64,000 nt of DNA from Chloropicon primus (taxonomy: Eukaryota > Chlorophyta > Chloropicophyceae > Chloropicales > Chloropicaceae): positions 186,001-250,000 of the forward strand of contig CP060767.1 in assembly GCA_023205875.1 (NCBI GenBank), in the 5' to 3' direction. The position numbers and the translations under genes are program-made. The notes under the pieces are model-generated. The model made no database searches. It saw only the letters and a list, made by a program, of their open reading frames with translations, and was not told where the DNA came from. This document shows, one piece after another, positions 1-64,000 of this stretch; the stretch's first letter is position 1; every line of letters begins with the position of its first letter.

Positions 1-140
1 TCCGTCTCGCTCACAACAATGATGCTCCTCGACCTGTCCGACAAGTTCTCCTGCAGGACGACGTGACCCACCCCGTTGTCTTCCCACGTCCCGTCCTCCG
101 CGAGGCTGTAAACCTTCACTCGGCGCTGCGGTTGCTCCAT
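1..140 (-). CDS. PP4R3/SMEK, protein phosphatase 4 regulatory subunit 3, N-terminal 46 codons (partial)
   Basis: The complement of 140-1 reads from an ATG through 46 codons without a stop and leaves the window. It starts MEQPQRRVKVYSLAEDGTWE, then DNGVGHV, and ends IIVVSETD. This matches the start of the EVH1/RanBP-like domain of SMEK/PP4R3, where animal and plant proteins begin with RRVKVY, then W-D-D-x-GTGHV, then a LLVRAESD-like strand. PP4R3 targets the PP4 catalytic core to nuclear and DNA-repair substrates by binding short proline motifs. The start is the first ATG after a (CT)n tract at 147-172. Its upstream region carries one copy of the dispersed CTTTC element (5' end 540, -), correctly oriented. 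The fragment is short, so the family call rests on this one domain strand. Confidence 0.8.
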   Translation of the reverse strand, partial: MEQPQRRVKVYSLAEDGTWEDNGVGHVVLQENLSDRSRSIIVVSET

Positions 141-745
141 CTCTCCAACTCTCTCTCTCTCTCTCTCTCTGCGCGCGTGCTCGAGACGGAGGACTTTCGG
201 GCACACCGCTTCGCCTCGTGCCTTTTGCGTTGGTTTTCAAATCAACCCACGCCAGCAGTTCCCTGTGGTGATGATGGGATGAATTAACTCGTGCGGGTTC
301 CTTCCATTCTTCTTCGCTCTTCTCGTAAAGGTACGACGCGAGGAGGTGAAAACGAAGGAGGAGACCTTTCCGAGGCCCTCTCCATGCTTCAGCTCATATC
401 TTCCCTCGTCGTCATCCGAAAAAGAAAACCTTTCATGCCCATCCAAAAAAAAGAAAAAGAAAAAAAAAACAGAGCAACGTTTCAGGTCGTCATGTCCTCA
501 AAACTGCGTCGTTTTTTTCGACCGAAGAGTCTTTGGAAAGATTAGAACGTAACGCTCTGATTGATCCTCTCCAACAAACGCGCCGACCTCTCGTTCGTCG
601 TCCATTCCACTCGGCGTACTCACCTCTCCCTCCTCGTCCACCCCGAAGTCACGAGGTTGTGGTTTTAGGTGTACGAGATCTGAGGCTCTCAGCTCTTCAG
701 CGAGCGGGCGGCGGGTGACGTCGATTACGGAGACGTGAAACAAAG
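141..745. other. 5' region of PP4R3: (CT)n tract, A-rich tract, one oriented intron-like unit
   Basis: No gene is supported here. There is a CT microsatellite at 147-172 and an A-rich run around 447-470. On the minus strand an AG|GTGAGT starts at 623 and is followed 83 nt later by a CTTTC element (5' end 540, to about 514). This is the same arrangement found upstream of other genes in the window. Confidence 0.6.
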
Positions 746-1311
746 GTGAGTGGAGGACGAGGAAGGTAGGGAGGAAGAAAGAGGGTGGGACTGACGGAAG
801 AGTCGTGTCGTGATCTTTCCAAAGACCCCTCGTTGGAAGATTTTGACGCCGTAATGAAGTTTTTAGAGACTGAATGGTGGATGCCGTTTCGTTTTTTTAT
901 TAGCTGGCCTTGGACGGAGGGAGAGACAGGTGAGTGGAGGAGGAGGACGGGGAGGGGGGCGAACGAGGGGGAGGGGACCGGAACCTTCGTCTGTTACTCT
1001 TTCTTTCGACCCCTCGGTCGAGGATTTCGACGCCTTGGGTGAGGGTTTTGAGGGAGATCTGTCCGTCCTGAAAGAGGGAGAGAAGAGGGGGAAGAGGGAG
1101 GGCGACAGAAGGCGGGGGAGAGGGCGACGGGGACGGTCGGGGTGCTGGACCGGGACGAAGCCTTCGGAATCATCGTCTTCTCCTCTTTCTTTCGACCTCT
1201 AGGTCGAGGATTTCGACGCCGTGGTGAGGATGGGAGACTGAGACTGACAGGGTTTTTTTCTTGTCTTTTGGCAAAACGCGCGGAGCAGAAGCCTTGTTGA
1301 GGCCAACACCC
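746..1311 (+). repeat. Array of three oriented CTTTC elements upstream of the stearoyl-ACP desaturase
   Basis: Elements start at 815, 1003 and 1189, spaced 188 and 186 bp. Donor-like AG|GTGAGTGG sequences start at 746 and 930, lying 69 and 73 nt before the first two elements, so the unit repeats at about 185 bp. The second and third copies lack four bases after CTTTC but keep the GAC-CCC-TCG-like register. Short open frames across this region are broken and low-complexity, so I do not call a gene. A possible acceptor, GGAGCAG, ends at 1288, 23 bp before the desaturase ATG, so the array may be 5'-UTR intron sequence. Confidence 0.7.
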
Positions 1312-2631
1312 ATGAAGGTGCAAGCAATGAGAAGTTTGAGCGGGAAGCCGGCGTGCACCTCTTCGAGGAGGTTTTCCTCGGTGAGCTGCAGGGCCACGGG
1401 GTCTGGCTCGGAGGGGGCGTCCTCGTACAGCAGCAGGAGGGAGAGCATGAAGGCGTCGATCAACCCGAGCGGGGCGAGGAGCCGCTTGGTGGCGCCGAAC
1501 GCGATCGAGGCGAGGCCGGACGTGGAAGCCCTGGAGAAGCTCGTGAGGAGCGAGGCGGCCCCCGACGCTTCCCCCGTTCTCATTTGCGGTCAAGTGTCTC
1601 ACTCGTTGACCAAGGAGAGGGAGGAGATCATACATAGCATGGAGGACTTCATGGAGGAGAAAGTGTACAAGTACCTGAAACCCGTGGAAAAGTGCTGGCA
1701 GGCGCAGGACTTCTTGCCGGACCCAGCGAGCGAGGACTTCATCCCGGAAATCCAAGCTTTGAGGGAGAGGACCCTCGCTCTGCCTGACGATTACTTGGTG
1801 GTGTTGGTGGGCGACATGGTGACCGAGGAGGCCCTGCCCACCTACATGAGCATGCTGAACACGATTGACGGGACTCGAGACGAGACCGGAAGCGACGACA
1901 CGGTCTGGGGGAAGTGGACGCGCGAGTGGACCGCGGAGGAGAACAGGCACGGAGACCTGCTGAACAAGTACCTTTACCTCAGCGGGAGGGTCGACATGAG
2001 GCAGATCGAGGTTACCATCCAGAACTTGATCGGGAGCGGCATGTGCCCCAAGACGGAAAACAACCCCTACCTCGGTTTCATGTACACCTCTTTCCAGGAG
2101 AGGGCGACCAAGGTTTCTCATGGCAACACGGGAAGGAGCGCGGCCAAGCACGGCGACCAGGCTCTTGCGAACATTTGCGCGCAGATCGCAAGCGACGAGG
2201 CGAGGCACGAGAAGGCGTACCAGCTGATTTGCGAGGAGCTCTTCAGGCTGGACCCTGACGGAATGATGATGGCCTTTGCCGACATGATGAAGAAGCAGAT
2301 CGTGATGCCCGCCCACATGATGGACGACGGCGTCCACACGTCGAGGGGGTCCGGGGCCGCGCTCTTCGAGGACTTTGAGAAGGTGGCCTACGCCACGGAG
2401 ACTTACACGACGGCAGACTACATCGACATCATTGACTACCTCATCAAGAGGTGGGACGTGGAGTCCATCAAGTGCTCCAGCGCGGACGGCCAGAAGTCGC
2501 AGGACTACGTGTGCAAGCTCCCAAACAGGCTGAGAAGGCTTGCGGAGAGGGCGGAGAAGAGGATGAAGAAAACAGCGAACAAGCAAGAAGTCAAATTTAG
2601 CTGGGTATACGACAGACCCATCTTTGTCTAA
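1312..2631 (+). CDS. Plastid stearoyl-ACP (acyl-ACP delta-9) desaturase
   Basis: A soluble di-iron enzyme that introduces the first double bond into stearoyl-ACP in the plastid stroma, using ferredoxin and O2, and so supplies oleate for lipids. The ATG at 1312 gives 439 aa in one exon. The first ~60 residues are Ser/Arg/Ala-rich with few acids, like a chloroplast transit peptide. The two iron-binding helices are clear: EENRH at about residues 209-213 and DEARH at about 295-299. The first ligand helix ([12 protein letters not shown]) precedes them. The C-terminus ends [11 protein letters not shown], as in plant desaturases. The frame is open further 5' to 1261 but without an ATG. Length is typical for the family (about 400 aa plus transit peptide). 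It is convergent with the secreted-protein gene downstream. Confidence 0.95.
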
Positions 2632-2988
2632 GCTGAGGCATTCCAATCAATGTAGTTTAGCGTTTTCAAGAATTAACCCCCTTCTTCCAAGGATGATTGT
2701 TCGGCGCTCGGTTCGGTCTTCAAGGCAAAATGCTTAGAGGAGGAGTGTATCAATAACGTTTATAAAAGATAAAGGCCAAAGTTATCAAGCAAATAGGAAG
2801 GAGAACGCGCAGACGGTGTGCTTGGTGTGTCGTTCTCCCAAACAAGCAAAACACAAGAGGGACATGCATGGCAAGGCGAATTCAGGCAAGGCGAACACTG
2901 AGAGGTCTCATAACGGGCAACAAGCGAGGACATGCAGAGGACATGCAGAGTAGGGCAATGTCGAGCTCTCGTCAACCGCGAGCTCTTA
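2632..2988. other. Convergent 3' flank between desaturase and secreted-protein genes
   Basis: About 360 bp with no gene. It is AT-richer than the flanking CDS and contains several ATAAA/TAAAA stretches that may serve polyadenylation on either strand. No copy of the dispersed element was found, consistent with that element being limited to 5' regions and introns. Confidence 0.5.
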
Positions 2989-4140
2989 TCAACCGTGAAG
3001 TGGCTGCAGGACGAAGAAGGGCTGTCCAAACGCCCGGACCGTGTTGATGTTTCCGTCCTGCCCGGCTTGACTGAAACCGTTACCAGCGTAACCGATCGCC
3101 TTGGCCGAACCGCGAGCTCCCTCGTTCTTGGAAACGTCCTCACCTCCAGCGACGTTGAAGGGCTTGAGGCTATCGGAGTACGCGGTAAGGCCGGATTGGG
3201 AGGTTCCCTTTGGAACGTACCACTCGGTCACGAAATGGGTGTCTCCTTGAGTGTGGACTCCAGTGGTCTTGGTGTTGGTCTCCGCGCCCGAACTGGCTGC
3301 GGCCGCCACCTCCTTCTCTCCGGAGTAGACATCGTCGATGGAGATGCTATAGGACGCTTCTCCGTAAGGATTGCTGAAGGAGGTCGCGGCGTTTCCTCCA
3401 ATGCTCCACGCCCCCTTGCCGTGCGCGCTCCCGTGGGATCCGCCATGAGCGGAGGCGTAAGCGTGAGGGATGTAAGAGCTCGTCGAGTTGGACTCGGTGA
3501 GCAACCTCCTTCCCCCGATGAAGTCCTCCCCGGTGGCAAACACGGCAGGGAAGTAAGGGCTGAGGAAGGTGTTCCCGAACTGGCTCGCGAGGTAGTGACG
3601 CAAGGACGTGTCGGACTCCGCGCCCACTCCGCCGGCCTGCACGACGGCACTCGCCTGCATGTCCGAGTTGGTCACCACGTCCCTGGCTCCGGCCCCGGCA
3701 AAGGGGCGATCGCCCACGGCCTTGGACGAGAAATACGTGTCGGAGGTTCCGCTCGGCACGTAGTGGTAGTTCTGCATCGTGGCGTGAGTGCTTCCGTACG
3801 CGTCCGTCTGCTCGACCGGATCGTCGTTGTTGGTCAAGGCATGAGACTCACCGATGGCCTCGACCTCGGAGTCGAGGCCGGTCTGGACGAAGGATCCACT
3901 CATGGCGAGGGACCCATCGTAGCTCGGGTTGCTCACGGCCTGCTCGGCATTCGCGGCGATGCCATAGGACGTACCGTGGCTCTTCACGTACGAAGAGGAG
4001 GACACGTAAGTCTTGGGCGACGGACGCTTCCACAATTCCTCAGAGTCGGAGGATGTGGCATTGGCGGACGACACCGCAAGCATCGCCATCGCGAGGTAAG
4101 ACAACGTAGCCTTAGTCTTCGATGAAGGCGTCTTCATCAT
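2989..4140 (-). CDS. Secreted Ser/Gly/Ala-rich protein of unknown function with internal RRLL site
   Basis: I do not recognise the family. The ATG at 4140 (MMKTPSSKTK) is followed by a hydrophobic stretch (LSYLAMAMLAVSSANA) that reads as a signal peptide cleaved near residue 27. The mature ~355 aa are rich in Ser, Gly, Ala, Tyr and Asn, nearly Cys-free, with repeated SYG/AHGGSHGSAHG-type patches, suggesting a wall, mucilage or matrix protein. GGRRLL at about residues 209-214 resembles a dibasic or RRL processing site and would split the protein into two halves of ~185 and ~170 aa. The longer open frame to 4269 lacks a better start and would bury the signal peptide. No dispersed element lies upstream, unlike most neighbours. 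The secreted call is strong; the function is unknown. Confidence 0.75.
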   Translation of the reverse strand: MMKTPSSKTKATLSYLAMAMLAVSSANATSSDSEELWKRPSPKTYVSSSSYVKSHGTSYGIAANAEQAVSNPSYDGSLAMSGSFVQTGLDSEVEAIGESHALTNNDDPVEQTDAYGSTHATMQNYHYVPSGTSDTYFSSKAVGDRPFAGAGARDVVTNSDMQASAVVQAGGVGAESDTSLRHYLASQFGNTFLSPYFPAVFATGEDFIGGRRLLTESNSTSSYIPHAYASAHGGSHGSAHGKGAWSIGGNAATSFSNPYGEASYSISIDDVYSGEKEVAAAASSGAETNTKTTGVHTQGDTHFVTEWYVPKGTSQSGLTAYSDSLKPFNVAGGEDVSKNEGARGSAKAIGYAGNGFSQAGQDGNINTVRAFGQPFFVLQPLHG

Positions 4141-4413
4141 GCAGTTATGTGCAGGCAGGAGCAAAAGGTAACAGTAACAAGCTGTGAAGGAAGAGGCTTG
4201 AGGTTGGTTTGTCAGAAGGCGTCTCGTGCGACTCGACGTTCGCCGATTGTGATCATCGCATGCGCGCAATGCCCCTTAAGTACCCCTCCACCTCCGCAAT
4301 CGAGATCGCGGCAAAACCGTGCGTTACAGTCCGCCATCTTCATGGCCAAAAGCGTGGGCCAGCGGCAAAATGCGGTCGTCGAATCCTTCCCATGGGATGA
4401 AGGGACCCCAAGG

Positions 4414-4446
<33 letters not shown>

Positions 4447-4759
4447 AGTGGAGGAGGGTGGAGGAGAGGGTGGATCTCCTCCCCTGTCACACACACACAC
4501 ACACACACTCTTCTTTCTCTCCTTGCTTCTTCTTCATCAGCATTTTTGGACCCGAGCGAGGAGGATAGGATGGACTCTTCTTCTTCTTGTACAAATTGTT
4601 TCGGGTATTCTTTTGTTACACACACAAAGCAAGGCAAAGCAAAGCAACTTTGCTTGCCGCCGCCTGCCCGCTTGTCTAATATTTCCTATCTTCTTGCCCC
4701 TTGTTCAAATCGGCAAAACTTGTTCTCCCTCCACGATCCACAAAGGCAGGCAGGTTTTT
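4141..4759. other. Intergenic region with GAGGAC and CA microsatellites
   Basis: This 619-bp region is the promoter side of the secreted-protein gene and the 3' flank of the BET gene. It holds a hexanucleotide (GAGGAC)n at about 4414-4446, a (CA)n run at about 4488-4508, and AAGCAAGGCAAAGC-type short repeats near 4627-4650. Open frames through these tracts are repeat artefacts. No dispersed CTTTC element was found. Confidence 0.55.
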
Positions 4760-6901
4760 CTAAAGTTCCCCCTCCTCAGCGTCGTCCTCCCCCTCCATGG
4801 CCTCGTCCTCGTCGTACTGGACCAGGGTGAGCCCCATCGAGGGCAGAATGGACTCGGACTTCTGGAGCTGCTTGAGCTCTTCCGTCTTCTCCGGGAGCTG
4901 CATTCGGGTGTCCCCGGTGAGCAGGGCCGCCTGCGCGGCCTTGAGCTCCTCCGTCTCCTTCTCCGCCTTCTCGATCCTCATCTTCTCCTCCCTCTCCTTT
5001 CTCTCCTTCTCCTCCTTCTCCGCCTGCTGCTTCCTCTCGAGCTCGGCCTTCTCCCTGGCTTTCATCTGCTGCTCGCGGGACTGGAATTCCGACCACAGGC
5101 TGTTGCCGGCCTCGGCCTTCTTCTCCCCGGCGCTCGCCTCCGCCGGGCTCTTCGCGCCGCCGGGGTCCTTCTCCGTCAGGGTCTCCCACGCCGAGGCGTT
5201 CTTCAGGGTCACCTCCCGGTTTCCCGAATCGTTCAGGATCTGGGGCTGGGACCCCTGGGGCCTCGTCGTGGACACCCTCGTGACGTCACCCGCAAACGAG
5301 CTGTTCTCTGCTCACACACACACAAGCAAGGGACAGAAGACAAGTTCGTTCGGTGTCAGTCCACGCTAAGCCATAAACGCGCGTACGGCCGCTGTCACAT
5401 CCCAAAAAGTGAAGCGAGTGGAACACACATTTGGGGTATGAAAAAGCGCGATTATTTACTTTTCATGTCGCCGTCTGATCCAACGCCCTCTGCAGACTCG
5501 CTCTCGGAATCTGTTGGGAGGAGAGAGAGAAAAAAAAGACCAAAATTTTGGGGTGAGTAAGGCAGAAAGACCGCCGGCAAAGCGCGCGCTCAACGTACCG
5601 CTCGAGTCCGAATCCTTGTCAGCCCCCAGCTGGCGCTTGGAGCTCACGGGGGAAAAGTCGGTGGACGGGCCGCCCGCAGACCTGGAGGCCAGGGTGGCGT
5701 TGACGTCCTCCAACTTCCTCGCCGTCTCCTCCTGCTGCTGCTGCATCCTCTGAATCTTCTCCTGGTGGGTGTTCTTCTTCGCGCCCTTGAGGCAAGAGTT
5801 GACGTATTTGTTGAGCCTCCACAGCGTCTGGTTGTCCAGCTTGTCGATGTCCAGCTCGATCTCCTCCTCGCTGTTGTCAATCTTCGAGGGACCCTCGTTG
5901 ATGATCTGCACGACTCTGCCGAGCTTCTCCGCGGGGAGCATCCCGAGGTTAACGCTCAGCTTCCTCTTTTCCTCGAAGGACATGTCCGCGTTGGGGTCGT
6001 CCCCGGGCTTGGCCTTCTTTCCTCCCGGCATCTGCTGCTTCAGCTTGTTGATCTCCGTCTGGAGGTGGTCCAGCTGCTGCGACGCGGTCTTCTGGTGCTT
6101 GCTCACGCCCCTGTAGCTCTGGAAGTTCTTCAGGTCGTCCTCCTCCCTCTTCTGATGCTCGAGCTCCATCGCAAACTTCCCCTCGAGGTTGCTGTTCTGC
6201 CACTTCTTCTCAAACAGGTCCGCCAGGCTGTCTCCCATCTGCCTCACGTCGCTCCCGACGGGGTTGTAAAGCTGGCAGTTGTCGAAGATCAGTCTCAGGT
6301 CGTCCCTGAACTCAAGGAGGCTCTTGTACTCCCTCGGAGTCTCCTTGCACTTGGCGTCAAAACCACCCAGCTTGTCCGCCACCGTCTGCATGTCCATGGG
6401 CATCTTCACGATCTTCGGGTAGTCCGGGATGCCAAGGGTCCTCCAGTCCACCGGCTTGTGGAAGGGCCAAGCGTTTCGGTTCTGCTTCAGCTGCTTCAGT
6501 ATCGTCGCGCACTGGCCCCACAGGGACTGGACTCTCCTGTTCCTCTCCTTCAACATGACCTGCCTCCTCGCCTCGCGGGACATGGGCTCGCTCGAGGTCA
6601 TGGCGCTCTTTCCGCCGGACTCCGTCGACTTTCGCTTCACGCCACGCTTCCCGTCCTCCGACTTGCGGCTCCTCTGGCCGCCTCCATGCCCGAGAGACCT
6701 CCGCTTCTTCGCGATCTTCACCTCCACGCGCTGGAGCTCCTTGTTCACCCTCTCCAGCTCCAACTTGAGCTCCGCCTTCTTCGACTTCCTGTCCTCCCTC
6801 CCCAGAGTCGCGAACCCTCCCGCCGCTCCTCCCGCTCCCCCACTCATCGAACTGTTCGCTGCCATCCCCGTCGTCACACCTCCATTCCCCACTCCGTTCA
6901 T
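4760..6901 (-). CDS. BET-family bromodomain protein (bromodomain + NET + SEED-like C-terminus), three exons
   Basis: A nuclear acetyl-lysine reader that binds acetylated histone tails and regulates transcription. Exons: 6901-5599, 5510-5460 and 5307-4760. The donors are GTACGT and GTAAAT, the acceptors AACAG and GAGCAG, and the phases join to give 633 aa. There is an N-terminal coiled coil. The bromodomain spans ~124-236, with the acetyl-lysine-binding Asn in QLYNPVGSD (~213). The NET domain spans ~307-372 (SFEEKRKLSVNLGMLP and ELDIDKLDNQTLWRLNKYV). The C-terminus has a SEED-like segment (SLWSEFQSREQQ, then Lys/Glu-rich helix) as in BRD2/3/4. Only one bromodomain is present, as in plant GTE proteins. 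Using the GTAAAT donor avoids an immediate stop in exon 2; intron retention would give a shorter protein without the SEED part. Upstream are two back-to-back intron-like units. Confidence 0.92.
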
Positions 6902-7113
6902 TACCCCAACACTCGTCCCTCTCCCTCAACACAAACACTTCACCACGAAGATGAAGATCAAGATGAAGAACAACCAAAGGACCGAAAGAGGCAAGGCAAA
7001 AGAACGCCGAAAGAGGCAAGGCAGGAATCCCGGATGCGAGGTTCAGGGACGGACCAACCTTCCGGCTTCGCCACCTCAAGTGCCTCTGTCTCTGTCTCTC
7101 TCTCTGTCTGTCT

Positions 7114-7284
7114 CTGTGGAGCAAAACACAAAACCAGCACCCTTTAGCTTCTTAAATCCTCAAACTCGAACCGTTCCTCGCGTGCGACCGGTCGTTGGAA
7201 GCGTCACGACCACGCGCTTCGAATGACACCGCCCTCTCTTCCTCGCGTTGCCGTTCACCTCGTCAAAACGTTGCACGAACTCAC
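7114..7284 (-). repeat. Intron-like unit 2 upstream of BET gene (candidate 5'-UTR intron)
   Basis: On the minus strand the unit starts GTGAGTTCGTGC at 7284. It carries a diverged CTTCCAA element at 7201, 83 nt in, and ends in a T-rich stretch and TTTTGCTCCACAG at 7114, giving 171 nt. Its donor directly abuts the TTCAG acceptor of the preceding unit. ATG of the BET gene lies 213 bp further on. Transcript evidence would be needed to call it an intron. Confidence 0.55.
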
Positions 7285-7460
7285 CTGAACCAAAGACACG
7301 CAAGGAAACGTCACACCCTTTAGCTTGTGGAATCCTCAATCTTGCACGGTTCCTCTTGTGCGACGGGTCTTTGGAAGCGTCACGACCACGCGCTTCGAAT
7401 GAAACCACCCTCACTCCCTCGCGTTCCCGTTCACTTCGTCAAAACTTTGCACGAACTCAC
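7285..7460 (-). repeat. Intron-like unit 1 upstream of BET gene (candidate 5'-UTR intron)
   Basis: Starts AG|GTGAGTTCGTGC at 7460, carries a CTTCCAAAGACCCGTC element at 7377 (83 nt in), and ends CTTTGGTTCAG at 7285, so it is 176 nt long. It is a direct repeat of the next unit at 176-177 bp spacing. The shared block includes CACGAACTCAC and GTCACGACCACGCGCTTCG on the plus strand. Confidence 0.55.
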
Positions 7461-7697
7461 CTCTTCCCTTCTTCCCTTGTTCTTTCGCCGAGCAGCCGCC
7501 GTTTCTGAAAAAACCCTACTGAGACTTTCCCATATGGAAATGTCTAAAAGAAGTTCAAATTTGAAATTTGAAGAAAAATCGAAAAGAAATTCATTGGCGG
7601 CTCCTCGGCCTCTAGGAGTCAACAAGGGGAGGGGACTGTGTTCCGCGGGAGCGGTTTTTTCGAGCGCGTGGTTGGTTTTTTGGGAAGGAGGTCTTGT

Positions 7698-7945
7698 GTT
7701 TCGAAAACTACGTCTTGAGATCTTTCGTTTGATTCTTTGGTCGAAGGTTTTGACCTTCATTCGATTGGGTTACGACGGGGACGAAGGTCCACGCCTGCAG
7801 GGAGTCACCGAAGAGGTTCCTGGACGAGACCTGACGGAGTTTTGGGAGCCGGAGACGCGCGAGGGGAGTCGAGGGGGCCAGTTTCGAAAACTAGGTCTCG
7901 AGATCTTTCGAACGATCGTTTGGTCGAGGAGTTTGACGACGATTT
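7698..7945 (+). repeat. Two-copy 183-bp direct repeat with CTTTC elements upstream of NOC1
   Basis: Both copies share GTTTCGAAAACTA, then GTCT, then GAGATCTTTCG; elements start at 7722 and 7905. In register they read CTT-TCG-TTT-GAT-TCT and CTT-TCG-AAC-GAT-CGT. The proximal copy lies 195 bp before the NOC1 ATG and points towards it. No donor-like GTGAGT lies at the usual distance here. Acceptor-like CAAGCAG and TTGCAG follow at about 7987 and 8000. Confidence 0.65.
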
Positions 7946-8099
7946 GGTCTATTCGCGACGGTCGTGAAGTGATCTCACGACAAGCAGGAAAGAGGTTGCA
8001 GACTTTGCTCGGCAGTCCTCCTGTAGCAGCAGAAGCACTCCAGCCTGGGTGGTTTCGGGAACCGACAAGCGTTACTGGTAACGCCTGAGAACGTGAGAG

Positions 8100-10871
8100 A
8101 TGTCTCTGCGTGACGACGTGCTGAAGTACGCTTCCGAGATTGGCCTGAGCGGTGCGCAGCAGGGCGGTGGTGGGTTCAACGACACGGACTTCAGGCCCAA
8201 GAGCAAGGCGAAGAGGAAGAGGGAGAAGGAGAGGGGAGGGGGGAAGAAGGGAAGCAGGGAGAGGCAAAGGGGTGACAACGGTGGGAGGGCTAGGCCCCTG
8301 CAGGGGCAGCAGCAGCTGTTTCAGCAGAGGACCAAACACGTGCGCTTCGAGGGGAACGGGAACGTTCGCGGGAACACCCGAGAGGGCCCGAGGCCCGTTG
8401 GGCCTGACCCGAACGAGCAGAGGGCATGGAACGAGGGGGCAGGACCCATACCGGACTCCCTGCTGGGGGACGCCACGGCGTCGTACGACGGGTTCGACGA
8501 GGTGCTCTCCGCGAGCGTCTGGCACTCGGTGTACGACGACCTCATGGGCGCCCACACGGCGAAATCGGCCGGAGCTGGCAAGAAGAAGAGGAAGAAGAAC
8601 AGAAGCGGTTCGGGCTTTGACTCCCGCGCGGGAGAACTGAGGCTGAGAGCCGAGAGGCTCGCGGAGGATTTCACCAAGAGGAGCGAAGTGCACATGAAGA
8701 AGTTTGGGGGGCAGGACGCCCAGTGGCTGATGACGGCCAAGGCGAAGGGTACGGTGAGGGATAAGATTGCCGCAGCCTCGCTGCTGGTCCAGCAAAATGT
8801 CGTGGCGAACCTCGGCAGCCTGGAGATGCTGGTGAACATGGTTGTCAGGAACAAGGGAAGCAGGGACGGCATCCAGCACACGCTGGAGGCCCTCGGGGAG
8901 CTCTTTTCCACCACGCTGCTGCCAGAACGAAAGCTGTTGTACTTCTCCAGCCAAGTTTTCGTCAAGAGTGGCCACTCCGAAAGCGTGGACGACAAACTGC
9001 TGATCGTTTGCTACATCGAGGACAGGGTGAAGGCGCTTTACAACGAGTTTGTGGAGGGCTTGGAGACGCTCACAAAGGACAACCTCGAGTTCCTGAAACA
9101 GAAAGCGATAAAGACGGCCTTTACTCTGCTCAAGACCAAGCCAGAGCAGGAGGCCAGGCTGCTGTCGATTCTTGTCAACAAACTGGGAGACCCCAGCCGA
9201 AAGATTGCTTCCAACGTCGTTTACTTTCTGCACAGCCTCTTTGAGGAGCACCCGGGAATGAAGTCCATCGTGGCCCAGGAGGTGGAAAACTTCTTGTTCA
9301 GACCCAGCCTGGCTCCGAGGGCTCAGTACACCTCGGTGATCTTCCTCAACCAGATCCTCCTCAGCAAGAAGGAGAGCGAGGGCGGCCCGGCGCTCGCGAG
9401 GAAATTGATCAATCTGTACTTCAGTTTCTTTCAGTTGCTGACGAACCCTGCGACAAGGGAGGAGGAGGACGACGCCGGTGGCCAAAGCCGCCATAAAAAG
9501 TTCGGCGACGACAAGAAGAAGGCCGGCAGCAAGAAGAACAAATCGGGAGATGTCGTAGTTGACTCCAAAATCCTTGGCGCGCTTCTCACGGGGGCAAACA
9601 GGGCCTTTCCCTTTGTCTCGGACACTGATATCGATGGCCTCATCGAGAAGCACAGCCCCAAGCTCTTCCAGCTTGCGCACGGGTCAAACTTCGGCACGTG
9701 TGTTCAGGCCCTGCACCTGCTTTACCACCTGTACAATACCAAAATGTCGCTCAGCGACAGGTACTATAGAGCTCTGTACAGTGCTCTTTTGAGAAAAGAC
9801 CTCTTGACCTCCAACAAGGCTTCTATGTTCCTGAGCTTGCTCTTCAAGTCCCTCAAAGCAGATGTGAACAAAGTCCGCGTGGCAACCTTCTTGAACAGGC
9901 TTCTGCAAGTCACAGCCGAGGCGAAGCCCAACGTCACTTGTGGATCTTTGCTCCTCATTTCCGAGACGATGAAGCACTTCCCTGCGCTGTGGGCCTACGT
10001 GAACGAAGGTGCTGACAACGGTGGCGAAGAGTTCAAGGACGTTGAGGAAGAATCGGATGCGGAGGAAGTGAATGAGGCAGAGGAGGGGGGCAGTGGTGAT
10101 GACAGCGAGGGCGAGGAGGAAGAGAAACAGAAGAGGGGAGGTGAAAAGCAAAAGGGCACCAAAAGCAAAGTTTATGACATGCTGAAGAGAGACCCTCAAT
10201 ACTCAGGCATGGAAGAGACCTGCTTCTGGGAGCTATCGCTGCTGTCGAAGCACTTTCATCCATCCACCTCTGTGATGGCCCGAACTCTCCTAGCGGGCAC
10301 GCACATCGTGTACGACGGCGACCCATTCCAGGACTTGAACGTGGTGAATTTCCTGGGCAAATTTGTGCAGAAGAAGCCCAAGGCCATCTCGAGCAAGTTC
10401 AGCAAGGCAGCTGATCCCGGGGAAGGCCTTTCAGAGGCCTTTGCAGACCTGGAGGAAGGCCAAGTGAACCCCGCAGACTTGTTCCATTACTACAACCAGA
10501 GAGTGAGGAAGGTGGTGAAGAAGGATGCCGGGGCTGACATTGAAAAGGGCGGCAGTCGGGATGACAAGAAGCTGCTGGAGGCAATGCTTGCTACAGGGGG
10601 AGAGAACTCGGACGACAGCGGGGAAATTTCGGGGTCCGCGAGTGACGACGACCTCGATGATAGTGACGATGTCGCGACGTCTTCGTCCACAACAGAGGAC
10701 AGTGAGGAGGAAGAGCTCGATTTTGCGAGCGAGGACGAAGGCACTGACGAAAAGAAGGCCAAGACCGACAAGGACAGCGGGCCTTTTGCATCTGCAGCAG
10801 ACTACGCGGATCAGATTGACGCTGACCTCAGCAAGTCGAAGGAATACTTGAAGGAGCTCCTTGGAGAATAA
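8100..10871 (+). CDS. NOC1/MAK21 (CEBPZ-type) ribosome-biogenesis factor
   Basis: A nucleolar factor that with NOC2 escorts 60S pre-ribosomes during early maturation. Single exon, ATG at 8100, 923 aa. The N-terminus has a basic Lys/Arg-rich nucleolar-type stretch (~35-70 and ~160-168). HEAT-like helices run ~200-450. The CBF/Mak21 domain is ~500-745, with LAHGSNFGTCVQALHLLYHL, then RYYRALYSALLRKDL and NKVRVATFLNRLLQ. Two long acidic tracts (~645-685 and ~835-890) are typical of the family. DPFQDLNVVNFLGKFVQKKPK is the conserved C-terminal signature of Noc1. It ends only 47 bp from the convergent glycosyltransferase gene. No odd features; length compares with yeast Mak21 (~1025 aa). Confidence 0.93.
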   Translation: MSLRDDVLKYASEIGLSGAQQGGGGFNDTDFRPKSKAKRKREKERGGGKKGSRERQRGDNGGRARPLQGQQQLFQQRTKHVRFEGNGNVRGNTREGPRPVGPDPNEQRAWNEGAGPIPDSLLGDATASYDGFDEVLSASVWHSVYDDLMGAHTAKSAGAGKKKRKKNRSGSGFDSRAGELRLRAERLAEDFTKRSEVHMKKFGGQDAQWLMTAKAKGTVRDKIAAASLLVQQNVVANLGSLEMLVNMVVRNKGSRDGIQHTLEALGELFSTTLLPERKLLYFSSQVFVKSGHSESVDDKLLIVCYIEDRVKALYNEFVEGLETLTKDNLEFLKQKAIKTAFTLLKTKPEQEARLLSILVNKLGDPSRKIASNVVYFLHSLFEEHPGMKSIVAQEVENFLFRPSLAPRAQYTSVIFLNQILLSKKESEGGPALARKLINLYFSFFQLLTNPATREEEDDAGGQSRHKKFGDDKKKAGSKKNKSGDVVVDSKILGALLTGANRAFPFVSDTDIDGLIEKHSPKLFQLAHGSNFGTCVQALHLLYHLYNTKMSLSDRYYRALYSALLRKDLLTSNKASMFLSLLFKSLKADVNKVRVATFLNRLLQVTAEAKPNVTCGSLLLISETMKHFPALWAYVNEGADNGGEEFKDVEEESDAEEVNEAEEGGSGDDSEGEEEEKQKRGGEKQKGTKSKVYDMLKRDPQYSGMEETCFWELSLLSKHFHPSTSVMARTLLAGTHIVYDGDPFQDLNVVNFLGKFVQKKPKAISSKFSKAADPGEGLSEAFADLEEGQVNPADLFHYYNQRVRKVVKKDAGADIEKGGSRDDKKLLEAMLATGGENSDDSGEISGSASDDDLDDSDDVATSSSTTEDSEEEELDFASEDEGTDEKKAKTDKDSGPFASAADYADQIDADLSKSKEYLKELLGE

Positions 10872-10918
10872 TTAAAAAGACATAAAATGATTTATTATAA
10901 CTTTTGTTACACTACCTA

Positions 10919-13900
10919 TTAAAGCAAGATGGGCGTGTGCCTCGAGAAATGACCTTGGCAGTCCATGGTAATGCTGCCAGCCTCGTTCGCACCCGTCGCA
11001 GCAGTGGAGGAATCGTTCGCACTTTTTTGTGCCTTTGCCATCTCCGTCAGAGGGTGGCCGACAAAGGCTTTGCAAACGTCCTGGAAGTCCAACTGTCTCA
11101 CAATGCCCTCGTGAAAGATCACGCTCCCGACCACGTTCCGATAGAGCATATGAAAGTATATGGTCTTCACGGGCTTGGTTGGGACAATTAGCCCGCACCT
11201 CCACCTCTTAACCCCGGTCATCGTGGTGGTCGCATTGTTGCTTGCGGCTTGCGATTCCAGTGGTCTTGAAAAGGTTACCATGTACCCATAGCCCATCGTT
11301 CTGTCTTCGTATTCCAAGTCAACGTAGAGGCTGTACCCTTCCGGGAACCTGGAGGGCAAGCCCTCGACTTGCGTGCTCTGGGCCGCGATGAAGATGGGCC
11401 TGTCCGAGCTCGTCTTCAGTTTGATCGTCTGCTTTGCACCGTACTGGTCGCTGATCGATTTCGAAGTCAGCTTTATTCCTTCGATGTACCGGGTGGCCTC
11501 GTACCCGCTGCCGAAGCTTTCCCAGTGCGCGGCCTCCTCAACGTCCAAGTCCTCAAATTTGCTGTTCTTCAGCAGATTATCCTTCGCCTCCTTGCCGTTA
11601 CCTTCCGTTAGCAGGTCGTCGAGAGTACACCCGTGGTTGAACTGGCTGAAAGTCGTGGCTCGGACCATGCTGAACAGCGTGTCGAGGCCGCCCAAGTTCA
11701 TTTTCGGCGACCTTAGGGAGTCCATGTGGTACGCGCTCTGAGCCATCTTTAGGGCGGGGGCCAAGTAGTTCAAGCTTGGAACCTCGTCGGCGTACCGTTC
11801 TACTGTGCTGACGAAAGGGGAGATGACCTTCCCCAGGTAGAGGTTTCGAGGGGAAGTTTTGCTCAGAGCATCGGGCGAGAGGCGGTACCAGAACAACGGT
11901 ATCGGCACGACTTGGAGGTTTGCCCCGCCAAGGGTCATCCTGGCCATAAGCTCCCAATCCTCTCCCGCGGCTTTCGCCATTTCTCCCTCCCAGCTCGAAT
12001 GGACCTTTTTGTGCTCCTCGAAGCCCCCGTAACGGTCGAAGGACGACTTCCTGAAGAGAGCGTTGGAGTCCCCGAAAACGTCCTTGTATACCCCGATCGA
12101 AGGGGAAGGCCCCAAGGGCATCCACTTGTTGATGGCTTTGATCGCATTCGTGTCCACGCCGTCGTACGGGCTACCTTCACTGACGAAGTACTGGTTTCCT
12201 GGCGACACGATGTCCGCCTCTGTGTTCATGGCAGTCATGAGCATGATCTCGATCTCCCTCGTTTTTGCGACGTTGTCGTCGTCCATGAAGAGCAAGTAAT
12301 CCCCCGACGCCTTGGATGCCCCAAGGTTTCTCGCAGAGCTTAGCGACACCTCAGCCTGAAGGCGGATGATCTCGGCTTCTGGCGCGAGCGCCTTGATGGC
12401 CTCCAACGACACGCCCGTTCCCGAGTGCGTGCTCGCGTTGTCGATGATTATGATCTCCGTTTTCTTGTGGCTCTGGTACACGAGGGACTTCACGGCCTGC
12501 TGCACTTTGTCCGGCCGGTTGTGGTGCACCAGGACCACAGACACCTTGGTTTTCGAGGTGTCTGGCTTCTGCTTCTTGGAGTCCCAAGGCCCTTCCCTCA
12601 TCTTCTTGTAGAGGTTCAGAAACCTCGACTTGGAGTCCGAGGTGTACTGGGAAACGACCTTGTAGACCCCCGAGCTCGCTATGCAGTCCTTTCTCGACAC
12701 CTCGTCCCTCACCTTGCTCCACATCAGCCTCGCGAGCTCGATGCCCTTCACGTCAAAGCCAGGGTCTCTGATGCCGTGCCGGGCCTTGAGGTCCTCCAAG
12801 AACTTCTCGTCCGTGACGTGCAAGCTCCTCGCGAACTCCGTGAGAATGGATTCGTACGCAATGAAGGGGGCGTTCTGCAGCACGGCTTGGAGGACGTTCC
12901 TCACGCCGCCGCCGCTGCCACCGAATTGCACGATGACTCTCACGCCGCCCCTCGACTTGGCTTTCATGACCTCCGACCTCTGGGTGTGGACGCCCAGCTT
13001 GTACCCCCTCATCTCGCCCAGCCTCGTCTTGATGATCTCCGACCCCATGCGCGTTTGGCTCAGCCTGCCCCCCCTGTACTTGACGTTCGAAACCCAAGCG
13101 TCAGTCCCAGAGAAGCTCACTTCCACCTCGCCAATCTCCGTAACGTTCGCATGCATCCAGCTCAGCGCGTCGAGCATGGTCCCCAAACCGTTGTCGTTCG
13201 TGAACGTCCCCTCGAACCGGAGGGCCTTGACAAGGTGCTTCTCCGACTGCCCGCCGGAAGCATCCTTTGCACCAATGGACGAAGGCGCGAACGGCAGCAC
13301 GTACACGTGCCTCCCAGGCATCGCGAGCCCCCCCGCTCCATCTTTTTCCTTGCTCGACCTTCCCTTCTCGGGCACTCTCATGAACTCGGGCAAGTAATCT
13401 TTTGCCTGTCGGTCAAGCTCCCCTAGGAGGGCCGTGTTGTCCACAATGGTGACGTCGGCGAGGGAGGCCGCCGTGGCTTCCATGTACATCGCCTCTTGCT
13501 GCTCCACCTCCTCCAGAATCGGGAGCTCCTCCCTGAGCAGGGCGTACTTGCCGGAGGACGTCTTGTGCTCAAAGTAGACCACGATGTTGGAATGCTTCAG
13601 TCCCAAGCCCTGCCTCTTGGCCAGCGCGCTGTAGTGGGCGAGGTGCGGCGTCAAGAACAGGGTAGAGTCACATGTGTCCCCGCCCAGGTCGCGTTCTCCC
13701 CCCCCGCTGTCCAGCTTGCCCTCCGGGTCCTCGAGGGGATCGAGCTTGGCCAGCCACTCCAGGATCTGGTAAGATAGTCGAGCCGGCCTCGAGATGTCTG
13801 CCCACACCAAGGGCTCTTTGAGCCACCGGACCGAGACCTTTTCGACTTGGGAGTAATCTTCCCGGATCAGCTCGGAGAGGAACGTCTGGGATATCTTGAC

Positions 13901-14739
13901 GTGGCAGCTGGAGTCCGGCCCCCTCGACCCGTCCTCGGGGCAGTGGGTGTCCCCCATGATCAGCTCGATCTTCACAAAAGTGTCGTCCTTGAGAAACATG
14001 TTCACAAACTGGTGGACGGCGCTGAAGCTGTTGGACAGGGTCATGGCATCTTCCGCGCTCTGCACGATGCACAGCTTCTTCCTCTTCCCTTGGTCACGCG
14101 CGCTCCCGCCCGAAGCTGGCCCTGTCAGAAGGTCTTGGAGCTCATCAAAGTCGATGGCCTCGAAATGGGACCCGAACCCCCCCCCCGCGCCCTGGGCACC
14201 ACCTCTCCCTACCACCTCCGCCTTCCCGCCAGCCTCTGGCACCGCGCACGGCTTGGTCGCGGACACGACCTTCTGCACGGAGTCGAGCTCCGATATTTCA
14301 TCCAGGGCCAGCATCCTGCGAGTTCAACGCGAGCGAACGCACCGAGGAGGTGGAGTTGTCGTCAGTCACGTCCATCCCATCGTCGCACAAGAGAAGAGAA
14401 AGTTTGTTTTGGGAGTTATCGAAGGAGGAGGAGAATGAAGGTGTTTTGCGTGCGCGCGCGCGTGTATGTGTGAGAAACCTTTTGACACATCGACGGCGGG
14501 AATCTTTCCTTCGATCCACTCTCGGATGCGTTCCGTCTCACTTACGCCCACAAGGTTGCGGATGCGCCGACGAAGGCGAGGACAACCACCCAGATCCTGT
14601 TCCTGCGCCACCCCTTCTTCTTGGACTTGCCAGGTGCGGACGCGCCAGCCCTCTTTCCTTTGCTGCCGTTGTACTTGGTGGAGTTCGTCGTGTTGGGCAT
14701 CGGCAGTCCTCCACCCTTGGGCGAGGCCGGGGTCATCAT
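10919..14739 (-). CDS. Type II membrane glycosyltransferase: Rossmann-like N-terminal region + GT2 domain + C-terminal lectin-like domain
   Basis: Exons 14739-14546 and 14315-10919 join through GTAAGT and CTCGCAG to give 1196 aa. Exon 1 encodes a basic cytosolic tail and one membrane anchor (IWVVVLAFVGASATLWA, ~48-65), placing the enzyme in the Golgi or ER lumen. Residues ~135-560 have alternating strands and helices with NIVVYFEHKTSSG and VRVIVQFGGSGGG and may be a second, GT4-like fold; this is inference. A GT2 domain follows at ~655-895: VSVVLVHHNRPDKVQQAVKS, then LSSARNLGASKASGDYLLF ending in the metal-binding DDD (~743-745), then GEDWELMARMTLGG as the catalytic-base region. The last ~200 residues look like a carbohydrate-binding beta sandwich. 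The likely role is glycan or glycoprotein synthesis; donor and acceptor are unknown. Confidence 0.82.
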
Positions 14740-15262
14740 GGTGCCCTTTCTCGCGAGACCACCTAGGATGGGACGGACAAGCAGAAAGCAGCAGCCACGA
14801 AAGGAGTCACGAGAGATCTCGCCTGGTCAGTGGTCTGCCGTCAAAACGGAACCAATTGTTCGAAGCGGAGGGGAGGGCGCTTTGAGCGAGGCACGATCCA
14901 CGCCCACGCCCACGCCCTCTCCGAAACACTGCTTACTGAGTCACTGGGGGGTCTCTGTCTCACCGGGTTTCTCCAAGAGATAAATCGTATTATTTCGTTG
15001 TAAAATCCTCGAAACCGAACCAGATCCCTCGAGCGGGACCAAGATCAAGGAAAGATCTGTCGATGGGAAACCCTCCTCGCCACTCGGTCGCCCCTTCACC
15101 GCGTTTAATCCTCGCCGCTCGGTCACCCCTTACCTCTCGATCCGCTCCAGACCCCGACGATCACGAAGCCCAAATCTTGATCAAAATGTGACATGTGAAA
15201 TGTTTGATGTTTGATGATTCAAATCACTCGAAAGGACAGAAGCTCTTTGGCCGCGCGAAGAG
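14740..15262. other. 5' region of the glycosyltransferase gene with one diverged oriented element
   Basis: On the minus strand AG|GTAAGG starts at 15133, and a diverged CTTTC element follows at 15054 (79 nt later). It has a longer middle but keeps GAGGGATCTGG at its end. A short duplication, CTCGCC-ACTCGGTC and CTCGCC-GCTCGGTC, lies at about 15073-15130. No gene is supported. Confidence 0.5.
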
Positions 15263-15462
15263 GTAAGGTTTGGCGAGGGTTTTGACCCCAGTAGCCGAAG
15301 CGAGGGACGAGATAGAAGCCAATATCTCGACGCATCGTCTCTTGATCTTTCCAAAGACCTCTTGTTCGAAAAAAACGGACTGCATCTTGCCTTTCCTTTT
15401 CTAAAACGAAAAGCCACCTCTCTTGAACCCTTTCATGGCCATGGCCATCGCCATGTCCACAG
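15263..15462 (+). repeat. Candidate 5'-UTR intron of IFT122 carrying the dispersed element
   Basis: AG|GTAAGGTTTGGCGAGG starts at 15263 and a full element starts at 15347 (84 nt in). A pyrimidine-rich run (TTGCCTTTCCTTTTC) follows, and an acceptor CCATGTCCACAG ends at 15462, 7 nt before the IFT122 ATG at 15470. The 200-nt length fits the genome's introns. The splice is predicted from sequence only. Confidence 0.6.
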
Positions 15463-15469
15463 GAGTAGG

Positions 15470-18400
15470 ATGAGGACCACGCTGACTTGGTCGGACAGCG
15501 TGCCGGAGCGCGATGACGTCCGTAACGTGTGTTATAACCTGGCGTTCAACCCGGATGGCACGCAGCTCGTCGCTGGGGTCGGGACTCGCGTGCTCGTGTA
15601 CGACGCCATGGACGGTGACCTCCTCCATAGCCTGAAGGGTCACAAGGATGCGGTGTACTGCATAGCGTATGCGAATGACGGGAAGAGGTTCGCCAGTGGA
15701 AGTGCGGACAAGAACGTGATCATCTGGACAAGCAAAGCGGAGGGGATACTGAGGTATTCTCACGATGACTCGATCCAGGCGTTGTCGTACAACCCCGTGA
15801 CCCAGCAGCTGGCCTCGGCGACCGCGAGTGACTTTGGGCTGTGGTCGCCCGAGCAGAAGAGCGTGACCAAGCAGAAGGTGGGATCCAAGGTGCTTTGCCT
15901 GGCTTGGACGAACGATGGGCAGTACCTGGCGCTGGGGCACTACAACGGGAACGTGAGCATCCGGGACAAGTCGGGGATGGAGAAAGTCTTGATCGAGAAG
16001 AGCGCGCAGGTGTGGTGCCTGACGTGGAACCCGAGCCGCTACGAGACGTACGACGTCTTGGCCGTGGGCTGCTTCAACGGGACCGTCTCCTTCTACCAGC
16101 TCTCCGGTGCCCAGCTGGGGAAGGAGGTGAAGCTGGGGTACGACCCGCTCTCGCTGAGCTACAGCACCGACGGGGAGTTCCTCAACGTGGGAGGAACGAA
16201 TAGAAAGGTGCAGCTTTACAGCAAGGAAGGGACGTTTTTGGGATCCACGACGGAGATGGACTCGTGGATCTGGTGCGTCAAGCCGAGGCCGAGGCACAAC
16301 TACCTTGCGATGGGATGCGAGGACGGCACCGTGGCGGTCCACCAGATATCCTTCTCCACGGTTCACGGCCTGTACAGGGACAGGTACGCTTACAGGGAGA
16401 ACATGACGGACGTGGTGGTGCAGAACTTGCTGAGCGAGCAGAAGGTCAGGATCAGGTGCAGGGACTGCGTCAAGCTCATTGCCATGTACAAGAACCGGCT
16501 GGCGGTGCAACTCACGGACCGCATCATCATTTACGAGGTCGAGAACTCGAGAGACTCTGGGAACATGAGTTACAGGGTGTTCACGAAGATCCCCCAGAAG
16601 CTCGAGTGCAACTTGCTGGTCGTGACCAGCCACCACTTCCTGCTTTGCTTGGAGAAGAAGCTCCAGATCTACACATTTCATGGCGTGAAGGAGAGGGAGT
16701 GGAACTTGGACTCGATCATTCGCTACATCAAGGTCATTGGCGGCCCGAGGAGGCGAGAGTCCATCCTCGTGGGACTGAAGAACGGGCTGGTGCTGAAGAT
16801 TTTCATCAACAACCCGTTCCCGGTGGAGCTGGTGAAGCACCCGGTCGCCGTGAGGTGCCTCGACCTGTCCGCCTCTCGGCAGAAGCTCGCCATAGTGGAC
16901 GAGAACGCGAAGATTTACGTGTACAACCTCAAGGGAAGCTTCGTGAAGAACCCAAAGACCGGGGAGAAGCAGATGTTGATGGAGGCCAAGGAGCTCTTCT
17001 TGGACGAAGGGGCGACGAGCGTGGCCTGGAACTCTGACTTCGAGGACATGCTGTGCTACACCGGGAGGAACACGCTGAACATCAAGACCGGGGACTTTCC
17101 CGTGCACTCTCAGAAGCTCTCTGGCTTCGTGGTAGGGTTCATGTCCTCCAAGATCTTTTGCTTGCACTACCAGACGATGGAGACGATTGATGTCCCGCAG
17201 TCTGTGAGCATGAACCGCTACTTGGAGATCGGGGACTACAAGAGGGCCTACCAGGTCGCCTGCCTGGGCGTCTCCGAGGAAGACTGGAGGCACTTGGGAA
17301 TGCAGGCACTTCAGCAGAACCAGATAGAGACTGCCCGCAACGCCTTTGTCAGAATCTGCGACATCAAGAGCATCTCCTTGCTGAGCTACGTGGAGCAGGA
17401 GCTCGTCTCGAGCAGCGGGAACCTTGGAATCGCCAAGAAGCTGGTCAAGGCGAAGATGCTGGCTTTCCAGGGGAGGTACCAAGAAGCCGCTCGGATGTAC
17501 GCCGAGTGCAATAGGGTCGAGCGAGCCATGGAGATGTTCAGCGACCTGAGGCAGTTTGAGGAGGCAAAGCAGTGGGCGGAGCAGTACTCTCACAACAAGG
17601 AGGCGCAAGTGGAATCCGTAAGAGAGGTCATTCAGCGCCAAGCGCAGTGGAGCGAGGAAGTCAACGACTTCGAGGCCGCTGGGGAGATGTACATGAAAGC
17701 CAAGAACTACGAGAAGGCCGCGGCTCTGTTCATCCACCAGAATTTGAACAACAAGCTGATCGAGATCGTGCGCATCTTGCCGTCCTCCGCTGGATCACAG
17801 AAGCTGCTGAATACGATAGCCGCCCACTTTGTCAAGTCCTGCGATGCCCATGCAGCAAAAGCAAGCAAGGCGGCCACGCAGGAGGTGAGCAGCAGCCCCA
17901 AGGACGGCGACGCCATCAGCTTCAGTTATGCCAAGGAAGTCTTCGTGAAGATGGACGACCTTTCGTCCCTCGTGGAGCTCTGCATCAAGCACGCCAAGTG
18001 GGACGATGCGATCTCCATCGCCAAGCAGAAGAACTCCAAGGCAATGATCTCAAAGGTCTACATCTCGCACGCCAGGTGGCTTGCTGAGAATGACCAGTTC
18101 GAGGCCGCGAGGAAGTCCTACCTGCTCGCGGGAAGGCCGGAGGAGGCCACGCAGATGCTGGAGGAGATGTGCGACAACGCCATCACGGAAGACAGGTATC
18201 TTGACGCATCATTCTACTTTTACCAGCTGGCCATGGATACTGCGATGATCTACGAGGAGGAGCACGAGCTCAAAGGCCAGCAGGGGGTAGGGAATTTTCA
18301 GAAGAATTTTCAGAAGAAGTTCGACCGGTTTTACCACCTCGCCGAGGTTTGCTATGCTTACCACTACGTGCTGCAGTCCGTGAGGGAGCCATTCACGGAT

Positions 18401-19711
18401 GCGTTGCCCAGTGTCCTTTACAACATGGCCTGCTTCCTCGTTCTCAAAGTAGTCTCCAGGGAGACGCAATCCAAGCCGATCCTTGAGCCCCCAAAGGGGA
18501 TGAGCACCGTTACGATCCTGCAGTGCCTTGCCAAGTACGCGGAGCAGATGGGAGCTTACAATCTCGCGAGGTTCGTGTACAACAGACTCGGTTCGCTCAA
18601 CATGTGCAACCCAAAGCACCAGGAGAACAACGACTTGCTCTCCCTGGCCGTGAGGGCCAAGCCCTTCAAGGACAGGGAGAGCTTGCTTCCCGTCTGCTTC
18701 CTTTGCGGCTCCCAGAACCCGAATGTGGGGTCGAGGCAGAGCGTGAGCTCGGAGGACGTCTGTCATTCCTGCGGCACCAAGTTCGAGAGGAGCTTTGCGA
18801 CCTTTGAGTACCTACCCGTCGTGGAGTTTCACCTTGCCCCGGGCATAGATGAGAGGGAGGCCATCCACCTGCTGAAGGAGGCCTGCGAGCCCTCCAGCCA
18901 CCCTGAGGATGGTATGGACAGTGGTGGCATGGCGCACCACGGCGGTGGCTACGGCTATGACCAGGGGGGAGGCTCTTCAGCGGGCGAAGTTGACGAGGGT
19001 CAGCAGGTTCTGAGTTTGGACACGGACATGGAAGAAGCGAGCAAACTTGTGGACCAGCAGCTCAGGCAGAGTGGGAACGGGTACCCTTCTGCCTCTGGGA
19101 TGTCCCAAATGCAGTCCGTGATCGGAAGAGAAGAGTTGAAGCAGATGCACGCCTCGGAGGTCATCGTTCACCGTTGGCCAGGCAAGATTCACAAGACGAA
19201 GTTTTTCAGGGTGTTGGATCCGGATGCCCAAGTCATGCTGGGAAGCTGCGGTCACTTTTATGAGCAGGACGAGTACGAGATGTTCCTCCTCGAGAAGGGC
19301 ATCGCTCCATTCTCCAGGGTGCCCATGGACCAGTCCAGTGCGGAAAAGATGGACCTCGGGTACGTGTCTGGCATGCTGGAAGCGGAGGGCGACAGCGACG
19401 GCGACGTTGCTGAGAGTCGCGGGGCCTCTGACGCCTCCGATGCTTTGGACCCCTACAGAAGCAAAGGCAGGGGTGGAAAGAAAAGATCTGGGAATTATCA
19501 CATGGACGGGGAGAACCAGGGAGGCACGAGATTCTCGTCGCACTCAAAGAAGGTTGAAGCGGCTGCCGCGCTCGTCGCGAATTCTCTGGAGAACCAGAGC
19601 TACAGGCAGAACCACAAAGTGGAGAGCCAGTTTGGCTCGGTCGTGATGAAGCCTTCCCAAATGGGTGGTGCCATACCTCCGCGGCCCCAAAGCAGGGGCG
19701 TCCAGAGGTGA
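15470..19711 (+). CDS. IFT122: Intraflagellar transport protein 122 (IFT-A complex)
   Basis: Core IFT-A subunit for retrograde transport and membrane-protein import in cilia. The ATG at 15470 gives MRTTLTWSD, which aligns with the human start MRAVLTWRD; the frame is open 5' to 15362 but without ATG. The protein has 1413 aa in a single exon. The first WD40 propeller (~15-320) includes [20 protein letters not shown] and [13 protein letters not shown]. A second propeller (~330-610) has [19 protein letters not shown] and [20 protein letters not shown]. A long TPR solenoid runs ~615-1060. A C-terminal zinc-binding pair, CFLCG and CHSCG, lies at ~1075-1103. It is about 170 aa longer than human IFT122 because of a disordered Ser/Asp-rich tail (~1300-1413). 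Its presence implies a ciliated stage. Confidence 0.97.
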   Translation: [1413 protein letters not shown]

Positions 19712-19882
19712 GGCGGCCGGAATGGAACCGGGTAAATCGGTAAAGTTTGTGTGTGTGTTTACAGTAAAATTCTTTTTTTCTTTCTTTTCTTTTCGCTATT
19801 TGATAATATAAACGCCTTCGCAGGGGAATCGTTCCCAGCGCAACAAATCAAAGCTAGCTCCAAGCAGCTCTCGCCCCTCGGC
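19712..19882. other. Convergent 3' flank of IFT122 and UBC13
   Basis: 170 bp, T-rich around 19758-19800, with GATAATATAAACG near 19801. No gene and no dispersed element were seen. Confidence 0.5.
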
Positions 19883-20812
19883 CTAGTTGTCCTGCATCGC
19901 GTAAATCCTGGTCCAGTCTTTCGCTATGCCGATCGCCGCGTTCTCGTCTTCTCTCCACTGCCTCGCCACGTTCTCGTCTAGTGGGTCGTCCGGGTTTGGT
20001 GACGACAGGAGCGCCTGGATGGAGAGCAGCACCGTCCTGATCTGGAGCGCGGGGGACCACTTGTCCTTCAAGATGTCCAAGCATATCCTCCCGAGCTTGT
20101 CGATGTTCGGGTGATAGATCTTGGTCAGGAAGCGAACCTGAGGAGAGGAAGGCCGCAGCAGCACAAGCAGGAGCAAGGAGAGAGAGAGAGAGCAAACACG
20201 GCGCGTCAGCCCAAGAGGAACGTGAAGCCAAACAGAGCAGAGATCCGAAGGATCAACAAGTCTGCGAGTTCGCCGAAATCGCGAACGTACCTTTGGTGCA
20301 GCCATGGGGTAATCCTCTGGCAGGTAGAGCTCCAACTTGTACACTCCTCCTTCATACGGCGAAGTCGTGGGTCCTATGATCATAACGTTGAAGTAACGAG
20401 CGTTCTCTTCGCTTGGCGAAGCGGATATGCCTGGAGCAGGCTCCGCCAGCAATCGCTGAGTCTCCTGCTCTCCCGCGAAAGAGGGAAACACAAAACACAA
20501 AACCAAGGTCAACCACACTGATCATCAAACTCCAACATCAACAACCTCTTTGCTCCTCGCTTGTTCAACCCAGACAGATCCCGGTGCCACAACACAGAGA
20601 GAAGAGAGAGAGGTTGGTGTTGTTGTGATGGAGATGTCTTCGCCGTGGCCTCCTCCATCACAAGGCGAACCCCTTCCCCTCCCCTTCTCTCTCTCTCTCT
20701 CTCCTTGGCCTTGGCCTTGGCTCGAACCCGTTCCCGATGCCGCAAAAGAGCGAAAGCCTTGGCGGTGGAAGGTGTCGACCCTTACCTTGATAATCCTCTT
20801 GGGCAGCGCCAT
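19883..20812 (-). CDS. UBC13: Ubiquitin-conjugating enzyme E2 N (UBC13)
   Basis: E2 that builds Lys63-linked ubiquitin chains with a UEV partner in DNA-damage tolerance and signalling. Three exons: 20812-20786 (MALPKRIIK), 20464-20291 and 20137-19883, all GT-AG in phase 0, giving 151 aa. It aligns end to end with human UBE2N: RIIK, then [72 protein letters not shown] and [10 protein letters not shown]. The catalytic Cys is residue 86 in GRICLDIL, and the HPN motif is intact. Exon 1 encodes only nine residues. Reading through intron 2 gives an open but non-homologous insert, so the spliced form is preferred. Confidence 0.97.
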
Positions 20813-20823
20813 GATGCCTCCGA

Positions 20824-20861
<38 letters not shown>
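20824..20861. repeat. CGTCCT hexanucleotide microsatellite
   Basis: About six copies of CTCGTC/CCTCGT just upstream of the UBC13 start codon. On the minus strand it is a GAGGAC run like that at 4414-4446, so the same repeat type lies in the 5' region of two genes. Confidence 0.85.
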
Positions 20862-20906
20862 TGGTCGTGGTCGCCCCTCTCGCGTCGAGGGTTTTCGTGC
20901 GTGTGA

Positions 20907-21750
20907 GTTTCCAATGAACCCTCACTTGAAAGGAAGAGAAGAGGTCTGGGGAGGACAGACAGTTGGCCAAGGTGAGTGGGAGGGAGAGGGAGAGGGGAGA
21001 GGAGAGAAGGTGGGTGGGTGTTTGATGAGGGAGGGGAGTGGTGCGGATGGAACTGATTTGTCTTGCTCTTTCCAATGAACCCTCACTTGAAAGGAAGAGA
21101 AGAGGTCTGGGGAGGACAGACAGTTGGCCAAGGTGAGTGGGAGAGAGAGGGAGAGGGAGAGAGGAGAGGAGAGAAGGTGGGTGGGTGTTTGATGAGGGAG
21201 GGGAGTGGTGCGGATGGAACTGATTTGTCTTGCTCTTTCCAATGAACCCTCACTTGAAAGGAAGAGAAGAGGTCTGGGGAGGACAGACAGTTGGCCAAGG
21301 TGAGTGGGAGAGGGAGGGAGAGGGAGAGAGGAGAGGAGAGAGGGTGGGTGTGTGTTTGATGAGGGAGGGGAGTGGTGCGGATGGAACTGATTTGTCTTGC
21401 TCTTTCCAATGAACCCTCACTTGAAAGGAAGAGAAGAGGTCTGGGGAGGACAGACAGTTGGCCAAGGTGAGTGGGAGAGAGAGGGAGAGGGAGAGAGGAG
21501 AGGAGAGAGGGTGGGTGGGTGTTTGATGAGGGAGGGGAGTGGTGCGGATGGAACTGATTTGTCTTGCTCTTTCCAATGAACCCTCACTTGAAAGGAAGAG
21601 AAGAGGTCTGGGGAGGACTGGAGGGACAGAGTTGTACAGAGGACCAAGGGGGTGAGTGAGTGCAGTGATGGAGGAGTGTTGAAACAGGTGATACTGACGT
21701 GCCTTCACCTTTGTGTGTCTTGATCCTTCCAAGGAAGTCTCACTTGACAA
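20907..21750 (+). repeat. Tandem array of 161-167-bp units, each with one CTTTC element and one GTGAGTGG
   Basis: Four near-identical units plus a partial fifth. Elements start at 20907 (first base G), 21068, 21235, 21402 and 21569, spaced 161, 167, 167 and 167 bp. A diverged sixth lies at 21725, 156 bp on. Each unit contains AAGGTGAGTGGGAG (donor-like starts at 20972, 21133, 21300 and 21467), and a further GTGAGT at 21652 lies 73 nt before the last element. The units differ mainly in GGGAGA length, as expected of recent unequal duplication. The array fills the UBC13/secreted-protein divergent region and points to the secreted-protein gene. Frames repeated in it are not genes. Confidence 0.9.
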
Positions 21751-22005
21751 TACTGGACAGATAGAGAACATCTCGAGGGAGAGGAGCTGGGAGAGAGAGA
21801 GAGAGAGAGAGAAGAGTGCCAGGAGGTCTCGCTGGTGAGGACAGACCTGTGGTTGGTACCAAAGGTGACGTCTTTGGTGGCGCAAGCAGCATCGAACTCG
21901 CCACGGCATGTCTCGGCGGCGGCGGGTCACGACACCCCTCCACTATCATGATGGGATCAGCCTGTTTTGATTCTCGTTGACCTGGCCTCGTGTGTGTGGC
22001 TCAGC

Positions 22006-23363
22006 ATGCTGGGTCGTCGCACCTTCATCGCGCTGGTTCTTCTGGCCCTGGGGCTCATCGATGGCGCAGCCTCGGTTTGGGTGGCGGGAGGGGACGGCGG
22101 CGATGGGGTGATGAGCCTCCTCCCTCGGTCGTCGGCAGGCGGGGAGGGAGGAGAGATGGGCGGCGTGGACTTCAGCAAAGTGGCGATGAAGAGCGTGCCT
22201 CACAAGAGTTGCAATCCATCGGACAAGGGATGCAAAGTGGTGAAGCCTCTGCTGACGGCGACCTTGGACCTCACCCCAGACGACCGGGGCTGCATTCCAC
22301 CGGCGAGCGATAATCCCGTCGCCCGGTCGATGAGTCCCGCGTATTGCGTCTTCAGCACATTGCCTCAGGAGTCCTTCTGGGTGAACCTGAACCCGAACGA
22401 GCCGAACCGAGTGATGGATCACCGGATGCAGGGGACGGAGACGGGGAGGATCCTCCTCGAGAGCGACCTCTGGCTGAAGAAGACGGCAGCGATCTACTTG
22501 CACCCCGACCACGCGTTGGGGGAAAAGTTTTGGAAGGAGGTATACGCCTGGGTCGGCAAGGGCAAGAACGGCAGGCTGTGCTATTCCCTGAGGCAGTGGA
22601 TCGTGCCCGGGGAGATCCAGATTGCCCACACCGTGGACAAGAATCGTGTCACCGTGCATCTGTTGAAGGCGACCATGTCCGTGAGGCACGAGAGCGCCTT
22701 TGAGGAGGTGAGTACAACACAGTGATGTCTCCAGTAACAATTCAGTCCCAAGATCGAATTGCTGACCCAAACCACCTGGCCCGCCTCTTCCACCTGCCGT
22801 GTGGGCCGCCATCAGGCCCTCAACGCCGAGAGCGGCAAGAGGAGCGCGAAGCGCGTGGAAGCGATGATGGATGTGATGTGCAAGGGGGCCAACAGGACGC
22901 TGAAGCGGCACGCGGAAGAGACGTACGAGGCTTTGGTGCTGCCCCACGTGGAGAAGCACGTGAACAGCGCGGCGGAGTACGAGAGGCTGAGGTTCATGTT
23001 CTACTGGCGAATCGTGAGCGAGTACGCGAAGAAATTGGCCGGAAGGGCGGGGCTCGGTGCTGCGGGTGGTGGGGGTGCCTCCGGAGACGACGAGGAAGTT
23101 CCCGCGGCAGCAGCGCACCCGGGTGAGGAGATGATGGGGGCAAGGGTGTCCTCAGCATCCGGGTTCGACGCTGGGGAGAACTTGACGAGGATCGATCCCA
23201 TCCAGGAGGAGGGCTGGACCAAGGAGGTCTTGTTCCGGTCGTACCTCCACTCCGTCTCCAAGGGGGAGTTCCTGCTGAAGCGGCAAGTGGAGGAGGACGG
23301 CGTCGGTGAGTCTGAGGAGGAGGAGGAGGATATGAGGAATGGTGATGAGGACGACGACGGATT

Positions 23364-23398
<35 letters not shown>

Positions 23399-23528
23399 TG
23401 TATGTGTGTGTGTGTGTGTGTGTGTGTCCCAAATGACTGACGTTGCCATCGCTTTCCTTTGCTCAGTGTATATGCGAACCTTCTTTCACGGCGCCATCAA
23501 CTGGTCGGACCCCTTCCTCTCCCCGTGA
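22006..23528 (+). CDS. Secreted or ER-lumen protein of unrecognised family, three exons
   Basis: Exons 22006-22707, 22816-23305 and 23467-23528 join in phase to give 417 aa. The ATG at 22006 gives a signal peptide (RRTFIALVLLALGLIDGAAS). I do not recognise the family, but it looks conserved and enzyme-like or structural rather than disordered. Visible blocks are LPQESFWVNLNPNEPNRVMD, TETGRILLESDLWLKKTAAI, LHPDHALGEKFWKEVY, LRQWIVPGEIQ and, near the end, PHVEKHVNSAAEYERLRFMF with YWRIVSEYAKKL. Five or more Cys lie in short pairs (SCNPSDKGC). A disordered Gly/Glu segment precedes the last exon, which encodes YMRTFFHGAINWSDPF. Intron 2 contains long GA and TG microsatellites (23365-23427), yet the frame and splice phases are intact. 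No function is proposed. Confidence 0.8.
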
Positions 23529-24429
23529 GGGTGAGCGAGAGGCAACCTTGGAACGAATCGTGATTATCATCTTGCAGTCATTGGGAAGTGCTCGTTAACC
23601 TGGGAATGTATCCTATTCTACTCCTCTGATGACCCCAATGACATCCCTACTCGTTCCAGAGCGAAACCAAAGAAAGGAGAACTCGCTGCTCATCATGGTC
23701 CTTCCTCACTCACTCATGATCCCAGGCTTGTTCCCAGGCAAGGATCAGGAGCTTTTCAGGAGAGAGAGAGATTGCCCATCAATCTTGAATCTTGGGAGGG
23801 ACAATCCCAATTCCCGGAGCCTACTCCAGGATCAAAGAAGAAACCCGATTCTCCTTCGTCCTTCCGCTTCCTCACTCACTCACTCATGATCCCAGGCTTG
23901 TTCCCAGGCAAGGATCAGGAGCTTTTGAGAGAAAGGAAAGGGAGCTCCCCAATCTTAAATCTTGGGAGGGACAATCCCAATTCCCGGAGCCTACTCCAGG
24001 ATCAAAGAAGAAACCCGATTCTCCTTCGTCCTTCCGCTTCCTCACTCACTCACTCATGATCCCAGGCTTGTTCCCAGGCAAGGATCAGGAGCTTTTGAGA
24101 GAAAGGAAAGGGAGCTCCCCAATCTTGAATCTTGGGAGGGACAATCCCAATTCCCGGAGCCTACTCCAGGATCAAAGAAGAAACCCGATTCTCCTTCGTC
24201 CTTCGCTTCCTTCCTCACACATGAGTGGTTGGTTTCCCGGCAAACTCGCAAACTTGGGGGTCATTTCGTGTATAATTAACGTCTATCATGGAATATATTT
24301 TCGCGCCAATCGAGACTCGTTTGAAATTCGATTCAAATTCGACAGCCCAGAGGAAGAGAAGCAGAACACACGACGACGCTGTCGACGAAGGACGAAGACG
24401 ACGAGGACGAAGAGTAACGTGAAGCCACA
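23529..24429. repeat. 900-bp region upstream of H2A.Z with three 170-bp tandem repeats
   Basis: Copies begin with CACTCATGATCCCAGGC at 23711, 23881 and 24051, an exact 170-bp spacing; the third runs to about 24210. Each unit contains AATCTTGGGAGGGACAATCC, then TACTCCAGGATCAAAGAAG, then CCTTCGTCCTTCCGCTTCC. Unlike the other arrays it lacks the CTTTC element, but the period is the same. Frames across it repeat with the unit and are not genes. From 24290 the sequence turns AT-rich with an ATTCGATTCAAATTCG-like repeat close to the H2A.Z start. Confidence 0.85.
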
Positions 24430-25100
24430 ATGACCGGAAAGGGAGCGAAGGGAGCCAAGGGCGCCAAGGGTGCCATGTCCGACAAGAAGAAGGTAAGATC
24501 CTCCCCCTCCCCTCCCTTGTCTCTCATCATCAACATCCATTCTCTTTGTTCCTCAAAACAAAACCTCTCGAAACCTCCAACTGGTTTTGAGGTCGAGAGA
24601 GAGAGAGTGTGTGTGTGTGTGGAGATCGAACGCGTGCATGGTGTAATGTGCGTGATCCTCGCCGGCATCTTCCCCTCCCGATGCTTTGACGCTCGCTCTT
24701 TGCAAGTGGCTGACCCATTTTGAATTCCAACTCGTCATGGTTTTGGTTTTGTTTTGTCTAGCCTGTGAGCCGTTCGGCCAAGGCCGGACTTCAGTTCCCA
24801 GTCGGACGTATCCACCGTTACTTGAAGGGGAGAACCGCTTCCGGTGGACGTGTCGGTGGAACCGCCGCCGTGTACTCTGCTGCCATCCTCGAGTACTTGA
24901 CCGCTGAGGTGCTCGAGTTGGCCGGTAACGCGTCCAAGGATCTTAAGGTCAAGAGAATCACCCCAAGGCATCTCCAGTTGGCCATCAGGGGAGATGAGGA
25001 GCTCGATACCCTGATCAAGGCCACCATCGCTGGTGGTGGTGTCATCCCTCACATCCACAAGTCCCTCATCACCAAGAGCGGAAAGAAGAAGTTCGACTAA
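24430..25100 (+). CDS. H2A.Z: Histone H2A.Z variant
   Basis: Replacement histone H2A.Z, deposited by SWR1-type remodellers at promoter-flanking nucleosomes. Exons 24430-24492 ([20 protein letters not shown] plus K) and 24762-25100 are separated by a 269-bp intron (GTAAGA to TTTTGTCTAG); 133 aa. H2A.Z rather than canonical H2A is shown by [40 protein letters not shown], then [17 protein letters not shown], and by the short tail KSGKKKFD. The N-tail has a [11 protein letters not shown] acetylation-type ladder. Having an intron and lying alone, not in a histone cluster, fits a replication-independent variant. The stop is 87 bp from the convergent RNA cyclase stop. Confidence 0.97.
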
Positions 25101-25187
25101 ATAATTTCAGTTTTTTTGGTGTATACTTCTTGAACTTCGCGATAGAAACTCTTATCTGTCGTGGTCCATGTTGCAGCATCAAACACG

Positions 25188-26779
25188 TTACGCTTCGCCG
25201 CAGCAGCCCGCGCTCGTGCAAGCGATGTGCGCCGCTTCCGTTTCCCCCAAGTCGTCGCTCGGGAGGCCCTCAAAGTGAACCCCGTCCCCGACAAGCATCC
25301 GGTTCATGAGCTCTACCGCCGTCCTCGTGTGCATCGTGGGCCTCCCGCACCGCACCCCGTGGATTCCCCTCAGCAATGCCATGAAAACCAGCAGCTGGTC
25401 CTGCAGATGGTCGTCGACCTCCGACCCTCTCCGCAGGGCATCCGCCAGCTCACCCAAGCAAGGCTTCAATTGGGCTTGCCACTTTCCCTTGGCATTCACC
25501 ACCGTGCTGGAGCCCAAGATTCTCCCGTCCTGCATGTGAGCCGCGAAGACCACACCTAGACCGGGACTCAAGCTCTCGCCATCGAACATAGTCGTCGCTT
25601 CGAAAGAGGTGCCCTTCCCGATCCACTCCGCGAGGCTCTCCCTCGCCACCTTGTCCATTATCCTCGCAAACGCCTTTCTCTGCTGTGGATTGAAATCCTT
25701 GTCACTGCCACCGCAGACGATCACCGTACGGAAACCATCCATGTCACGGGACTCGAGTCTCTCGTCGCAGGATGCTTTGTTCCCCCTCCGAGGAGGCTTC
25801 TCGGATCCCGACTTGAAGCCAACCTCGACCTTCACCTCCCCCTTCCCCTTGGGAAAGAAGCCTCGACGGCTCACCGTGGCCTTGAGCTCGATCCCAAACC
25901 GATCCAGAAGGTGAGGCGCCAGGACCAACTTGATGTAGTCCACCAGGGGCGCGAATGGGACGTCAGTTCCACCCCTGATGACCATGGTCTGCTTCAAGCC
26001 CGGGCCGGATGATGGCTCTGTACTCGTCATCCGAGGTCTCTTGGATTCCGAGGAGCAGCGCCCTTTGCCCAAAAGCATCGATGCAACCAAGCAAGGCAGG
26101 GCAGTCTGCATGATGAGTGTGCACGATCCAGCCGTCTTGACGTCAACAACGTGGGTGTGACCATAAACCCTCTCGTCACCACGGAGGATCCTCTCCAGGA
26201 ATTCTCCCTTGGGATCGTACTCCACTTCCATGGAACCCACTTGGAGTCCAGTCATCTCCCCTCCACAGAAGCTCTGCACGAACTCCAAGCCACAGAGGTG
26301 CTGCAGGGATGACGCAAAACACAAAACAACCATCAGAGTGTCAGCTCATTGTGCCATCCAGTTGGCAATGGTTGCGAGCAAAGCAAAGCCAGAGACACCA
26401 CGGCATCATTCGGTGAAGATCCAACGAGCCATCGAACCAAAGAGAACACACACACATAGAGAGAGAGAGAAAGAGAGAGAGAGAGAATGTCTGTAATTGC
26501 ATCGTGACCTCCTCCTCCTCCTCTTTCCAAAGATCCCTCACTCCTTGACACTCTCATCACGATGCTAATGCTGCTGCTGGGATGAAGATGAAGCTAGCTT
26601 ACCTGTGGTCTCAAACCAGGTTTCTTCCTCTTTCCTCGTATCGATTGGATGACGACCTTCTTGTTCCATATCGCGGCGATGACCGAACTTATCCGAAGGA
26701 TCTGTCCACCGCCTTCCATCTCTTCCCCGTGGATCACCAACCTTCCTTTCTCATCCTCATCCTCCACGAGGGTCGCCAT
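25188..26779 (-). CDS. RNA 3'-terminal phosphate cyclase (RTCA type)
   Basis: Catalyses ATP-dependent conversion of RNA 3'-phosphate ends to 2',3'-cyclic phosphates. Exons 26779-26603 and 26300-25188 (donor GTAAGC, acceptor CCCTGCAG) give 429 aa. Signatures: MEGGGQILRISSVIAAI, KPGLRPQHLCGLEFVQSF, DVKTAGSCTLIMQTALPCL, IRGGTDVPFAPLVDYIK, RRGFFPKGKGEVKVEVG and DDHLQDQLLVFMALL. The nucleophilic His is in MHTRTAVELM (~383), so this is the catalytic RTCA class rather than the inactive RCL1 class. A ~25-residue insert rich in Ser/Arg (~138-165) is unusual. The intron carries an antisense-oriented dispersed element (26523, +) that points to the divergent neighbour, whose start codon is only 77 bp away. 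Confidence 0.93.
26523..26555 (+). promoter_or_regulatory. CTTTC element inside the RTCA intron, oriented to the PPTase gene
   Basis: Reads CTT-TCC-AAA-GAT-CCC-TCA-CT in the shared register. It lies 334 bp before the PPTase ATG and 564 bp before the element inside the PPTase intron, about three times the usual ~188-bp spacing. A GA microsatellite (26458-26486) precedes it. Confidence 0.6.
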
Positions 26780-26856
26780 GGTTCCCTACACAACTGGCAG
26801 GACCCCTGTCGCATGCCATGCCATTGCCATGCAAGGTGGGTCGCCTTCGTGGGAGC
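26780..26856. promoter_or_regulatory. 77-bp divergent interval between RTCA and PPTase start codons
   Basis: The ATG codons at 26779 (-) and 26857 (+) leave only 77 bp for both 5' UTRs and promoters, or 38 bp if the upstream in-frame ATG at 26818 is used. It contains a CATGC/GCATG cluster (about 26812-26832) that is near-palindromic. At least one promoter must overlap the other gene, unless transcription starts inside an intron. Confidence 0.6.
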
Positions 26857-28022
26857 ATGATGCTTACGGGAGCGACGCGTCGGTTAAACCTGCGACGAGG
26901 AGCGTTACTTTTCAACGTCGCGTCGTCCTCCTCCGTGAGGAATCCTGTTGGCGTTGGAAGAAAGGGAAAGGTGAACTGGATGCCGCGATGCAGTGGAGCA
27001 CGAGGTGAGTTTGAGAGAGTTCCAGGCGGAGAGGAAGGGAAAAGTGGTGTGAGATGGAGTGAGAGATGGAACCGCTTTGTGATTCTCTTTCGAAGGAGCC
27101 GCCGCTTGGGAGGAGTGACGCAAGGGTGAGGAAATGAACAACTAAAAAGCATGATGATCTGCTTGGCATTGCAGGGGACACTGTGGACGTGTACTGGATC
27201 GGACTGGACAAGTACGGAGGTTGTGACGGTTTGATCAAGGTGGTGGGCGAGAGGTACCTCTGCGAGGAGGACTGGGAGGTTGTGGAGTCAACGAAGGATG
27301 AGAGAACCAAGGTGCAGCGGCTGGTGAGCAGAGCGCTGAGGAGGTGGGTGCTGGCACAGTACGAAGGTGTTGAAGGGAAGGAGCTGGCGTTCGGGAAGGA
27401 TGACAAGGGGAAGCCCTACTTGAGGGGTAGCAGGACGGGGGTTGAGTTCAATGTCACGCACACCCCATCCGTTGCGAGCGTCTGCGTGGGCAGGGACCGG
27501 GCCGTTGGGGTGGACGCCGAGACCACCAGCAGGAGAACGAAGGGGGGGGTGGAGAGGATTGCGAAGAGGTGGTTCTCTCAGCGGGAGCTCTCGAAGCTCG
27601 AAGATATGGACTCACCAGGTGGCACGAGCGAGGTTCCCAGAATGAGGAGGTTCTACCGCCTTTGGACGCTGAAAGAAGCGTTTCTGAAGGCCACGGGACT
27701 GGGCATCAGCTCAGGCATCAGCCTGCGGCGATGTGCGTTCGACTTTGAGGACGAGGAGGTCGAAACGGGCGAGTCCATATCGACCAAGATTCGATTTGAG
27801 ATTCTCGGTGGTGAACGGGGGGGCTCGGACAACCCCGTGCCGCCTGAACCCACGTTGCTTGGGGAGGATTGGGGCTTTGCCACGTTCGAACCCAGGCGGG
27901 GCGACATCATTTCCCTTTGCTGGAGGAGGAAGGAGGACGAGAGCGCACAAGAGACCAAGGATACGCTCGTTAGGCCATTCATTTGTACGATAACACCAGA
28001 GGGTGAGATAACAAGCATGTAA
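26857..28022 (+). CDS. Sfp-type 4'-phosphopantetheinyl transferase
   Basis: Transfers phosphopantetheine from CoA to carrier-protein serines, activating acyl or peptidyl carrier proteins. Exon 1 is 26857-27004 and exon 2 27175-28022 (GTGAGT to TTGCAG); phase 1 joins exactly to give 331 aa. Without exon 1 there is no ATG before the conserved start DVYWIGLDKY. Exon 1 encodes a basic, Ser/Arg-rich leader (TRRLNLRRGALLFNVASSSS) that looks like an organelle-targeting peptide. Mg-binding GVDAE is at ~161-165 and WTLKEAFLKATG at ~213-224; the middle Glu/RF segment is RIAKRWFSQREL. Other starts are possible at 26818. Its intron is a full member of the dispersed unit family. The organelle address is inferred only. 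Confidence 0.9.
27005..27174 (+). repeat. PPTase intron: coding-region member of the intron-like repeat family
   Basis: Starts GTGAGTTTGAGAG, carries an element at 27087 (82 nt in; CTT-TCG-AAG-GAG-CCG-CCG-CTT) and ends GCTTGGCATTGCAG: 170 nt. Exons on both sides encode one protein in matching phase, so this unit is very likely spliced. Its start resembles the GTGAGTTTGG starts seen at 41607 (-) and 58146 (+). Confidence 0.8.
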
Positions 28023-28092
28023 AGAAGAAGAACTTGTAGTACTTGCCGCAGCGCATAACCGAGCCTAGCAAGTGTGTGTGTGTGTTATGTTA

Positions 28093-29931
28093 TTAGGTTG
28101 TTTGGCTCGAATGCAAGCTTGAAAGTTGGATCCCCTGACCCAGCGGCGGCAAGGGGGAGAGCTGACCCTTTCCCCTTCTCCAGAGCCCAAACCCAGTCAA
28201 AACCACCAATACCGACATCATGACCCAGCCTGCAACTTCGATGGACTTGTTTCCTGGTGGTAGGACGTCGGACGTCGCGTTGAAATAGAGCTGGTAGATA
28301 AAGAGGCCCAGGGTGCTAATGGGAATCGCAAGGTACAGATCAAAATAGCAGCCGTACTTTGGATACATGGATCGCTTGCCATCAGTTGCTAGCCGCAGCG
28401 CATATTCGAGTCTTGGAAACGAGAAGTCGAACATGAAGACCACGCTTTCCACAAAGCAGATGAAGAGAAGGAAATTCGTCCCGACGAAGTTGTCCATGGA
28501 ATCGAGCACATTCGTTCCCCAAGAGTAGCAGTACGGCAAGCCGGCAAGAAAGCACATGGCAGACAACGCTGCAGATATCTTCCAGGATGCCACCTTGTAG
28601 TCGTGCTCCTCGAGGACGTCAGCCACGGTTGCCGTGAGCGTTTCTGACCACGCGTATGCCGAATCCAAACCAAGAGTAAAGAGCATCACAAAGAAGAGCA
28701 CTGACATGACATTAGCAGCACTGGGACCAAAAGTCGGCATGGCAGAGGCAATAACAATGAATGCCAGTCCCGTTCCACTCCTGGAAGCAATGGTAGAGAC
28801 CTCCTCGTTCTCTTGGTAGGCAAGGTTTCCGAGGATCGCAAAAACAGCAAAACCCGCAGCCACGGCAAACAGTGTGTTTGCGCAGCTGGTAATGAGTGCG
28901 GCCATGTAGACGTCCTCCCTGTCCTTCGTGTGACTGCTCATCGTAATCGCCGTTCCAAAACCCGGGCTGAGGCTGAAGAGACACTGCGAGAGAGCTGCAG
29001 CCCAAACGTTCAAGTCCAAGAGCTTGTCCGTCTCGAACTTGAAGATATAATACCGTATGCCATCCATCGCCCCAGGCAGGAACGCTGCCCTGATGATGAG
29101 GACCACAACTAGTACACAAGGAGCGATGACGGTCACGTATGTGATCTTCGAGAGGACCTCCTTGCCGAAAGCGATCGAAAAGTAGATGATCAACCACAAG
29201 CCAGCGTAAGACAGCAGCAGTGGGGTCTGCATGGTGTTGGAGCTCGCGTCGATGAGATCCTCGCCGTCGTCCTTCGTTTTCGCACCAAGGATGTCTACAA
29301 ACCAGTGCTCCTCTGCAGTCTTGCCTTCTTCGGTCCAAGGCAAAGGCTCCAAGCAAGACCCGTAGATATAAGGAATCGTATACGCGATGATCATGACAAA
29401 GTACGACTGGACGATGAAGCACAGCAGGAACTGCGAGCATCCCAGTCCAATCCATCGAGGCCTGACGTAAACCCACGCCGGCAGAGCGCTTAGTCTTGTG
29501 TACTGCCCCAGGACCATCTCATAGAGGAACAAGGGTGTCGCGATGAACAGGAAGGAGACCAGATAGGCAAGCAGCGAAGCGGCACCACCATCCCTAGCGA
29601 TGACGTAACAGAACCTCCAAACGTTACCGATTCCTATGGCGTACCCAATCAATCCGAACAGATACTGAGAGCTTGACCACTTCTCCCTGGCCTCGGCGGC
29701 GCCGTGTTCAGCGAAGCTATCACTAGGGTGACCTCGATCCAGCAACTCACTGTCACTCTGCTCGTCATCATCTTCCGCTCCTGTCGTTGCCGTGGTAGAT
29801 CCTTCACTCGCAGTCGTCGCCCTCACCCCTCTCCACTTCTTCCACAAGTAGTCAACCAAGTACAGCGCCGGACCCACGAGCACGATCGCCACCAGGGTCA
29901 GCGTCCCGCTCCACGATACTCTCGCCGTCAT
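28093..29931 (-). CDS. SNF/NSS-family Na+-coupled transporter (amino-acid/amine type)
   Basis: LeuT-fold secondary transporter of the neurotransmitter:sodium symporter family, plasma-membrane uptake of an amino acid or related solute. The ATG at 29931 gives 612 aa; the frame is open to 30066 without an ATG. TM1 carries the Na+/substrate signature LIGYAIGIGNVWRF with CYVIARDGG. TM6 region: QCLFSLSPGFGTAITMSSHT. TM8 region: MLFTLGLDSAYAWSETL. An extra hydrophobic segment (SGTLTLVAIVLVGPALYLVDYL) and an acidic linker precede TM1, giving about 13 membrane segments, which is unusual for the family. The loop between TM3 and TM4 is short compared with animal members, as in microbial ones. The substrate cannot be told from sequence. 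Confidence 0.93.
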   Translation of the reverse strand: MTARVSWSGTLTLVAIVLVGPALYLVDYLWKKWRGVRATTASEGSTTATTGAEDDDEQSDSELLDRGHPSDSFAEHGAAEAREKWSSSQYLFGLIGYAIGIGNVWRFCYVIARDGGAASLLAYLVSFLFIATPLFLYEMVLGQYTRLSALPAWVYVRPRWIGLGCSQFLLCFIVQSYFVMIIAYTIPYIYGSCLEPLPWTEEGKTAEEHWFVDILGAKTKDDGEDLIDASSNTMQTPLLLSYAGLWLIIYFSIAFGKEVLSKITYVTVIAPCVLVVVLIIRAAFLPGAMDGIRYYIFKFETDKLLDLNVWAAALSQCLFSLSPGFGTAITMSSHTKDREDVYMAALITSCANTLFAVAAGFAVFAILGNLAYQENEEVSTIASRSGTGLAFIVIASAMPTFGPSAANVMSVLFFVMLFTLGLDSAYAWSETLTATVADVLEEHDYKVASWKISAALSAMCFLAGLPYCYSWGTNVLDSMDNFVGTNFLLFICFVESVVFMFDFSFPRLEYALRLATDGKRSMYPKYGCYFDLYLAIPISTLGLFIYQLYFNATSDVLPPGNKSIEVAGWVMMSVLVVLTGFGLWRRGKGQLSPLPPLGQGIQLSSLHSSQTT

Positions 29932-30196
29932 CGTACCTTCCCTGACCCCTCGGTTGGCGTTGGCCTCATCGCCATCGCCATCGCACGCCAGCAGCCGTTT
30001 CAATTGTGAGAACGTAACGGCCGGGGACTCGAGAGAAGACGAGGAAGAAGACGAAGGAGGGGACACGGGGACGAAAGGAGACGCGAGAGGTGGAAGCAGC
30101 TTCGTGTTCTCTTGCTCTTTCGAACGAGCCCTCGCGCGAAAGAAACGAAGACCCAGTGGTGATGAGGATCATCCGAGAAGCACGTGACGGTGGAAG
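29932..30196 (+). promoter_or_regulatory. 5' region of the F-box/ankyrin family with two phased elements
   Basis: A short-form element (CCTTCCCT-GACCCCTCGGTTG) starts at 29936 and a full one at 30117, spaced 181 bp, both pointing to the F-box/ankyrin gene. The full copy is a near palindrome: CTTTCGAAC at one end and CGCGAAAG at the other. The interval 30023-30125 is repeated in inverted orientation at 37265-37367. Confidence 0.65.
30023..30125 (+). repeat. 103-bp inverted repeat, copy A (ankyrin-family 5' module)
   Basis: Identical over 103 bp, without gaps, to the reverse complement of 37265-37367. It starts GGGGACTCGAGAGAAGACG and ends CTCTTGCTCTTTCGAAC, that is, at the first bases of the dispersed element. 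It precedes the F-box/ankyrin pseudogene. Confidence 0.95.
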
Positions 30197-31234
30197 ATGG
30201 CGGTGACAGGGGAAGCGAGCGAGAGGCCGAGGGCGGAGGGAAGGGATGCGTTGGACGTGCTGCCAGAGGCCTTGTGGCTCATCATCGAAAAGCACGTGCG
30301 CCCCTACGACCGGATCGCTTTCGCGCTGACCTGCAGGACCTTCCTCGAGTCGGCGTGGACGACGGCAGCGAGCCTTAACGAGAAGGAGGAGAAGCCTCTT
30401 CCTCTGAGGACGGACCTGACGGACGGCAAGGTTTTCGAGCAGATGCCTTGCTTCAGCATGGGTTGGTTCCAGTGAGTGTTTCACTCTTTCAAGAGGAAGA
30501 AGGGAGCGGCGAAAGATCAGAGAGATGGGGAGTACCTCGACCACTTCTATGACGCTGACCTGCTGCACCTCGCTGCTTCCCAAGGCAGCAAGAAGGTGGT
30601 GAAGTGGTTGGTGAGTCAAGGAATCCCTTTGAATGTGACGTGCAGGGGTGGCGTATTGGGCTCTGAAGCGGTTTACGGAGTGGCAGCTCGAGCTGCTACT
30701 GCTGGCGGACATATTGAGACATTGGAATGGTAGAGGAGCGAGGGGTGCGAGTTCGATGAGAATACTTGTAGATTTGCAGCTGAAGGAGGTCACCTTGATG
30801 TCCTGCAGTGGGTTCGAAGCCAGAATCCGCCTTGCCCTTGGGAAGCGAACACTTGTAGAGGGACAGCTTACAGAGGTCACCTTTATGTTCTCAAGTGGGC
30901 TCGAAGCCAGGATCCGCCTTGCCCTTGGGACGAGGAGACTTGTTCTTATGCAGCTATTGGAGGTCGCCTTGACATGCTGCAGTGGGCTCGAAGCCAGGAT
31001 CCGCCTTGCCCTTGGGATCCAGAGGACTGCATAGAAATGGCCAATAGAACGGAGGACTTCCACGTCGTCGATTGGGTTGACACCTGGCTTTTCGAGATTG
31101 AGAGTTTTAGGAGGCGCACACAAATTGCACGTACGAACCTTTGCTTGGTATTAGTTTTCGTTTTCGTTCATGTTTTCGTTTATGTTTTAGTCACTTTGTT
31201 GGTTGGCGAGCGATCCATGGCTCATCAAGGCTGA
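30197..31234 (+). pseudogene. F-box/ankyrin-repeat protein gene with two in-frame stops
   Basis: One frame runs from the ATG at 30197 to a TGA at 31232 (346 codons) but is cut by TGA at 30473-30475 and TAG at 30731-30733. The first replaces the expected Trp after MGWFQ, the second the expected Leu in EWLRSE; each is one base from a sense codon. The N-terminus is F-box-like (LDVLPEALWLIIEKHV with LTCRTF). Then come VVKWLVSQGIPLN and GHIETLEW, and three 29-residue ankyrin units GHLDVLQWVRSQNPPCPW, GHLYVLKWARSQDPPCPW and GRLDMLQWARSQDPPCPW. No frameshift is seen, so inactivation is recent or the stops are assembly errors. No splice sites would remove both stops neatly. An intact member would likely be a ubiquitin-ligase adaptor (family inference). 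Confidence 0.82.
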
Positions 31235-31240
31235 GGCCAC

Positions 31241-32113
31241 TCAAGCGCGAACGTCGCACTCCTTCTCTATCTGCTCCAGAAAATTCACCATGACAGTGTG
31301 CCTCTCTTCCGCAAGCGCCTTTCCCCTCTCAGTCTTCATCATCCCCTTCAACTTGAGCAGCTTCTCATAGAAATGACCGACGCAAGTCTTGTAGAGGATC
31401 CCTGTCTCGTTGCAGTCTTTGGCGTCTCCGTCGTTGTTCATGGGACGCCAATCGATTATCGTGCTGTTCCTCGAGCCACCGAACATGAAGCACCTAGCTA
31501 TGCCAACCGCACCAATCGCATCTAGCCTGTCTGCATCCTGCACAACTTTAAGTTCGAGAGGGAGCTCGTATCCCTCGCAGGATCCCTTTGACTCGTCCTT
31601 GAAACTCATGTTCCGTATCACAAAGTGAATCAGTTCCTTCTCCTTCTCCATCAGCAACCCACCCTTTACCTTGTCGTCGATGAACTTGTCCAACTGGGCC
31701 TGCCTGTCCTCATGCCCGGCATACTTCGTGTCCGCAACGTCATGAAGCAGTGCTATCACCTGCAGAGAGAACATCACCAGCATCATCATCACCAGCATCA
31801 TTGTCAGTCCAACGATTCACACCATGAAAGAGAAAGAGAGGGAGAGAGAATGATCAAGGTACGGAATGTTTCTCACCTCAACGACCAAAGCCTGTCTTTC
31901 GGTGAGACCCTCGTGCCTGGCGATGTCCACCACGTTCTTCCTCACTCGGAGGATGTGATGCCAATCGTGTGAACCATCAAAGCTCTCCGCTTGGAACAAA
32001 TCCTTCACGAAAGTCGAGGTGAGGTCCACGACGGAGGAGGAGGAGGAGGAGGAGATGACGCCCTTCTCCTTCCGCGGCCTCTTCAAGTCCTGCACTGTGC
32101 GCGAGCTCACCAT
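31241..32113 (-). CDS. HD-domain phosphohydrolase, uncharacterised
   Basis: Exons 32113-31877 and 31759-31241 (GTGAGA to CTCTGCAG) give 251 aa. The metal-binding HD fold is complete: HDWHHILRVRKN (~49-60), then VIALLHDVADTKY (~80-92) with the HD pair at 85-86, and the distal LKVVQDADRLDAIGAVGIAR Asp. This matches the small bacterial/fungal HD proteins annotated as predicted nucleotide phosphohydrolases. Substrate is unknown; cyclic or (p)ppGpp-like nucleotides are possible but not shown. The N-terminal ~30 residues are Ser/Lys-rich and disordered. Its stop codon is 6 bp from the end of the ankyrin pseudogene. The ATG lies 309 bp from the divergent HEAT-protein gene. Confidence 0.87.
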
Positions 32114-32422
32114 CCTCTCTCTCTCTCTGAGCGAGCTGGCGGGAAAAAGATAAAAAATGAACCAAAAAAAACTTGCCGAGATGGCGGGAATGGCTCATCC
32201 TCTCAGAACCGCCATCGAGGAGAGGGAAAAGAACGACGGTGGTGACGCGTAAAAGCGGTGGAGAGGAGTATCAATCGAAAGTACATCTCAAGGGCTTTCG
32301 ATTGATCCCTTACTCGACGCGTTTGGCTCACGTAGTGACTGGAAATTGTTTGTTCTAGGAGCTGGAAGGTGTGGAGCATCATGGCACAGGTGCCGAGGGA
32401 TTAGCAACTCAAGGGGAGTGAG
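32114..32422 (+). promoter_or_regulatory. Divergent 5' region with one element before the HEAT-protein gene
   Basis: A single element starts at 32295 (CTT-TCG-ATT-GAT-CCC-TTA-CTC-GAC), ends with GTTTGGC, points to the plus-strand gene and is 128 bp from its ATG. A second half-site CAATCGAAAG at about 32272-32281 makes an imperfect inverted pair with CTTTCGATTG. No donor-like GTGAGT lies at the usual distance. Confidence 0.6.
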
Positions 32423-35400
32423 ATGGGGAGCGACGGCAGAAGGGTGAAGGATGTGGCGAGGGTGGCTCGCCCTGACGGGAGGGGGAACGACGGGGCGAGG
32501 CTAGGCGCGACGGTGGAACTCGCTCGCTTGTGCAGGGAAAGGTTGGACAGAGAGGAGTTCGGCGAGGTGGCCGGTGGTTCGAGGCAGGGGAGGGCAGGGG
32601 GCGTGGATACCTTGGAAGCTTTCGTGGACTGCGTGGCCCTTGGGGATCTCAAACAGGCGAACCTGGGAATCAAGTGTCTGTTGAGGGGGTACAGCCAGGC
32701 GACGTCGCGAGGCGCGAGGGGTTGCGTGGAGGTCCTGCTTCGCTGCTTGGAACGCAGGGTTGCTGCCCCGTCAGGAAGGGGGTGGGCCACCGCGCTCACG
32801 GGCAGGAGAGAGGAGGAGGACTCGGGGGGGTGCACGATCATGCCCATTGTCACGGCCGTCACCTTCTGCTACCTGTCGAGAGGCTGGATGCAAACGCACT
32901 CTTCTGGCGCCAGGGAAGGGAAACGACCGGGGTCTCAGCACGTGTTGCTTCGAGTGATGCGCTGCCTGGACGCCTGCCCTGGCCATCTGAAGGAGGAGGG
33001 TGAGGCCAGCGTCAGGCTTGCCGTGCAGATCATTTTGCAGAACGTCTCGAAGACTTTAGAAAAGATCGAGGGCGGTGTTGGTCTGGACGTGGACGGTGGC
33101 CAAGGAAACATGAAAGCGACAAAAGTATCGCGAGTCCTGACTCACCTCGTCCGCTTCCTGGCCCACGTCTTGGCCCAAGACGAAGTTGGGCGGAAGCGAG
33201 CACGCTACGACGCCCGAGCGGAGACTGCCTCGGCGGATTCCTTGGTTCTGTACTCACTTCAGCACCTCAAGTATTTGGTCTTATCAAAGCCGGGCGTGGC
33301 GTGGTTGAGAAAGTTGGCGTCAGATCTGCTCACAGGGATTTTCTTCCGTGCCCTGCCCTTGTGCCTGGACTCCTTCAACTACAGGCTCGTGGGAATATTT
33401 GACATCTTGCTGGACCTCGCCGAGGAGGAGGAGAGTCAGGGGCAGCTCGCGCATCTCTTGGTCAAATGGGCGGTGGCCAGGGCATTGCAAAGGAAGAGCC
33501 TCACGGGAATGTTGCCCCTGCTTTGCAGAGTCACTCGCTTGCTTCCCATTCCAGAGCTCTTCCTCGTGCTTCTGACCCAGGACAATGATAGCCTGTTCTC
33601 GCTGTATGGTCGCCGTTGCGGGGAGCTGGGCCGGAGACACTATCACGTTGAGATTTCTGCTCTCGTCTGTTTTGTGAACAGGCTGAAGACGGGAGAGGGG
33701 GCGACCACGCCCATGCCCTTGGAGTGGTCAGGGAGGAGCACGGGGATCTCTGGGGAGGCCCCAATCCAATCCTCCCACCCCCTGTCCAAGGTGATGCAGT
33801 GCCTGCTCGTTGCCCTCGGCGAGCGGAGTGCCGAGCAGGTTCTCTTGTACGCCAAAGACTTTGTGGAAATCGTCGTGAGCAACTCAAAGACGATGGATTT
33901 GGGAGAGAAACAGGTCGTCTTGTGCGTCACTCTCACTCTCCTGAGGCATCACGACTCGAATGTCAATCAAGTGGTCCTGGAAAGCTTGCCTGAAATCTGC
34001 AGCAACTTTCCCGGTTTCCAGGAAGCGTTCGCGATCTGCGCATTTCTGACCTTGAAGGACCTGCTTTCTTCTCCGGCGTCGGGAATGAGCGTCAAGAGCA
34101 TGGTTCATTTTATCCTCCAGTCCAAGAATTCTCCTGTCTTGCAACTGCTCACGAAGAGAGCTGTCCAAGTCATGACATCCGTTGACAAAAAATCTGGCTC
34201 CAGCCCCTTCCCCCGAGTCTACGTCAACGCGGTAGATTGCATCTGCCAGGCCGTGGAGGAGCAGGGCAATGACGCGCAGTGCGAGGACCTCTTGAAGGTA
34301 CTCTGCCAGACCCCCAAAGCTGGGACCTTGGAGTCAAGGGCCAACGCTGCGGTCGTCAGCAGACTGCTCAAAGCTTTTCCTCGCATTTGCATCGAGCACA
34401 TCGAGCAGCTAGAACACTTGCTGGAAGACAAGGATGACGTCGTGAAGTCGATAGGCATACGGACTGTGCACCATTTGACAGGCCTGGGCGTCTTCGAGAA
34501 GCGAAGTGCACTTAAAATCCTTGGCCGCAAGCTCGCTTCCGCTGGGGATCAATCGCTGCACGCCTGGCTGGATTTCCAGATGTTGTCTGTGTCAGAAGAG
34601 ATGCCCGTCGAGGACATGGAGGAGCTGCTGGCGCGGTTGGCAAATGTTAATCGAGAGGGCAGCCCTGAGTTGCAGAGGGCATTCTACAGTGTCTGCTCAG
34701 GTGGTTCACCGCAAATGCTCTTACACCTGAAGGAGCCGGAGTACCCCAACGTCGCCGAGAATTTCAATGACGCCGAAAAGTTTGTCGCCGCGCAAGTCGT
34801 GGAAGAGGTGAGGGTGCTCAGGCACAGGAAGTCCGTCAAAGCGGCCCCGCCCGACTCCCTTTGGGATGCGGTGAAGAGGCAGCTGCATTCGAGCGGCGAG
34901 AGCACCAATGCAGGGGAAGCAGCCGACTGGGGGGCCCGAATGATGTGGATGGCCTGCGACGCGAGCCCGTCTCAGCACGGAACAAACCACTCACTGGAGG
35001 AATTCAGGAGGGTGTACAAGCAGGTATCACCAGAGGTGGTTGTGTCCTCGAGGCTGTTCAATGCAGGCACCATGGCCAAGACGACCTGGCATGCCTTCTT
35101 ATCCTCATGGTTGCATGCTTCTGACGCGTCTGGTGATACGGTGGATCGAATCGAAGTTGTCTCCAAGGGCATTTTGTCCTGCCAGGGTGTCGACGAAGAG
35201 GTCAGGCACATAGCACTGTCCGCTCTAATCGGGGTTTCTGATTCTCTGGCCGACGAGCTGGCTTTCCAGATCGTTCCCTCGCTCGTGGAAAAGTTTGAAG
35301 ACCAAGGCTCATCCATGCAGACAAAGGAAATCTCATCCTTCTGCATGCGGCTTGCTATGCCAGGTGCGCCAGAGGCTCTTCGGGAGAAAATGAGGGAGGT

Positions 35401-36994
35401 CATCCCTCCAGAGGCCGAGGACGAGAACGTGAATCTGGTCCACGGTGTCCTGCAGAGGAGTGACAACAAAGGGGCCGAGGAACTCTTGAAAAAGCTGTTG
35501 CAAATGTGGAAGAATGGAAGCAAGGGCCTCCAGTCCATAGCGGCATGTGTCGGGAGTCTTGCTTTCTACCTCAACAGACCATATCCTCTTACCTCAGCGA
35601 TTGTTGACAAGAATCTCCCCTTGGATGCGAGACTCGGAGCCGCGATTGGTGCATGCAACGCCCTGGGGTGTTCCGGGCTCACGATGCCGCCAAGGCCTCC
35701 TGTTCCAGCGGTGGAGAGAATTCTTCTTCGCTCCGATGTCGTCAACCTCTTCGTGGCAGAACTTATATCAGACCCTTTTCTGAGCTCGACTTTGAAGTGG
35801 TTGGGTCAAATCGTCCTGTATTCCATGCAGAAGCTGGCAAAGAGGACCGAGCTGAGGAGTTCTGGGAAGAAGGAGTTTGACAAATACAGCTACATACAAC
35901 TGTGCATGAATCAAGTGGAGCTCTATCGCTTGGATCCAGGGAAGGAGGATTGCGCTGCCTGTGCCATCAGAGCACTCGCCGGTGTGCACGACACCAGTGT
36001 GCTGGACACGACAGAGTTTGTGTGCAGTTTGATTTGCAGCGAGGTCGGGCATAGCACTTCAAAGGTTTGCTTGCGAGCCTGCTTTGATCTGCTGGCTTCG
36101 CACAAGAATACCTTGGATTGCGTTGTCAGCCAGTCAATCAGTGCGGTTATAGACGTTTTCGACCAGGATCAGGACCTTGAGGACCTTGTGATGAAGTGCT
36201 TGCCAAGCATCCTGTCCATCTCGTCCGCTGAGGACGTGAACAAGTTGCTGAGCAAGGTTACGAACAAGGCAGACGTGACTGTATTCCAGGGAGTCGCGAC
36301 CTTCGTGGATGCCATCTCAGCCAAGAAGCCTCGGAGGTACAAATTGATGCGTGCATCCCTGGTCACCTTTGCGATCCACGCCTTGAGGGACCTCAGTCTT
36401 CCTACCTTGGGCTACCGGCAGCAGAGCGATGGTGACGCGTGGTCATGCATGAGCAACTGGATGGCCAAGTGGGAAGATTTGGATTACATCGAGGAGATTG
36501 CAACCCATATTGAGGACACGAAGAACTTTCTCATTACCTTATCAGGAAAGAAGCCCGCGTGCTCTGACGTGCTGTGCGTCTCCAAGTGGTTCTTGTCTAC
36601 CGAAGGCAACCGTTGGGTGCTCCCGCGTTTGTCTGGGGCAATCGCATCACTCATGGAATCTGGGGTGATCGATGTCAAGCAGTGGATGCTGGACATGTTT
36701 GAAGGCAGCCAGGCATCCTCCAGCAGCAGCCTCGCCCTCTTTGCCAGCGTCCTGCTTTTGCGGTCCAGCAAACTTTTCTCTGCAGCTGCCTTGTTTTGCG
36801 AGGACATCACCCCCCCGGATCTCCTGCCTTGGACCTTGCCAAAGACGCTGAAGGACTTACCTGCTTCTTTCTCTAAACTGTGGTCACACCGATTCCTCCA
36901 ATGGGTGAATGAAACGGAAATCGAGCTGACTGATGCACTCATCTCGATCAAGGAGCACCTGAGCCTCCAGTCCATCGAAACTTTTCTTGTATAG
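32423..36994 (+). CDS. Large HEAT/ARM-repeat protein, focadhesin/RST1-like
   Basis: Single exon, 1523 aa, ATG at 32423. Almost wholly alpha-helical, with repeated helix pairs from ~60 to the end and no membrane segment or signal peptide. Stretches such as HIEQLEHLLEDKDDVVKSIG, IRTVHHLTGLGVFEKRSALK and MPVEDMEELLARLANV resemble the DUF3730-containing family of animal focadhesin and plant RST1, which act as HEAT scaffolds; RST1 works with the Ski/exosome in cytoplasmic RNA decay. Length is close to those (about 1800 aa). I cannot confirm the match by eye, and another HEAT scaffold remains possible. The first ~60 residues are Arg/Gly-rich and may be a less conserved leader. The C-terminal 200 aa (LALFASVLLLRSSKLFSAAA) remain helical. 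Confidence 0.6.
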   Translation: MGSDGRRVKDVARVARPDGRGNDGARLGATVELARLCRERLDREEFGEVAGGSRQGRAGGVDTLEAFVDCVALGDLKQANLGIKCLLRGYSQATSRGARGCVEVLLRCLERRVAAPSGRGWATALTGRREEEDSGGCTIMPIVTAVTFCYLSRGWMQTHSSGAREGKRPGSQHVLLRVMRCLDACPGHLKEEGEASVRLAVQIILQNVSKTLEKIEGGVGLDVDGGQGNMKATKVSRVLTHLVRFLAHVLAQDEVGRKRARYDARAETASADSLVLYSLQHLKYLVLSKPGVAWLRKLASDLLTGIFFRALPLCLDSFNYRLVGIFDILLDLAEEEESQGQLAHLLVKWAVARALQRKSLTGMLPLLCRVTRLLPIPELFLVLLTQDNDSLFSLYGRRCGELGRRHYHVEISALVCFVNRLKTGEGATTPMPLEWSGRSTGISGEAPIQSSHPLSKVMQCLLVALGERSAEQVLLYAKDFVEIVVSNSKTMDLGEKQVVLCVTLTLLRHHDSNVNQVVLESLPEICSNFPGFQEAFAICAFLTLKDLLSSPASGMSVKSMVHFILQSKNSPVLQLLTKRAVQVMTSVDKKSGSSPFPRVYVNAVDCICQAVEEQGNDAQCEDLLKVLCQTPKAGTLESRANAAVVSRLLKAFPRICIEHIEQLEHLLEDKDDVVKSIGIRTVHHLTGLGVFEKRSALKILGRKLASAGDQSLHAWLDFQMLSVSEEMPVEDMEELLARLANVNREGSPELQRAFYSVCSGGSPQMLLHLKEPEYPNVAENFNDAEKFVAAQVVEEVRVLRHRKSVKAAPPDSLWDAVKRQLHSSGESTNAGEAADWGARMMWMACDASPSQHGTNHSLEEFRRVYKQVSPEVVVSSRLFNAGTMAKTTWHAFLSSWLHASDASGDTVDRIEVVSKGILSCQGVDEEVRHIALSALIGVSDSLADELAFQIVPSLVEKFEDQGSSMQTKEISSFCMRLAMPGAPEALREKMREVIPPEAEDENVNLVHGVLQRSDNKGAEELLKKLLQMWKNGSKGLQSIAACVGSLAFYLNRPYPLTSAIVDKNLPLDARLGAAIGACNALGCSGLTMPPRPPVPAVERILLRSDVVNLFVAELISDPFLSSTLKWLGQIVLYSMQKLAKRTELRSSGKKEFDKYSYIQLCMNQVELYRLDPGKEDCAACAIRALAGVHDTSVLDTTEFVCSLICSEVGHSTSKVCLRACFDLLASHKNTLDCVVSQSISAVIDVFDQDQDLEDLVMKCLPSILSISSAEDVNKLLSKVTNKADVTVFQGVATFVDAISAKKPRRYKLMRASLVTFAIHALRDLSLPTLGYRQQSDGDAWSCMSNWMAKWEDLDYIEEIATHIEDTKNFLITLSGKKPACSDVLCVSKWFLSTEGNRWVLPRLSGAIASLMESGVIDVKQWMLDMFEGSQASSSSSLALFASVLLLRSSKLFSAAALFCEDITPPDLLPWTLPKTLKDLPASFSKLWSHRFLQWVNETEIELTDALISIKEHLSLQSIETFLV

Positions 36995-37054
36995 AAGTAA
37001 AAGTAAGACCAAGAAGTGTATTATCATTGAGCATGTATAATGATGAAGACAGGC

Positions 37055-37270
37055 CTAGTAGTCTTCCTCCGGTCCTTGATTCTTTTCGATCCAGTCGCGG
37101 ATGTCCTGGTCACCCGCCATCCGTTTGCATTGCAATGGGTTCCAAGGGCAAGGCGGTTCCTGGCTTCGAACCCACTGCAGAACGTCAAGGTGACCTCTGT
37201 AAGCTGCCCCTTCACAAATCCTCCAGTCCCAAGGGCAAGGCGGATCCTGGCTTCGAAGCCACTTGTTCGA
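37055..37270 (-). pseudogene. Truncated F-box/ankyrin copy: last two repeats joined to the family's 5' module
   Basis: The minus strand encodes KWLRSQDPPCPWDWRICEGA, then AYRGHLDVLQWVRSQEPPCP, then a C-terminus (DIRDWIEKNQGPEEDY) before a stop at 37055. It keeps the same 29-residue unit as the copy at 30197 but has no F-box or start. Directly upstream (37265-37367) is the same 103-bp 5' module found before that gene. So about 700 bp of coding sequence are missing, with the break at a TTCGAA-containing point shared by the promoter element and the repeat. Likely a deletion derivative; no product is expected. Confidence 0.8.
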
Positions 37271-37367
37271 AAGAGCAAGAGAACACGAAGCTGCTTCCAC
37301 CTCTCGCGTCTCCTTTCGTCCCCGTGTCCCCTCCTTCGTCTTCTTCCTCGTCTTCTCTCGAGTCCCC
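37265..37367 (-). repeat. 103-bp inverted repeat, copy B
   Basis: Reverse complement identical to 30023-30125, about 7.1 kb away. Read on the minus strand it precedes the truncated ankyrin copy in the same relative position as copy A precedes the full-length one. Confidence 0.95.
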
Positions 37368-37553
37368 CTCGTCCGTTATTTTCAAGCGGAGAGGAGAGAT
37401 GGTGATTGGCGGGAGAGAACGAGAGGAGTGTGATATGAGGAAACGATCGAAGTGAAGAGCTTGAACCAAGTCCCAACAAGATTATATTAAAGTCATCTCT
37501 TAGATTGATGATAGATTGATGATTGAGGAGCTATCCCCCTCTCACGTTGTCGT

Positions 37554-40500
37554 TCAAAGGTTAAGCTGCTGCCTTGTTTTGATGATGCGCTTGAGCGCTG
37601 TCAGCCAGACACCACACTCATCAAAGTCACTGGTTGTCAAGCTGATATGGATCTTACTGGCCGTGGCAAAGTCACGACCGGCAAGTGCCTTTGCAATTTC
37701 TTGCAAAGCAGATTTGACGCTGGGCTTCACGTCACCGTTGTTGAGCTTCCAGAAAAGGATGCCAATCCTCCGGGAGTTGTCCTGCACCTCCCTTTTCTTG
37801 CCAGGGTTCCCCTCCAGCGCCCGGGCACAAACTTGGTAGCTCTCCTTCAACACAGCCACCGCAGATTGCAACTGCTGGTCCACCTTGCTCACGTCAGCAG
37901 TTTCGATGCTGATGTTTGGTGGCGGCGATGCCGGGGCCGGGGCAGCTGGCGGCGGCGACGCTGGTGTAGCAGCCGCCTGTGCAGCTTGAGGTGGCACAAA
38001 CTGGGTAGGTGCTGGAGCTGGGGCTGCTGCAGCAGCTGGAGGTGCAACGGGGTTGAACAGCTGGGGTTGCTGAGGTTGCTGGTAAGCCTGCTGAGGTTGC
38101 TGGTAAGCCTGCTCGGCTCCAGCTCCGTAGCTCGCTTGAACAGCACCTCCCGCATTGTAATCGCTGTAACTTGCCTGCTGGGTTTGCTGAGGTTGCTGGT
38201 ATTGACCATATCCCCCTGTTGCGTTGGCCTGGCCATACGCTCCTGCGCTTCCCTGACTGTAACCTCCTGTGGCCCCCTGACTGTAGCCTCCTCCACCTCC
38301 TTGGCCGTACGCCCCTCCACTTGCTTGTCCATACTGCTGTTGTTGGCTGTAAGCCCCTTCGCTTCCTCCGTAATAGCCTGCGTTTCCACCACCGTTGTAG
38401 TTGTTATAATCATAGCTCTGTCCAGAGGAGGCATTCTGCTGAGACTCTTGAGACCCATATCCTGCACCCGTATCGTAACTCGTCGCCTGCGACTGTGACG
38501 CAGCTTGCGTCGCCGAGGCTTGCAGCCTCTCCAAGAGAATAGTGTCTGATGGCTCTCCTGGAACCCCGCCGAGGAAGCTCAGGGCCACGTCAATCTGTCC
38601 ATTGGATGCCAACAGGTCAGCGTACATGCTGAGAAGGTCCCCGTAGGCTTGGCTGGCCTGCTGCTCTGTGGCCAGGGACAGCACGATCGCCTTCTCCATG
38701 ACTGTGTGCAGCTGGGCCTTGTCCTGGGAGAGGTCAATGCTCTGAGACCAGAGTCTGACGGCATTGTCCAAATTGCCGGCGCAGATGTAACAGAGCACCG
38801 CAGAGTCGATGTCTCCTCCTCTCGTCAACAGCAAGTCTCCGAGGTTGCTGCAAAGATCAGGCCAGTCCTCCGACTGGGCGTAGGTGCACAAGAGGGCCAA
38901 GGTCTCCCTCCACGCTTGGGGGTGCTGCTGCTGGACGAGAGCCTTGAGGTCGTTCTCCATAATCGAGAGCAAAACCTTCATGTATCCCTTCGAGTTCTTG
39001 GAGAGATACGCCTTCTGGGTTTTGGCCCAAAGGTCAGCACCCCCAACAGAGGCGATCATAAGAGCATCGGCCATCTTGTCGGCCTTGAGGCAAACATTGA
39101 CAGCCTCACCGTAATTGCCAACGAACAAGGCGTGCTTGATCTCCCTATCAATGTCATCCAGCTCTTCCCCTGCGACTTGCTCGGTTTCCTCCGGCTTGCT
39201 CTCCTCTGGAGAAGCAGCAGCAGCCTCTTCCTTCTTCGGGGCTGGGGAAGGCAAGGGGGACGGCACGCCCTGCAAGTTATCAAAGAAGTCCTCGTCATTA
39301 AAGGCTTCCGGCTGAGCCAATTGTTGGTTGATCTCGTCCAAGTTTCCATCCAAGGACAAGTTCCCGGCAGGGTTGACCAAGCCGTTGGCATCCGCTTGCT
39401 CGGCTGGGGCCTCTTCCTCCTCTGTTTGGGGCTTGTAACCCAAATGCTCGAGCAATTGCTTCCTCGTGTCCCCTTCGAACAAAATTTTCATGAATTCCCA
39501 GAGCTCCTTCTCCTGTGTTGAGGCGCTGGCGTCCCCCTTCTTCTGGCAGAAGGACAGCATGGCGTCCTTGCTCGAGTCCGCCGCCAACTGCGTCAGCTCG
39601 CTGGCGTAGTTCGCCAACGAGTCGTCCCCTGGGACAGAGGAAATCCTCACAGTCGAGCTCTTCGAGGTCGTTGCTGGGGCCTGCTGCTGGTTCGCGCCCC
39701 CAGCTTGCTGCACGGGGTTCTTACTAAAGGAAATCACCTTGCCTCCAAAGCCAAAAGCAGCGCCGCAAGGCCTTCCCATCCAGTTCGGGGCCCTCTTGGC
39801 GACGGCCAGGTTGAGAGCGCCCCCGGCGCTCTGTTGTTGCTGCCCGCTAAAGTCGAACTCCCCTCCGCTGGCACTCTCCTGGGGCTGGCCTGCTCCCATG
39901 CCCTGCACCACGTCGTAGACGGACACGACTCCGTCAAAGCTGGCGGTCGCGAACCACCCGGGCACGGTGGGGCACCACTGGGCATCGAAATTCCAGTTCT
40001 GAGACCTTGGCATCTCGCTCAGCACCTCACCGGCGTAAGCATCCCAGAGCAACGTCCTATTGTCCTTGCCCGTACTCAGGAGCAGGGAGGGGTCGAGATC
40101 AGACCAAGCCAGGCTCAGCACGCCCTTGTCATGGCCCTTGAACTCCCTGCACGGGGAGATGGAGTTCCTCAGATCCCAAACCTGCAAGGTAGGGAACCTG
40201 TCGTCGTCCGAGGCAACGATGAGCTGCGTGGCTATCTCCGGGTGCCACTGCAGCGCCGAGCACCTCTTTCCCACGTTCCCCCCGCTAGAATCGCTAAAAG
40301 ATATCACCTGCCTCTGCCTCTTGAGGTCCCACACGATGGTGCTGCCACTGGACGTCGTGCTCGCCAGAATGTGTTGGACCTTGTGGTTCCAGCTCAAGGC
40401 CGTGATCTCTCCCTTCTGCATGCCAGAGTCCTTCAACGCGGGGAACAGGCTCGGCTTTGTGGGGTTGGCGACGTCCCAAATGCAAACGTCGCCGTCCTCC

Positions 40501-41017
40501 CCTCCGCTGGCGAGGAGGTTGCCGCTAAAGGGGTTGAATTGAAGGCCCTTCACAGCTCCCTTGTGCTTCTTCAGCGGGCAGATCAAGGCAGACTCCGCGT
40601 CCTCCGCGGAAAAGAGCTTGTCCGGGTTGAACAGGTTGACGCTCCCGTCCACAAGGCCGCCCGCTATGACGCCGAGGGGGTATTCGGACTCCGCTCCCGG
40701 GAGAGCGCCCCACACAAGCCTATGGAACCTCTCGTGCGACTCCGCCTCTACACCATTCTTCTGCAAGACGTTCGCCTGCCCCCCACCCGTCGACGGATTC
40801 AGCGAGAAGAGCTCCACTGTTGCCGTCGTGGAGAAGCTCATGTCAAAGGCACCAGCGACCGTTCCCGCGGCAAGCTGGCCCATGGCACCTCCTGCAACGA
40901 CAATGACGACGAAGAAGGAAAACACACAAACACACACAAAAAACAGAAACAAGGGCGTCAGCACAGCGATCGATCATCGGGGTGACACGACACGACAAAA
41001 CATGGCACGAAACGAGA

Positions 41018-41060
<43 letters not shown>

Positions 41061-41201
41061 TGAGCTCTTGTCTCTGGAAAGGAAAAAAGAAACCCACTTT
41101 CGAGTGAGCAAAACGTTTTGCTTACCTTCCTTGGCACATGCTTTGGGGCAGAATGCAAAGGTGGCACTCCTCTCCACGCGTCCAAGTGGCGCCGGTGTCA
41201 T
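37554..41201 (-). CDS. SEC31: COPII outer-coat protein SEC31
   Basis: With SEC13 forms the outer cage of ER-export vesicles. Exon 1 is 41201-41126 and exon 2 40891-37554 (GTAAGC to CGTTGCAG, phase 1), giving 1137 aa. The WD40 propeller spans ~30-370: VEAESHERFHRLVWGA, then GAVKGLQFNPFSGNLLASGG, then HILASTTSSGSTIVWDL and ATQLIVASDDDRFP. The linker NWMGRPCGAAFGFGGKVISF is a SEC31 hallmark. The alpha-solenoid lies at ~560-840. A Tyr/Gly/Gln-rich low-complexity region (~870-1030) contains AYQQPQQ repeats. The C-terminal domain (~1035-1137) resembles the SEC31/SRA1 helical bundle. Without exon 1 the frame would start in intron sequence. Two oriented repeat units lie upstream. Confidence 0.96.
41021..41057. 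repeat. (CT)n microsatellite in the SEC31 intron
   Basis: About 18 CT dinucleotides on the plus strand inside SEC31 intron 1 (40892-41125); on the transcribed strand it is a GA run. Similar GA/CT runs occur in several other introns and 5' regions of the window. Confidence 0.9.
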
Positions 41202-41251
41202 GATGGTCGTTCCTCTCGCGCTCTCTCCTGGTCCAACACGCCTCAAGGCTC
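41201..41251 (-). promoter_or_regulatory. 3'-splice-like pyrimidine run and acceptor just before the SEC31 start
   Basis: Reading the minus strand towards the SEC31 ATG, a T-rich run (CTTTTTGTTTCTTTTTTTGG, about 41285-41263) leads to GTTGGACCAG ending near 41230, with the ATG 29 nt further. This would close a 5'-UTR intron containing the proximal repeat unit. Only transcripts can confirm it. Confidence 0.4.
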
Positions 41252-41640
41252 TCTTGAGGACCAAAAAAAGAAACAAAAAGAAAAAGAAATCAGATTCCTT
41301 GTTCAGTTCCTCAATTCTCCATCCCGGCGTCCTTTCTTTCGAGCGACGGCTCTTTCGAAAGAGGAAGGGACGAAGACTCCGCCTACGTCGCTCCCCTCCC
41401 CTCCCCTCCCCTCCCTCGCCACCCAAACACGCCTGTCCGTCCGTCCTTGCTCGACGAAAGGAACCGATTCTGGCGTTCATGAACCTCAATTCTCCAGCCC
41501 GTCGTCATTTCTTTCAAGCGACGGGTCTTTCGAAAGAGGAAGACAAGAATCTTCCGCCTCCATCACTCCCCTCCACTCCCCTCCCCTCCCTCGTCGCCCA
41601 AACTCACCTCTCTCTCCCTCTCTCCTTCAAGAAAGCGATC
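41202..41640 (-). repeat. Two 175-bp direct repeats with oriented elements upstream of SEC31
   Basis: Plus-strand copies begin TCAATTCTCC at 41311 and 41486. On the minus strand each holds a near-perfect element (5' ends 41361 and 41536) reading CTT-TCG-AAA-GAG-CCG and CTT-TCG-AAA-GAC-CCG, closing with GAAAG to form a 26-nt palindrome-like unit. AG|GTGAGTTTGGGCGACG starts at 41607, 71 nt before the distal element; the proximal unit has AG|GCGTGTTTGGG at the same place. A long pyrimidine run and GTTGGACCAG then precede the SEC31 ATG, as a 3' splice site would. Confidence 0.8.
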
Positions 41641-42292
41641 GATCGATCGATCGTTTTAGGGTTCAGGAAAGCGATCATCTTCATCTGAGGAGACGGCGGA
41701 ATCGATCGATCGCGATCGCGAGTGGCGAGGGTTCGACTCGAGTTTGTGGACGACACGGCGAGAACGAGGGCAAGGGGATACTATAAAACGAAAGAGGACA
41801 CCGAGACCTTTCCGTGAAGGTGTCATTTGCCCCTCATCGACGGGACGCGTTGTGGATCCCAACACAAGCAAGGGAGGAAGCGAGCGAGCGTAGGCGTAGG
41901 CTTGAGCACGGAGCGTCGGTGGAGCGGAGCGGATCGGCATTGGAGAGGAAGCGGGTTCGAATCTCGCGTGACGACAGGCCTCTGCCGCTGACGCCTTCGT
42001 TCACTTCAGGACTCGACGCCTTCGTTCGAGGAGGATGAAGCTGATGAAGTTGTTGAAACTGATGAAGTTGAAGCTGATGAAGAAGATGTCGTAAAGCGAG
42101 AGGGCGAGGTCATCGAGGAGAGCAAAAGGTTTCAAGGGTTTTCTCCATCAGCGCATTTCATTCATTCGCCGTCGCCGTCGCCGTCGTGTGAATCGAATCG
42201 AATCGAATCGAATCGAATCCCAAAGCTAAGCCTAAGTTTTGGGTGAGAGGAGTCTGGTGGACGACTCGCTCGTTGTTGACTCTGGGTTAGCC
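41641..42292. other. 5' region of TFIIA-gamma: simple repeats, no clear element
   Basis: Holds GATC-rich palindromic tracts (41636-41660 and 41698-41718), a GATGAAG-rich stretch (42034-42092), GTCGCC repeats (42166-42185) and an (AATCG)n run at 42189-42219. A partial open frame over the GATGAAG stretch is acidic and repeat-driven, and I do not call it a gene. GGGTTCGAATCTCGC near 41953 resembles a tRNA T-arm but no tRNA body surrounds it. Confidence 0.6.
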
Positions 42293-42745
42293 ATGGCAGG
42301 TGTACAATACAGAACGAGCAAGATTGGTGAGGCACTGATAGATGCACTGGATGGCTTCGTGGCGGACGGAAGGCTCGAGGCAGCGCAGGCGAACTTGATC
42401 TTGGAGCAGTTCGACAAGTCCACAGGAAAATATCTGGCGAGCAGCACCGTCAAGGCCATGCTCAAGGGGGATCTGCACACGTACAGGTAAGCGAGCGTGG
42501 CCTGCGAGCGCCAGTCTCTCTCCTTTTTTTAATTAATCGTCCCTCTTTCGGGGTTCTGACTCGACTCGGTTGCCTCGCCCAGGTCGTTTGACGAGATCTA
42601 CACGCTGCTCGTGAAGGACTGCGAGATCAAACTGCACACCGCGAGGAGGGACGCTCGGGACCAAACGGGGAGCCAGGTGACTCTCAAGGCTGATATGGTG
42701 AAGTTGATATGCCAGGACGCTAAAATAGGGCAGAGGCCATCGTGA
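42293..42745 (+). CDS. Transcription initiation factor IIA gamma subunit (TOA2)
   Basis: Small TFIIA subunit that stabilises TBP on promoter DNA. Exons 42293-42486 and 42583-42745 (GTAAGC to CTCGCCCAG, phase 2) give 118 aa. The N-terminal helical half is YRTSKIGEALIDALDGFVAD, then ANLILEQFDKSTGKYL, matching human YRNTTLGNSLQESLDEL and LQVLLQFDKAIN. The exon junction restores LHTYRSFDEIYTLLVKDCEI, as in human [20 protein letters not shown]. The C-terminal half has VKLICQDAK, as in human VKIVACDGK. Length is normal (about 110 aa). Reading through the intron would stop after two codons, which supports the splice. Confidence 0.96.
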
Positions 42746-42772
42746 GGGCGAAGAATATGTACCACACGGTTT

Positions 42773-42815
<43 letters not shown>

Positions 42816-42928
42816 CCGACTTGGAGGGAGAGAACTGCTTCGCCGAACTCGGCGCCGAGTGCGTGTCGAAAGTGAAGAGTTTTCAGTTACAATCAATCCT
42901 GGTACTTGTTTATATATTTTTGACCTCC
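42746..42928. other. Convergent 3' flank with (CA)n
   Basis: A (CA)n run at about 42775-42804 is followed by an A run; AT-rich sequence (TTTATATATTTTT) lies near 42910. No gene. Confidence 0.6.
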
Positions 42929-43468
42929 TCACGACTTTCTCGTGCTGATGAGCGAGTGCTTTGTGTTGATCAGCTGGCAGTAACTCATGGCGTCTCCGTA
43001 CTTCCTGTACGACTCTCTGTTCGATAGCGTTCCCACGATCCTTTCCTGGTCATTCTGCGAGTGCTGCCAGCCAAAGTGGTGGTGGTGGACGAGGTGCGGT
43101 GGCAAGCTGAGGAAGTCCTTCCTCTCCTCCTTGGACAGGGTCTCCTCGGAGCCGGGGCCGGGCGGAGGAGGGCCAACCTGCTGACCCGCCGCCCACGTCT
43201 TGTCCCCAAAGAGGTCCCCCGAAGTGTTGGACACGTCCAGCGGGCCCGAAGTCGACGCCAAAAAGTCCGCAGAGTCCGGAATCCTCTTGTACGACTCCGA
43301 CTCGTTCGTCTTGGTGAGCTCCCTCAGCTCCCTCAAAGACTTGGACCCAAACTCGCTGCGTCCCCTCTGCGACTTGCTTTCCCCAAGAATCCATTGCTTC
43401 ATGTGCTCTGGCCGGTACTGGGAGAAGATCCCGTGCCCGCTCGTCGTCCCTCCCTTCCCTCCTGCCAT
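42929..43468 (-). CDS. Orphan 179-aa soluble protein, function unknown
   Basis: Single exon, ATG at 43468 (MAGGKGGTTSGHGIFSQY). I do not recognise a family. It is hydrophilic and largely disordered in the middle (TWAAGQQVGPPPPGPGSEET), with more ordered ends: RPEHMKQWILGESKSQRG near the N-terminus, and LVHHHHFGWQHSQNDQERIV and ESYRKYGDAMSYCQLINTKH near the C-terminus. There is no signal peptide or membrane segment. Small proteins of this composition occur among ciliary microtubule-inner proteins, but nothing specific shows that here. Coding status is supported by length, codon use like neighbours and an oriented upstream element (5' end 43796). It is convergent with TFIIA-gamma. Confidence 0.65.
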   Translation of the reverse strand: MAGGKGGTTSGHGIFSQYRPEHMKQWILGESKSQRGRSEFGSKSLRELRELTKTNESESYKRIPDSADFLASTSGPLDVSNTSGDLFGDKTWAAGQQVGPPPPGPGSEETLSKEERKDFLSLPPHLVHHHHFGWQHSQNDQERIVGTLSNRESYRKYGDAMSYCQLINTKHSLISTRKS

Positions 43469-44229
43469 GACGCTCCCTCAGTCGACTCAACAACCAAAGC
43501 GAAAGTGTACCTGGTGCACTAGGCTGCCTCTGCAACAAATGCTTCGAGAGATACCTCCAAGACTTTCTAAACCAAGAGCTTCCCTTCCAAACCAGTCAGC
43601 CTCCTGACCTCAGGCCAACGTTTCCAGACACTTGCTGCCCCTCTCCTGGATCTTTCACCCCTCTAGGGTTCACCTGGGACCCCAGGCACTTGTTGCCCCT
43701 CTCCCCTTCCCCTGGTCCTGGTCTCTCCCCTTGCTCCTCGAGCAGCTCGAGACGATAGTCGTACCCAAATCGCTCGAGCGAATGCTTAAATGAAAGATCA
43801 CGAGATGATCTACCGTTTGGTGTAACCCAAACTCGCTTCCTGTTCCGTCTTGGCTGCTCAAAACCTCAGCAAAGTCAGCGGCCTTGCCTCGACCCTAAAG
43901 CAATGGGAGAGCTTCCAAATTTCTGTTCTCTCATCGTCGTTGACCTGAAAAAAACCCAAGTGACAAAAATGAATGCAAACCATCGTACACTCGTTAATCA
44001 CCATTTTGGGGCCTCGAAAGCCTCGGCGAACTTCTGACAGGACAACCGCGGCCTTCTCCGCCTCCCTTGGGACGAGCGAGCTTCCATTACTGGTAACGGT
44101 TCACGTGGACGGATTCCTCTCCTCCCGAGCTTTCGATAGACCCCTTACTTGAAGGGTTTGGCGTTACGAAAGGGTCGTGCGTCCGTTACGAAGTTCATCC
44201 CATCCACAGGGAGGGAGTGAAGCACAAGT
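43469..44229. other. Divergent 5' region between the orphan gene and the SVIP-like gene
   Basis: A minus-strand element at 43796-43764 (CTT-TCA-TTT-AAG-CAT-TCG-CTC-GAG) faces the orphan gene. A plus-strand element at 44130-44163 (CTT-TCG-ATA-GAC-CCC-TTA-CTT-GAA) faces the SVIP-like gene, 100 bp before its ATG. An acceptor-like CATCCACAG ends near 44210. A short duplication, CACTTGCTGCCCCTCTCC and CACTTGTTGCCCCTCTCC, lies at about 43630 and 43687. No gene is supported. Confidence 0.6.
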
Positions 44230-44577
44230 ATGGGTACGTGCTGTGGCAAGGCGAGTCACTCCGGCTACGGAGGGGACTACCAGGAGGCGGACAGGGAGAA
44301 GATGGCGGCGGCGACGGAAGCGCGTGTGGCCAAGCTGGAAAACCGAGGCGTTACGGCACGCGGTGCTGCGAAACTGAAGGACAACGCCACGGCCAAACAC
44401 ACTGGACAAGGTATGTCACAGGACACGACGATGAAGTGGACGATGACTTGAGGATTGTGGAGAGAGAGAGAGAGAGCGACGTGTGTTTACGTTCTTCCTT
44501 CCTTTCTCCTCCTCCTCCTCCTCCTCTTCTTCTTCTTCCCAGGAAAGAAGGGGCGTATTGGTGTAATTTACTGCTAG
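44230..44577 (+). CDS. Small myristoylation-motif protein resembling SVIP (p97/VCP-interacting)
   Basis: Exons 44230-44410 and 44543-44577 (GTATGT to TTCTTCCCAG, phase 1) give 71 aa. The start MGTCCGK is a classic N-myristoylation plus palmitoylation motif. Next comes a helix REKMAAATEARVAKLENRGV, close to animal SVIP RAKLAEAAERRQKEAASRGI, whose Arg/Ala-Ala/Arg spacing is the VCP-interacting motif; here one of the two Ala is Thr. The tail is basic (GKKGRIGVIYC). Animal SVIP is 77 aa, myristoylated, and blocks ERAD by binding p97. Length, order of parts and motif agree, but the protein is short, so convergence cannot be excluded. The exon 2 call depends on a 35-nt exon. The stop is 47 bp from the next convergent gene. 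Confidence 0.55.
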
Positions 44578-44624
44578 GTTAGTTTGGTCATCCCCTTGCT
44601 CAAACACACACAAGGTCTCAGGTT

Positions 44625-47600
44625 CTAGATCGTGGCGGCTTGCTTGGGAAGGGGGTGGAGGTGACTGAGGTCCCGGAATTCTTCCTTGGTGGACAAGGGG
44701 TCCTCCTTCCCTTGGGGAGACCCCGTCGTCGTCGTGGCGCGGGCGAGCAGGGCGGCCAGGCAGCGAAGCAGCACGGCCGCGGCTTTGTACGCCCAGAACA
44801 GGAGCGGGCTCAGGAATATCAGCATCATGGTGGCGAACAAGATTCCGTACAAGATCTTTTCGGATGCGCACGCGCCAAGGAACTTGACGCAGACCTTCTT
44901 CTCCCCCCCGGAGCCAGCTTCAGCTCGCGGCCGTTGGTCGATCGTGATGTTCATGGAGCGGGAGTGGCTGGCGTAGTAGTTGAGGTTCCCGTCGCCGTCT
45001 CGAGAGAGGCCAGGCTTCAAGTCCATGTCAGTGACCTTGATGGAAAATTTTTCCACCCCTCCTCGAGTCAGGGCGGTGTACGTGAGGTTGCCCAGCACCT
45101 CGTTCACTTTCTGCAGGGAGCCGCGGAAGACCATCTTGCCGTCGTCGTGGCCGTCCCCCATGGCAAAAGTGAGGTAGCTCAGGGCCTCAACGTGCGATCC
45201 GACGTCGAGAACGCCGGCCGTGACGTACAGATCGACAAGGAAGAGGTCCATGTGCTTGTCGGGATCCCTGATCGCCAGCCTCGGCACCGGCACGGGCTGC
45301 AGGAAGGTTGCCGTCATGTTCACTCGGCTCAAAAGAATCTGCGACTCATCCTCGGTGTTTGTGACCTTGAGCTCCACGGCGTACGCCGCTGACCGGCAGC
45401 AGCTCGTGGTGACCTCGTAGGCGAAGGACTCGCGGGGGGGCCTCTCCCGAATCCCCAAGTCTGCGAACTTCTCGGGTTGAGAACCTCCAAGCAGGTCGGG
45501 GTCGTTGAAAAAATTGTCGGAGGGAACGTAAACGAAAGATACGCAGGCACTCCGGGCGTCACGTTGTCCATCGCAGGCCCCGAGCCATTCCCGTGGCTGC
45601 TGGCCCTTCAGCACTGCAACGAGATCAGATTTGCTGCTGCCTTCCGAAGACTGTCGTGAGCGGTAGTAGAGGTCTCCGTATTCAGGAAGGGAGAGAATGC
45701 GCATGCCAAGGTCTTCCTCGGACTCGGCGCGGGCATCGCTGAGAGTCAAGTTGATCCACGCTTCCCCTTCCTCGTCACAAGCAACTGTCTTGTTGATGCC
45801 GATCAAGGGGTTGAGGACATGGATGTGGAGCTCCGAAGTGTTGGTTGAGGTGACGTTGTGCGAGTCTACCACGCCGAAGGAGATGGAGTCCGTGGCCACG
45901 GTGTCCTTGCCCTCCCGGAGTCCAGCCAAGGCCTCCGGCTCATCTTCGAATGCGTAGCATGCCACCTGCCCAGTCAATCTGTGCGCCTGGACAGCGACGG
46001 CGTCTCCAAGAAGAAGGCCACCCTCCTCATCTCGAGCGCATTCGTACAGCGTGCCGTGCCTTGGCAACTTCACAATGTCGATGGCCTCGATGTCGCCCGT
46101 GCCATCAGGGTCCAAGCCGGGAAAGTTGACCATGGAAAGCTTGCCGAGGTAAACCGGTTCCACAGATTCCTGGGGCGCGGGGGGATCGTTCTTGCTGAGA
46201 ACCTCGACAAGCACCGTCCCCTCTGTACTGCAGTGTCCTTCCTCGTCGCAAGCCTTGTACCTGAAGAAAGTGTACGGCTGAAGGTCGGTGCCGCCGGGCT
46301 GAGGAGGAGAGAAGTCGTCTTTCTCCGGTATGAAGGAGACGTTAAAGAAGCGCTTCCCCAGCTTCTTTCCACCGCCTTCCCAAATCTCGGCCAGTCCTTC
46401 ACCCAATGCGTGGGGCTCCCCCTCGGTCACATTGATGACTTGGCCGGTCCTCGGATCCACGAGTTGCCCGGCATCGACGGACCGCGTGATGTAAAAGTAC
46501 CTGGAGAGTCACGGAGGTATAGTGTGGAAAGGAAAGGGCGTCGTAAGTCATTCTACTCGCAGGACCGTCAAGTGAGAGGTCTCCTCATCCGTGGACGGTT
46601 TACTTACATCGTCGAGTTGCCGGCGTTCGGACGGTGCGCAATGTCAAAATCAAAACCTTGGATGGTAACGGACGCCACCTCGTCCTCCATCACTCGAGAA
46701 ACTCCCGATTCGATCACGGGCGAGGACGGGGCGAGGCCAGCTCGCTCGCGGTGCCTTGACCTCACCCCGGACCCGGGCAAGACGCCAACAAAAGTGCTTA
46801 CGGCATGGATGGTCCCCCGCCAACGCGTGCCGAAGACGGAAGGGCTACCGAGAACCAAGCGGTGCGTCTCGTTCCAGGCACTGAGGAACGAGTCTTCCAA
46901 ACCAACTCGGCCGTGGAGCTCCGGGAGCGTTTCACTCAGGAGCTCTCCATCGAAGTACAGCCTGAGTGCTCCTGCTCCCCGCGTTGCGTTGTCTTCGCCC
47001 GGAGGACCGGCGACGCTGGAGGAGGGTGCAAGGTCCTCCACCGTCAGCGCAATGTGGTGCGGAGAAGCCGCGAAGACGTTTGCCTGGACCTCCCCCCCCT
47101 GTTCACTCTCCTCTCGGACGTAAAATTCGACTCCATCACTCGTCTTGTGGCAAACTTTGTGCCCTCTGTGCGCCCGCCCACGCGCCTCGGCAACGAGTGA
47201 TGGACCCCTCTGCCTCACTTGAAGGCTGAAAGGGCTCCAGCCCAAAGAGCAAGACGTGTTGGTGTTCGTTCCACCGTCCCATGAAGCCGTCCCAATCCCA
47301 AAGATGGCATCTTCCTTGCTCCAGTCCTTGAGACTCTCTCCATCGAACGTCACCCACACCTCCAACGAGAGGCCTCTCCTCTGCCTGACGTGACTCAGGA
47401 GCTCCGAGGCGTCCCTCGTCGACGACACCAAGGCGACAGAGCCGTCGCCATCGAGGCCAGATACATCACGAGACCCCTCGCTCCCTCGCACCGTCAAGCC
47501 CACGCTCTCGGGACAGTGAAGGATCCCGAAGCTCACTTCCACATTCGTTGCAGTCAAGTTGCCCAAGTAGCCAGCAGACTCCTCGCTCGTCGTCGTCGTC

Positions 47601-47842
47601 GTCGCGTTGACTCCTGCCCCGCCGGTCCACACTCCTCTCCTCGAGCGGCACTCCTCTTGCGAGAACGCGTAGGAGGAGACGAGGACGACGTCCTGACTCG
47701 AGTTGTCCAAGATGGTTCCAAGATGGTCATCTTGGAGAGCCCTGGCCGGCTTGAGCAGGAGGAAGAGCGTCGAAAGGTAAGCCAAGGTGAAGGCAAGGGT
47801 GGCCCTGCCACCTGATGTCCTCGCCATCACAACCCTTGGCAT
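44625..47842 (-). CDS. Type I cell-surface protein with LamG/ConA-like and cadherin-like domains
   Basis: Exons 47842-46608 and 46500-44625 (GTAAGT to CTCTCCAG, phase 2) give 1036 aa. A signal peptide (FTLAYLSTLFLLLKPARA) follows the ATG at 47842. A LamG/ConA-like fold occupies ~125-390: GLSLEVWVTFDGESLKDWSK, LRLYFDGELLSETL and RWRGTIHAVSTFVGVLPGSG. Ig/cadherin-like beta domains then repeat to ~950, with FFRYKACDEEGHCSTEGTVL and a CSPG-like MVFRGSLQKVNEVLGNLTYT. One membrane helix (ILYGILFATMMLIFLSPLLF) and a ~45-residue tail end the protein. Several Asn-X-Ser/Thr sites occur. It likely works in adhesion or mating recognition (inference). The intron holds a core GACCTCTCACTTGACGG of the dispersed element. 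It ends 163 bp upstream of the VPS13 stop in the same direction. Confidence 0.78.
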
Positions 47843-48005
47843 CGACCTCCTCGGTCGATGTGGTATCGACCCCACCCACAGGAGGGACAATCGAAGTCGT
47901 GTTCTCGGTGGGCGTTTCGTTTGCCTCGAGGGGGGGAGCGTTATTCTTATAGGATTGTGATTTTGGATAGAGTTACATAACTAAACTTTAAAACGAATAA
48001 TAGTG

Positions 48006-51000
48006 TTACAAGGCGTTTCGTTCCTCTGAAGCGGAGGTCATGGTGAGCAAAGGGACCTTGCTGGGGCTGCTTATCTCTGGCTCGTTGCAGGCAAGGCAAT
48101 CCTCGAAGACCTCGGCATCGGATTGTGTTGGGAAGTCGACCTGCTTCTGGCAAATGGGCAAACCAAAGCTTGGCTCGAGATTCAAGTTATCGTTCACGGA
48201 GCTGATGTGCTGCAGCGGGAGCAAGACTGTGAGAGTCACCTTGCTTCCCTCCCTGGTCTGCTCAATGATGTCGCCCAAGCTGTAGAGCCACTCGACAGTG
48301 AAATCGTACGACGCGGTGGTTCTCACGCTCATTACGTGTTTCGTGGTCACAAGAATGCAACACGCGTTGTCCAAAAGGCAGCTGAACATCTGCTCCTCCC
48401 GCTTGAAGCGCCCGTTGCTCACAGTCGCGAGCAGCAAGTTCCCGAGGGCCTCGTTCAGCATGTAGGAGCTCAGGGGGAGGTCCTCGCTCACCTTCCTGGG
48501 CGGCCTCATTCTCGAGGCTTTCAGAATTCCGCTCTTCGCGACGTCCCTCAAGACTTTGGAGGTGTGCTGCGCGAACTCCAGGAGGGTGACCGTAGGCGAA
48601 GCGATGGCGCCTAGAACGCCAAATGTCGTTCCCTCGACCAAGCCCTTGAGGCCGTTCTGCTCCATGCCATGGATCGGCGCGGCGATGAGTCCTCCGATTC
48701 CTCTGGAAACGGCTCCGATCATGCTCGGGTTGGACTCCTTGTCAATGTGCTTGTGCAAAGGAAGCGAGCTGTTGATGATCATGTCGCACCTGGTCTTGAC
48801 CACGTTGACGTTTCTGTGCGCCGTCTTCGATATCTTCCAGGCCGCATTGCTCAGTGCGTACACCGTGTGGCTCAGCAAGCTCCAGCTTCCCGCACTCAAA
48901 CCAGCGGTGAATTGCCCGACTCCAAGTGTGAGCGCACTTTGGAGGAGTCCAACGGCCGGTTTCGAGAGAAAGTCCCACATCCCGGTGCCCAAGTGCTGGA
49001 CGAGGCCAAGAGGGTCTCCCAGGACGTTGGCAGACCCGAGAATCTTAACCGCTTCCTTGAGGAGGGCTTTGATGTAATGCTTGCCCAGCAACCACTGCAA
49101 CGTTCCCTTGTCAATGAAGGCGTGGTTCAGCTCAAAGCCGGACAGCAACACCTTCACCCCCTCAAACTCAGCGAATGTGAGCGCGTAAAGCAGCTGGGCG
49201 TTGACCCCCTTTGGGTTCTCCGAGAGGGTGAAGGTCTCTCCGGACGTCAATCCTGCTGTAGAGAGACTGACGGTGATGTGAATCGGGGATATCTTGATGC
49301 ATTCGAAATGCAGCCTGTAACCAGGACTCTCCTCCTCCTTGCCATTCATGGAGCTGGCAGAGCTGACGCGGGTCAGAGACGAGGTCTCCTCCACCCACGA
49401 CAGGACCTCTGAGAAATGGTGCAATCGCAAAAAGATGGATCCGTCCATATCCAGCAAAATTGGCGGCACCTTCACGACGGCAGATTCCACGCACATGATG
49501 TTCGCCACGTTCGCGTGCCAGTAGGACAGCTTGAACAGGATCCCGTCGCTCGCCGAAGATATTGTATCTTGCTGATAGAGGGGCGCAGGGATCGAAAGCA
49601 GGACAGGAAGTGCTGCGTTAGGCAGCATGTTGTCGATCTGAATTCGTCTCGTCTTGAACGTGACAACGTCACGCTCCTCCCCTCCCTCGAACTTCAGTTG
49701 CAGGTCCAACATACTCAGGTAGAGGATCTCACTCGACTTCCCTATCACCGACAACCCCAAGTGAGAGACTTGGATGTCCAAGAAGTAGACGCTGTCCTCC
49801 TGCGCCGGCGGGACGTCCTCCTTTGTGGTCTTCTTGTCCATCTTCGTCATCCTCATGAGTTTGTTGGACAGGGGCAACCTCGAAGTGTCTCGCCTTGGCA
49901 TATGGATGGAAAGGTCTGAGATCGACAGAACCCTCGTGGGGCCATCCGCCTTGGTGGCAATCTGCAAGTTCCTGCTAACATTTCGATTCAAGTGCGCGCC
50001 GGTATGCACTGGAACCGACACGACGTGCACCGAGCCAACCTTATCCAGAGCGAAGGATCCAAGGTTGCCGTACCCTGGCAGCTTGATCACAAGCTTGTGA
50101 CTCATGTAAGGCTCGTCCCACGTGTACACAGCCGATGAATACGGTTTCAGCATTCCTTCGGCCGGCTCGCAGTTTTGCTGAAAGTAGGAGAGAATATCAC
50201 TCGTGAAGTTGTCGATCCTGTACGGAGCAAAGCCCGCTTGGTACTCGGATATGCTAATCGTCCAAGTCTCGAAGCTCAGCTCCCTCACATCCACTTGAAG
50301 CATCATGCTCTCCTCCTGGCCCGATCCGGTCATCTTCATCTGGATGCCGCCCGGCTTGTCCAGGTGGAAGTAGCCTGACCAGACCGCATTGTCCTCGAGC
50401 TTCACGCAAAGCTTCGGTGTCTCGCTCGCTACGTCCGCGTGGATAGCTTGAGACCCCCCAGCCTTCAACGTGTGTTTGATCTTTGTCCCCTCTTGACGGT
50501 ACATGATTTCCTTGTCCAACTTGTTTGTAAGAATGAACCTCGGTCGAATGTGAACCCCGATAGAGCTGCCGCCAAACGTAGAGATCTCCGTGCTGACGGT
50601 GAAAAAATACGCTTTCGGTCTCCTGGAGGATTGCTGCCCCTCACTCGTTCCAACTTCAACAACAGTGGGCTCGCCCAAAACGTCGACATTGAAGATTTTG
50701 CTCGTCATCACAGTCTCCACCCTCGGGTCAGGCTTCACTCTTAATTGGAGGCGAACGTTGTTTCGGTAGGATTTCAGTCCAAACATCGTGGGCCACTGCT
50801 GGCCACAAGCTTGCTGCTTTTCGCTTCTTGGACTCTTCTCGTAAGCCAAGAGGTCCGAGCCGAACTTTTGCTTGTCCCCGCCATCCTCGTCGTCGACAAA
50901 AGTGGCAAAGAGACCAAGGCCCACAGGCTCAGACTCAAGCTTGCCAGAGACCATGGAGCCCAGCCCGACCAGGTCTGGCACATCGCTCTCCCCCCCGTAA

Positions 51001-54000
51001 GGGAGGACCTGTTGGAAGCTGCTCTCCTGGCCTCGGTCACGCACACCCAGGTTGAGGCCAGTGTGGTTGTAAATTCTCAGAGGGCAGCTAATCTGAAGGA
51101 TCATCGGAGCGTTTCCCACGTACTTCACTTCTAGGGCTATCTTTGCACCGTCATCGCCATCCGAGCCCTGGAGGACCACGCTGCTTTCCCTGACAGCAGG
51201 CGAGGCGCCCCCGCGATCTAGATCTTCCTTCCTGCAGCTGAATGGTATGCCGATGCTCTCGCCCCAATTGTACCCACGAGGCCTCAGGAACAGCGACAGC
51301 TCGTTCGAGTTTCTGACATTGTGGATGTTCAAGCTCGAATCAGGGTCGATGTTTGACTTGAGCAGCTGCTTGTCGCCCCGGTACAAGACCGAATCCAGTG
51401 GCACGGGAAGCCAGTTCCTAACCTTCACAGGCGGCTCGACCCTCAGCTTGAAGTGGCTGCCATCCCTGTCCGTGAAGATGATGAAGGACAAGACTGCTCC
51501 CTTGCTGCCACGGATGCAATTGCCCAGGAAGATCTTCTCCTTGTTCTTTCCTCTGACGAATTGATCCAAGTTCATTCGCTGGCTCCAGGCGGTGTGCTCA
51601 TCCGAGTCGAGTATCATTCGGAGGCACACACTCCCCGTGAGGGAAATCTGGAGAGGGACCCAAAAGGACTCCCCTGGCACGAGGGTTCTTATGCAGTTGG
51701 GCTCCAGCGCCAGAGGCGAGCATGAGCCGACTTGGATGCAGAATCCGCACGAATTTGTGATCGAGATGCACGAGTGCAAGACTATGAGCCTTCCTCCATT
51801 TGCTCTCCTCTGCACATCACAGAGCACGTCCACCTTCTTGTGATTCATCCCCTCTACATTCTCGAGAGATATCCGGTGCTTGGCGTACGTGTTCATCGCA
51901 ACGGATTCAGACCAAGTGCTGCCTCGAATTTTGAAGTGAATGACGGGCCTTCTCCCGCTGACCCACCGCTGGTCGTTGTTCTGGCTCACAACAAGCGATC
52001 TTCTTGCGGCAATCTTCTTGCTCATGTGCTTGTACGAGACGTGCCTGCCCCCCCGCCCTGAGCTCTTCCTGATGTACAGCGGCACCAGGTTTTCGTCCGG
52101 GGCCTGGCCCTCCTCCTTGTTCCTCAGCTCGCTTAAATCTGCAGAGCTGCTGCTGCCATCGGTGAAACAGTAGCCAACGTTCAAGCCCGTTTGGTTTTGA
52201 AGCCAGTAGGGGGTAAATTTGGCAGACGTAATCCTTGGGGTGCAAACTTCTGTGCCAGACACCATCTTCAAGCTCTCCAGCATTTGTCTCAAGATGTTCG
52301 CAGTCTCAATAGTGTACTCAGAGACATTGATGTTCCACTGGCTCTTGGACTGCACCATCAGTTTGTGGGACGGCGTCACCTTCCTCCTGGAATTGCTGCG
52401 GTCGCTGCTTTGGTAGTAAATTTGCAAAGGCCATTCCTCCACCACAGGTTCCCAAGCAACCTTGTCGTAATTGTAAAAATCAACAACTGTCTTGAAGTTC
52501 ACCGAGCATTCCGTCAAACTCGACGGGTCAGCGGCGTACTTCGTCCTGATGTCATAGACAGCAATCTCTGCGATCGGCGAGTCTCTCTGGAATCGATCAT
52601 CACTGAAGAGGGCAGCAAACTTCTTGGACGTGAAAGCTATGTCTATAGAAACTTCAGAAGACGAGTCTTTCTCTTTTGCCTCCCCCGAGTCCTCTGCGCT
52701 CTTGTCCTTGAAGGATGACAGGGCCATGTTCAAAAACGAAAGGTTCTGGTGAGAGACCCACAAGGAAAGAGAGCCGAGATCCACAAAACCATCCACGGAT
52801 TTCTCAGAAAGCGACAAAGTCAGACTGAGGTCGTCAAAGAAAGCAAAGGTCTTGAAGCTGGAGAGCTCGCCATTCTCATCTTCCTCGAGACCTTTCAGTG
52901 GCACATCTAGCAGCAAGTGATTCACCTCGAGGTCGACCCTGCGCTTGTTAAACTCGTTGACGAGTGCAAATTCAAGTTTTGTCCGGATCAGCACCGGCGG
53001 AGACTTGACTTCATAGTAGTCCTCAAAGTTGATGCTGATTTCAAGATCCTCTGCGAAGCACTTGTAACCCTGCGTCCTTCCACTCTTCGGAGCGGCCGGC
53101 CCTTGCTCCTCCCCAGACGCATCAACTTCTTTCAGACCACCAGTCTCGATTTGATCGATCAGCAGGAAGAACTTGTCCCAGCAAAAGGCATTGATATTGA
53201 CTTGCACATTTTTCACCAGCAGCTCCATGGTCTCTGGATTGCCGCTGTGGGCATTTGTTTCGATGATTGGGATCTCATTCCCGTGCTGCTTTGGCTGCAG
53301 CGAGGCTAGGAGAATCCTGCTCGGGATGCAACTCTTGTCTCGCGTTGACATGAATAGGCCCAAAAACCTCCATCCACACTCGAATGAGCTGATGGCACTG
53401 TCAGCGAGGTTCACCTGGACGTAGAGCTCCTCGGATAGACCAACGATTGAGCCGAGTTCCTTCTGCCTCCCAAAAATTTCGCACTGCAAGAATTTGATCT
53501 CCAAGGCCACGTTGATCACAGAGGGGAAAGCGCTCCCTGTAGACTGCTGGGGTGGCTTCCCCTCGCCCCTACCGTGGTGGTCATCAAGGAAGGAAAAGGT
53601 GTCGAAAAGGCAGTACAGCGTCTTCGTGTCCTCCTCGTGCAAACTTATTTCCAGCTGGGGAACATTGATCCACAAGTCCAGGGCAGTGCTTGCACCTCTG
53701 CCTGCTCCGTCCGCGGGCTGTTGGTGGAACGTGAGTTTGGTGCTGACGTCAAACTTTTCGACCAAAAGATGGTTCCCTTTGCTCGACCTCAGACTGACAC
53801 TCAGCGCTTCCTCGAGCATTTCTACGGACTTGAGCTGGTCGGCAATCGTGAGCATCGTCAGATTCATCTTGGGGATTGTGATCAAACACAACTCCTCGCC
53901 CCCCACAACATCCGTTTCCAACTTGTAATTTGTGACGGTGACGTGGATGGTAACCTTTTTACCAGGCTTTGCAATGGCACTCGAAGGTCCTCTCTGCGCT

Positions 54001-57000
54001 TCGATCAAGCGTGAACGATCTTCTGGCGCACAGTCTCCAGAGGAATTTCCATCGAAGAGGTTCCCTACCCTTTCCGTAACGTTCAAGGCACATTCGATGA
54101 GCCTTGTGTTGATTCGCGCGCAAAAAGCGTTGAAGACGACAGTTTTCTCGTCCTTCTCGTCCTTCTTCTCGAACATGGCAAAGGACAGGGAGGAAGATAT
54201 CCAAGTTTTCTCGTTCAAGGTCCCCTTGAAGAGCTGCTTTCCCTTCTTTTCTGGGGTAACCTTCTCAAAGGAACTTGAAGCATTTTTGTAAAGGTCGCTG
54301 CTTTCGGGTGCGCGAACAGGCGAGTTTGGGATCTCCCTGATGAGCTCTTGCAGCGACAAGTTCAGCAGCGTGTACGTGGCGGGCCCCGTCTTCTGCTCGA
54401 GCTTTATGCTGCATATCGAAACAAAGCACTCGTCCTCTACAAGATTGGACTGGACGCCTGCTTTGAGTCCCTTGATGGCTAGCCTGAGATGGTCCCTCAG
54501 AGGCTTTGGTATTCCCTGGAAACCGTGCAGATCAACGAGAACCGAAGGGAGCCTGACCCTGACCTCAATCAAAGATCCCGAAGAGCCCTGAGACTCATCA
54601 ATCTCTGGGCTCACTTTATCATGACTCGAAAAGGACGAGAGTTTCTCCATGTTATGGGAGACAATGCCAAGCGATTCACGCAGGCTCAAAGACGAGACCT
54701 TAATCTTCAAATTGGAGAAGTCCACGTTCGCCTTGCACACGGCTTGAGTCTTGTCGTCGGGAAGCAGCAAAAGCTCAACCTCTGTCCACAGCGAGGTCGA
54801 CATCAGCTTGTCTTGGAAGTGCAACCTTCTGCTCTCTGGCTCATCCCTCGCTAATTCCACGTCGACCTCTGCGACAGTGCAGTTCAGTCTATGGTACATC
54901 ACATGCTCCTCTACCATTTCAGGGGCCGAGTCAATGTTGTTCTTCAAGGCATGAAGGGCCAAGCGAGCTTTGCTCGAACTCTCCAAGACGTCGTGCCTGG
55001 CGCTCGTGACAGATGCACCCCTTGCCCTGAACACCAAGGACTCATCAGACTCGCCGCGCACGATGAAGCAGACTTCCGACAAGATCAGCTGAAAGTTCAC
55101 GTAGGGGTACTGCATCAAATACTGAGCCTTCGCGTGAGATCTAGCGATGCGGGACTCCAACTGATTCGCGGAAAGGAGCCACGACAGGTGATACGTCTCG
55201 ATCGTCGGCACTTCAAAGGCCAAGAGCCTTTCGATTGCTTCGTCCGGGGGTATCGAGCAGACGAGCGGCCTCACTATGCAGGAGACTTTCAAGCTCAAGT
55301 GGCTTTCCTCTCCGACATTAAGGATCTCTACATTCAAATCCAAAAAGTCTTCGTCGCCGATGGTGTCCATTTGCCTCACTATCGTGGACTCTCCTGCCTT
55401 CAAGTACATCGCCCTTGCCCTCATGCTTGCCTTCGTGACATTGCTTTCCAGGACCTCCAGCCTGCACTGCGTGTCAGAGATTCCAACTTGCATCAATGGA
55501 TTCGCGCGATCGGAAACATCCATTTCCACCGTGCCGATCCCGAGCTGAAGCCTGCAAACGACTTCAGAATTCGAGAGCCCTTGAGACGTGTTCGACGCTC
55601 TCGGGGTTCGCGGCATCTGCTCCACGAGCTTGTCGTAGATCTCCTCAAGCTTGCTGAAATTGTTCTCCGTCGGGCTTGTGCTGTCCTTGTCCGAGGTCAT
55701 CCAGTTGCTCCAAAACGAGCTCAAGACAGAGTCTTGAACTGATTTGCTGTCCTGGCCATGAACTCGCGAGAGCCAGTCTGCCCCCATGGTATTCCCCACA
55801 TGGGACCGGAGCGCGAGGATGTTCTCGACATCTTCCTTCTCCTCAAATTCTTCGAGGAAGTTGACAAAGCCAACCTCGTGCCTCTTCTTCTGCCCCGAGG
55901 CCAACTGTATCAGTCTCTGCTTGTAGAGCTCTATGTACTTCCCGTAGCTGTAAGGGTACTTCAACCGAAGGTTCTTTAACCGCTTGGCTTTCGAGTGCCT
56001 CGAGTTGATCCCCTGGAGAACTCCCGCAAGGGCGTACTTCCAGCCCTGCTTTGCCCACTGGCTCCCTGCCGAGCTCCCTGCTGAAGCGGTCCTCTTTCCC
56101 CCGCTCGCAAGTGTCCTCCACCTCGCGGGACGGAACCTTCCGTACAAGCTTCTCAATTCCCAGATCTCCAGCTTGTCCACCACGACGATCAGGGCCCGAA
56201 GGAGCTCGTTGTCGATGTTCAGGTGCACGTGGTTCAACTGGCACCGAACATCGTAAAAGTCCGGATTGCTGCTTTCCTGGTCCCCGTGATACACGTTCAC
56301 GCTAATTGTGCAGCTCATGGGCTCCAGAATGTTTTGTTGCGCAGTCCCCGCGGCGTTACCACCCTCGGCTGATGTGCTGGCAAACATTCCAGACTTGCTT
56401 CTCTCCGTCGATTGTACCGAGCACGTGTAGATCGAAAGCTCGCTCAGGGTCACCACGGTGGTCGGGGAGCATTCGCTGAGTCTGCTGTCCTCCTGGATGC
56501 TCTCCAGGCGACTGAGCCTCAGGCCAAACACTTTGACGTCCTCCTCCTCCTCCTCCGTCAGATCCTCGGCCGGCAAATGCTCCGCAGAAGTGGGGTACGA
56601 GGAGGACCTCATCAGGTTCGCCGTGATGGCGTCAAGCTGCTCCAAGTCATCCTCCTTCGCCAGGTGGGAGCTATCTTGGTACTGAATGTGGACGTTCTCC
56701 ACGCAGATGACAAGCTTGGCCAGAAGAACCTTGCCGACCTTTGACAAGAGGCTGGTCGTCAGGGAACCAAAGTTGAAGCTCCCCGTAGACTTCTTGCCCC
56801 TGGCGCTTGGCTCCTCCTCAAATCCCTCGCCGAACCCATCCGCTCTCGCGCTTTCCCCGTCCCGGCTCTCTTGGAGCGCCCTCGCGAGCAGCTCTATCTC
56901 AAACTTTCCGAGCAAGGCCTGCTTCTGCGCCTCGGCCCTGGCCCTCGCCAGCTCGCCCTCCCACTCCCACTCGCTCCTCTCCCTGAACACGACCTCCACC

Positions 57001-57260
57001 CCGCTGACCTTGAGGACGATCTTGCCGTAGATCAGATTCATCCAGGGTATCTGAAGCTGCAGCTGCTCAATCTCCCCGCTCTCGATGGCCACGGGAAGCT
57101 TCAGCCCAGGGATGCGCTCCACCGCCCTGCACCTCAAGCTCACGTTCGACATGCTCACCCCGCTCCGAAGGCTGAACCGAAAGTTCTCCCTGACGTCCAC
57201 GAACTGCCCTATTGCGGATGTCAGCATGTCTTGCAACCAACGCTGCGCCCAGCCCAACAT
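48006..57260 (-). CDS. VPS13-family bridge-like lipid transfer protein
   Basis: Rod-shaped protein that channels phospholipids between membranes at organelle contact sites. A single 9255-bp exon codes for 3084 aa from the ATG at 57260; the frame is open further but without ATG. The N-terminal chorein region is MLTSAIGQFVDVRENFRFSL followed by PGLKLPVAIESGEIEQLQLQ. A long beta-rich groove fills most of the length. The VAB/SHR-binding region is around ~1600-2000, with ITSAKFTPYWLQNQTGLNVG and ISITNSCGFCIQVGSCSPLA. The C-terminal amphipathic/ATG2-C part (~2760-2940) has AVGLLQSALTLGVGQFTAGL and GIGGLIAAPIHGMEQNGLKG. A PH-like end follows. Length fits VPS13 (about 3100-4000 aa). No intron is needed, which is striking for a gene this long. 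Confidence 0.94.
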   Translation of the reverse strand: MLGWAQRWLQDMLTSAIGQFVDVRENFRFSLRSGVSMSNVSLRCRAVERIPGLKLPVAIESGEIEQLQLQIPWMNLIYGKIVLKVSGVEVVFRERSEWEWEGELARARAEAQKQALLGKFEIELLARALQESRDGESARADGFGEGFEEEPSARGKKSTGSFNFGSLTTSLLSKVGKVLLAKLVICVENVHIQYQDSSHLAKEDDLEQLDAITANLMRSSSYPTSAEHLPAEDLTEEEEEDVKVFGLRLSRLESIQEDSRLSECSPTTVVTLSELSIYTCSVQSTERSKSGMFASTSAEGGNAAGTAQQNILEPMSCTISVNVYHGDQESSNPDFYDVRCQLNHVHLNIDNELLRALIVVVDKLEIWELRSLYGRFRPARWRTLASGGKRTASAGSSAGSQWAKQGWKYALAGVLQGINSRHSKAKRLKNLRLKYPYSYGKYIELYKQRLIQLASGQKKRHEVGFVNFLEEFEEKEDVENILALRSHVGNTMGADWLSRVHGQDSKSVQDSVLSSFWSNWMTSDKDSTSPTENNFSKLEEIYDKLVEQMPRTPRASNTSQGLSNSEVVCRLQLGIGTVEMDVSDRANPLMQVGISDTQCRLEVLESNVTKASMRARAMYLKAGESTIVRQMDTIGDEDFLDLNVEILNVGEESHLSLKVSCIVRPLVCSIPPDEAIERLLAFEVPTIETYHLSWLLSANQLESRIARSHAKAQYLMQYPYVNFQLILSEVCFIVRGESDESLVFRARGASVTSARHDVLESSSKARLALHALKNNIDSAPEMVEEHVMYHRLNCTVAEVDVELARDEPESRRLHFQDKLMSTSLWTEVELLLLPDDKTQAVCKANVDFSNLKIKVSSLSLRESLGIVSHNMEKLSSFSSHDKVSPEIDESQGSSGSLIEVRVRLPSVLVDLHGFQGIPKPLRDHLRLAIKGLKAGVQSNLVEDECFVSICSIKLEQKTGPATYTLLNLSLQELIREIPNSPVRAPESSDLYKNASSSFEKVTPEKKGKQLFKGTLNEKTWISSSLSFAMFEKKDEKDEKTVVFNAFCARINTRLIECALNVTERVGNLFDGNSSGDCAPEDRSRLIEAQRGPSSAIAKPGKKVTIHVTVTNYKLETDVVGGEELCLITIPKMNLTMLTIADQLKSVEMLEEALSVSLRSSKGNHLLVEKFDVSTKLTFHQQPADGAGRGASTALDLWINVPQLEISLHEEDTKTLYCLFDTFSFLDDHHGRGEGKPPQQSTGSAFPSVINVALEIKFLQCEIFGRQKELGSIVGLSEELYVQVNLADSAISSFECGWRFLGLFMSTRDKSCIPSRILLASLQPKQHGNEIPIIETNAHSGNPETMELLVKNVQVNINAFCWDKFFLLIDQIETGGLKEVDASGEEQGPAAPKSGRTQGYKCFAEDLEISINFEDYYEVKSPPVLIRTKLEFALVNEFNKRRVDLEVNHLLLDVPLKGLEEDENGELSSFKTFAFFDDLSLTLSLSEKSVDGFVDLGSLSLWVSHQNLSFLNMALSSFKDKSAEDSGEAKEKDSSSEVSIDIAFTSKKFAALFSDDRFQRDSPIAEIAVYDIRTKYAADPSSLTECSVNFKTVVDFYNYDKVAWEPVVEEWPLQIYYQSSDRSNSRRKVTPSHKLMVQSKSQWNINVSEYTIETANILRQMLESLKMVSGTEVCTPRITSAKFTPYWLQNQTGLNVGYCFTDGSSSSADLSELRNKEEGQAPDENLVPLYIRKSSGRGGRHVSYKHMSKKIAARRSLVVSQNNDQRWVSGRRPVIHFKIRGSTWSESVAMNTYAKHRISLENVEGMNHKKVDVLCDVQRRANGGRLIVLHSCISITNSCGFCIQVGSCSPLALEPNCIRTLVPGESFWVPLQISLTGSVCLRMILDSDEHTAWSQRMNLDQFVRGKNKEKIFLGNCIRGSKGAVLSFIIFTDRDGSHFKLRVEPPVKVRNWLPVPLDSVLYRGDKQLLKSNIDPDSSLNIHNVRNSNELSLFLRPRGYNWGESIGIPFSCRKEDLDRGGASPAVRESSVVLQGSDGDDGAKIALEVKYVGNAPMILQISCPLRIYNHTGLNLGVRDRGQESSFQQVLPYGGESDVPDLVGLGSMVSGKLESEPVGLGLFATFVDDEDGGDKQKFGSDLLAYEKSPRSEKQQACGQQWPTMFGLKSYRNNVRLQLRVKPDPRVETVMTSKIFNVDVLGEPTVVEVGTSEGQQSSRRPKAYFFTVSTEISTFGGSSIGVHIRPRFILTNKLDKEIMYRQEGTKIKHTLKAGGSQAIHADVASETPKLCVKLEDNAVWSGYFHLDKPGGIQMKMTGSGQEESMMLQVDVRELSFETWTISISEYQAGFAPYRIDNFTSDILSYFQQNCEPAEGMLKPYSSAVYTWDEPYMSHKLVIKLPGYGNLGSFALDKVGSVHVVSVPVHTGAHLNRNVSRNLQIATKADGPTRVLSISDLSIHMPRRDTSRLPLSNKLMRMTKMDKKTTKEDVPPAQEDSVYFLDIQVSHLGLSVIGKSSEILYLSMLDLQLKFEGGEERDVVTFKTRRIQIDNMLPNAALPVLLSIPAPLYQQDTISSASDGILFKLSYWHANVANIMCVESAVVKVPPILLDMDGSIFLRLHHFSEVLSWVEETSSLTRVSSASSMNGKEEESPGYRLHFECIKISPIHITVSLSTAGLTSGETFTLSENPKGVNAQLLYALTFAEFEGVKVLLSGFELNHAFIDKGTLQWLLGKHYIKALLKEAVKILGSANVLGDPLGLVQHLGTGMWDFLSKPAVGLLQSALTLGVGQFTAGLSAGSWSLLSHTVYALSNAAWKISKTAHRNVNVVKTRCDMIINSSLPLHKHIDKESNPSMIGAVSRGIGGLIAAPIHGMEQNGLKGLVEGTTFGVLGAIASPTVTLLEFAQHTSKVLRDVAKSGILKASRMRPPRKVSEDLPLSSYMLNEALGNLLLATVSNGRFKREEQMFSCLLDNACCILVTTKHVMSVRTTASYDFTVEWLYSLGDIIEQTREGSKVTLTVLLPLQHISSVNDNLNLEPSFGLPICQKQVDFPTQSDAEVFEDCLACNEPEISSPSKVPLLTMTSASEERNAL

Positions 57261-58145
57261 CTCTTTCGTTCCCCTCCACGAAGCTCGGCCACAGAAACTC
57301 GAAGTCACACCAGAGGTCCTGGGGTGTTTTCCACCTCAAGAGAACTTTCCAAACTCCTCTCCCTCTTCCCCTCTCAAGGGAACAAAGAAACTATCGAATT
57401 GCAGCCACGATCCATCGAGACGCTGCCCTCTCGTGCCCTCCTCCCACGCTGCCCTCCACATGCCTCCCTCCTCCCTCGTCGTGCGCACACGGGGGCACAC
57501 CACCAACCGCCGTCCGCGACCGCGAAGCGACGAATGCTGGACGCCAAGCCCGTTGAGTGAGGCTGACGATCGATCGATCGCGAGGTCTGGACCCTCTAGC
57601 GGACCACAAACACCTTCGCCGCCGTCCCACCTCCCTCGACCCAAGTCCTCTGCTAACGCTTCCGAGGCCCTGCGAGAGACGCCGCTCCAGAGAAATCGAT
57701 CACCCCTGAGGCCAAACAGGTCAACCGAGGGGTCAACGCAAAGATCGTGAGGCGTTCTTTCGATCTACGCAACCCACCGTCACGTCTTGACCTCGAAGCT
57801 TGCTGTGCTGTGCCTTCGAACGCAAGCCAGGCGCCAGGAACCACACCGCAGTGCCGCTTTACAAAGTTTCTCACCGACGGCGAACCCTAGAGCCAAATCC
57901 TTCAACCGAGGGATCAACACAAAGCTCGTGAGATGCTCTTTCGAATGAGACCCTACTTTCTCCACGACTGCCTTCCCCTCGTCGCTTGTCTTCGATCGAA
58001 GCCGCGCCAACGCTCGCGCTCCAAGGTTGGCTCCTGGTCCACCACTCAATTTTCCCCCTCAATCTCGGTACACCCAAGATTAGACTAATTCGTTAAATCC
58101 TCGGAACTCGTTGACTGAGGGTGGGTTGGACATTGGCAAAGGCAG
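57261..58145 (-). repeat. 5' region of VPS13 with two extended element copies, 181 bp apart
   Basis: Minus-strand elements begin at 57924 and 57743. They share more flank than other copies: TCGAAAGA before, CTCACGA next, then CTTTGYGTTGAYCCCTCGG and GGC after. The copies are 451-664 bp from the VPS13 ATG. Near-AG GTGAGAAAC lies at about 57874. Frames that seem to repeat here (…SKEHLTSF and …SKERLTIF) come from the duplication, not from a gene. Confidence 0.7.
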
Positions 58146-58766
58146 GTGAGTTTGGAGCGATGGGGACGACGAGGACGACGATACACGCGATGGAGAGTGA
58201 TTTTTGTCGAAGAATTGTGGTTTTCTCTTTCAAATGAGCCCTCGCTTGCGAAGAATGGCGTACTTTTGCGGAAGGGAGAGCTAAATGTTTTGTGTTGATG
58301 CCTTTTTTTTTGCTCTGTGCTTGCCAGGCAGGTTAGTTGTGGACCAGGGAGAGCGGGGAGGGGGGCGTCAAGGGAAGCGTGGTGGGATTGACTTCGAGAT
58401 TGCTGTGCCTTTCGAAAGACCTCTGACTCGAGAGGAGTGGCTCAGGGACAAGGGAAGAAGAAATATTAGTACTAGTACTGGAAGTACTGACAAACTCAGT
58501 CTGGGTCTGTGGTCTCGTTTTGGTTCTCGAAGAAGAAGAGGAGTTTGGGTTGAGGGGGAGCGCGAGACCTCCGTCTGCTTCTCTTTCGATTGACACCACC
58601 CTCGAGTTGCCCACCTTGGGAGCCGTGTGTTGTGTGTGTGTGTGTGAGAGAGAGCCTGTGAGGAGGCCAGCAGGATAGAGCGAACAGCAGGTTGGAGGAG
58701 TTATGTTGTTCGAGCACTAGGTTGCCGGCAACGGGTGGTTCAGGCTTCGGAACAAGTGCAGAGAGC
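58146..58766 (+). repeat. Array of three oriented elements upstream of the filamin-repeat gene
   Basis: Elements start at 58227, 58409 and 58583 (spacing 182 and 174 bp). Donor-like CAG|GTGAGTTTGG at 58146 and CAG|GTTAGT at 58332 lie 81 and 77 nt before the first two. The second is preceded by a strong pyrimidine run (TTTTTTTTGCTCTGTGCTTG) and CCAGGCAG, so it looks like a 3' splice site fused to a 5' splice site. The ATG at 58767 is 184 bp after the last element. An acceptor-like AAGTGCAG ends at 58761. A (TG)n run lies near 58627-58647. Confidence 0.75.
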
Positions 58767-61700
58767 ATGGACAAGCTCATGAGTGTGATCCAGGAGGCGA
58801 ACTCCAGCCAACGAAATGCGGGCAACACGCAACTGGACTCGACTCCGAGTACGTCTTCGACGTCCTTGGTGCACCACCACCACGGCGTCGTCGGAGGAGG
58901 GCGAGACCTCCTGGAGGACGAGGAGCGGCAGCCGTTCTACGTCGGCATGCGTGGGGTGGACAGAAAGTACTCGATATGCAAAGAAGTGAGGGAAAGGAGC
59001 GAGAACGACAAGTTTTTGAGGAACTTCAACCCCGCTATCACGGACAAGCCGCAGATCCGGGTCGACGACTACTTTGTGGACAGCATCAGGGAGATTGCTG
59101 TTGGCATACCGGCTTACATGAGGATGTGGATCCTGAACGTGGAGGACCTGAGGAAGAAGCTGACTTGGGAGGATTTTGACTTGCACTTCCTTTCCGGCGT
59201 GAGCAGGCCAAAGTTCACGCTGAGGCAAGTCAACGACGATCTGTTTGTGATCGAGGTCGTTGCGCATCTGCAGGGGGCGTGCGCATTCGCTGTCAAGTGC
59301 TGTGGGATCACTCTGAAAGACAGCCCGTTTCACATCCACGCGGTGAACCCGGTCTGGAGTCCCACCAACTCGTTCGCCATCGCCCCTTCGCAGACGTTCT
59401 GCGGCGACGTGGTTCGCGTGGACATCACCTGCAAGGACCAGTTCGGTTACCTCTTCCCGGGTGCGAGCGAGACCCTCGACATCTCGCTGTCTGGCCCGGC
59501 GGTGATTGACAAGATGAAAGTGAAGGACAACAAGGACGGCAGCCACGTGCTGTTCTTCAAGGCCACGAAGATCGGGAGGTACAAGATCGAGATCAGCGCG
59601 TTCAACGACAACCTCCGGGGCTCGCCTTACGAGATCTTGGTGCTGCCGACCAAGCCAGACCCGAACCAGACCAAGATGGAGGGGGAGGGGTGCAAGAAGG
59701 CCGTGGCTGGGTGCGTGCACGAGTTCGTGATGGAGCCGAGGGACAAGTACGGCAACTCGAGGCTCGTTCTCACCAGCGGAGAGAAGTGGTGCGCCGAGCT
59801 GATCGAGAAGAACAGCGGGGAGAAGGTGAAGATCAACATGAAGCCCATCAGATCGGGCAAGAAGGTCCTCTTCCGCTGCGATTACAGGGCCTTCAAGTCC
59901 GGGAAGTACGAGATGACCCTATCCGTGACCGAGGAGGACGGGGTCGTCCTCTCGGCCGTGATGCCGAACAGCATCGTCGTGCTCCCGGGGATCACCAGCG
60001 GCCACAAGTCCATACTGAACGTTACGACCACCAACGGGTACTGGACGCTCAGCAACGATAAGAAGAAGGTCTGGCTGCTCAAGGCGGGCTCCAACCTGGA
60101 TCTCAACGTCCAGTCGTGCGACAAGTTTGGCAACTACAAGTACAAGGATATCTCCCAGCTCGTGTGCGAGGCTGAGTACGTGGGCGACGACGCCGAGAAG
60201 GCCTCGAACGCCCCGAACCTCGAGATCAAGGTCAAGAACAACAGGGACGGCACGTTCAGCGGGAGCTTGCGGGGGACCAAGGCCGGGAAGTACCTGTGCC
60301 ACGTGAAGCTGGGCGGGGAGGAGGTGGACTATTCCCCCTTTTACTTCACGCTGATGCCCGCTTTTCTCCACGTCCCGTCTTGCTGTGCTCTGGACATGAT
60401 GAAGAACGTGATCAAGGGCGGCATCACGGGTCTGGTGGGGGAGGACAACATGGTCATGGTGCAGGGAAGGGACATGTACGGCAACGACGTCGACATCGGC
60501 GGCCACGACTTTTGCGCGATCCTTCAGTTCAAACCGAATGCTCAAACGGCCGGCAAGGTCTCCACCAAGCCGATAAGCTTCATGAGCAAGGACAACAAGG
60601 ATGGGACCTACTCGATCAAGTACAAGACCAACGTCAGCGGCGATTATTCCATGAGCATCGTGTCGTTCGCGAAGCACATCATGCACAGCCCGATTCCCCT
60701 GTGCATGAAGGGGCAGAGGGACATCGCGTCCGTGATCATCGACAAGGAGAGCAACATCAGGGCGGTCGCGGGGCAGCGAGCCATGCTCAGGATCATTGCC
60801 CTGGACACTTTCGACAACAGGCAGCTTTCCGGCGGGATGACCATGTACCCCGAGATCACCTTGAGGTCCAAGACGAACAGGATCATCATCAAGGACCCCT
60901 TGAGGGAGAAGGAGCGGAGGAAGCCCCTCAAGACCGAGGTGGTGGACAACAACGACGGGTCGTACGACATCTTCTACTCGTCCGAGTTCATCGGGGAGTA
61001 CAACGTCGTCATAAAGTACTCTGACGAGAACAAGAAGAACAAGGAGTCTGCGCCCCAGCAGGTCAAGGTCAAGAACGGGTCTTTCCTGAGGGTCCAAATC
61101 GTCGCCGCCGAAGTCGACCGGGCGTCATGCACGATAACCGACCACGACTTCACGGCCGAGGCCGGGATCAAGCACCACTTCACCATCGTAACGGCAGACA
61201 AGTTCCAGAACAGGCTGGACCACGGGGGCGTCCAGATCGAGGCTCAGGCTTGGAAGGAGTACCTCCCGGAAGGCTCGGACGACGTGCTCCTGAACTTTGA
61301 CGTCCAGGACAACGACGACGGCTCGTACCACATCCAGTACACGGGGTACATCTCGGGCACGTACGTGTCGGAGATCTCCATCAACGGCGTCAAGGTGGAC
61401 GCCCTTTCGCAGAAGCTGACCATTCTTCCCGGCCTCACGGACCCGTCGGCGTGCATCTTTGAGGGCAAGGGCATCGAGAGGGCCAAGTGCGGGGAGCATG
61501 CCACGTTCTCCATCGTCACCAAGGACAAGTTCGGGAACATTCCGGACCACGTCAACGAGAAGTTCCAAGTCTTCCTCCAGCCCCACTCCCACGGCAAGCA
61601 GGTCAAGGGGCACGACTCGAACAGCACGACGAGGGTGCGGGCCAAGTCCGTCTACAGCGAGAGCGGGGAGTACAAGATCACCTACCTGCCGAGGAAAGCT

Positions 61701-62525
61701 TGCTTGCACCAGCTTTTCGTCTTCTACAACCCCATCAAGAAGCGTCCTGGCTGGTCCCTCGTCCGCCAATCGTACGTGACGGACGAGTGGTCCTCCTCCT
61801 TGATCTTCAAGTGCACCGTGGACATCTGCGCGGGCAAGGCTTCGGCCAAGAACACGTCGGCCAAGGGGAACGGCTTGGGCGGGACGCTGGCCGGCAGACC
61901 CGGAGTCGTGACCGTGAACGTCAGGGACATGTTTGGCCACCCCCAGCTCCCCGAGGAGGACCAGGAGCTCAAGGCCGAGCTCATCGACAAGGACGGATGC
62001 TCTGTGGGCACGACGACTGTGTCCCAGAGGGAGGGTTCCGCGAACGAGTTCATCGTCATCTACAGGTACGAGGGCGAGGGGGACCACAAGCTGCACATCA
62101 CGCTGGACAAGGAGCACATCGTGAGGAGCCCCTTTCCCGTCACGATCCAGTCCAACGACATCAAGGTCGAGGAGCTCAGGGTGCACAACAACGACCTGAT
62201 TTGGGACTCCGACATTGCGCTGATGTGGGAGCAGAAGCACAACGTGATCAATGTGGACGCCATCCCCGCGGGGAGCGCCAAGGCCGCCGCCGGGTACTTG
62301 CAGAAGGCCGGGAGGACCCAGGTCGTTTCCTTGGGGGAGAGCATCACGTTGGCCCAGATCGAGAGCGAGCAGAGGTACGGGCACTACATCACCCGCAAGA
62401 AGGCGATGTCTCTCCATTCGAGGATCGCCAACTTGAACCAGTTTTACAGCCCGAGCATGCGCATCCGGAGGCCGGTGAGCCAGCAGCAAGAGAAAGAGAG
62501 GAGGAGCGGCGCTGCCGGGGAGTAG
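58767..62525 (+). CDS. Filamin-type Ig-repeat protein without actin-binding CH domains
   Basis: Single exon, ATG at 58767, 1252 aa; the frame extends 25 codons upstream without an ATG. After a ~150-residue unique N-terminus come about nine filamin/ABP280 repeats of ~95 aa. Their hallmark DN-x-DG-[ST]-[YF/H] strands are visible: VKDNKDGSHVLFFKATKIGR, KNNRDGTFSGSLRGTKAGKY, DNKDGTYSIKYKTNVSGDYS, DNNDGSYDIFYSSEFIGEYN and DNDDGSYHIQYTGYISGTYV. Each is followed by a G-x-x-[IV]-xx-SP-type ending (LRGSPYEILV, MHSPIPLCM, RSPFPVTI). There are no CH domains, RBCC or NHL parts, no signal peptide and no membrane helix. Plant and algal GEX2 proteins have filamin repeats and act in gamete adhesion but are membrane-anchored, so that link is weak. 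Likely a cytosolic scaffold. Confidence 0.87.
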   Translation: MDKLMSVIQEANSSQRNAGNTQLDSTPSTSSTSLVHHHHGVVGGGRDLLEDEERQPFYVGMRGVDRKYSICKEVRERSENDKFLRNFNPAITDKPQIRVDDYFVDSIREIAVGIPAYMRMWILNVEDLRKKLTWEDFDLHFLSGVSRPKFTLRQVNDDLFVIEVVAHLQGACAFAVKCCGITLKDSPFHIHAVNPVWSPTNSFAIAPSQTFCGDVVRVDITCKDQFGYLFPGASETLDISLSGPAVIDKMKVKDNKDGSHVLFFKATKIGRYKIEISAFNDNLRGSPYEILVLPTKPDPNQTKMEGEGCKKAVAGCVHEFVMEPRDKYGNSRLVLTSGEKWCAELIEKNSGEKVKINMKPIRSGKKVLFRCDYRAFKSGKYEMTLSVTEEDGVVLSAVMPNSIVVLPGITSGHKSILNVTTTNGYWTLSNDKKKVWLLKAGSNLDLNVQSCDKFGNYKYKDISQLVCEAEYVGDDAEKASNAPNLEIKVKNNRDGTFSGSLRGTKAGKYLCHVKLGGEEVDYSPFYFTLMPAFLHVPSCCALDMMKNVIKGGITGLVGEDNMVMVQGRDMYGNDVDIGGHDFCAILQFKPNAQTAGKVSTKPISFMSKDNKDGTYSIKYKTNVSGDYSMSIVSFAKHIMHSPIPLCMKGQRDIASVIIDKESNIRAVAGQRAMLRIIALDTFDNRQLSGGMTMYPEITLRSKTNRIIIKDPLREKERRKPLKTEVVDNNDGSYDIFYSSEFIGEYNVVIKYSDENKKNKESAPQQVKVKNGSFLRVQIVAAEVDRASCTITDHDFTAEAGIKHHFTIVTADKFQNRLDHGGVQIEAQAWKEYLPEGSDDVLLNFDVQDNDDGSYHIQYTGYISGTYVSEISINGVKVDALSQKLTILPGLTDPSACIFEGKGIERAKCGEHATFSIVTKDKFGNIPDHVNEKFQVFLQPHSHGKQVKGHDSNSTTRVRAKSVYSESGEYKITYLPRKACLHQLFVFYNPIKKRPGWSLVRQSYVTDEWSSSLIFKCTVDICAGKASAKNTSAKGNGLGGTLAGRPGVVTVNVRDMFGHPQLPEEDQELKAELIDKDGCSVGTTTVSQREGSANEFIVIYRYEGEGDHKLHITLDKEHIVRSPFPVTIQSNDIKVEELRVHNNDLIWDSDIALMWEQKHNVINVDAIPAGSAKAAAGYLQKAGRTQVVSLGESITLAQIESEQRYGHYITRKKAMSLHSRIANLNQFYSPSMRIRRPVSQQQEKERRSGAAGE

Positions 62526-62663
62526 CAGCAGCAGCAGTAGGGTGGCGGTGAGGGGTGGATGGATCATGGCAAGATTTGATCATTTTTGTAACATATATCA
62601 TATATCATATATCATATAGTAGTATTTACTCAAAGACAAAGACTTGTCGTTGCTGCTGCTGTT
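62526..62663. other. Convergent 3' flank with CATATAT repeat
   Basis: ATATATC/CATATAT heptamer repeats at about 62591-62618 form the most AT-rich spot nearby and lie between two stop codons 138 bp apart. No gene. Confidence 0.7.
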
Positions 62664-64000
62664 TTACGGCCTTGATGATGATGATGATGACCCGGCGTTG
62701 AGCTTTTCGAGGACGTTCTCCAAGGCTATGCCCCACTGGGTCCAGTGCGTTCCCCCCTGGCAGAACACCGCGTAGGGCTCCCTCAGCGGCCCGTCGCAGG
62801 TCATCTCCCCGGTGCTGCCAGCCACGAAAGTGCCGTCCGCGAAGACGACTTGGTCGGCGTAGCCTGGCGTGTCCCCCGGCACGGGGTTGACGAACGAGTT
62901 CACCGGCGACGCCTCCTGGACCGCCTTGCAGAAGGAAAGGAGCTCCTCCTCGCTCCTCAGCTTCACTGCGGTCACGAAGTCTCTTCTCTCGGCTCGCCGC
63001 GGGGGTAGGACCTCGTAACCCAGCCGGTCCATGACGTGGGCAATCAGTCTGCTCCCCTTGAGACCCTCCCCCACCGCGTGCGGGGCCATGTAAAGGCCCT
63101 GGAGCAGGAGCCTGTTTGTGTCCCCGAGGTGGGCCCCGTTGTCGCTCCCGGCGCCGGGAACCGTCAGCCTGGCCACCGCTTTGGCGACGAGGTCCCCCCT
63201 CCCCGCGACGTAACCCCCGCAGGGCGCTATGGTCCCCCCCGGGGACTTGATCAAGCTGCCCATCATCAGATCCGCGCCGATTTCGGGGCTCACCGGCTCC
63301 CTCTCCTCGACGAACTCCCCGTAGCAGTTGTCCACCAGGACGAGGCACCCCGGCGGGGCCTTCCTGCGGACGAGGTCCACGAAGTCCTTGATCTCCCCGA
63401 GGCTGTAGGTGGGCCTGAACTTGTAGCCGCAGGACCTCTGGAGGAAGCACACCGAGGGCTTCTTGGACTCCAAGCTTGCTTCTATGGCTTCCCAGTCCAA
63501 GGTGCCGTCTTCCTTCAGGCCCACCGTCTCGTACCGAACCCCCCAGTCGACCAGGGTCCCGGCGTCGCAGGACCCCTTGCCGCCGACGACCTCCTCCAGG
63601 GTGTCGTACGGCGAGCCCGAGCAGGACAGGAGGACGCTCCCCGGCCTCAGCACCCCGTAGAGGCCGCAGGCTATGGCATGGGTCCCGCTGACAATGTTCG
63701 CCCTCACGACCGCTGCCTCGCACTCCCACACTTCCCGGAAGACCTCGTCCAAGACCGACCGCCCGACGTCCCCTATGCCGTACCCGCTGCTGGTGCTCTG
63801 CACGTGGTGGGACCCCACCCTGCACATCCGAAACGCCCTCAGCACTCTCCTCTGGTGCTCCGCGGTCCGAAGGTCCTCCGCGTGAAACTCCTGCTGCAGG
63901 GAGAGCGCCACGTCCCAGACGTCCAGACTGCTGCTGCTGCTGCCACGAGGAAGAGGACCAGAAGATGCTGGTGTCGATGAAGAGGAACAAACGGTTGCAG
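62664..64000 (-). CDS. PLP-dependent enzyme of the methionine gamma-lyase/YnbB ('aluminium resistance') family, 5' end beyond window
   Basis: Fold-type I PLP enzyme of the Cys/Met-metabolism superfamily, usually annotated as a cystathionine beta-lyase-like aluminium-resistance protein; the true substrate is unsettled. The conserved protein starts about 63911 (VALSLQQEFHAEDLRTAEHQ), but no ATG is in frame. The frame stays open to the window edge through Ser/Pro-rich codons that could be a targeting peptide, so the gene continues beyond 64000 or starts in another exon. Motifs: SGYGIGDVGR, then NIVSGTHAIACGLYGVLRPG, then LVLVDNCYGEF with the PLP-contacting Asp, then GSLIKSPGGTIAPCGGYVAG with the Schiff-base Lys, and a C-terminus QGGTHWTQWGIALENVL. 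At about 415 aa it matches bacterial members. Most relatives I know are bacterial, so a plastid or transfer origin is possible. Confidence 0.88.
   Translation of the reverse strand, partial: ATVCSSSSTPASSGPLPRGSSSSSLDVWDVALSLQQEFHAEDLRTAEHQRRVLRAFRMCRVGSHHVQSTSSGYGIGDVGRSVLDEVFREVWECEAAVVRANIVSGTHAIACGLYGVLRPGSVLLSCSGSPYDTLEEVVGGKGSCDAGTLVDWGVRYETVGLKEDGTLDWEAIEASLESKKPSVCFLQRSCGYKFRPTYSLGEIKDFVDLVRRKAPPGCLVLVDNCYGEFVEEREPVSPEIGADLMMGSLIKSPGGTIAPCGGYVAGRGDLVAKAVARLTVPGAGSDNGAHLGDTNRLLLQGLYMAPHAVGEGLKGSRLIAHVMDRLGYEVLPPRRAERRDFVTAVKLRSEEELLSFCKAVQEASPVNSFVNPVPGDTPGYADQVVFADGTFVAGSTGEMTCDGPLREPYAVFCQGGTHWTQWGIALENVLEKLNAGSSSSSSRP

What the first reader, a model, noticed from the sequence alone, without database searches (positions are those of the whole stretch)
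514..58612. A dispersed promoter-side element (about 30 copies) shared by most genes in the window
Seen directly: an element of about 26-36 bp that begins CTTTC, continues SAAN, has core GANCCCTC and ends near TTGAAGG or TCGAGG, often followed by TTTGGC or TTTGAC. Plus-strand 5' ends: 815, 1003, 1189, 7722, 7905, 15347, 20907, 21068, 21235, 21402, 21569, 21725, 26523, 27087, 29936 (short form), 30117, 32295, 44130, 58227, 58409, 58583. Minus-strand 5' ends: 540, 7201 and 7377 (diverged), 15054 (diverged), 41361, 41536, 43796, 57743, 57924, and a core only at 46590. None lies inside a major coding exon. I know of no described green-algal promoter or repeat family with this sequence.
Basis: seen in the sequence. 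Interest (0 to 1): 0.92.

Follow-up and report, generated by a model that had tools for sequence, protein, structure and literature searches.

The report
Nucleosome-length promoter module in green alga
A tiny marine green alga carries thousands of copies of an apparently undescribed DNA module in front of and at the very start of its genes; each is about the length that wraps one nucleosome and holds the same palindromic site, so the alga may write the packaging of its gene starts into its DNA.

Summary
A profile recovers 28 of 31 listed copies; 29936, 15054 and 46590 fail. The conserved part is ~54 bp around a near-palindrome, CTTTCGAnnGAnnnnTCnnTCGAAAG. I extrapolate ~3,700 copies genome-wide (527 exact core matches against 2 backwards). 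Copies avoid coding exons, point outward from shared promoters (17 back-to-back pairs, 0 facing), and repeat every ~180 bp even where flanks show no similarity. About one third, not most, of sampled ORFs have one.

New: averaged over copies, ~150 bp around the motif shows 10.3-bp A/T versus G/C periodicity in register with it, fading outside: the sequence signature of a positioned nucleosome. A splice-donor-like site lies ~82 bp upstream in 35 of 91 units; one unit forms a 170-bp intron whose removal joins a phosphopantetheinyl-transferase frame.

Best explanation: a nucleosome-length promoter-proximal cassette that sets the first nucleosomes and holds a site for an unknown dimeric factor; copies inside transcripts are spliced out as leader introns. 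Tests speak against an RNA hairpin, satellite leftovers, typical introners and the plant TTNGATYTG element. No chromatin or RNA data were available.

The parts
507..560 (-). unit core, CTTTC at 540; donor-like GT 83 bp upstream; upstream of the gene starting at 140 (-)
   Evidence: 48.0 bits
795..848 (+). unit 1 of 3-unit array before the fatty acid desaturase gene (ATG 1312); donor-like GTGAGT at 746
   Evidence: 58.2 bits
979..1032 (+). unit 2 of array (CTTTC at 999; reader gave 1003)
   Evidence: 48.4 bits
1165..1218 (+). unit 3 of array (CTTTC at 1185; reader gave 1189)
   Evidence: 47.1 bits
746..1288 (+). candidate leader intron spanning the array: GTGAGT ... CTGAC, T-run, CAG; ATG at 1312
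   Evidence: read from sequence; splicing inferred
7169..7222 (-). unit of 2-unit array before the BET-bromodomain gene (start 6901, -); donor-like site at -82
   Evidence: 26.0 bits
7345..7398 (-). unit of the same array; donor-like site at -82
   Evidence: 28.4 bits
7702..7755 (+). unit of 2-unit array before the CBF/Mak21 gene (ATG 8100); no donor-like site
   Evidence: 49.8 bits
7885..7938 (+). unit of the same array
   Evidence: 51.9 bits
15327..15380 (+). single unit before the IFT122-like gene (ATG 15470); donor-like site at -84
   Evidence: 52.2 bits
20887..21758 (+). array of 6 units (CTTTC at 20907, 21068, 21235, 21402, 21569, 21725), 161/167/167/167/156 bp apart, before the ORF at 22006
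   Evidence: 17.8 to 45.4 bits
26503..26556 (+). weak unit
   Evidence: 19.9 bits
27005..27174 (+). 170-bp GT-AG intron holding a unit in its middle (CTTTC at 27087); removing it joins a frame with ATG at 26857 to a phosphopantetheinyl-transferase ORF
   Evidence: unit 36.8 bits
30097..30150 (+). single unit (CTTTC at 30117)
   Evidence: 44.4 bits
32275..32328 (+). single unit before the ORF at 32423
   Evidence: 52.7 bits
41328..41381 (-). unit of 2-unit array before the WD40/Sec16-domain gene (start 40883, -); full palindrome pattern
   Evidence: 53.7 bits
41503..41556 (-). unit of the same array; full palindrome pattern; donor-like site at -71
   Evidence: 59.8 bits
43763..43816 (-). single unit before the gene starting at 43468 (-)
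   Evidence: 36.3 bits
44110..44163 (+). single unit; no called same-strand ORF start nearby (14.6 kb to the next)
   Evidence: 51.2 bits
57710..57763 (-). unit of 2-unit array before the gene starting at 57260 (-)
   Evidence: 46.5 bits
57891..57944 (-). unit of the same array
   Evidence: 47.2 bits
58207..58260 (+). unit 1 of 3-unit array before the ORF at 58767; donor-like site at -81
   Evidence: 48.7 bits
58389..58442 (+). unit 2 of that array
   Evidence: 31.3 bits
58563..58616 (+). unit 3 of that array (weak)
   Evidence: 20.8 bits

Best explanation
It is a promoter-proximal cis-regulatory cassette of nucleosome length. Each ~180-bp unit holds ~150 bp of DNA whose A/T and G/C steps tend to alternate every 10.3 bp, which would fix the rotational setting of one nucleosome, and carries a 26-bp palindrome about two helical turns from the inferred nucleosome centre. 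One to six units stand head to tail, pointing into the gene, so the first nucleosomes at the gene start would be written into the DNA with a factor site at the same place in each. A dimeric DNA-binding factor (inferred, not identified) reads the palindrome, either on the nucleosome or in competition with it, and so sets how readily the promoter opens. Units that lie inside the transcript are removed as leader or first introns, with the 5' splice site and the branch point/3' splice site near the two edges of the nucleosome-length stretch. Shown from sequence: motif, orientation, spacing, palindrome, averaged periodicity, co-occurrence of splice signals, one intron that joins a known enzyme frame. 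Inferred: nucleosome occupancy, factor binding, splicing of the other units, effect on transcription.
For: Position: 75 of 77 sites outside coding calls, 60 of them within 1 kb upstream of a same-strand start. Orientation: of 43 adjacent pairs 40-600 bp apart, 17 are back to back, 26 head to tail, 0 face each other. Spacing: whole genome, 76 second copies at 162-187 bp against 12 at 132-161 and 12 at 188-217; 18 adjacent pairs whose 5' flanks are no more alike than chance still lie 179.5 +/- 6.9 bp apart. Core against flanks: 8 non-identical adjacent pairs keep 80-89% core identity; the 5' flanks of 6 of the 8 stay within the random range. Nucleosome signature: (WW minus SS) at 10.3 bp holds one phase (5.0-7.3 bp) in the 41-bp windows centred from -90 to +60 and is lost from +70; the left flank and positions beyond +39 were not used to build the profile. 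Similar phases appear in the 20 C14 units and the 46 others (no p computed) and in units with and without donors. Head-to-head copies lie 235-346 bp apart in 17 of 19 cases. Palindrome: 49% self-complement matches against 25% in shifted frames. Splice signals: GGTGAGT 62-92 bp upstream 63 sense against 1 antisense genome-wide; units with a donor more often have a branch-point-like site (21/35 against 11/56) and branch point plus YAG (13/35 against 3/56); the intron at 27005-27174 joins a PPTase frame that is otherwise interrupted.
Against: No MNase, ATAC, RNA or binding data. The 10.3-bp signal is a population average: per-sequence autocorrelation in the left flank is weak, SS alone is not significant in +36..+66 (p = 0.22), and inside the core other periods are significant too because the motif itself is aligned; periods 9.5 and 11.5 also exceed the null in the flanks; the AA-class right flank reaches only p = 0.10. 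Part of it could be inherited from a common ancestor. Flank lookalikes: 3' flanks of 3 of the 8 conserved pairs exceed the random 95% point, and 13 of 25 adjacent pairs have cores no more alike than the random 95% point. 56 of 91 units lack a donor-like site; first units of arrays do not have donors more often than later ones (11/19 against 12/25), and last units have branch points less often, not more (5/19 against 14/25). Only about one third of sampled ORFs have a copy. Transcription starts are unknown. A 38-bit motif cannot be explained by histone preference alone, so an unidentified factor is needed.
Confidence: 0.55

Rival explanations
1. A conventional promoter element: a barrier factor binds the motif in nucleosome-free or linker DNA and the ~180-bp spacing only reflects whole nucleosomes fitting between bound sites.
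For: Long palindromic motif, promoter position, nucleosome-repeat spacing held without flank similarity.
Against: The averaged 10.3-bp periodicity runs around the motif (about -85 to +65) and is absent from +70 to +130, where this model puts the nucleosome. With ~180-bp spacing and 147-bp nucleosomes about 33 bp of linker is left, less than the 54-bp motif (arithmetic).
Confidence: 0.25
2. An old introner family: a mobile intron of nucleosome length that spread into leaders and first introns; the core is what remains of the element.
For: 35 of 91 units carry a donor-like site at a set distance, 13 of these also a branch point plus YAG; one unit is a 170-bp intron; introners often lie in nucleosome linkers (PMC9860276, passages seen).
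Against: Of 31 candidate CDS-internal introns 30 score below 5 bits and the other overlaps the 20907 array (the finder gives false introns and missed the one at 27005). Copies at different genes share the core but not full length. Units without donors have similar periodicity.
Confidence: 0.12
3. An RNA-level element in the 5' leader: a hairpin or splicing/translation signal in the transcript.
For: Sense orientation; CTTTCGA and TCGAAAG could pair.
Against: Paired columns show no covariation (Watson-Crick/GU counts close to those expected from independent columns); no Rfam family in the window; similar periodicity in units without donors.
Confidence: 0.05
4. Plain tandem duplication: a satellite that happens to sit in intergenic DNA.
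For: A few arrays are recent tandem copies (20908-21618, 97% match).
Against: Most adjacent pairs have flanks at chance similarity but the same spacing (20 of 25 5' flanks at or below the random 95% point); orientation toward genes, 0 facing pairs.
Confidence: 0.03

Closest known systems
Intron-mediated enhancement elements of plants (TTNGATYTG; Gallegos and Rose 2019, PMC6760150: abstract, outline and Discussion seen)
   Same: Short motif repeated in promoter-proximal introns and leaders near the 5' end; effect grows with copy number; need not be spliced to act.
   Different: TTNGATYTG itself occurs 0 times in 87 cores (0.4 expected by chance), so it is not the conserved sequence. The plant element is 9 bp, with no 180-bp spacing described in what I read. 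Activity not tested here.
First-intron words of Arabidopsis (PMC8157754, passages seen)
   Same: One of their five consensus words, TTTCGA, is at the centre of this motif.
   Different: The match rests mainly on that one word (45 of 97 hits), shows no strand preference (97 sense, 108 antisense), and against a CpG-keeping null p = 0.013. No palindrome or nucleosome-length unit in the passages seen.
Downstream GATC motif of vascular plants (PMC11525189, passages seen)
   Same: Position-dependent, downstream of the start, dose-dependent.
   Different: GATC is only mildly enriched here (48 against 28 expected); the passages describe conservation in vascular plants, weaker outside flowering plants.
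Introners (PMC9860276, passages seen)
   Same: Many intron copies in one genome, tied to nucleosome linkers.
   Different: Not in the internal CDS intron candidates, no full-length family similarity, majority without donor-like sites.
Nucleosome-length satellite with a protein box, such as alpha satellite with the CENP-B box (recalled, no call)
   Same: Nucleosome-length tandem unit with a protein site at a fixed place in it.
   Different: There centromeric and in long arrays; here dispersed over gene starts in arrays of 1-6.

Membership tests
Sequence-encoded nucleosome positioning element | WW and SS dinucleotides alternating in antiphase at about 10 bp over about 147 bp | tested here: met
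   averaged (WW minus SS) holds one phase from about -85 to +65 and is lost outside; WW and SS half a period apart in the left flank; but SS alone not significant in +36..+66 and the core is not independent evidence
Sequence-encoded nucleosome positioning element | a positioned nucleosome in cells or in vitro | not testable with these tools
   needs MNase-seq or reconstitution
Dimeric transcription-factor site | dyad-symmetric, information-rich DNA motif without RNA-type covariation | tested here: met
   26-bp palindrome; no pair covariation
Dimeric transcription-factor site | a protein that binds it | not testable with these tools
   no factor identified
Plant intron-mediated enhancement motif | sequence TTNGATYTG | tested here: not met
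   0 of 87 cores
Plant intron-mediated enhancement motif | located in promoter-proximal introns, not internal ones | tested here: inconclusive
   35 of 91 units have a donor-like site and internal candidates lack the motif, but 56 of 91 have no donor and start sites are unknown
Introner | near-identical full-length intron copies, also inside coding genes | tested here: not met
   core-only similarity between genes; 30 of 31 internal intron candidates below 5 bits, the other lies in the 20907 array
Introner | target-site duplications or terminal inverted repeats | not tested
   no empty sites available
Structured RNA | compensatory base changes or a known family | tested here: not met

The most novel reading that the evidence does not exclude
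In this lineage the first nucleosomes of about a third of the genes or more are encoded by copies of one DNA module, each with a factor-binding palindrome at the same superhelical place, and repeat number sets promoter strength. That would be a digital, DNA-written chromatin code at gene starts, unlike known eukaryotic promoters, where downstream arrays are laid out mainly by remodellers (recalled).
Probability: 0.3. Interest if true: 0.93.

Novelty: new variant of a known kind. Interest (0 to 1): 0.77.

Why it matters
Whether DNA sequence or remodelling enzymes set nucleosome positions at gene starts is a long-standing question. Here is a small, complete eukaryotic genome in which thousands of gene-start nucleosomes may be written in one recognisable module, in arrays of one to six, together with a factor site and, in many copies, splice-like sites at the edges. 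It also offers a test of intron-mediated enhancement in the green lineage and a 26-bp palindrome with which to fish out the factor.

Tried and rejected
RNA hairpin: rejected, no covariation at the CTTTCGA/TCGAAAG arms; no Rfam match in the window. Relatives elsewhere: strict motif patterns 0 in viral contigs. One genome-contig match (L022, a Planctomicrobium bin), taken as chance because I compute about 0.5 expected (own arithmetic); not examined further. One tandem-pattern match in a viral contig (L028): the profile score at the match is negative, and the contig holds 17 ORFs of 150 aa or more; taken as chance. No other alga's genome could be searched. Arabidopsis intron words: suggestive only through TTTCGA. 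'First unit of an array carries the donor, last unit the acceptor': not supported. Poly-T downstream as a fixed part: TTTTTT is enriched at +65..+90 among 63 units, but T5 runs are not tied to donors (7/35 against 6/56) and only 8 of 67 de-duplicated units have an onset in +40..+125, so not claimed. Two classes of units (AA or TT at +27/+28): AA has donors more often (20/37 against 8/34), but the periodicity is alike.

Limits: gene calls are ORFs with codon scoring, without introns or RNA data. The five loci were chosen for rich matches, so they serve anatomy only, not density. Rows dropped: one search used 63 non-redundant units of 28 bits or more out of 77; one search used 67 of 77 (25 bits or more, with flanks); one search used 91 of 94 with flanks; searches used 67, 66 and 68 units after removing similar ones; alignment A1 holds 63 of the 87 non-redundant units, and the model built from it was never used in a search. 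In divergent regions a site usually has a start on both sides: of 44 sites, 19 had both a sense and an antisense start within 1 kb, 13 sense only, 9 antisense only, 3 none. Statements about absence in print rest, in an open-licence library only; the two Chloropicon genome papers were seen as passages, not whole.
Full report
What and where. The window is G000:C14:186001-250000 of a 17,584,162-base genome in 20 contigs. Size, number of chromosomes and the length of C1 (1,855,637) equal those published for Chloropicon primus RCC138 (PMC12301720, passages seen). The species name is an inference from exact sizes.

Checking the observation. Of 31 listed copies, 28 are recovered by a profile and three are not (the profile was seeded on these copies). 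The profile spans -20 to +39 around CTTTC; -20..+33 holds about 38 bits. Consensus: TCGAAGCGTCGTCTCTTGATCTTTCGATTGACCCCTCGCTCGAAAGGATTGGCG, with A or T about equally common at +7. A profile made from window copies alone finds 38 positions above 20 bits in 180 kb of other chromosomes and none in five Markov versions; extrapolated, about 3,700 per genome. Pattern searches of the whole genome agree that it is no chance: 870 against 1, 527 against 2, 921 against 1. In the last, palindromic copies count on both strands; 19 such pairs stand among the 100 rows listed.

Distribution. In 264 kb, 75 of 77 sites lie outside coding calls; 60 of the 75 are within 1 kb upstream of a same-strand ORF start. 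In 18 independent loci, density is 1.12 per kb between divergent genes, 0.26 between tandem genes, 0.31 between convergent genes (2 copies in 6.4 kb), 0.74 in unclassified ends and 0.017 in coding calls. Of 44 sites there at the 10-bit cut, 32 have a sense start within 1 kb (19 of them also an antisense one), 9 only an antisense start and 3 none; gene calls are crude, so some of the 12 may face uncalled genes. Orientation is plainer from the copies themselves: of 43 adjacent pairs 40-600 bp apart, 17 stand back to back, 26 head to tail and none face to face. 22 of 71 ORFs with enough upstream sequence have a sense copy within 800 bp.

Arrays. In 314 kb (the 264 kb plus 50 kb chosen for rich matches) 91 usable units form 47 single places, 15 pairs, 3 triplets and one array of five (that window array has a sixth, weaker unit at 20907). 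Spacings run from 156 to 191 bp, 21 of 25 between 174 and 191. Genome-wide, a second copy follows at 162-187 bp 76 times, against 12 at 132-161 and 12 at 188-217. Eighteen adjacent pairs have 5' flanks no more alike than random pairs by ungapped comparison, yet keep 179.5 +/- 6.9 bp. With gapped alignment, 20 of 25 5' flanks are at or below the random 95% point (0.67). Eight non-identical pairs keep 80-89% core identity; their 5' flanks are 0.60-0.67 in six and 0.72-0.73 in two, and 3 of their 8 3' flanks exceed the random 95% point (0.65). In 13 of 25 pairs the cores are no more alike than the random 95% point (0.72). So spacing is held generally, and in some arrays the core is held while the flanks have drifted. 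Head-to-head copies across divergent promoters lie 235-346 bp apart in 17 of 19 cases.

Palindrome. The centre reads CTTTCGAnnGAnnnnTCnnTCGAAAG. Self-complementarity of the 26 bp is 49%, against 25% in shifted frames. Paired columns do not covary, which fits a DNA site for a dimer and not an RNA stem. The strongest couplings are between neighbouring bases, above all +27/+28, mostly TT or AA (53 of 63).

Nucleosome signature. After removing similar units, A/T steps minus G/C steps were averaged in register with the motif. At 10.3 bp the phase stays between 5.0 and 7.3 in every 41-bp window centred from -90 to +60, and the amplitude falls to background from +70 on and at -100 to -120; a weaker rise with another phase lies near -140. 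Against a jitter null, windows from -80 to -20 and +10 to +50 reach p < 1/200; amplitude dips around -10 to 0 (p = 0.09 and 0.02). In the left flank, which was not used to make the profile, WW and SS are half a period apart (p < 1/400 each); in +36..+66 WW is significant (p = 0.003) and SS is not (p = 0.22). Inside the core other periods are significant too, so the core is not independent evidence. Similar phases recur in 20 units of C14 and 46 of other loci, and in 22 units with and 46 without donors (the AA class alone gives p = 0.10 on the right). The stretch is about 150 bp. Inference from established nucleosome rules (A/T steps where the minor groove faces inward, recalled): possible centres are at about -8.5 and +12; the middle of the periodic stretch and the amplitude dip favour -8.5, which puts the palindrome's centre (+12.5) two turns away.

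Splice signals. GGTRAG occurs 60-105 bp upstream in 27 of 67 units and its reverse complement in none; in five other windows of equal length it occurs in 3 to 8 of 67. Genome-wide GGTGAGT at 62-92 bp is 63 sense against 1 antisense. Units with the donor more often have a branch-point-like site and a branch point plus YAG downstream (21/35 against 11/56; 13/35 against 3/56). At 27005-27174 the unit makes a 170-bp GT-AG intron. Unspliced, the frame from ATG 26857 meets a stop; spliced, it runs into a 4'-phosphopantetheinyl transferase (Pfam ACPS, 2e-17). The splice itself is predicted, not observed. I read this as: units inside the transcript sit in leader or first introns, and the majority without donors are either upstream of the start or unspliced.

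Mechanism. Best supported: a nucleosome-length promoter-proximal cassette with a factor site at a fixed nucleosomal place, repeated in phase. I put 0.55 on it. The main rival (0.25) puts the motif in linker DNA; the extent of the periodicity and the short linker speak against it. An old introner origin (0.12) could be true of the cassette's history without being its present function.

Comparison with what is known. It works most like the plant downstream elements behind intron-mediated enhancement (PMC6760150, abstract and Discussion seen; PMC11525189 and PMC8157754, passages), which act from transcribed DNA near the start in a copy-number-dependent way. It is not the same sequence: TTNGATYTG is absent from 87 cores. 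In Chlamydomonas the search for a consensus motif in enhancing introns gave no significant result (PMC7419008, passages), so a defined element in another green alga would be useful. In the two Chloropicon genome papers 'promoter' does not occur; 'motif' occurs once, for RWP-RK proteins, and 'tandem', looked for in the newer paper only, does not occur. Searches for Chloropicon with introner and with nucleosome listed no paper whose title or abstract is about this. Novelty rating: new variant of a known kind, since promoter elements and nucleosome-positioning sequences are known kinds, although I know of no family that combines them this way.

Changes made on checking: 'nearly all toward a start' became counts with a direct orientation count added; the information content is 38 bits, not 36; the ATG is 26857; the array ends at 21758; the periodicity is stated as an average with its non-significant parts.

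Noticed in passing
window 23705-24218: A different tandem array, 170 bp x 3 (95% alike), with no copy of the motif, upstream of an ORF at 24431 that starts like a small ribosomal protein (recalled, not searched).
   Followed up: partly
window 15470-19711 (+): IFT122-like intraflagellar transport gene (Pfam 5e-117) in a genus I recall as lacking flagella; may hint at a hidden flagellate stage.
   Followed up: no
L014 minus strand, upstream of the gene starting at 8808: Two units look like consecutive introns separated by an 11-base exon (cag|CATCTTCAAAG|gtaag), then cag shortly before the ATG: possible leader micro-exons (by eye).
   Followed up: partly
window 30786-31017; L012 6146-9325; L020 5993-6411; L026 4418-5198: Tandem repeats of 87 bp (29 codons), possibly a family of repeat proteins with 29-residue units; translation not checked.
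   Followed up: no
window 57891-57944 and L003 594-663: Some TT-class units run into CTCTAGGGTTCG just after the motif, similar to the telomeric unit (TT)TTTAGG of this genus and to plant telo-boxes (recalled).
   Followed up: no
G000:C13:443021-443564, C18:415468-416428, C19:386427-386968: Places with several nearly identical units in a row, suggesting recent array expansion on chromosomes 13, 18 and 19.
   Followed up: no
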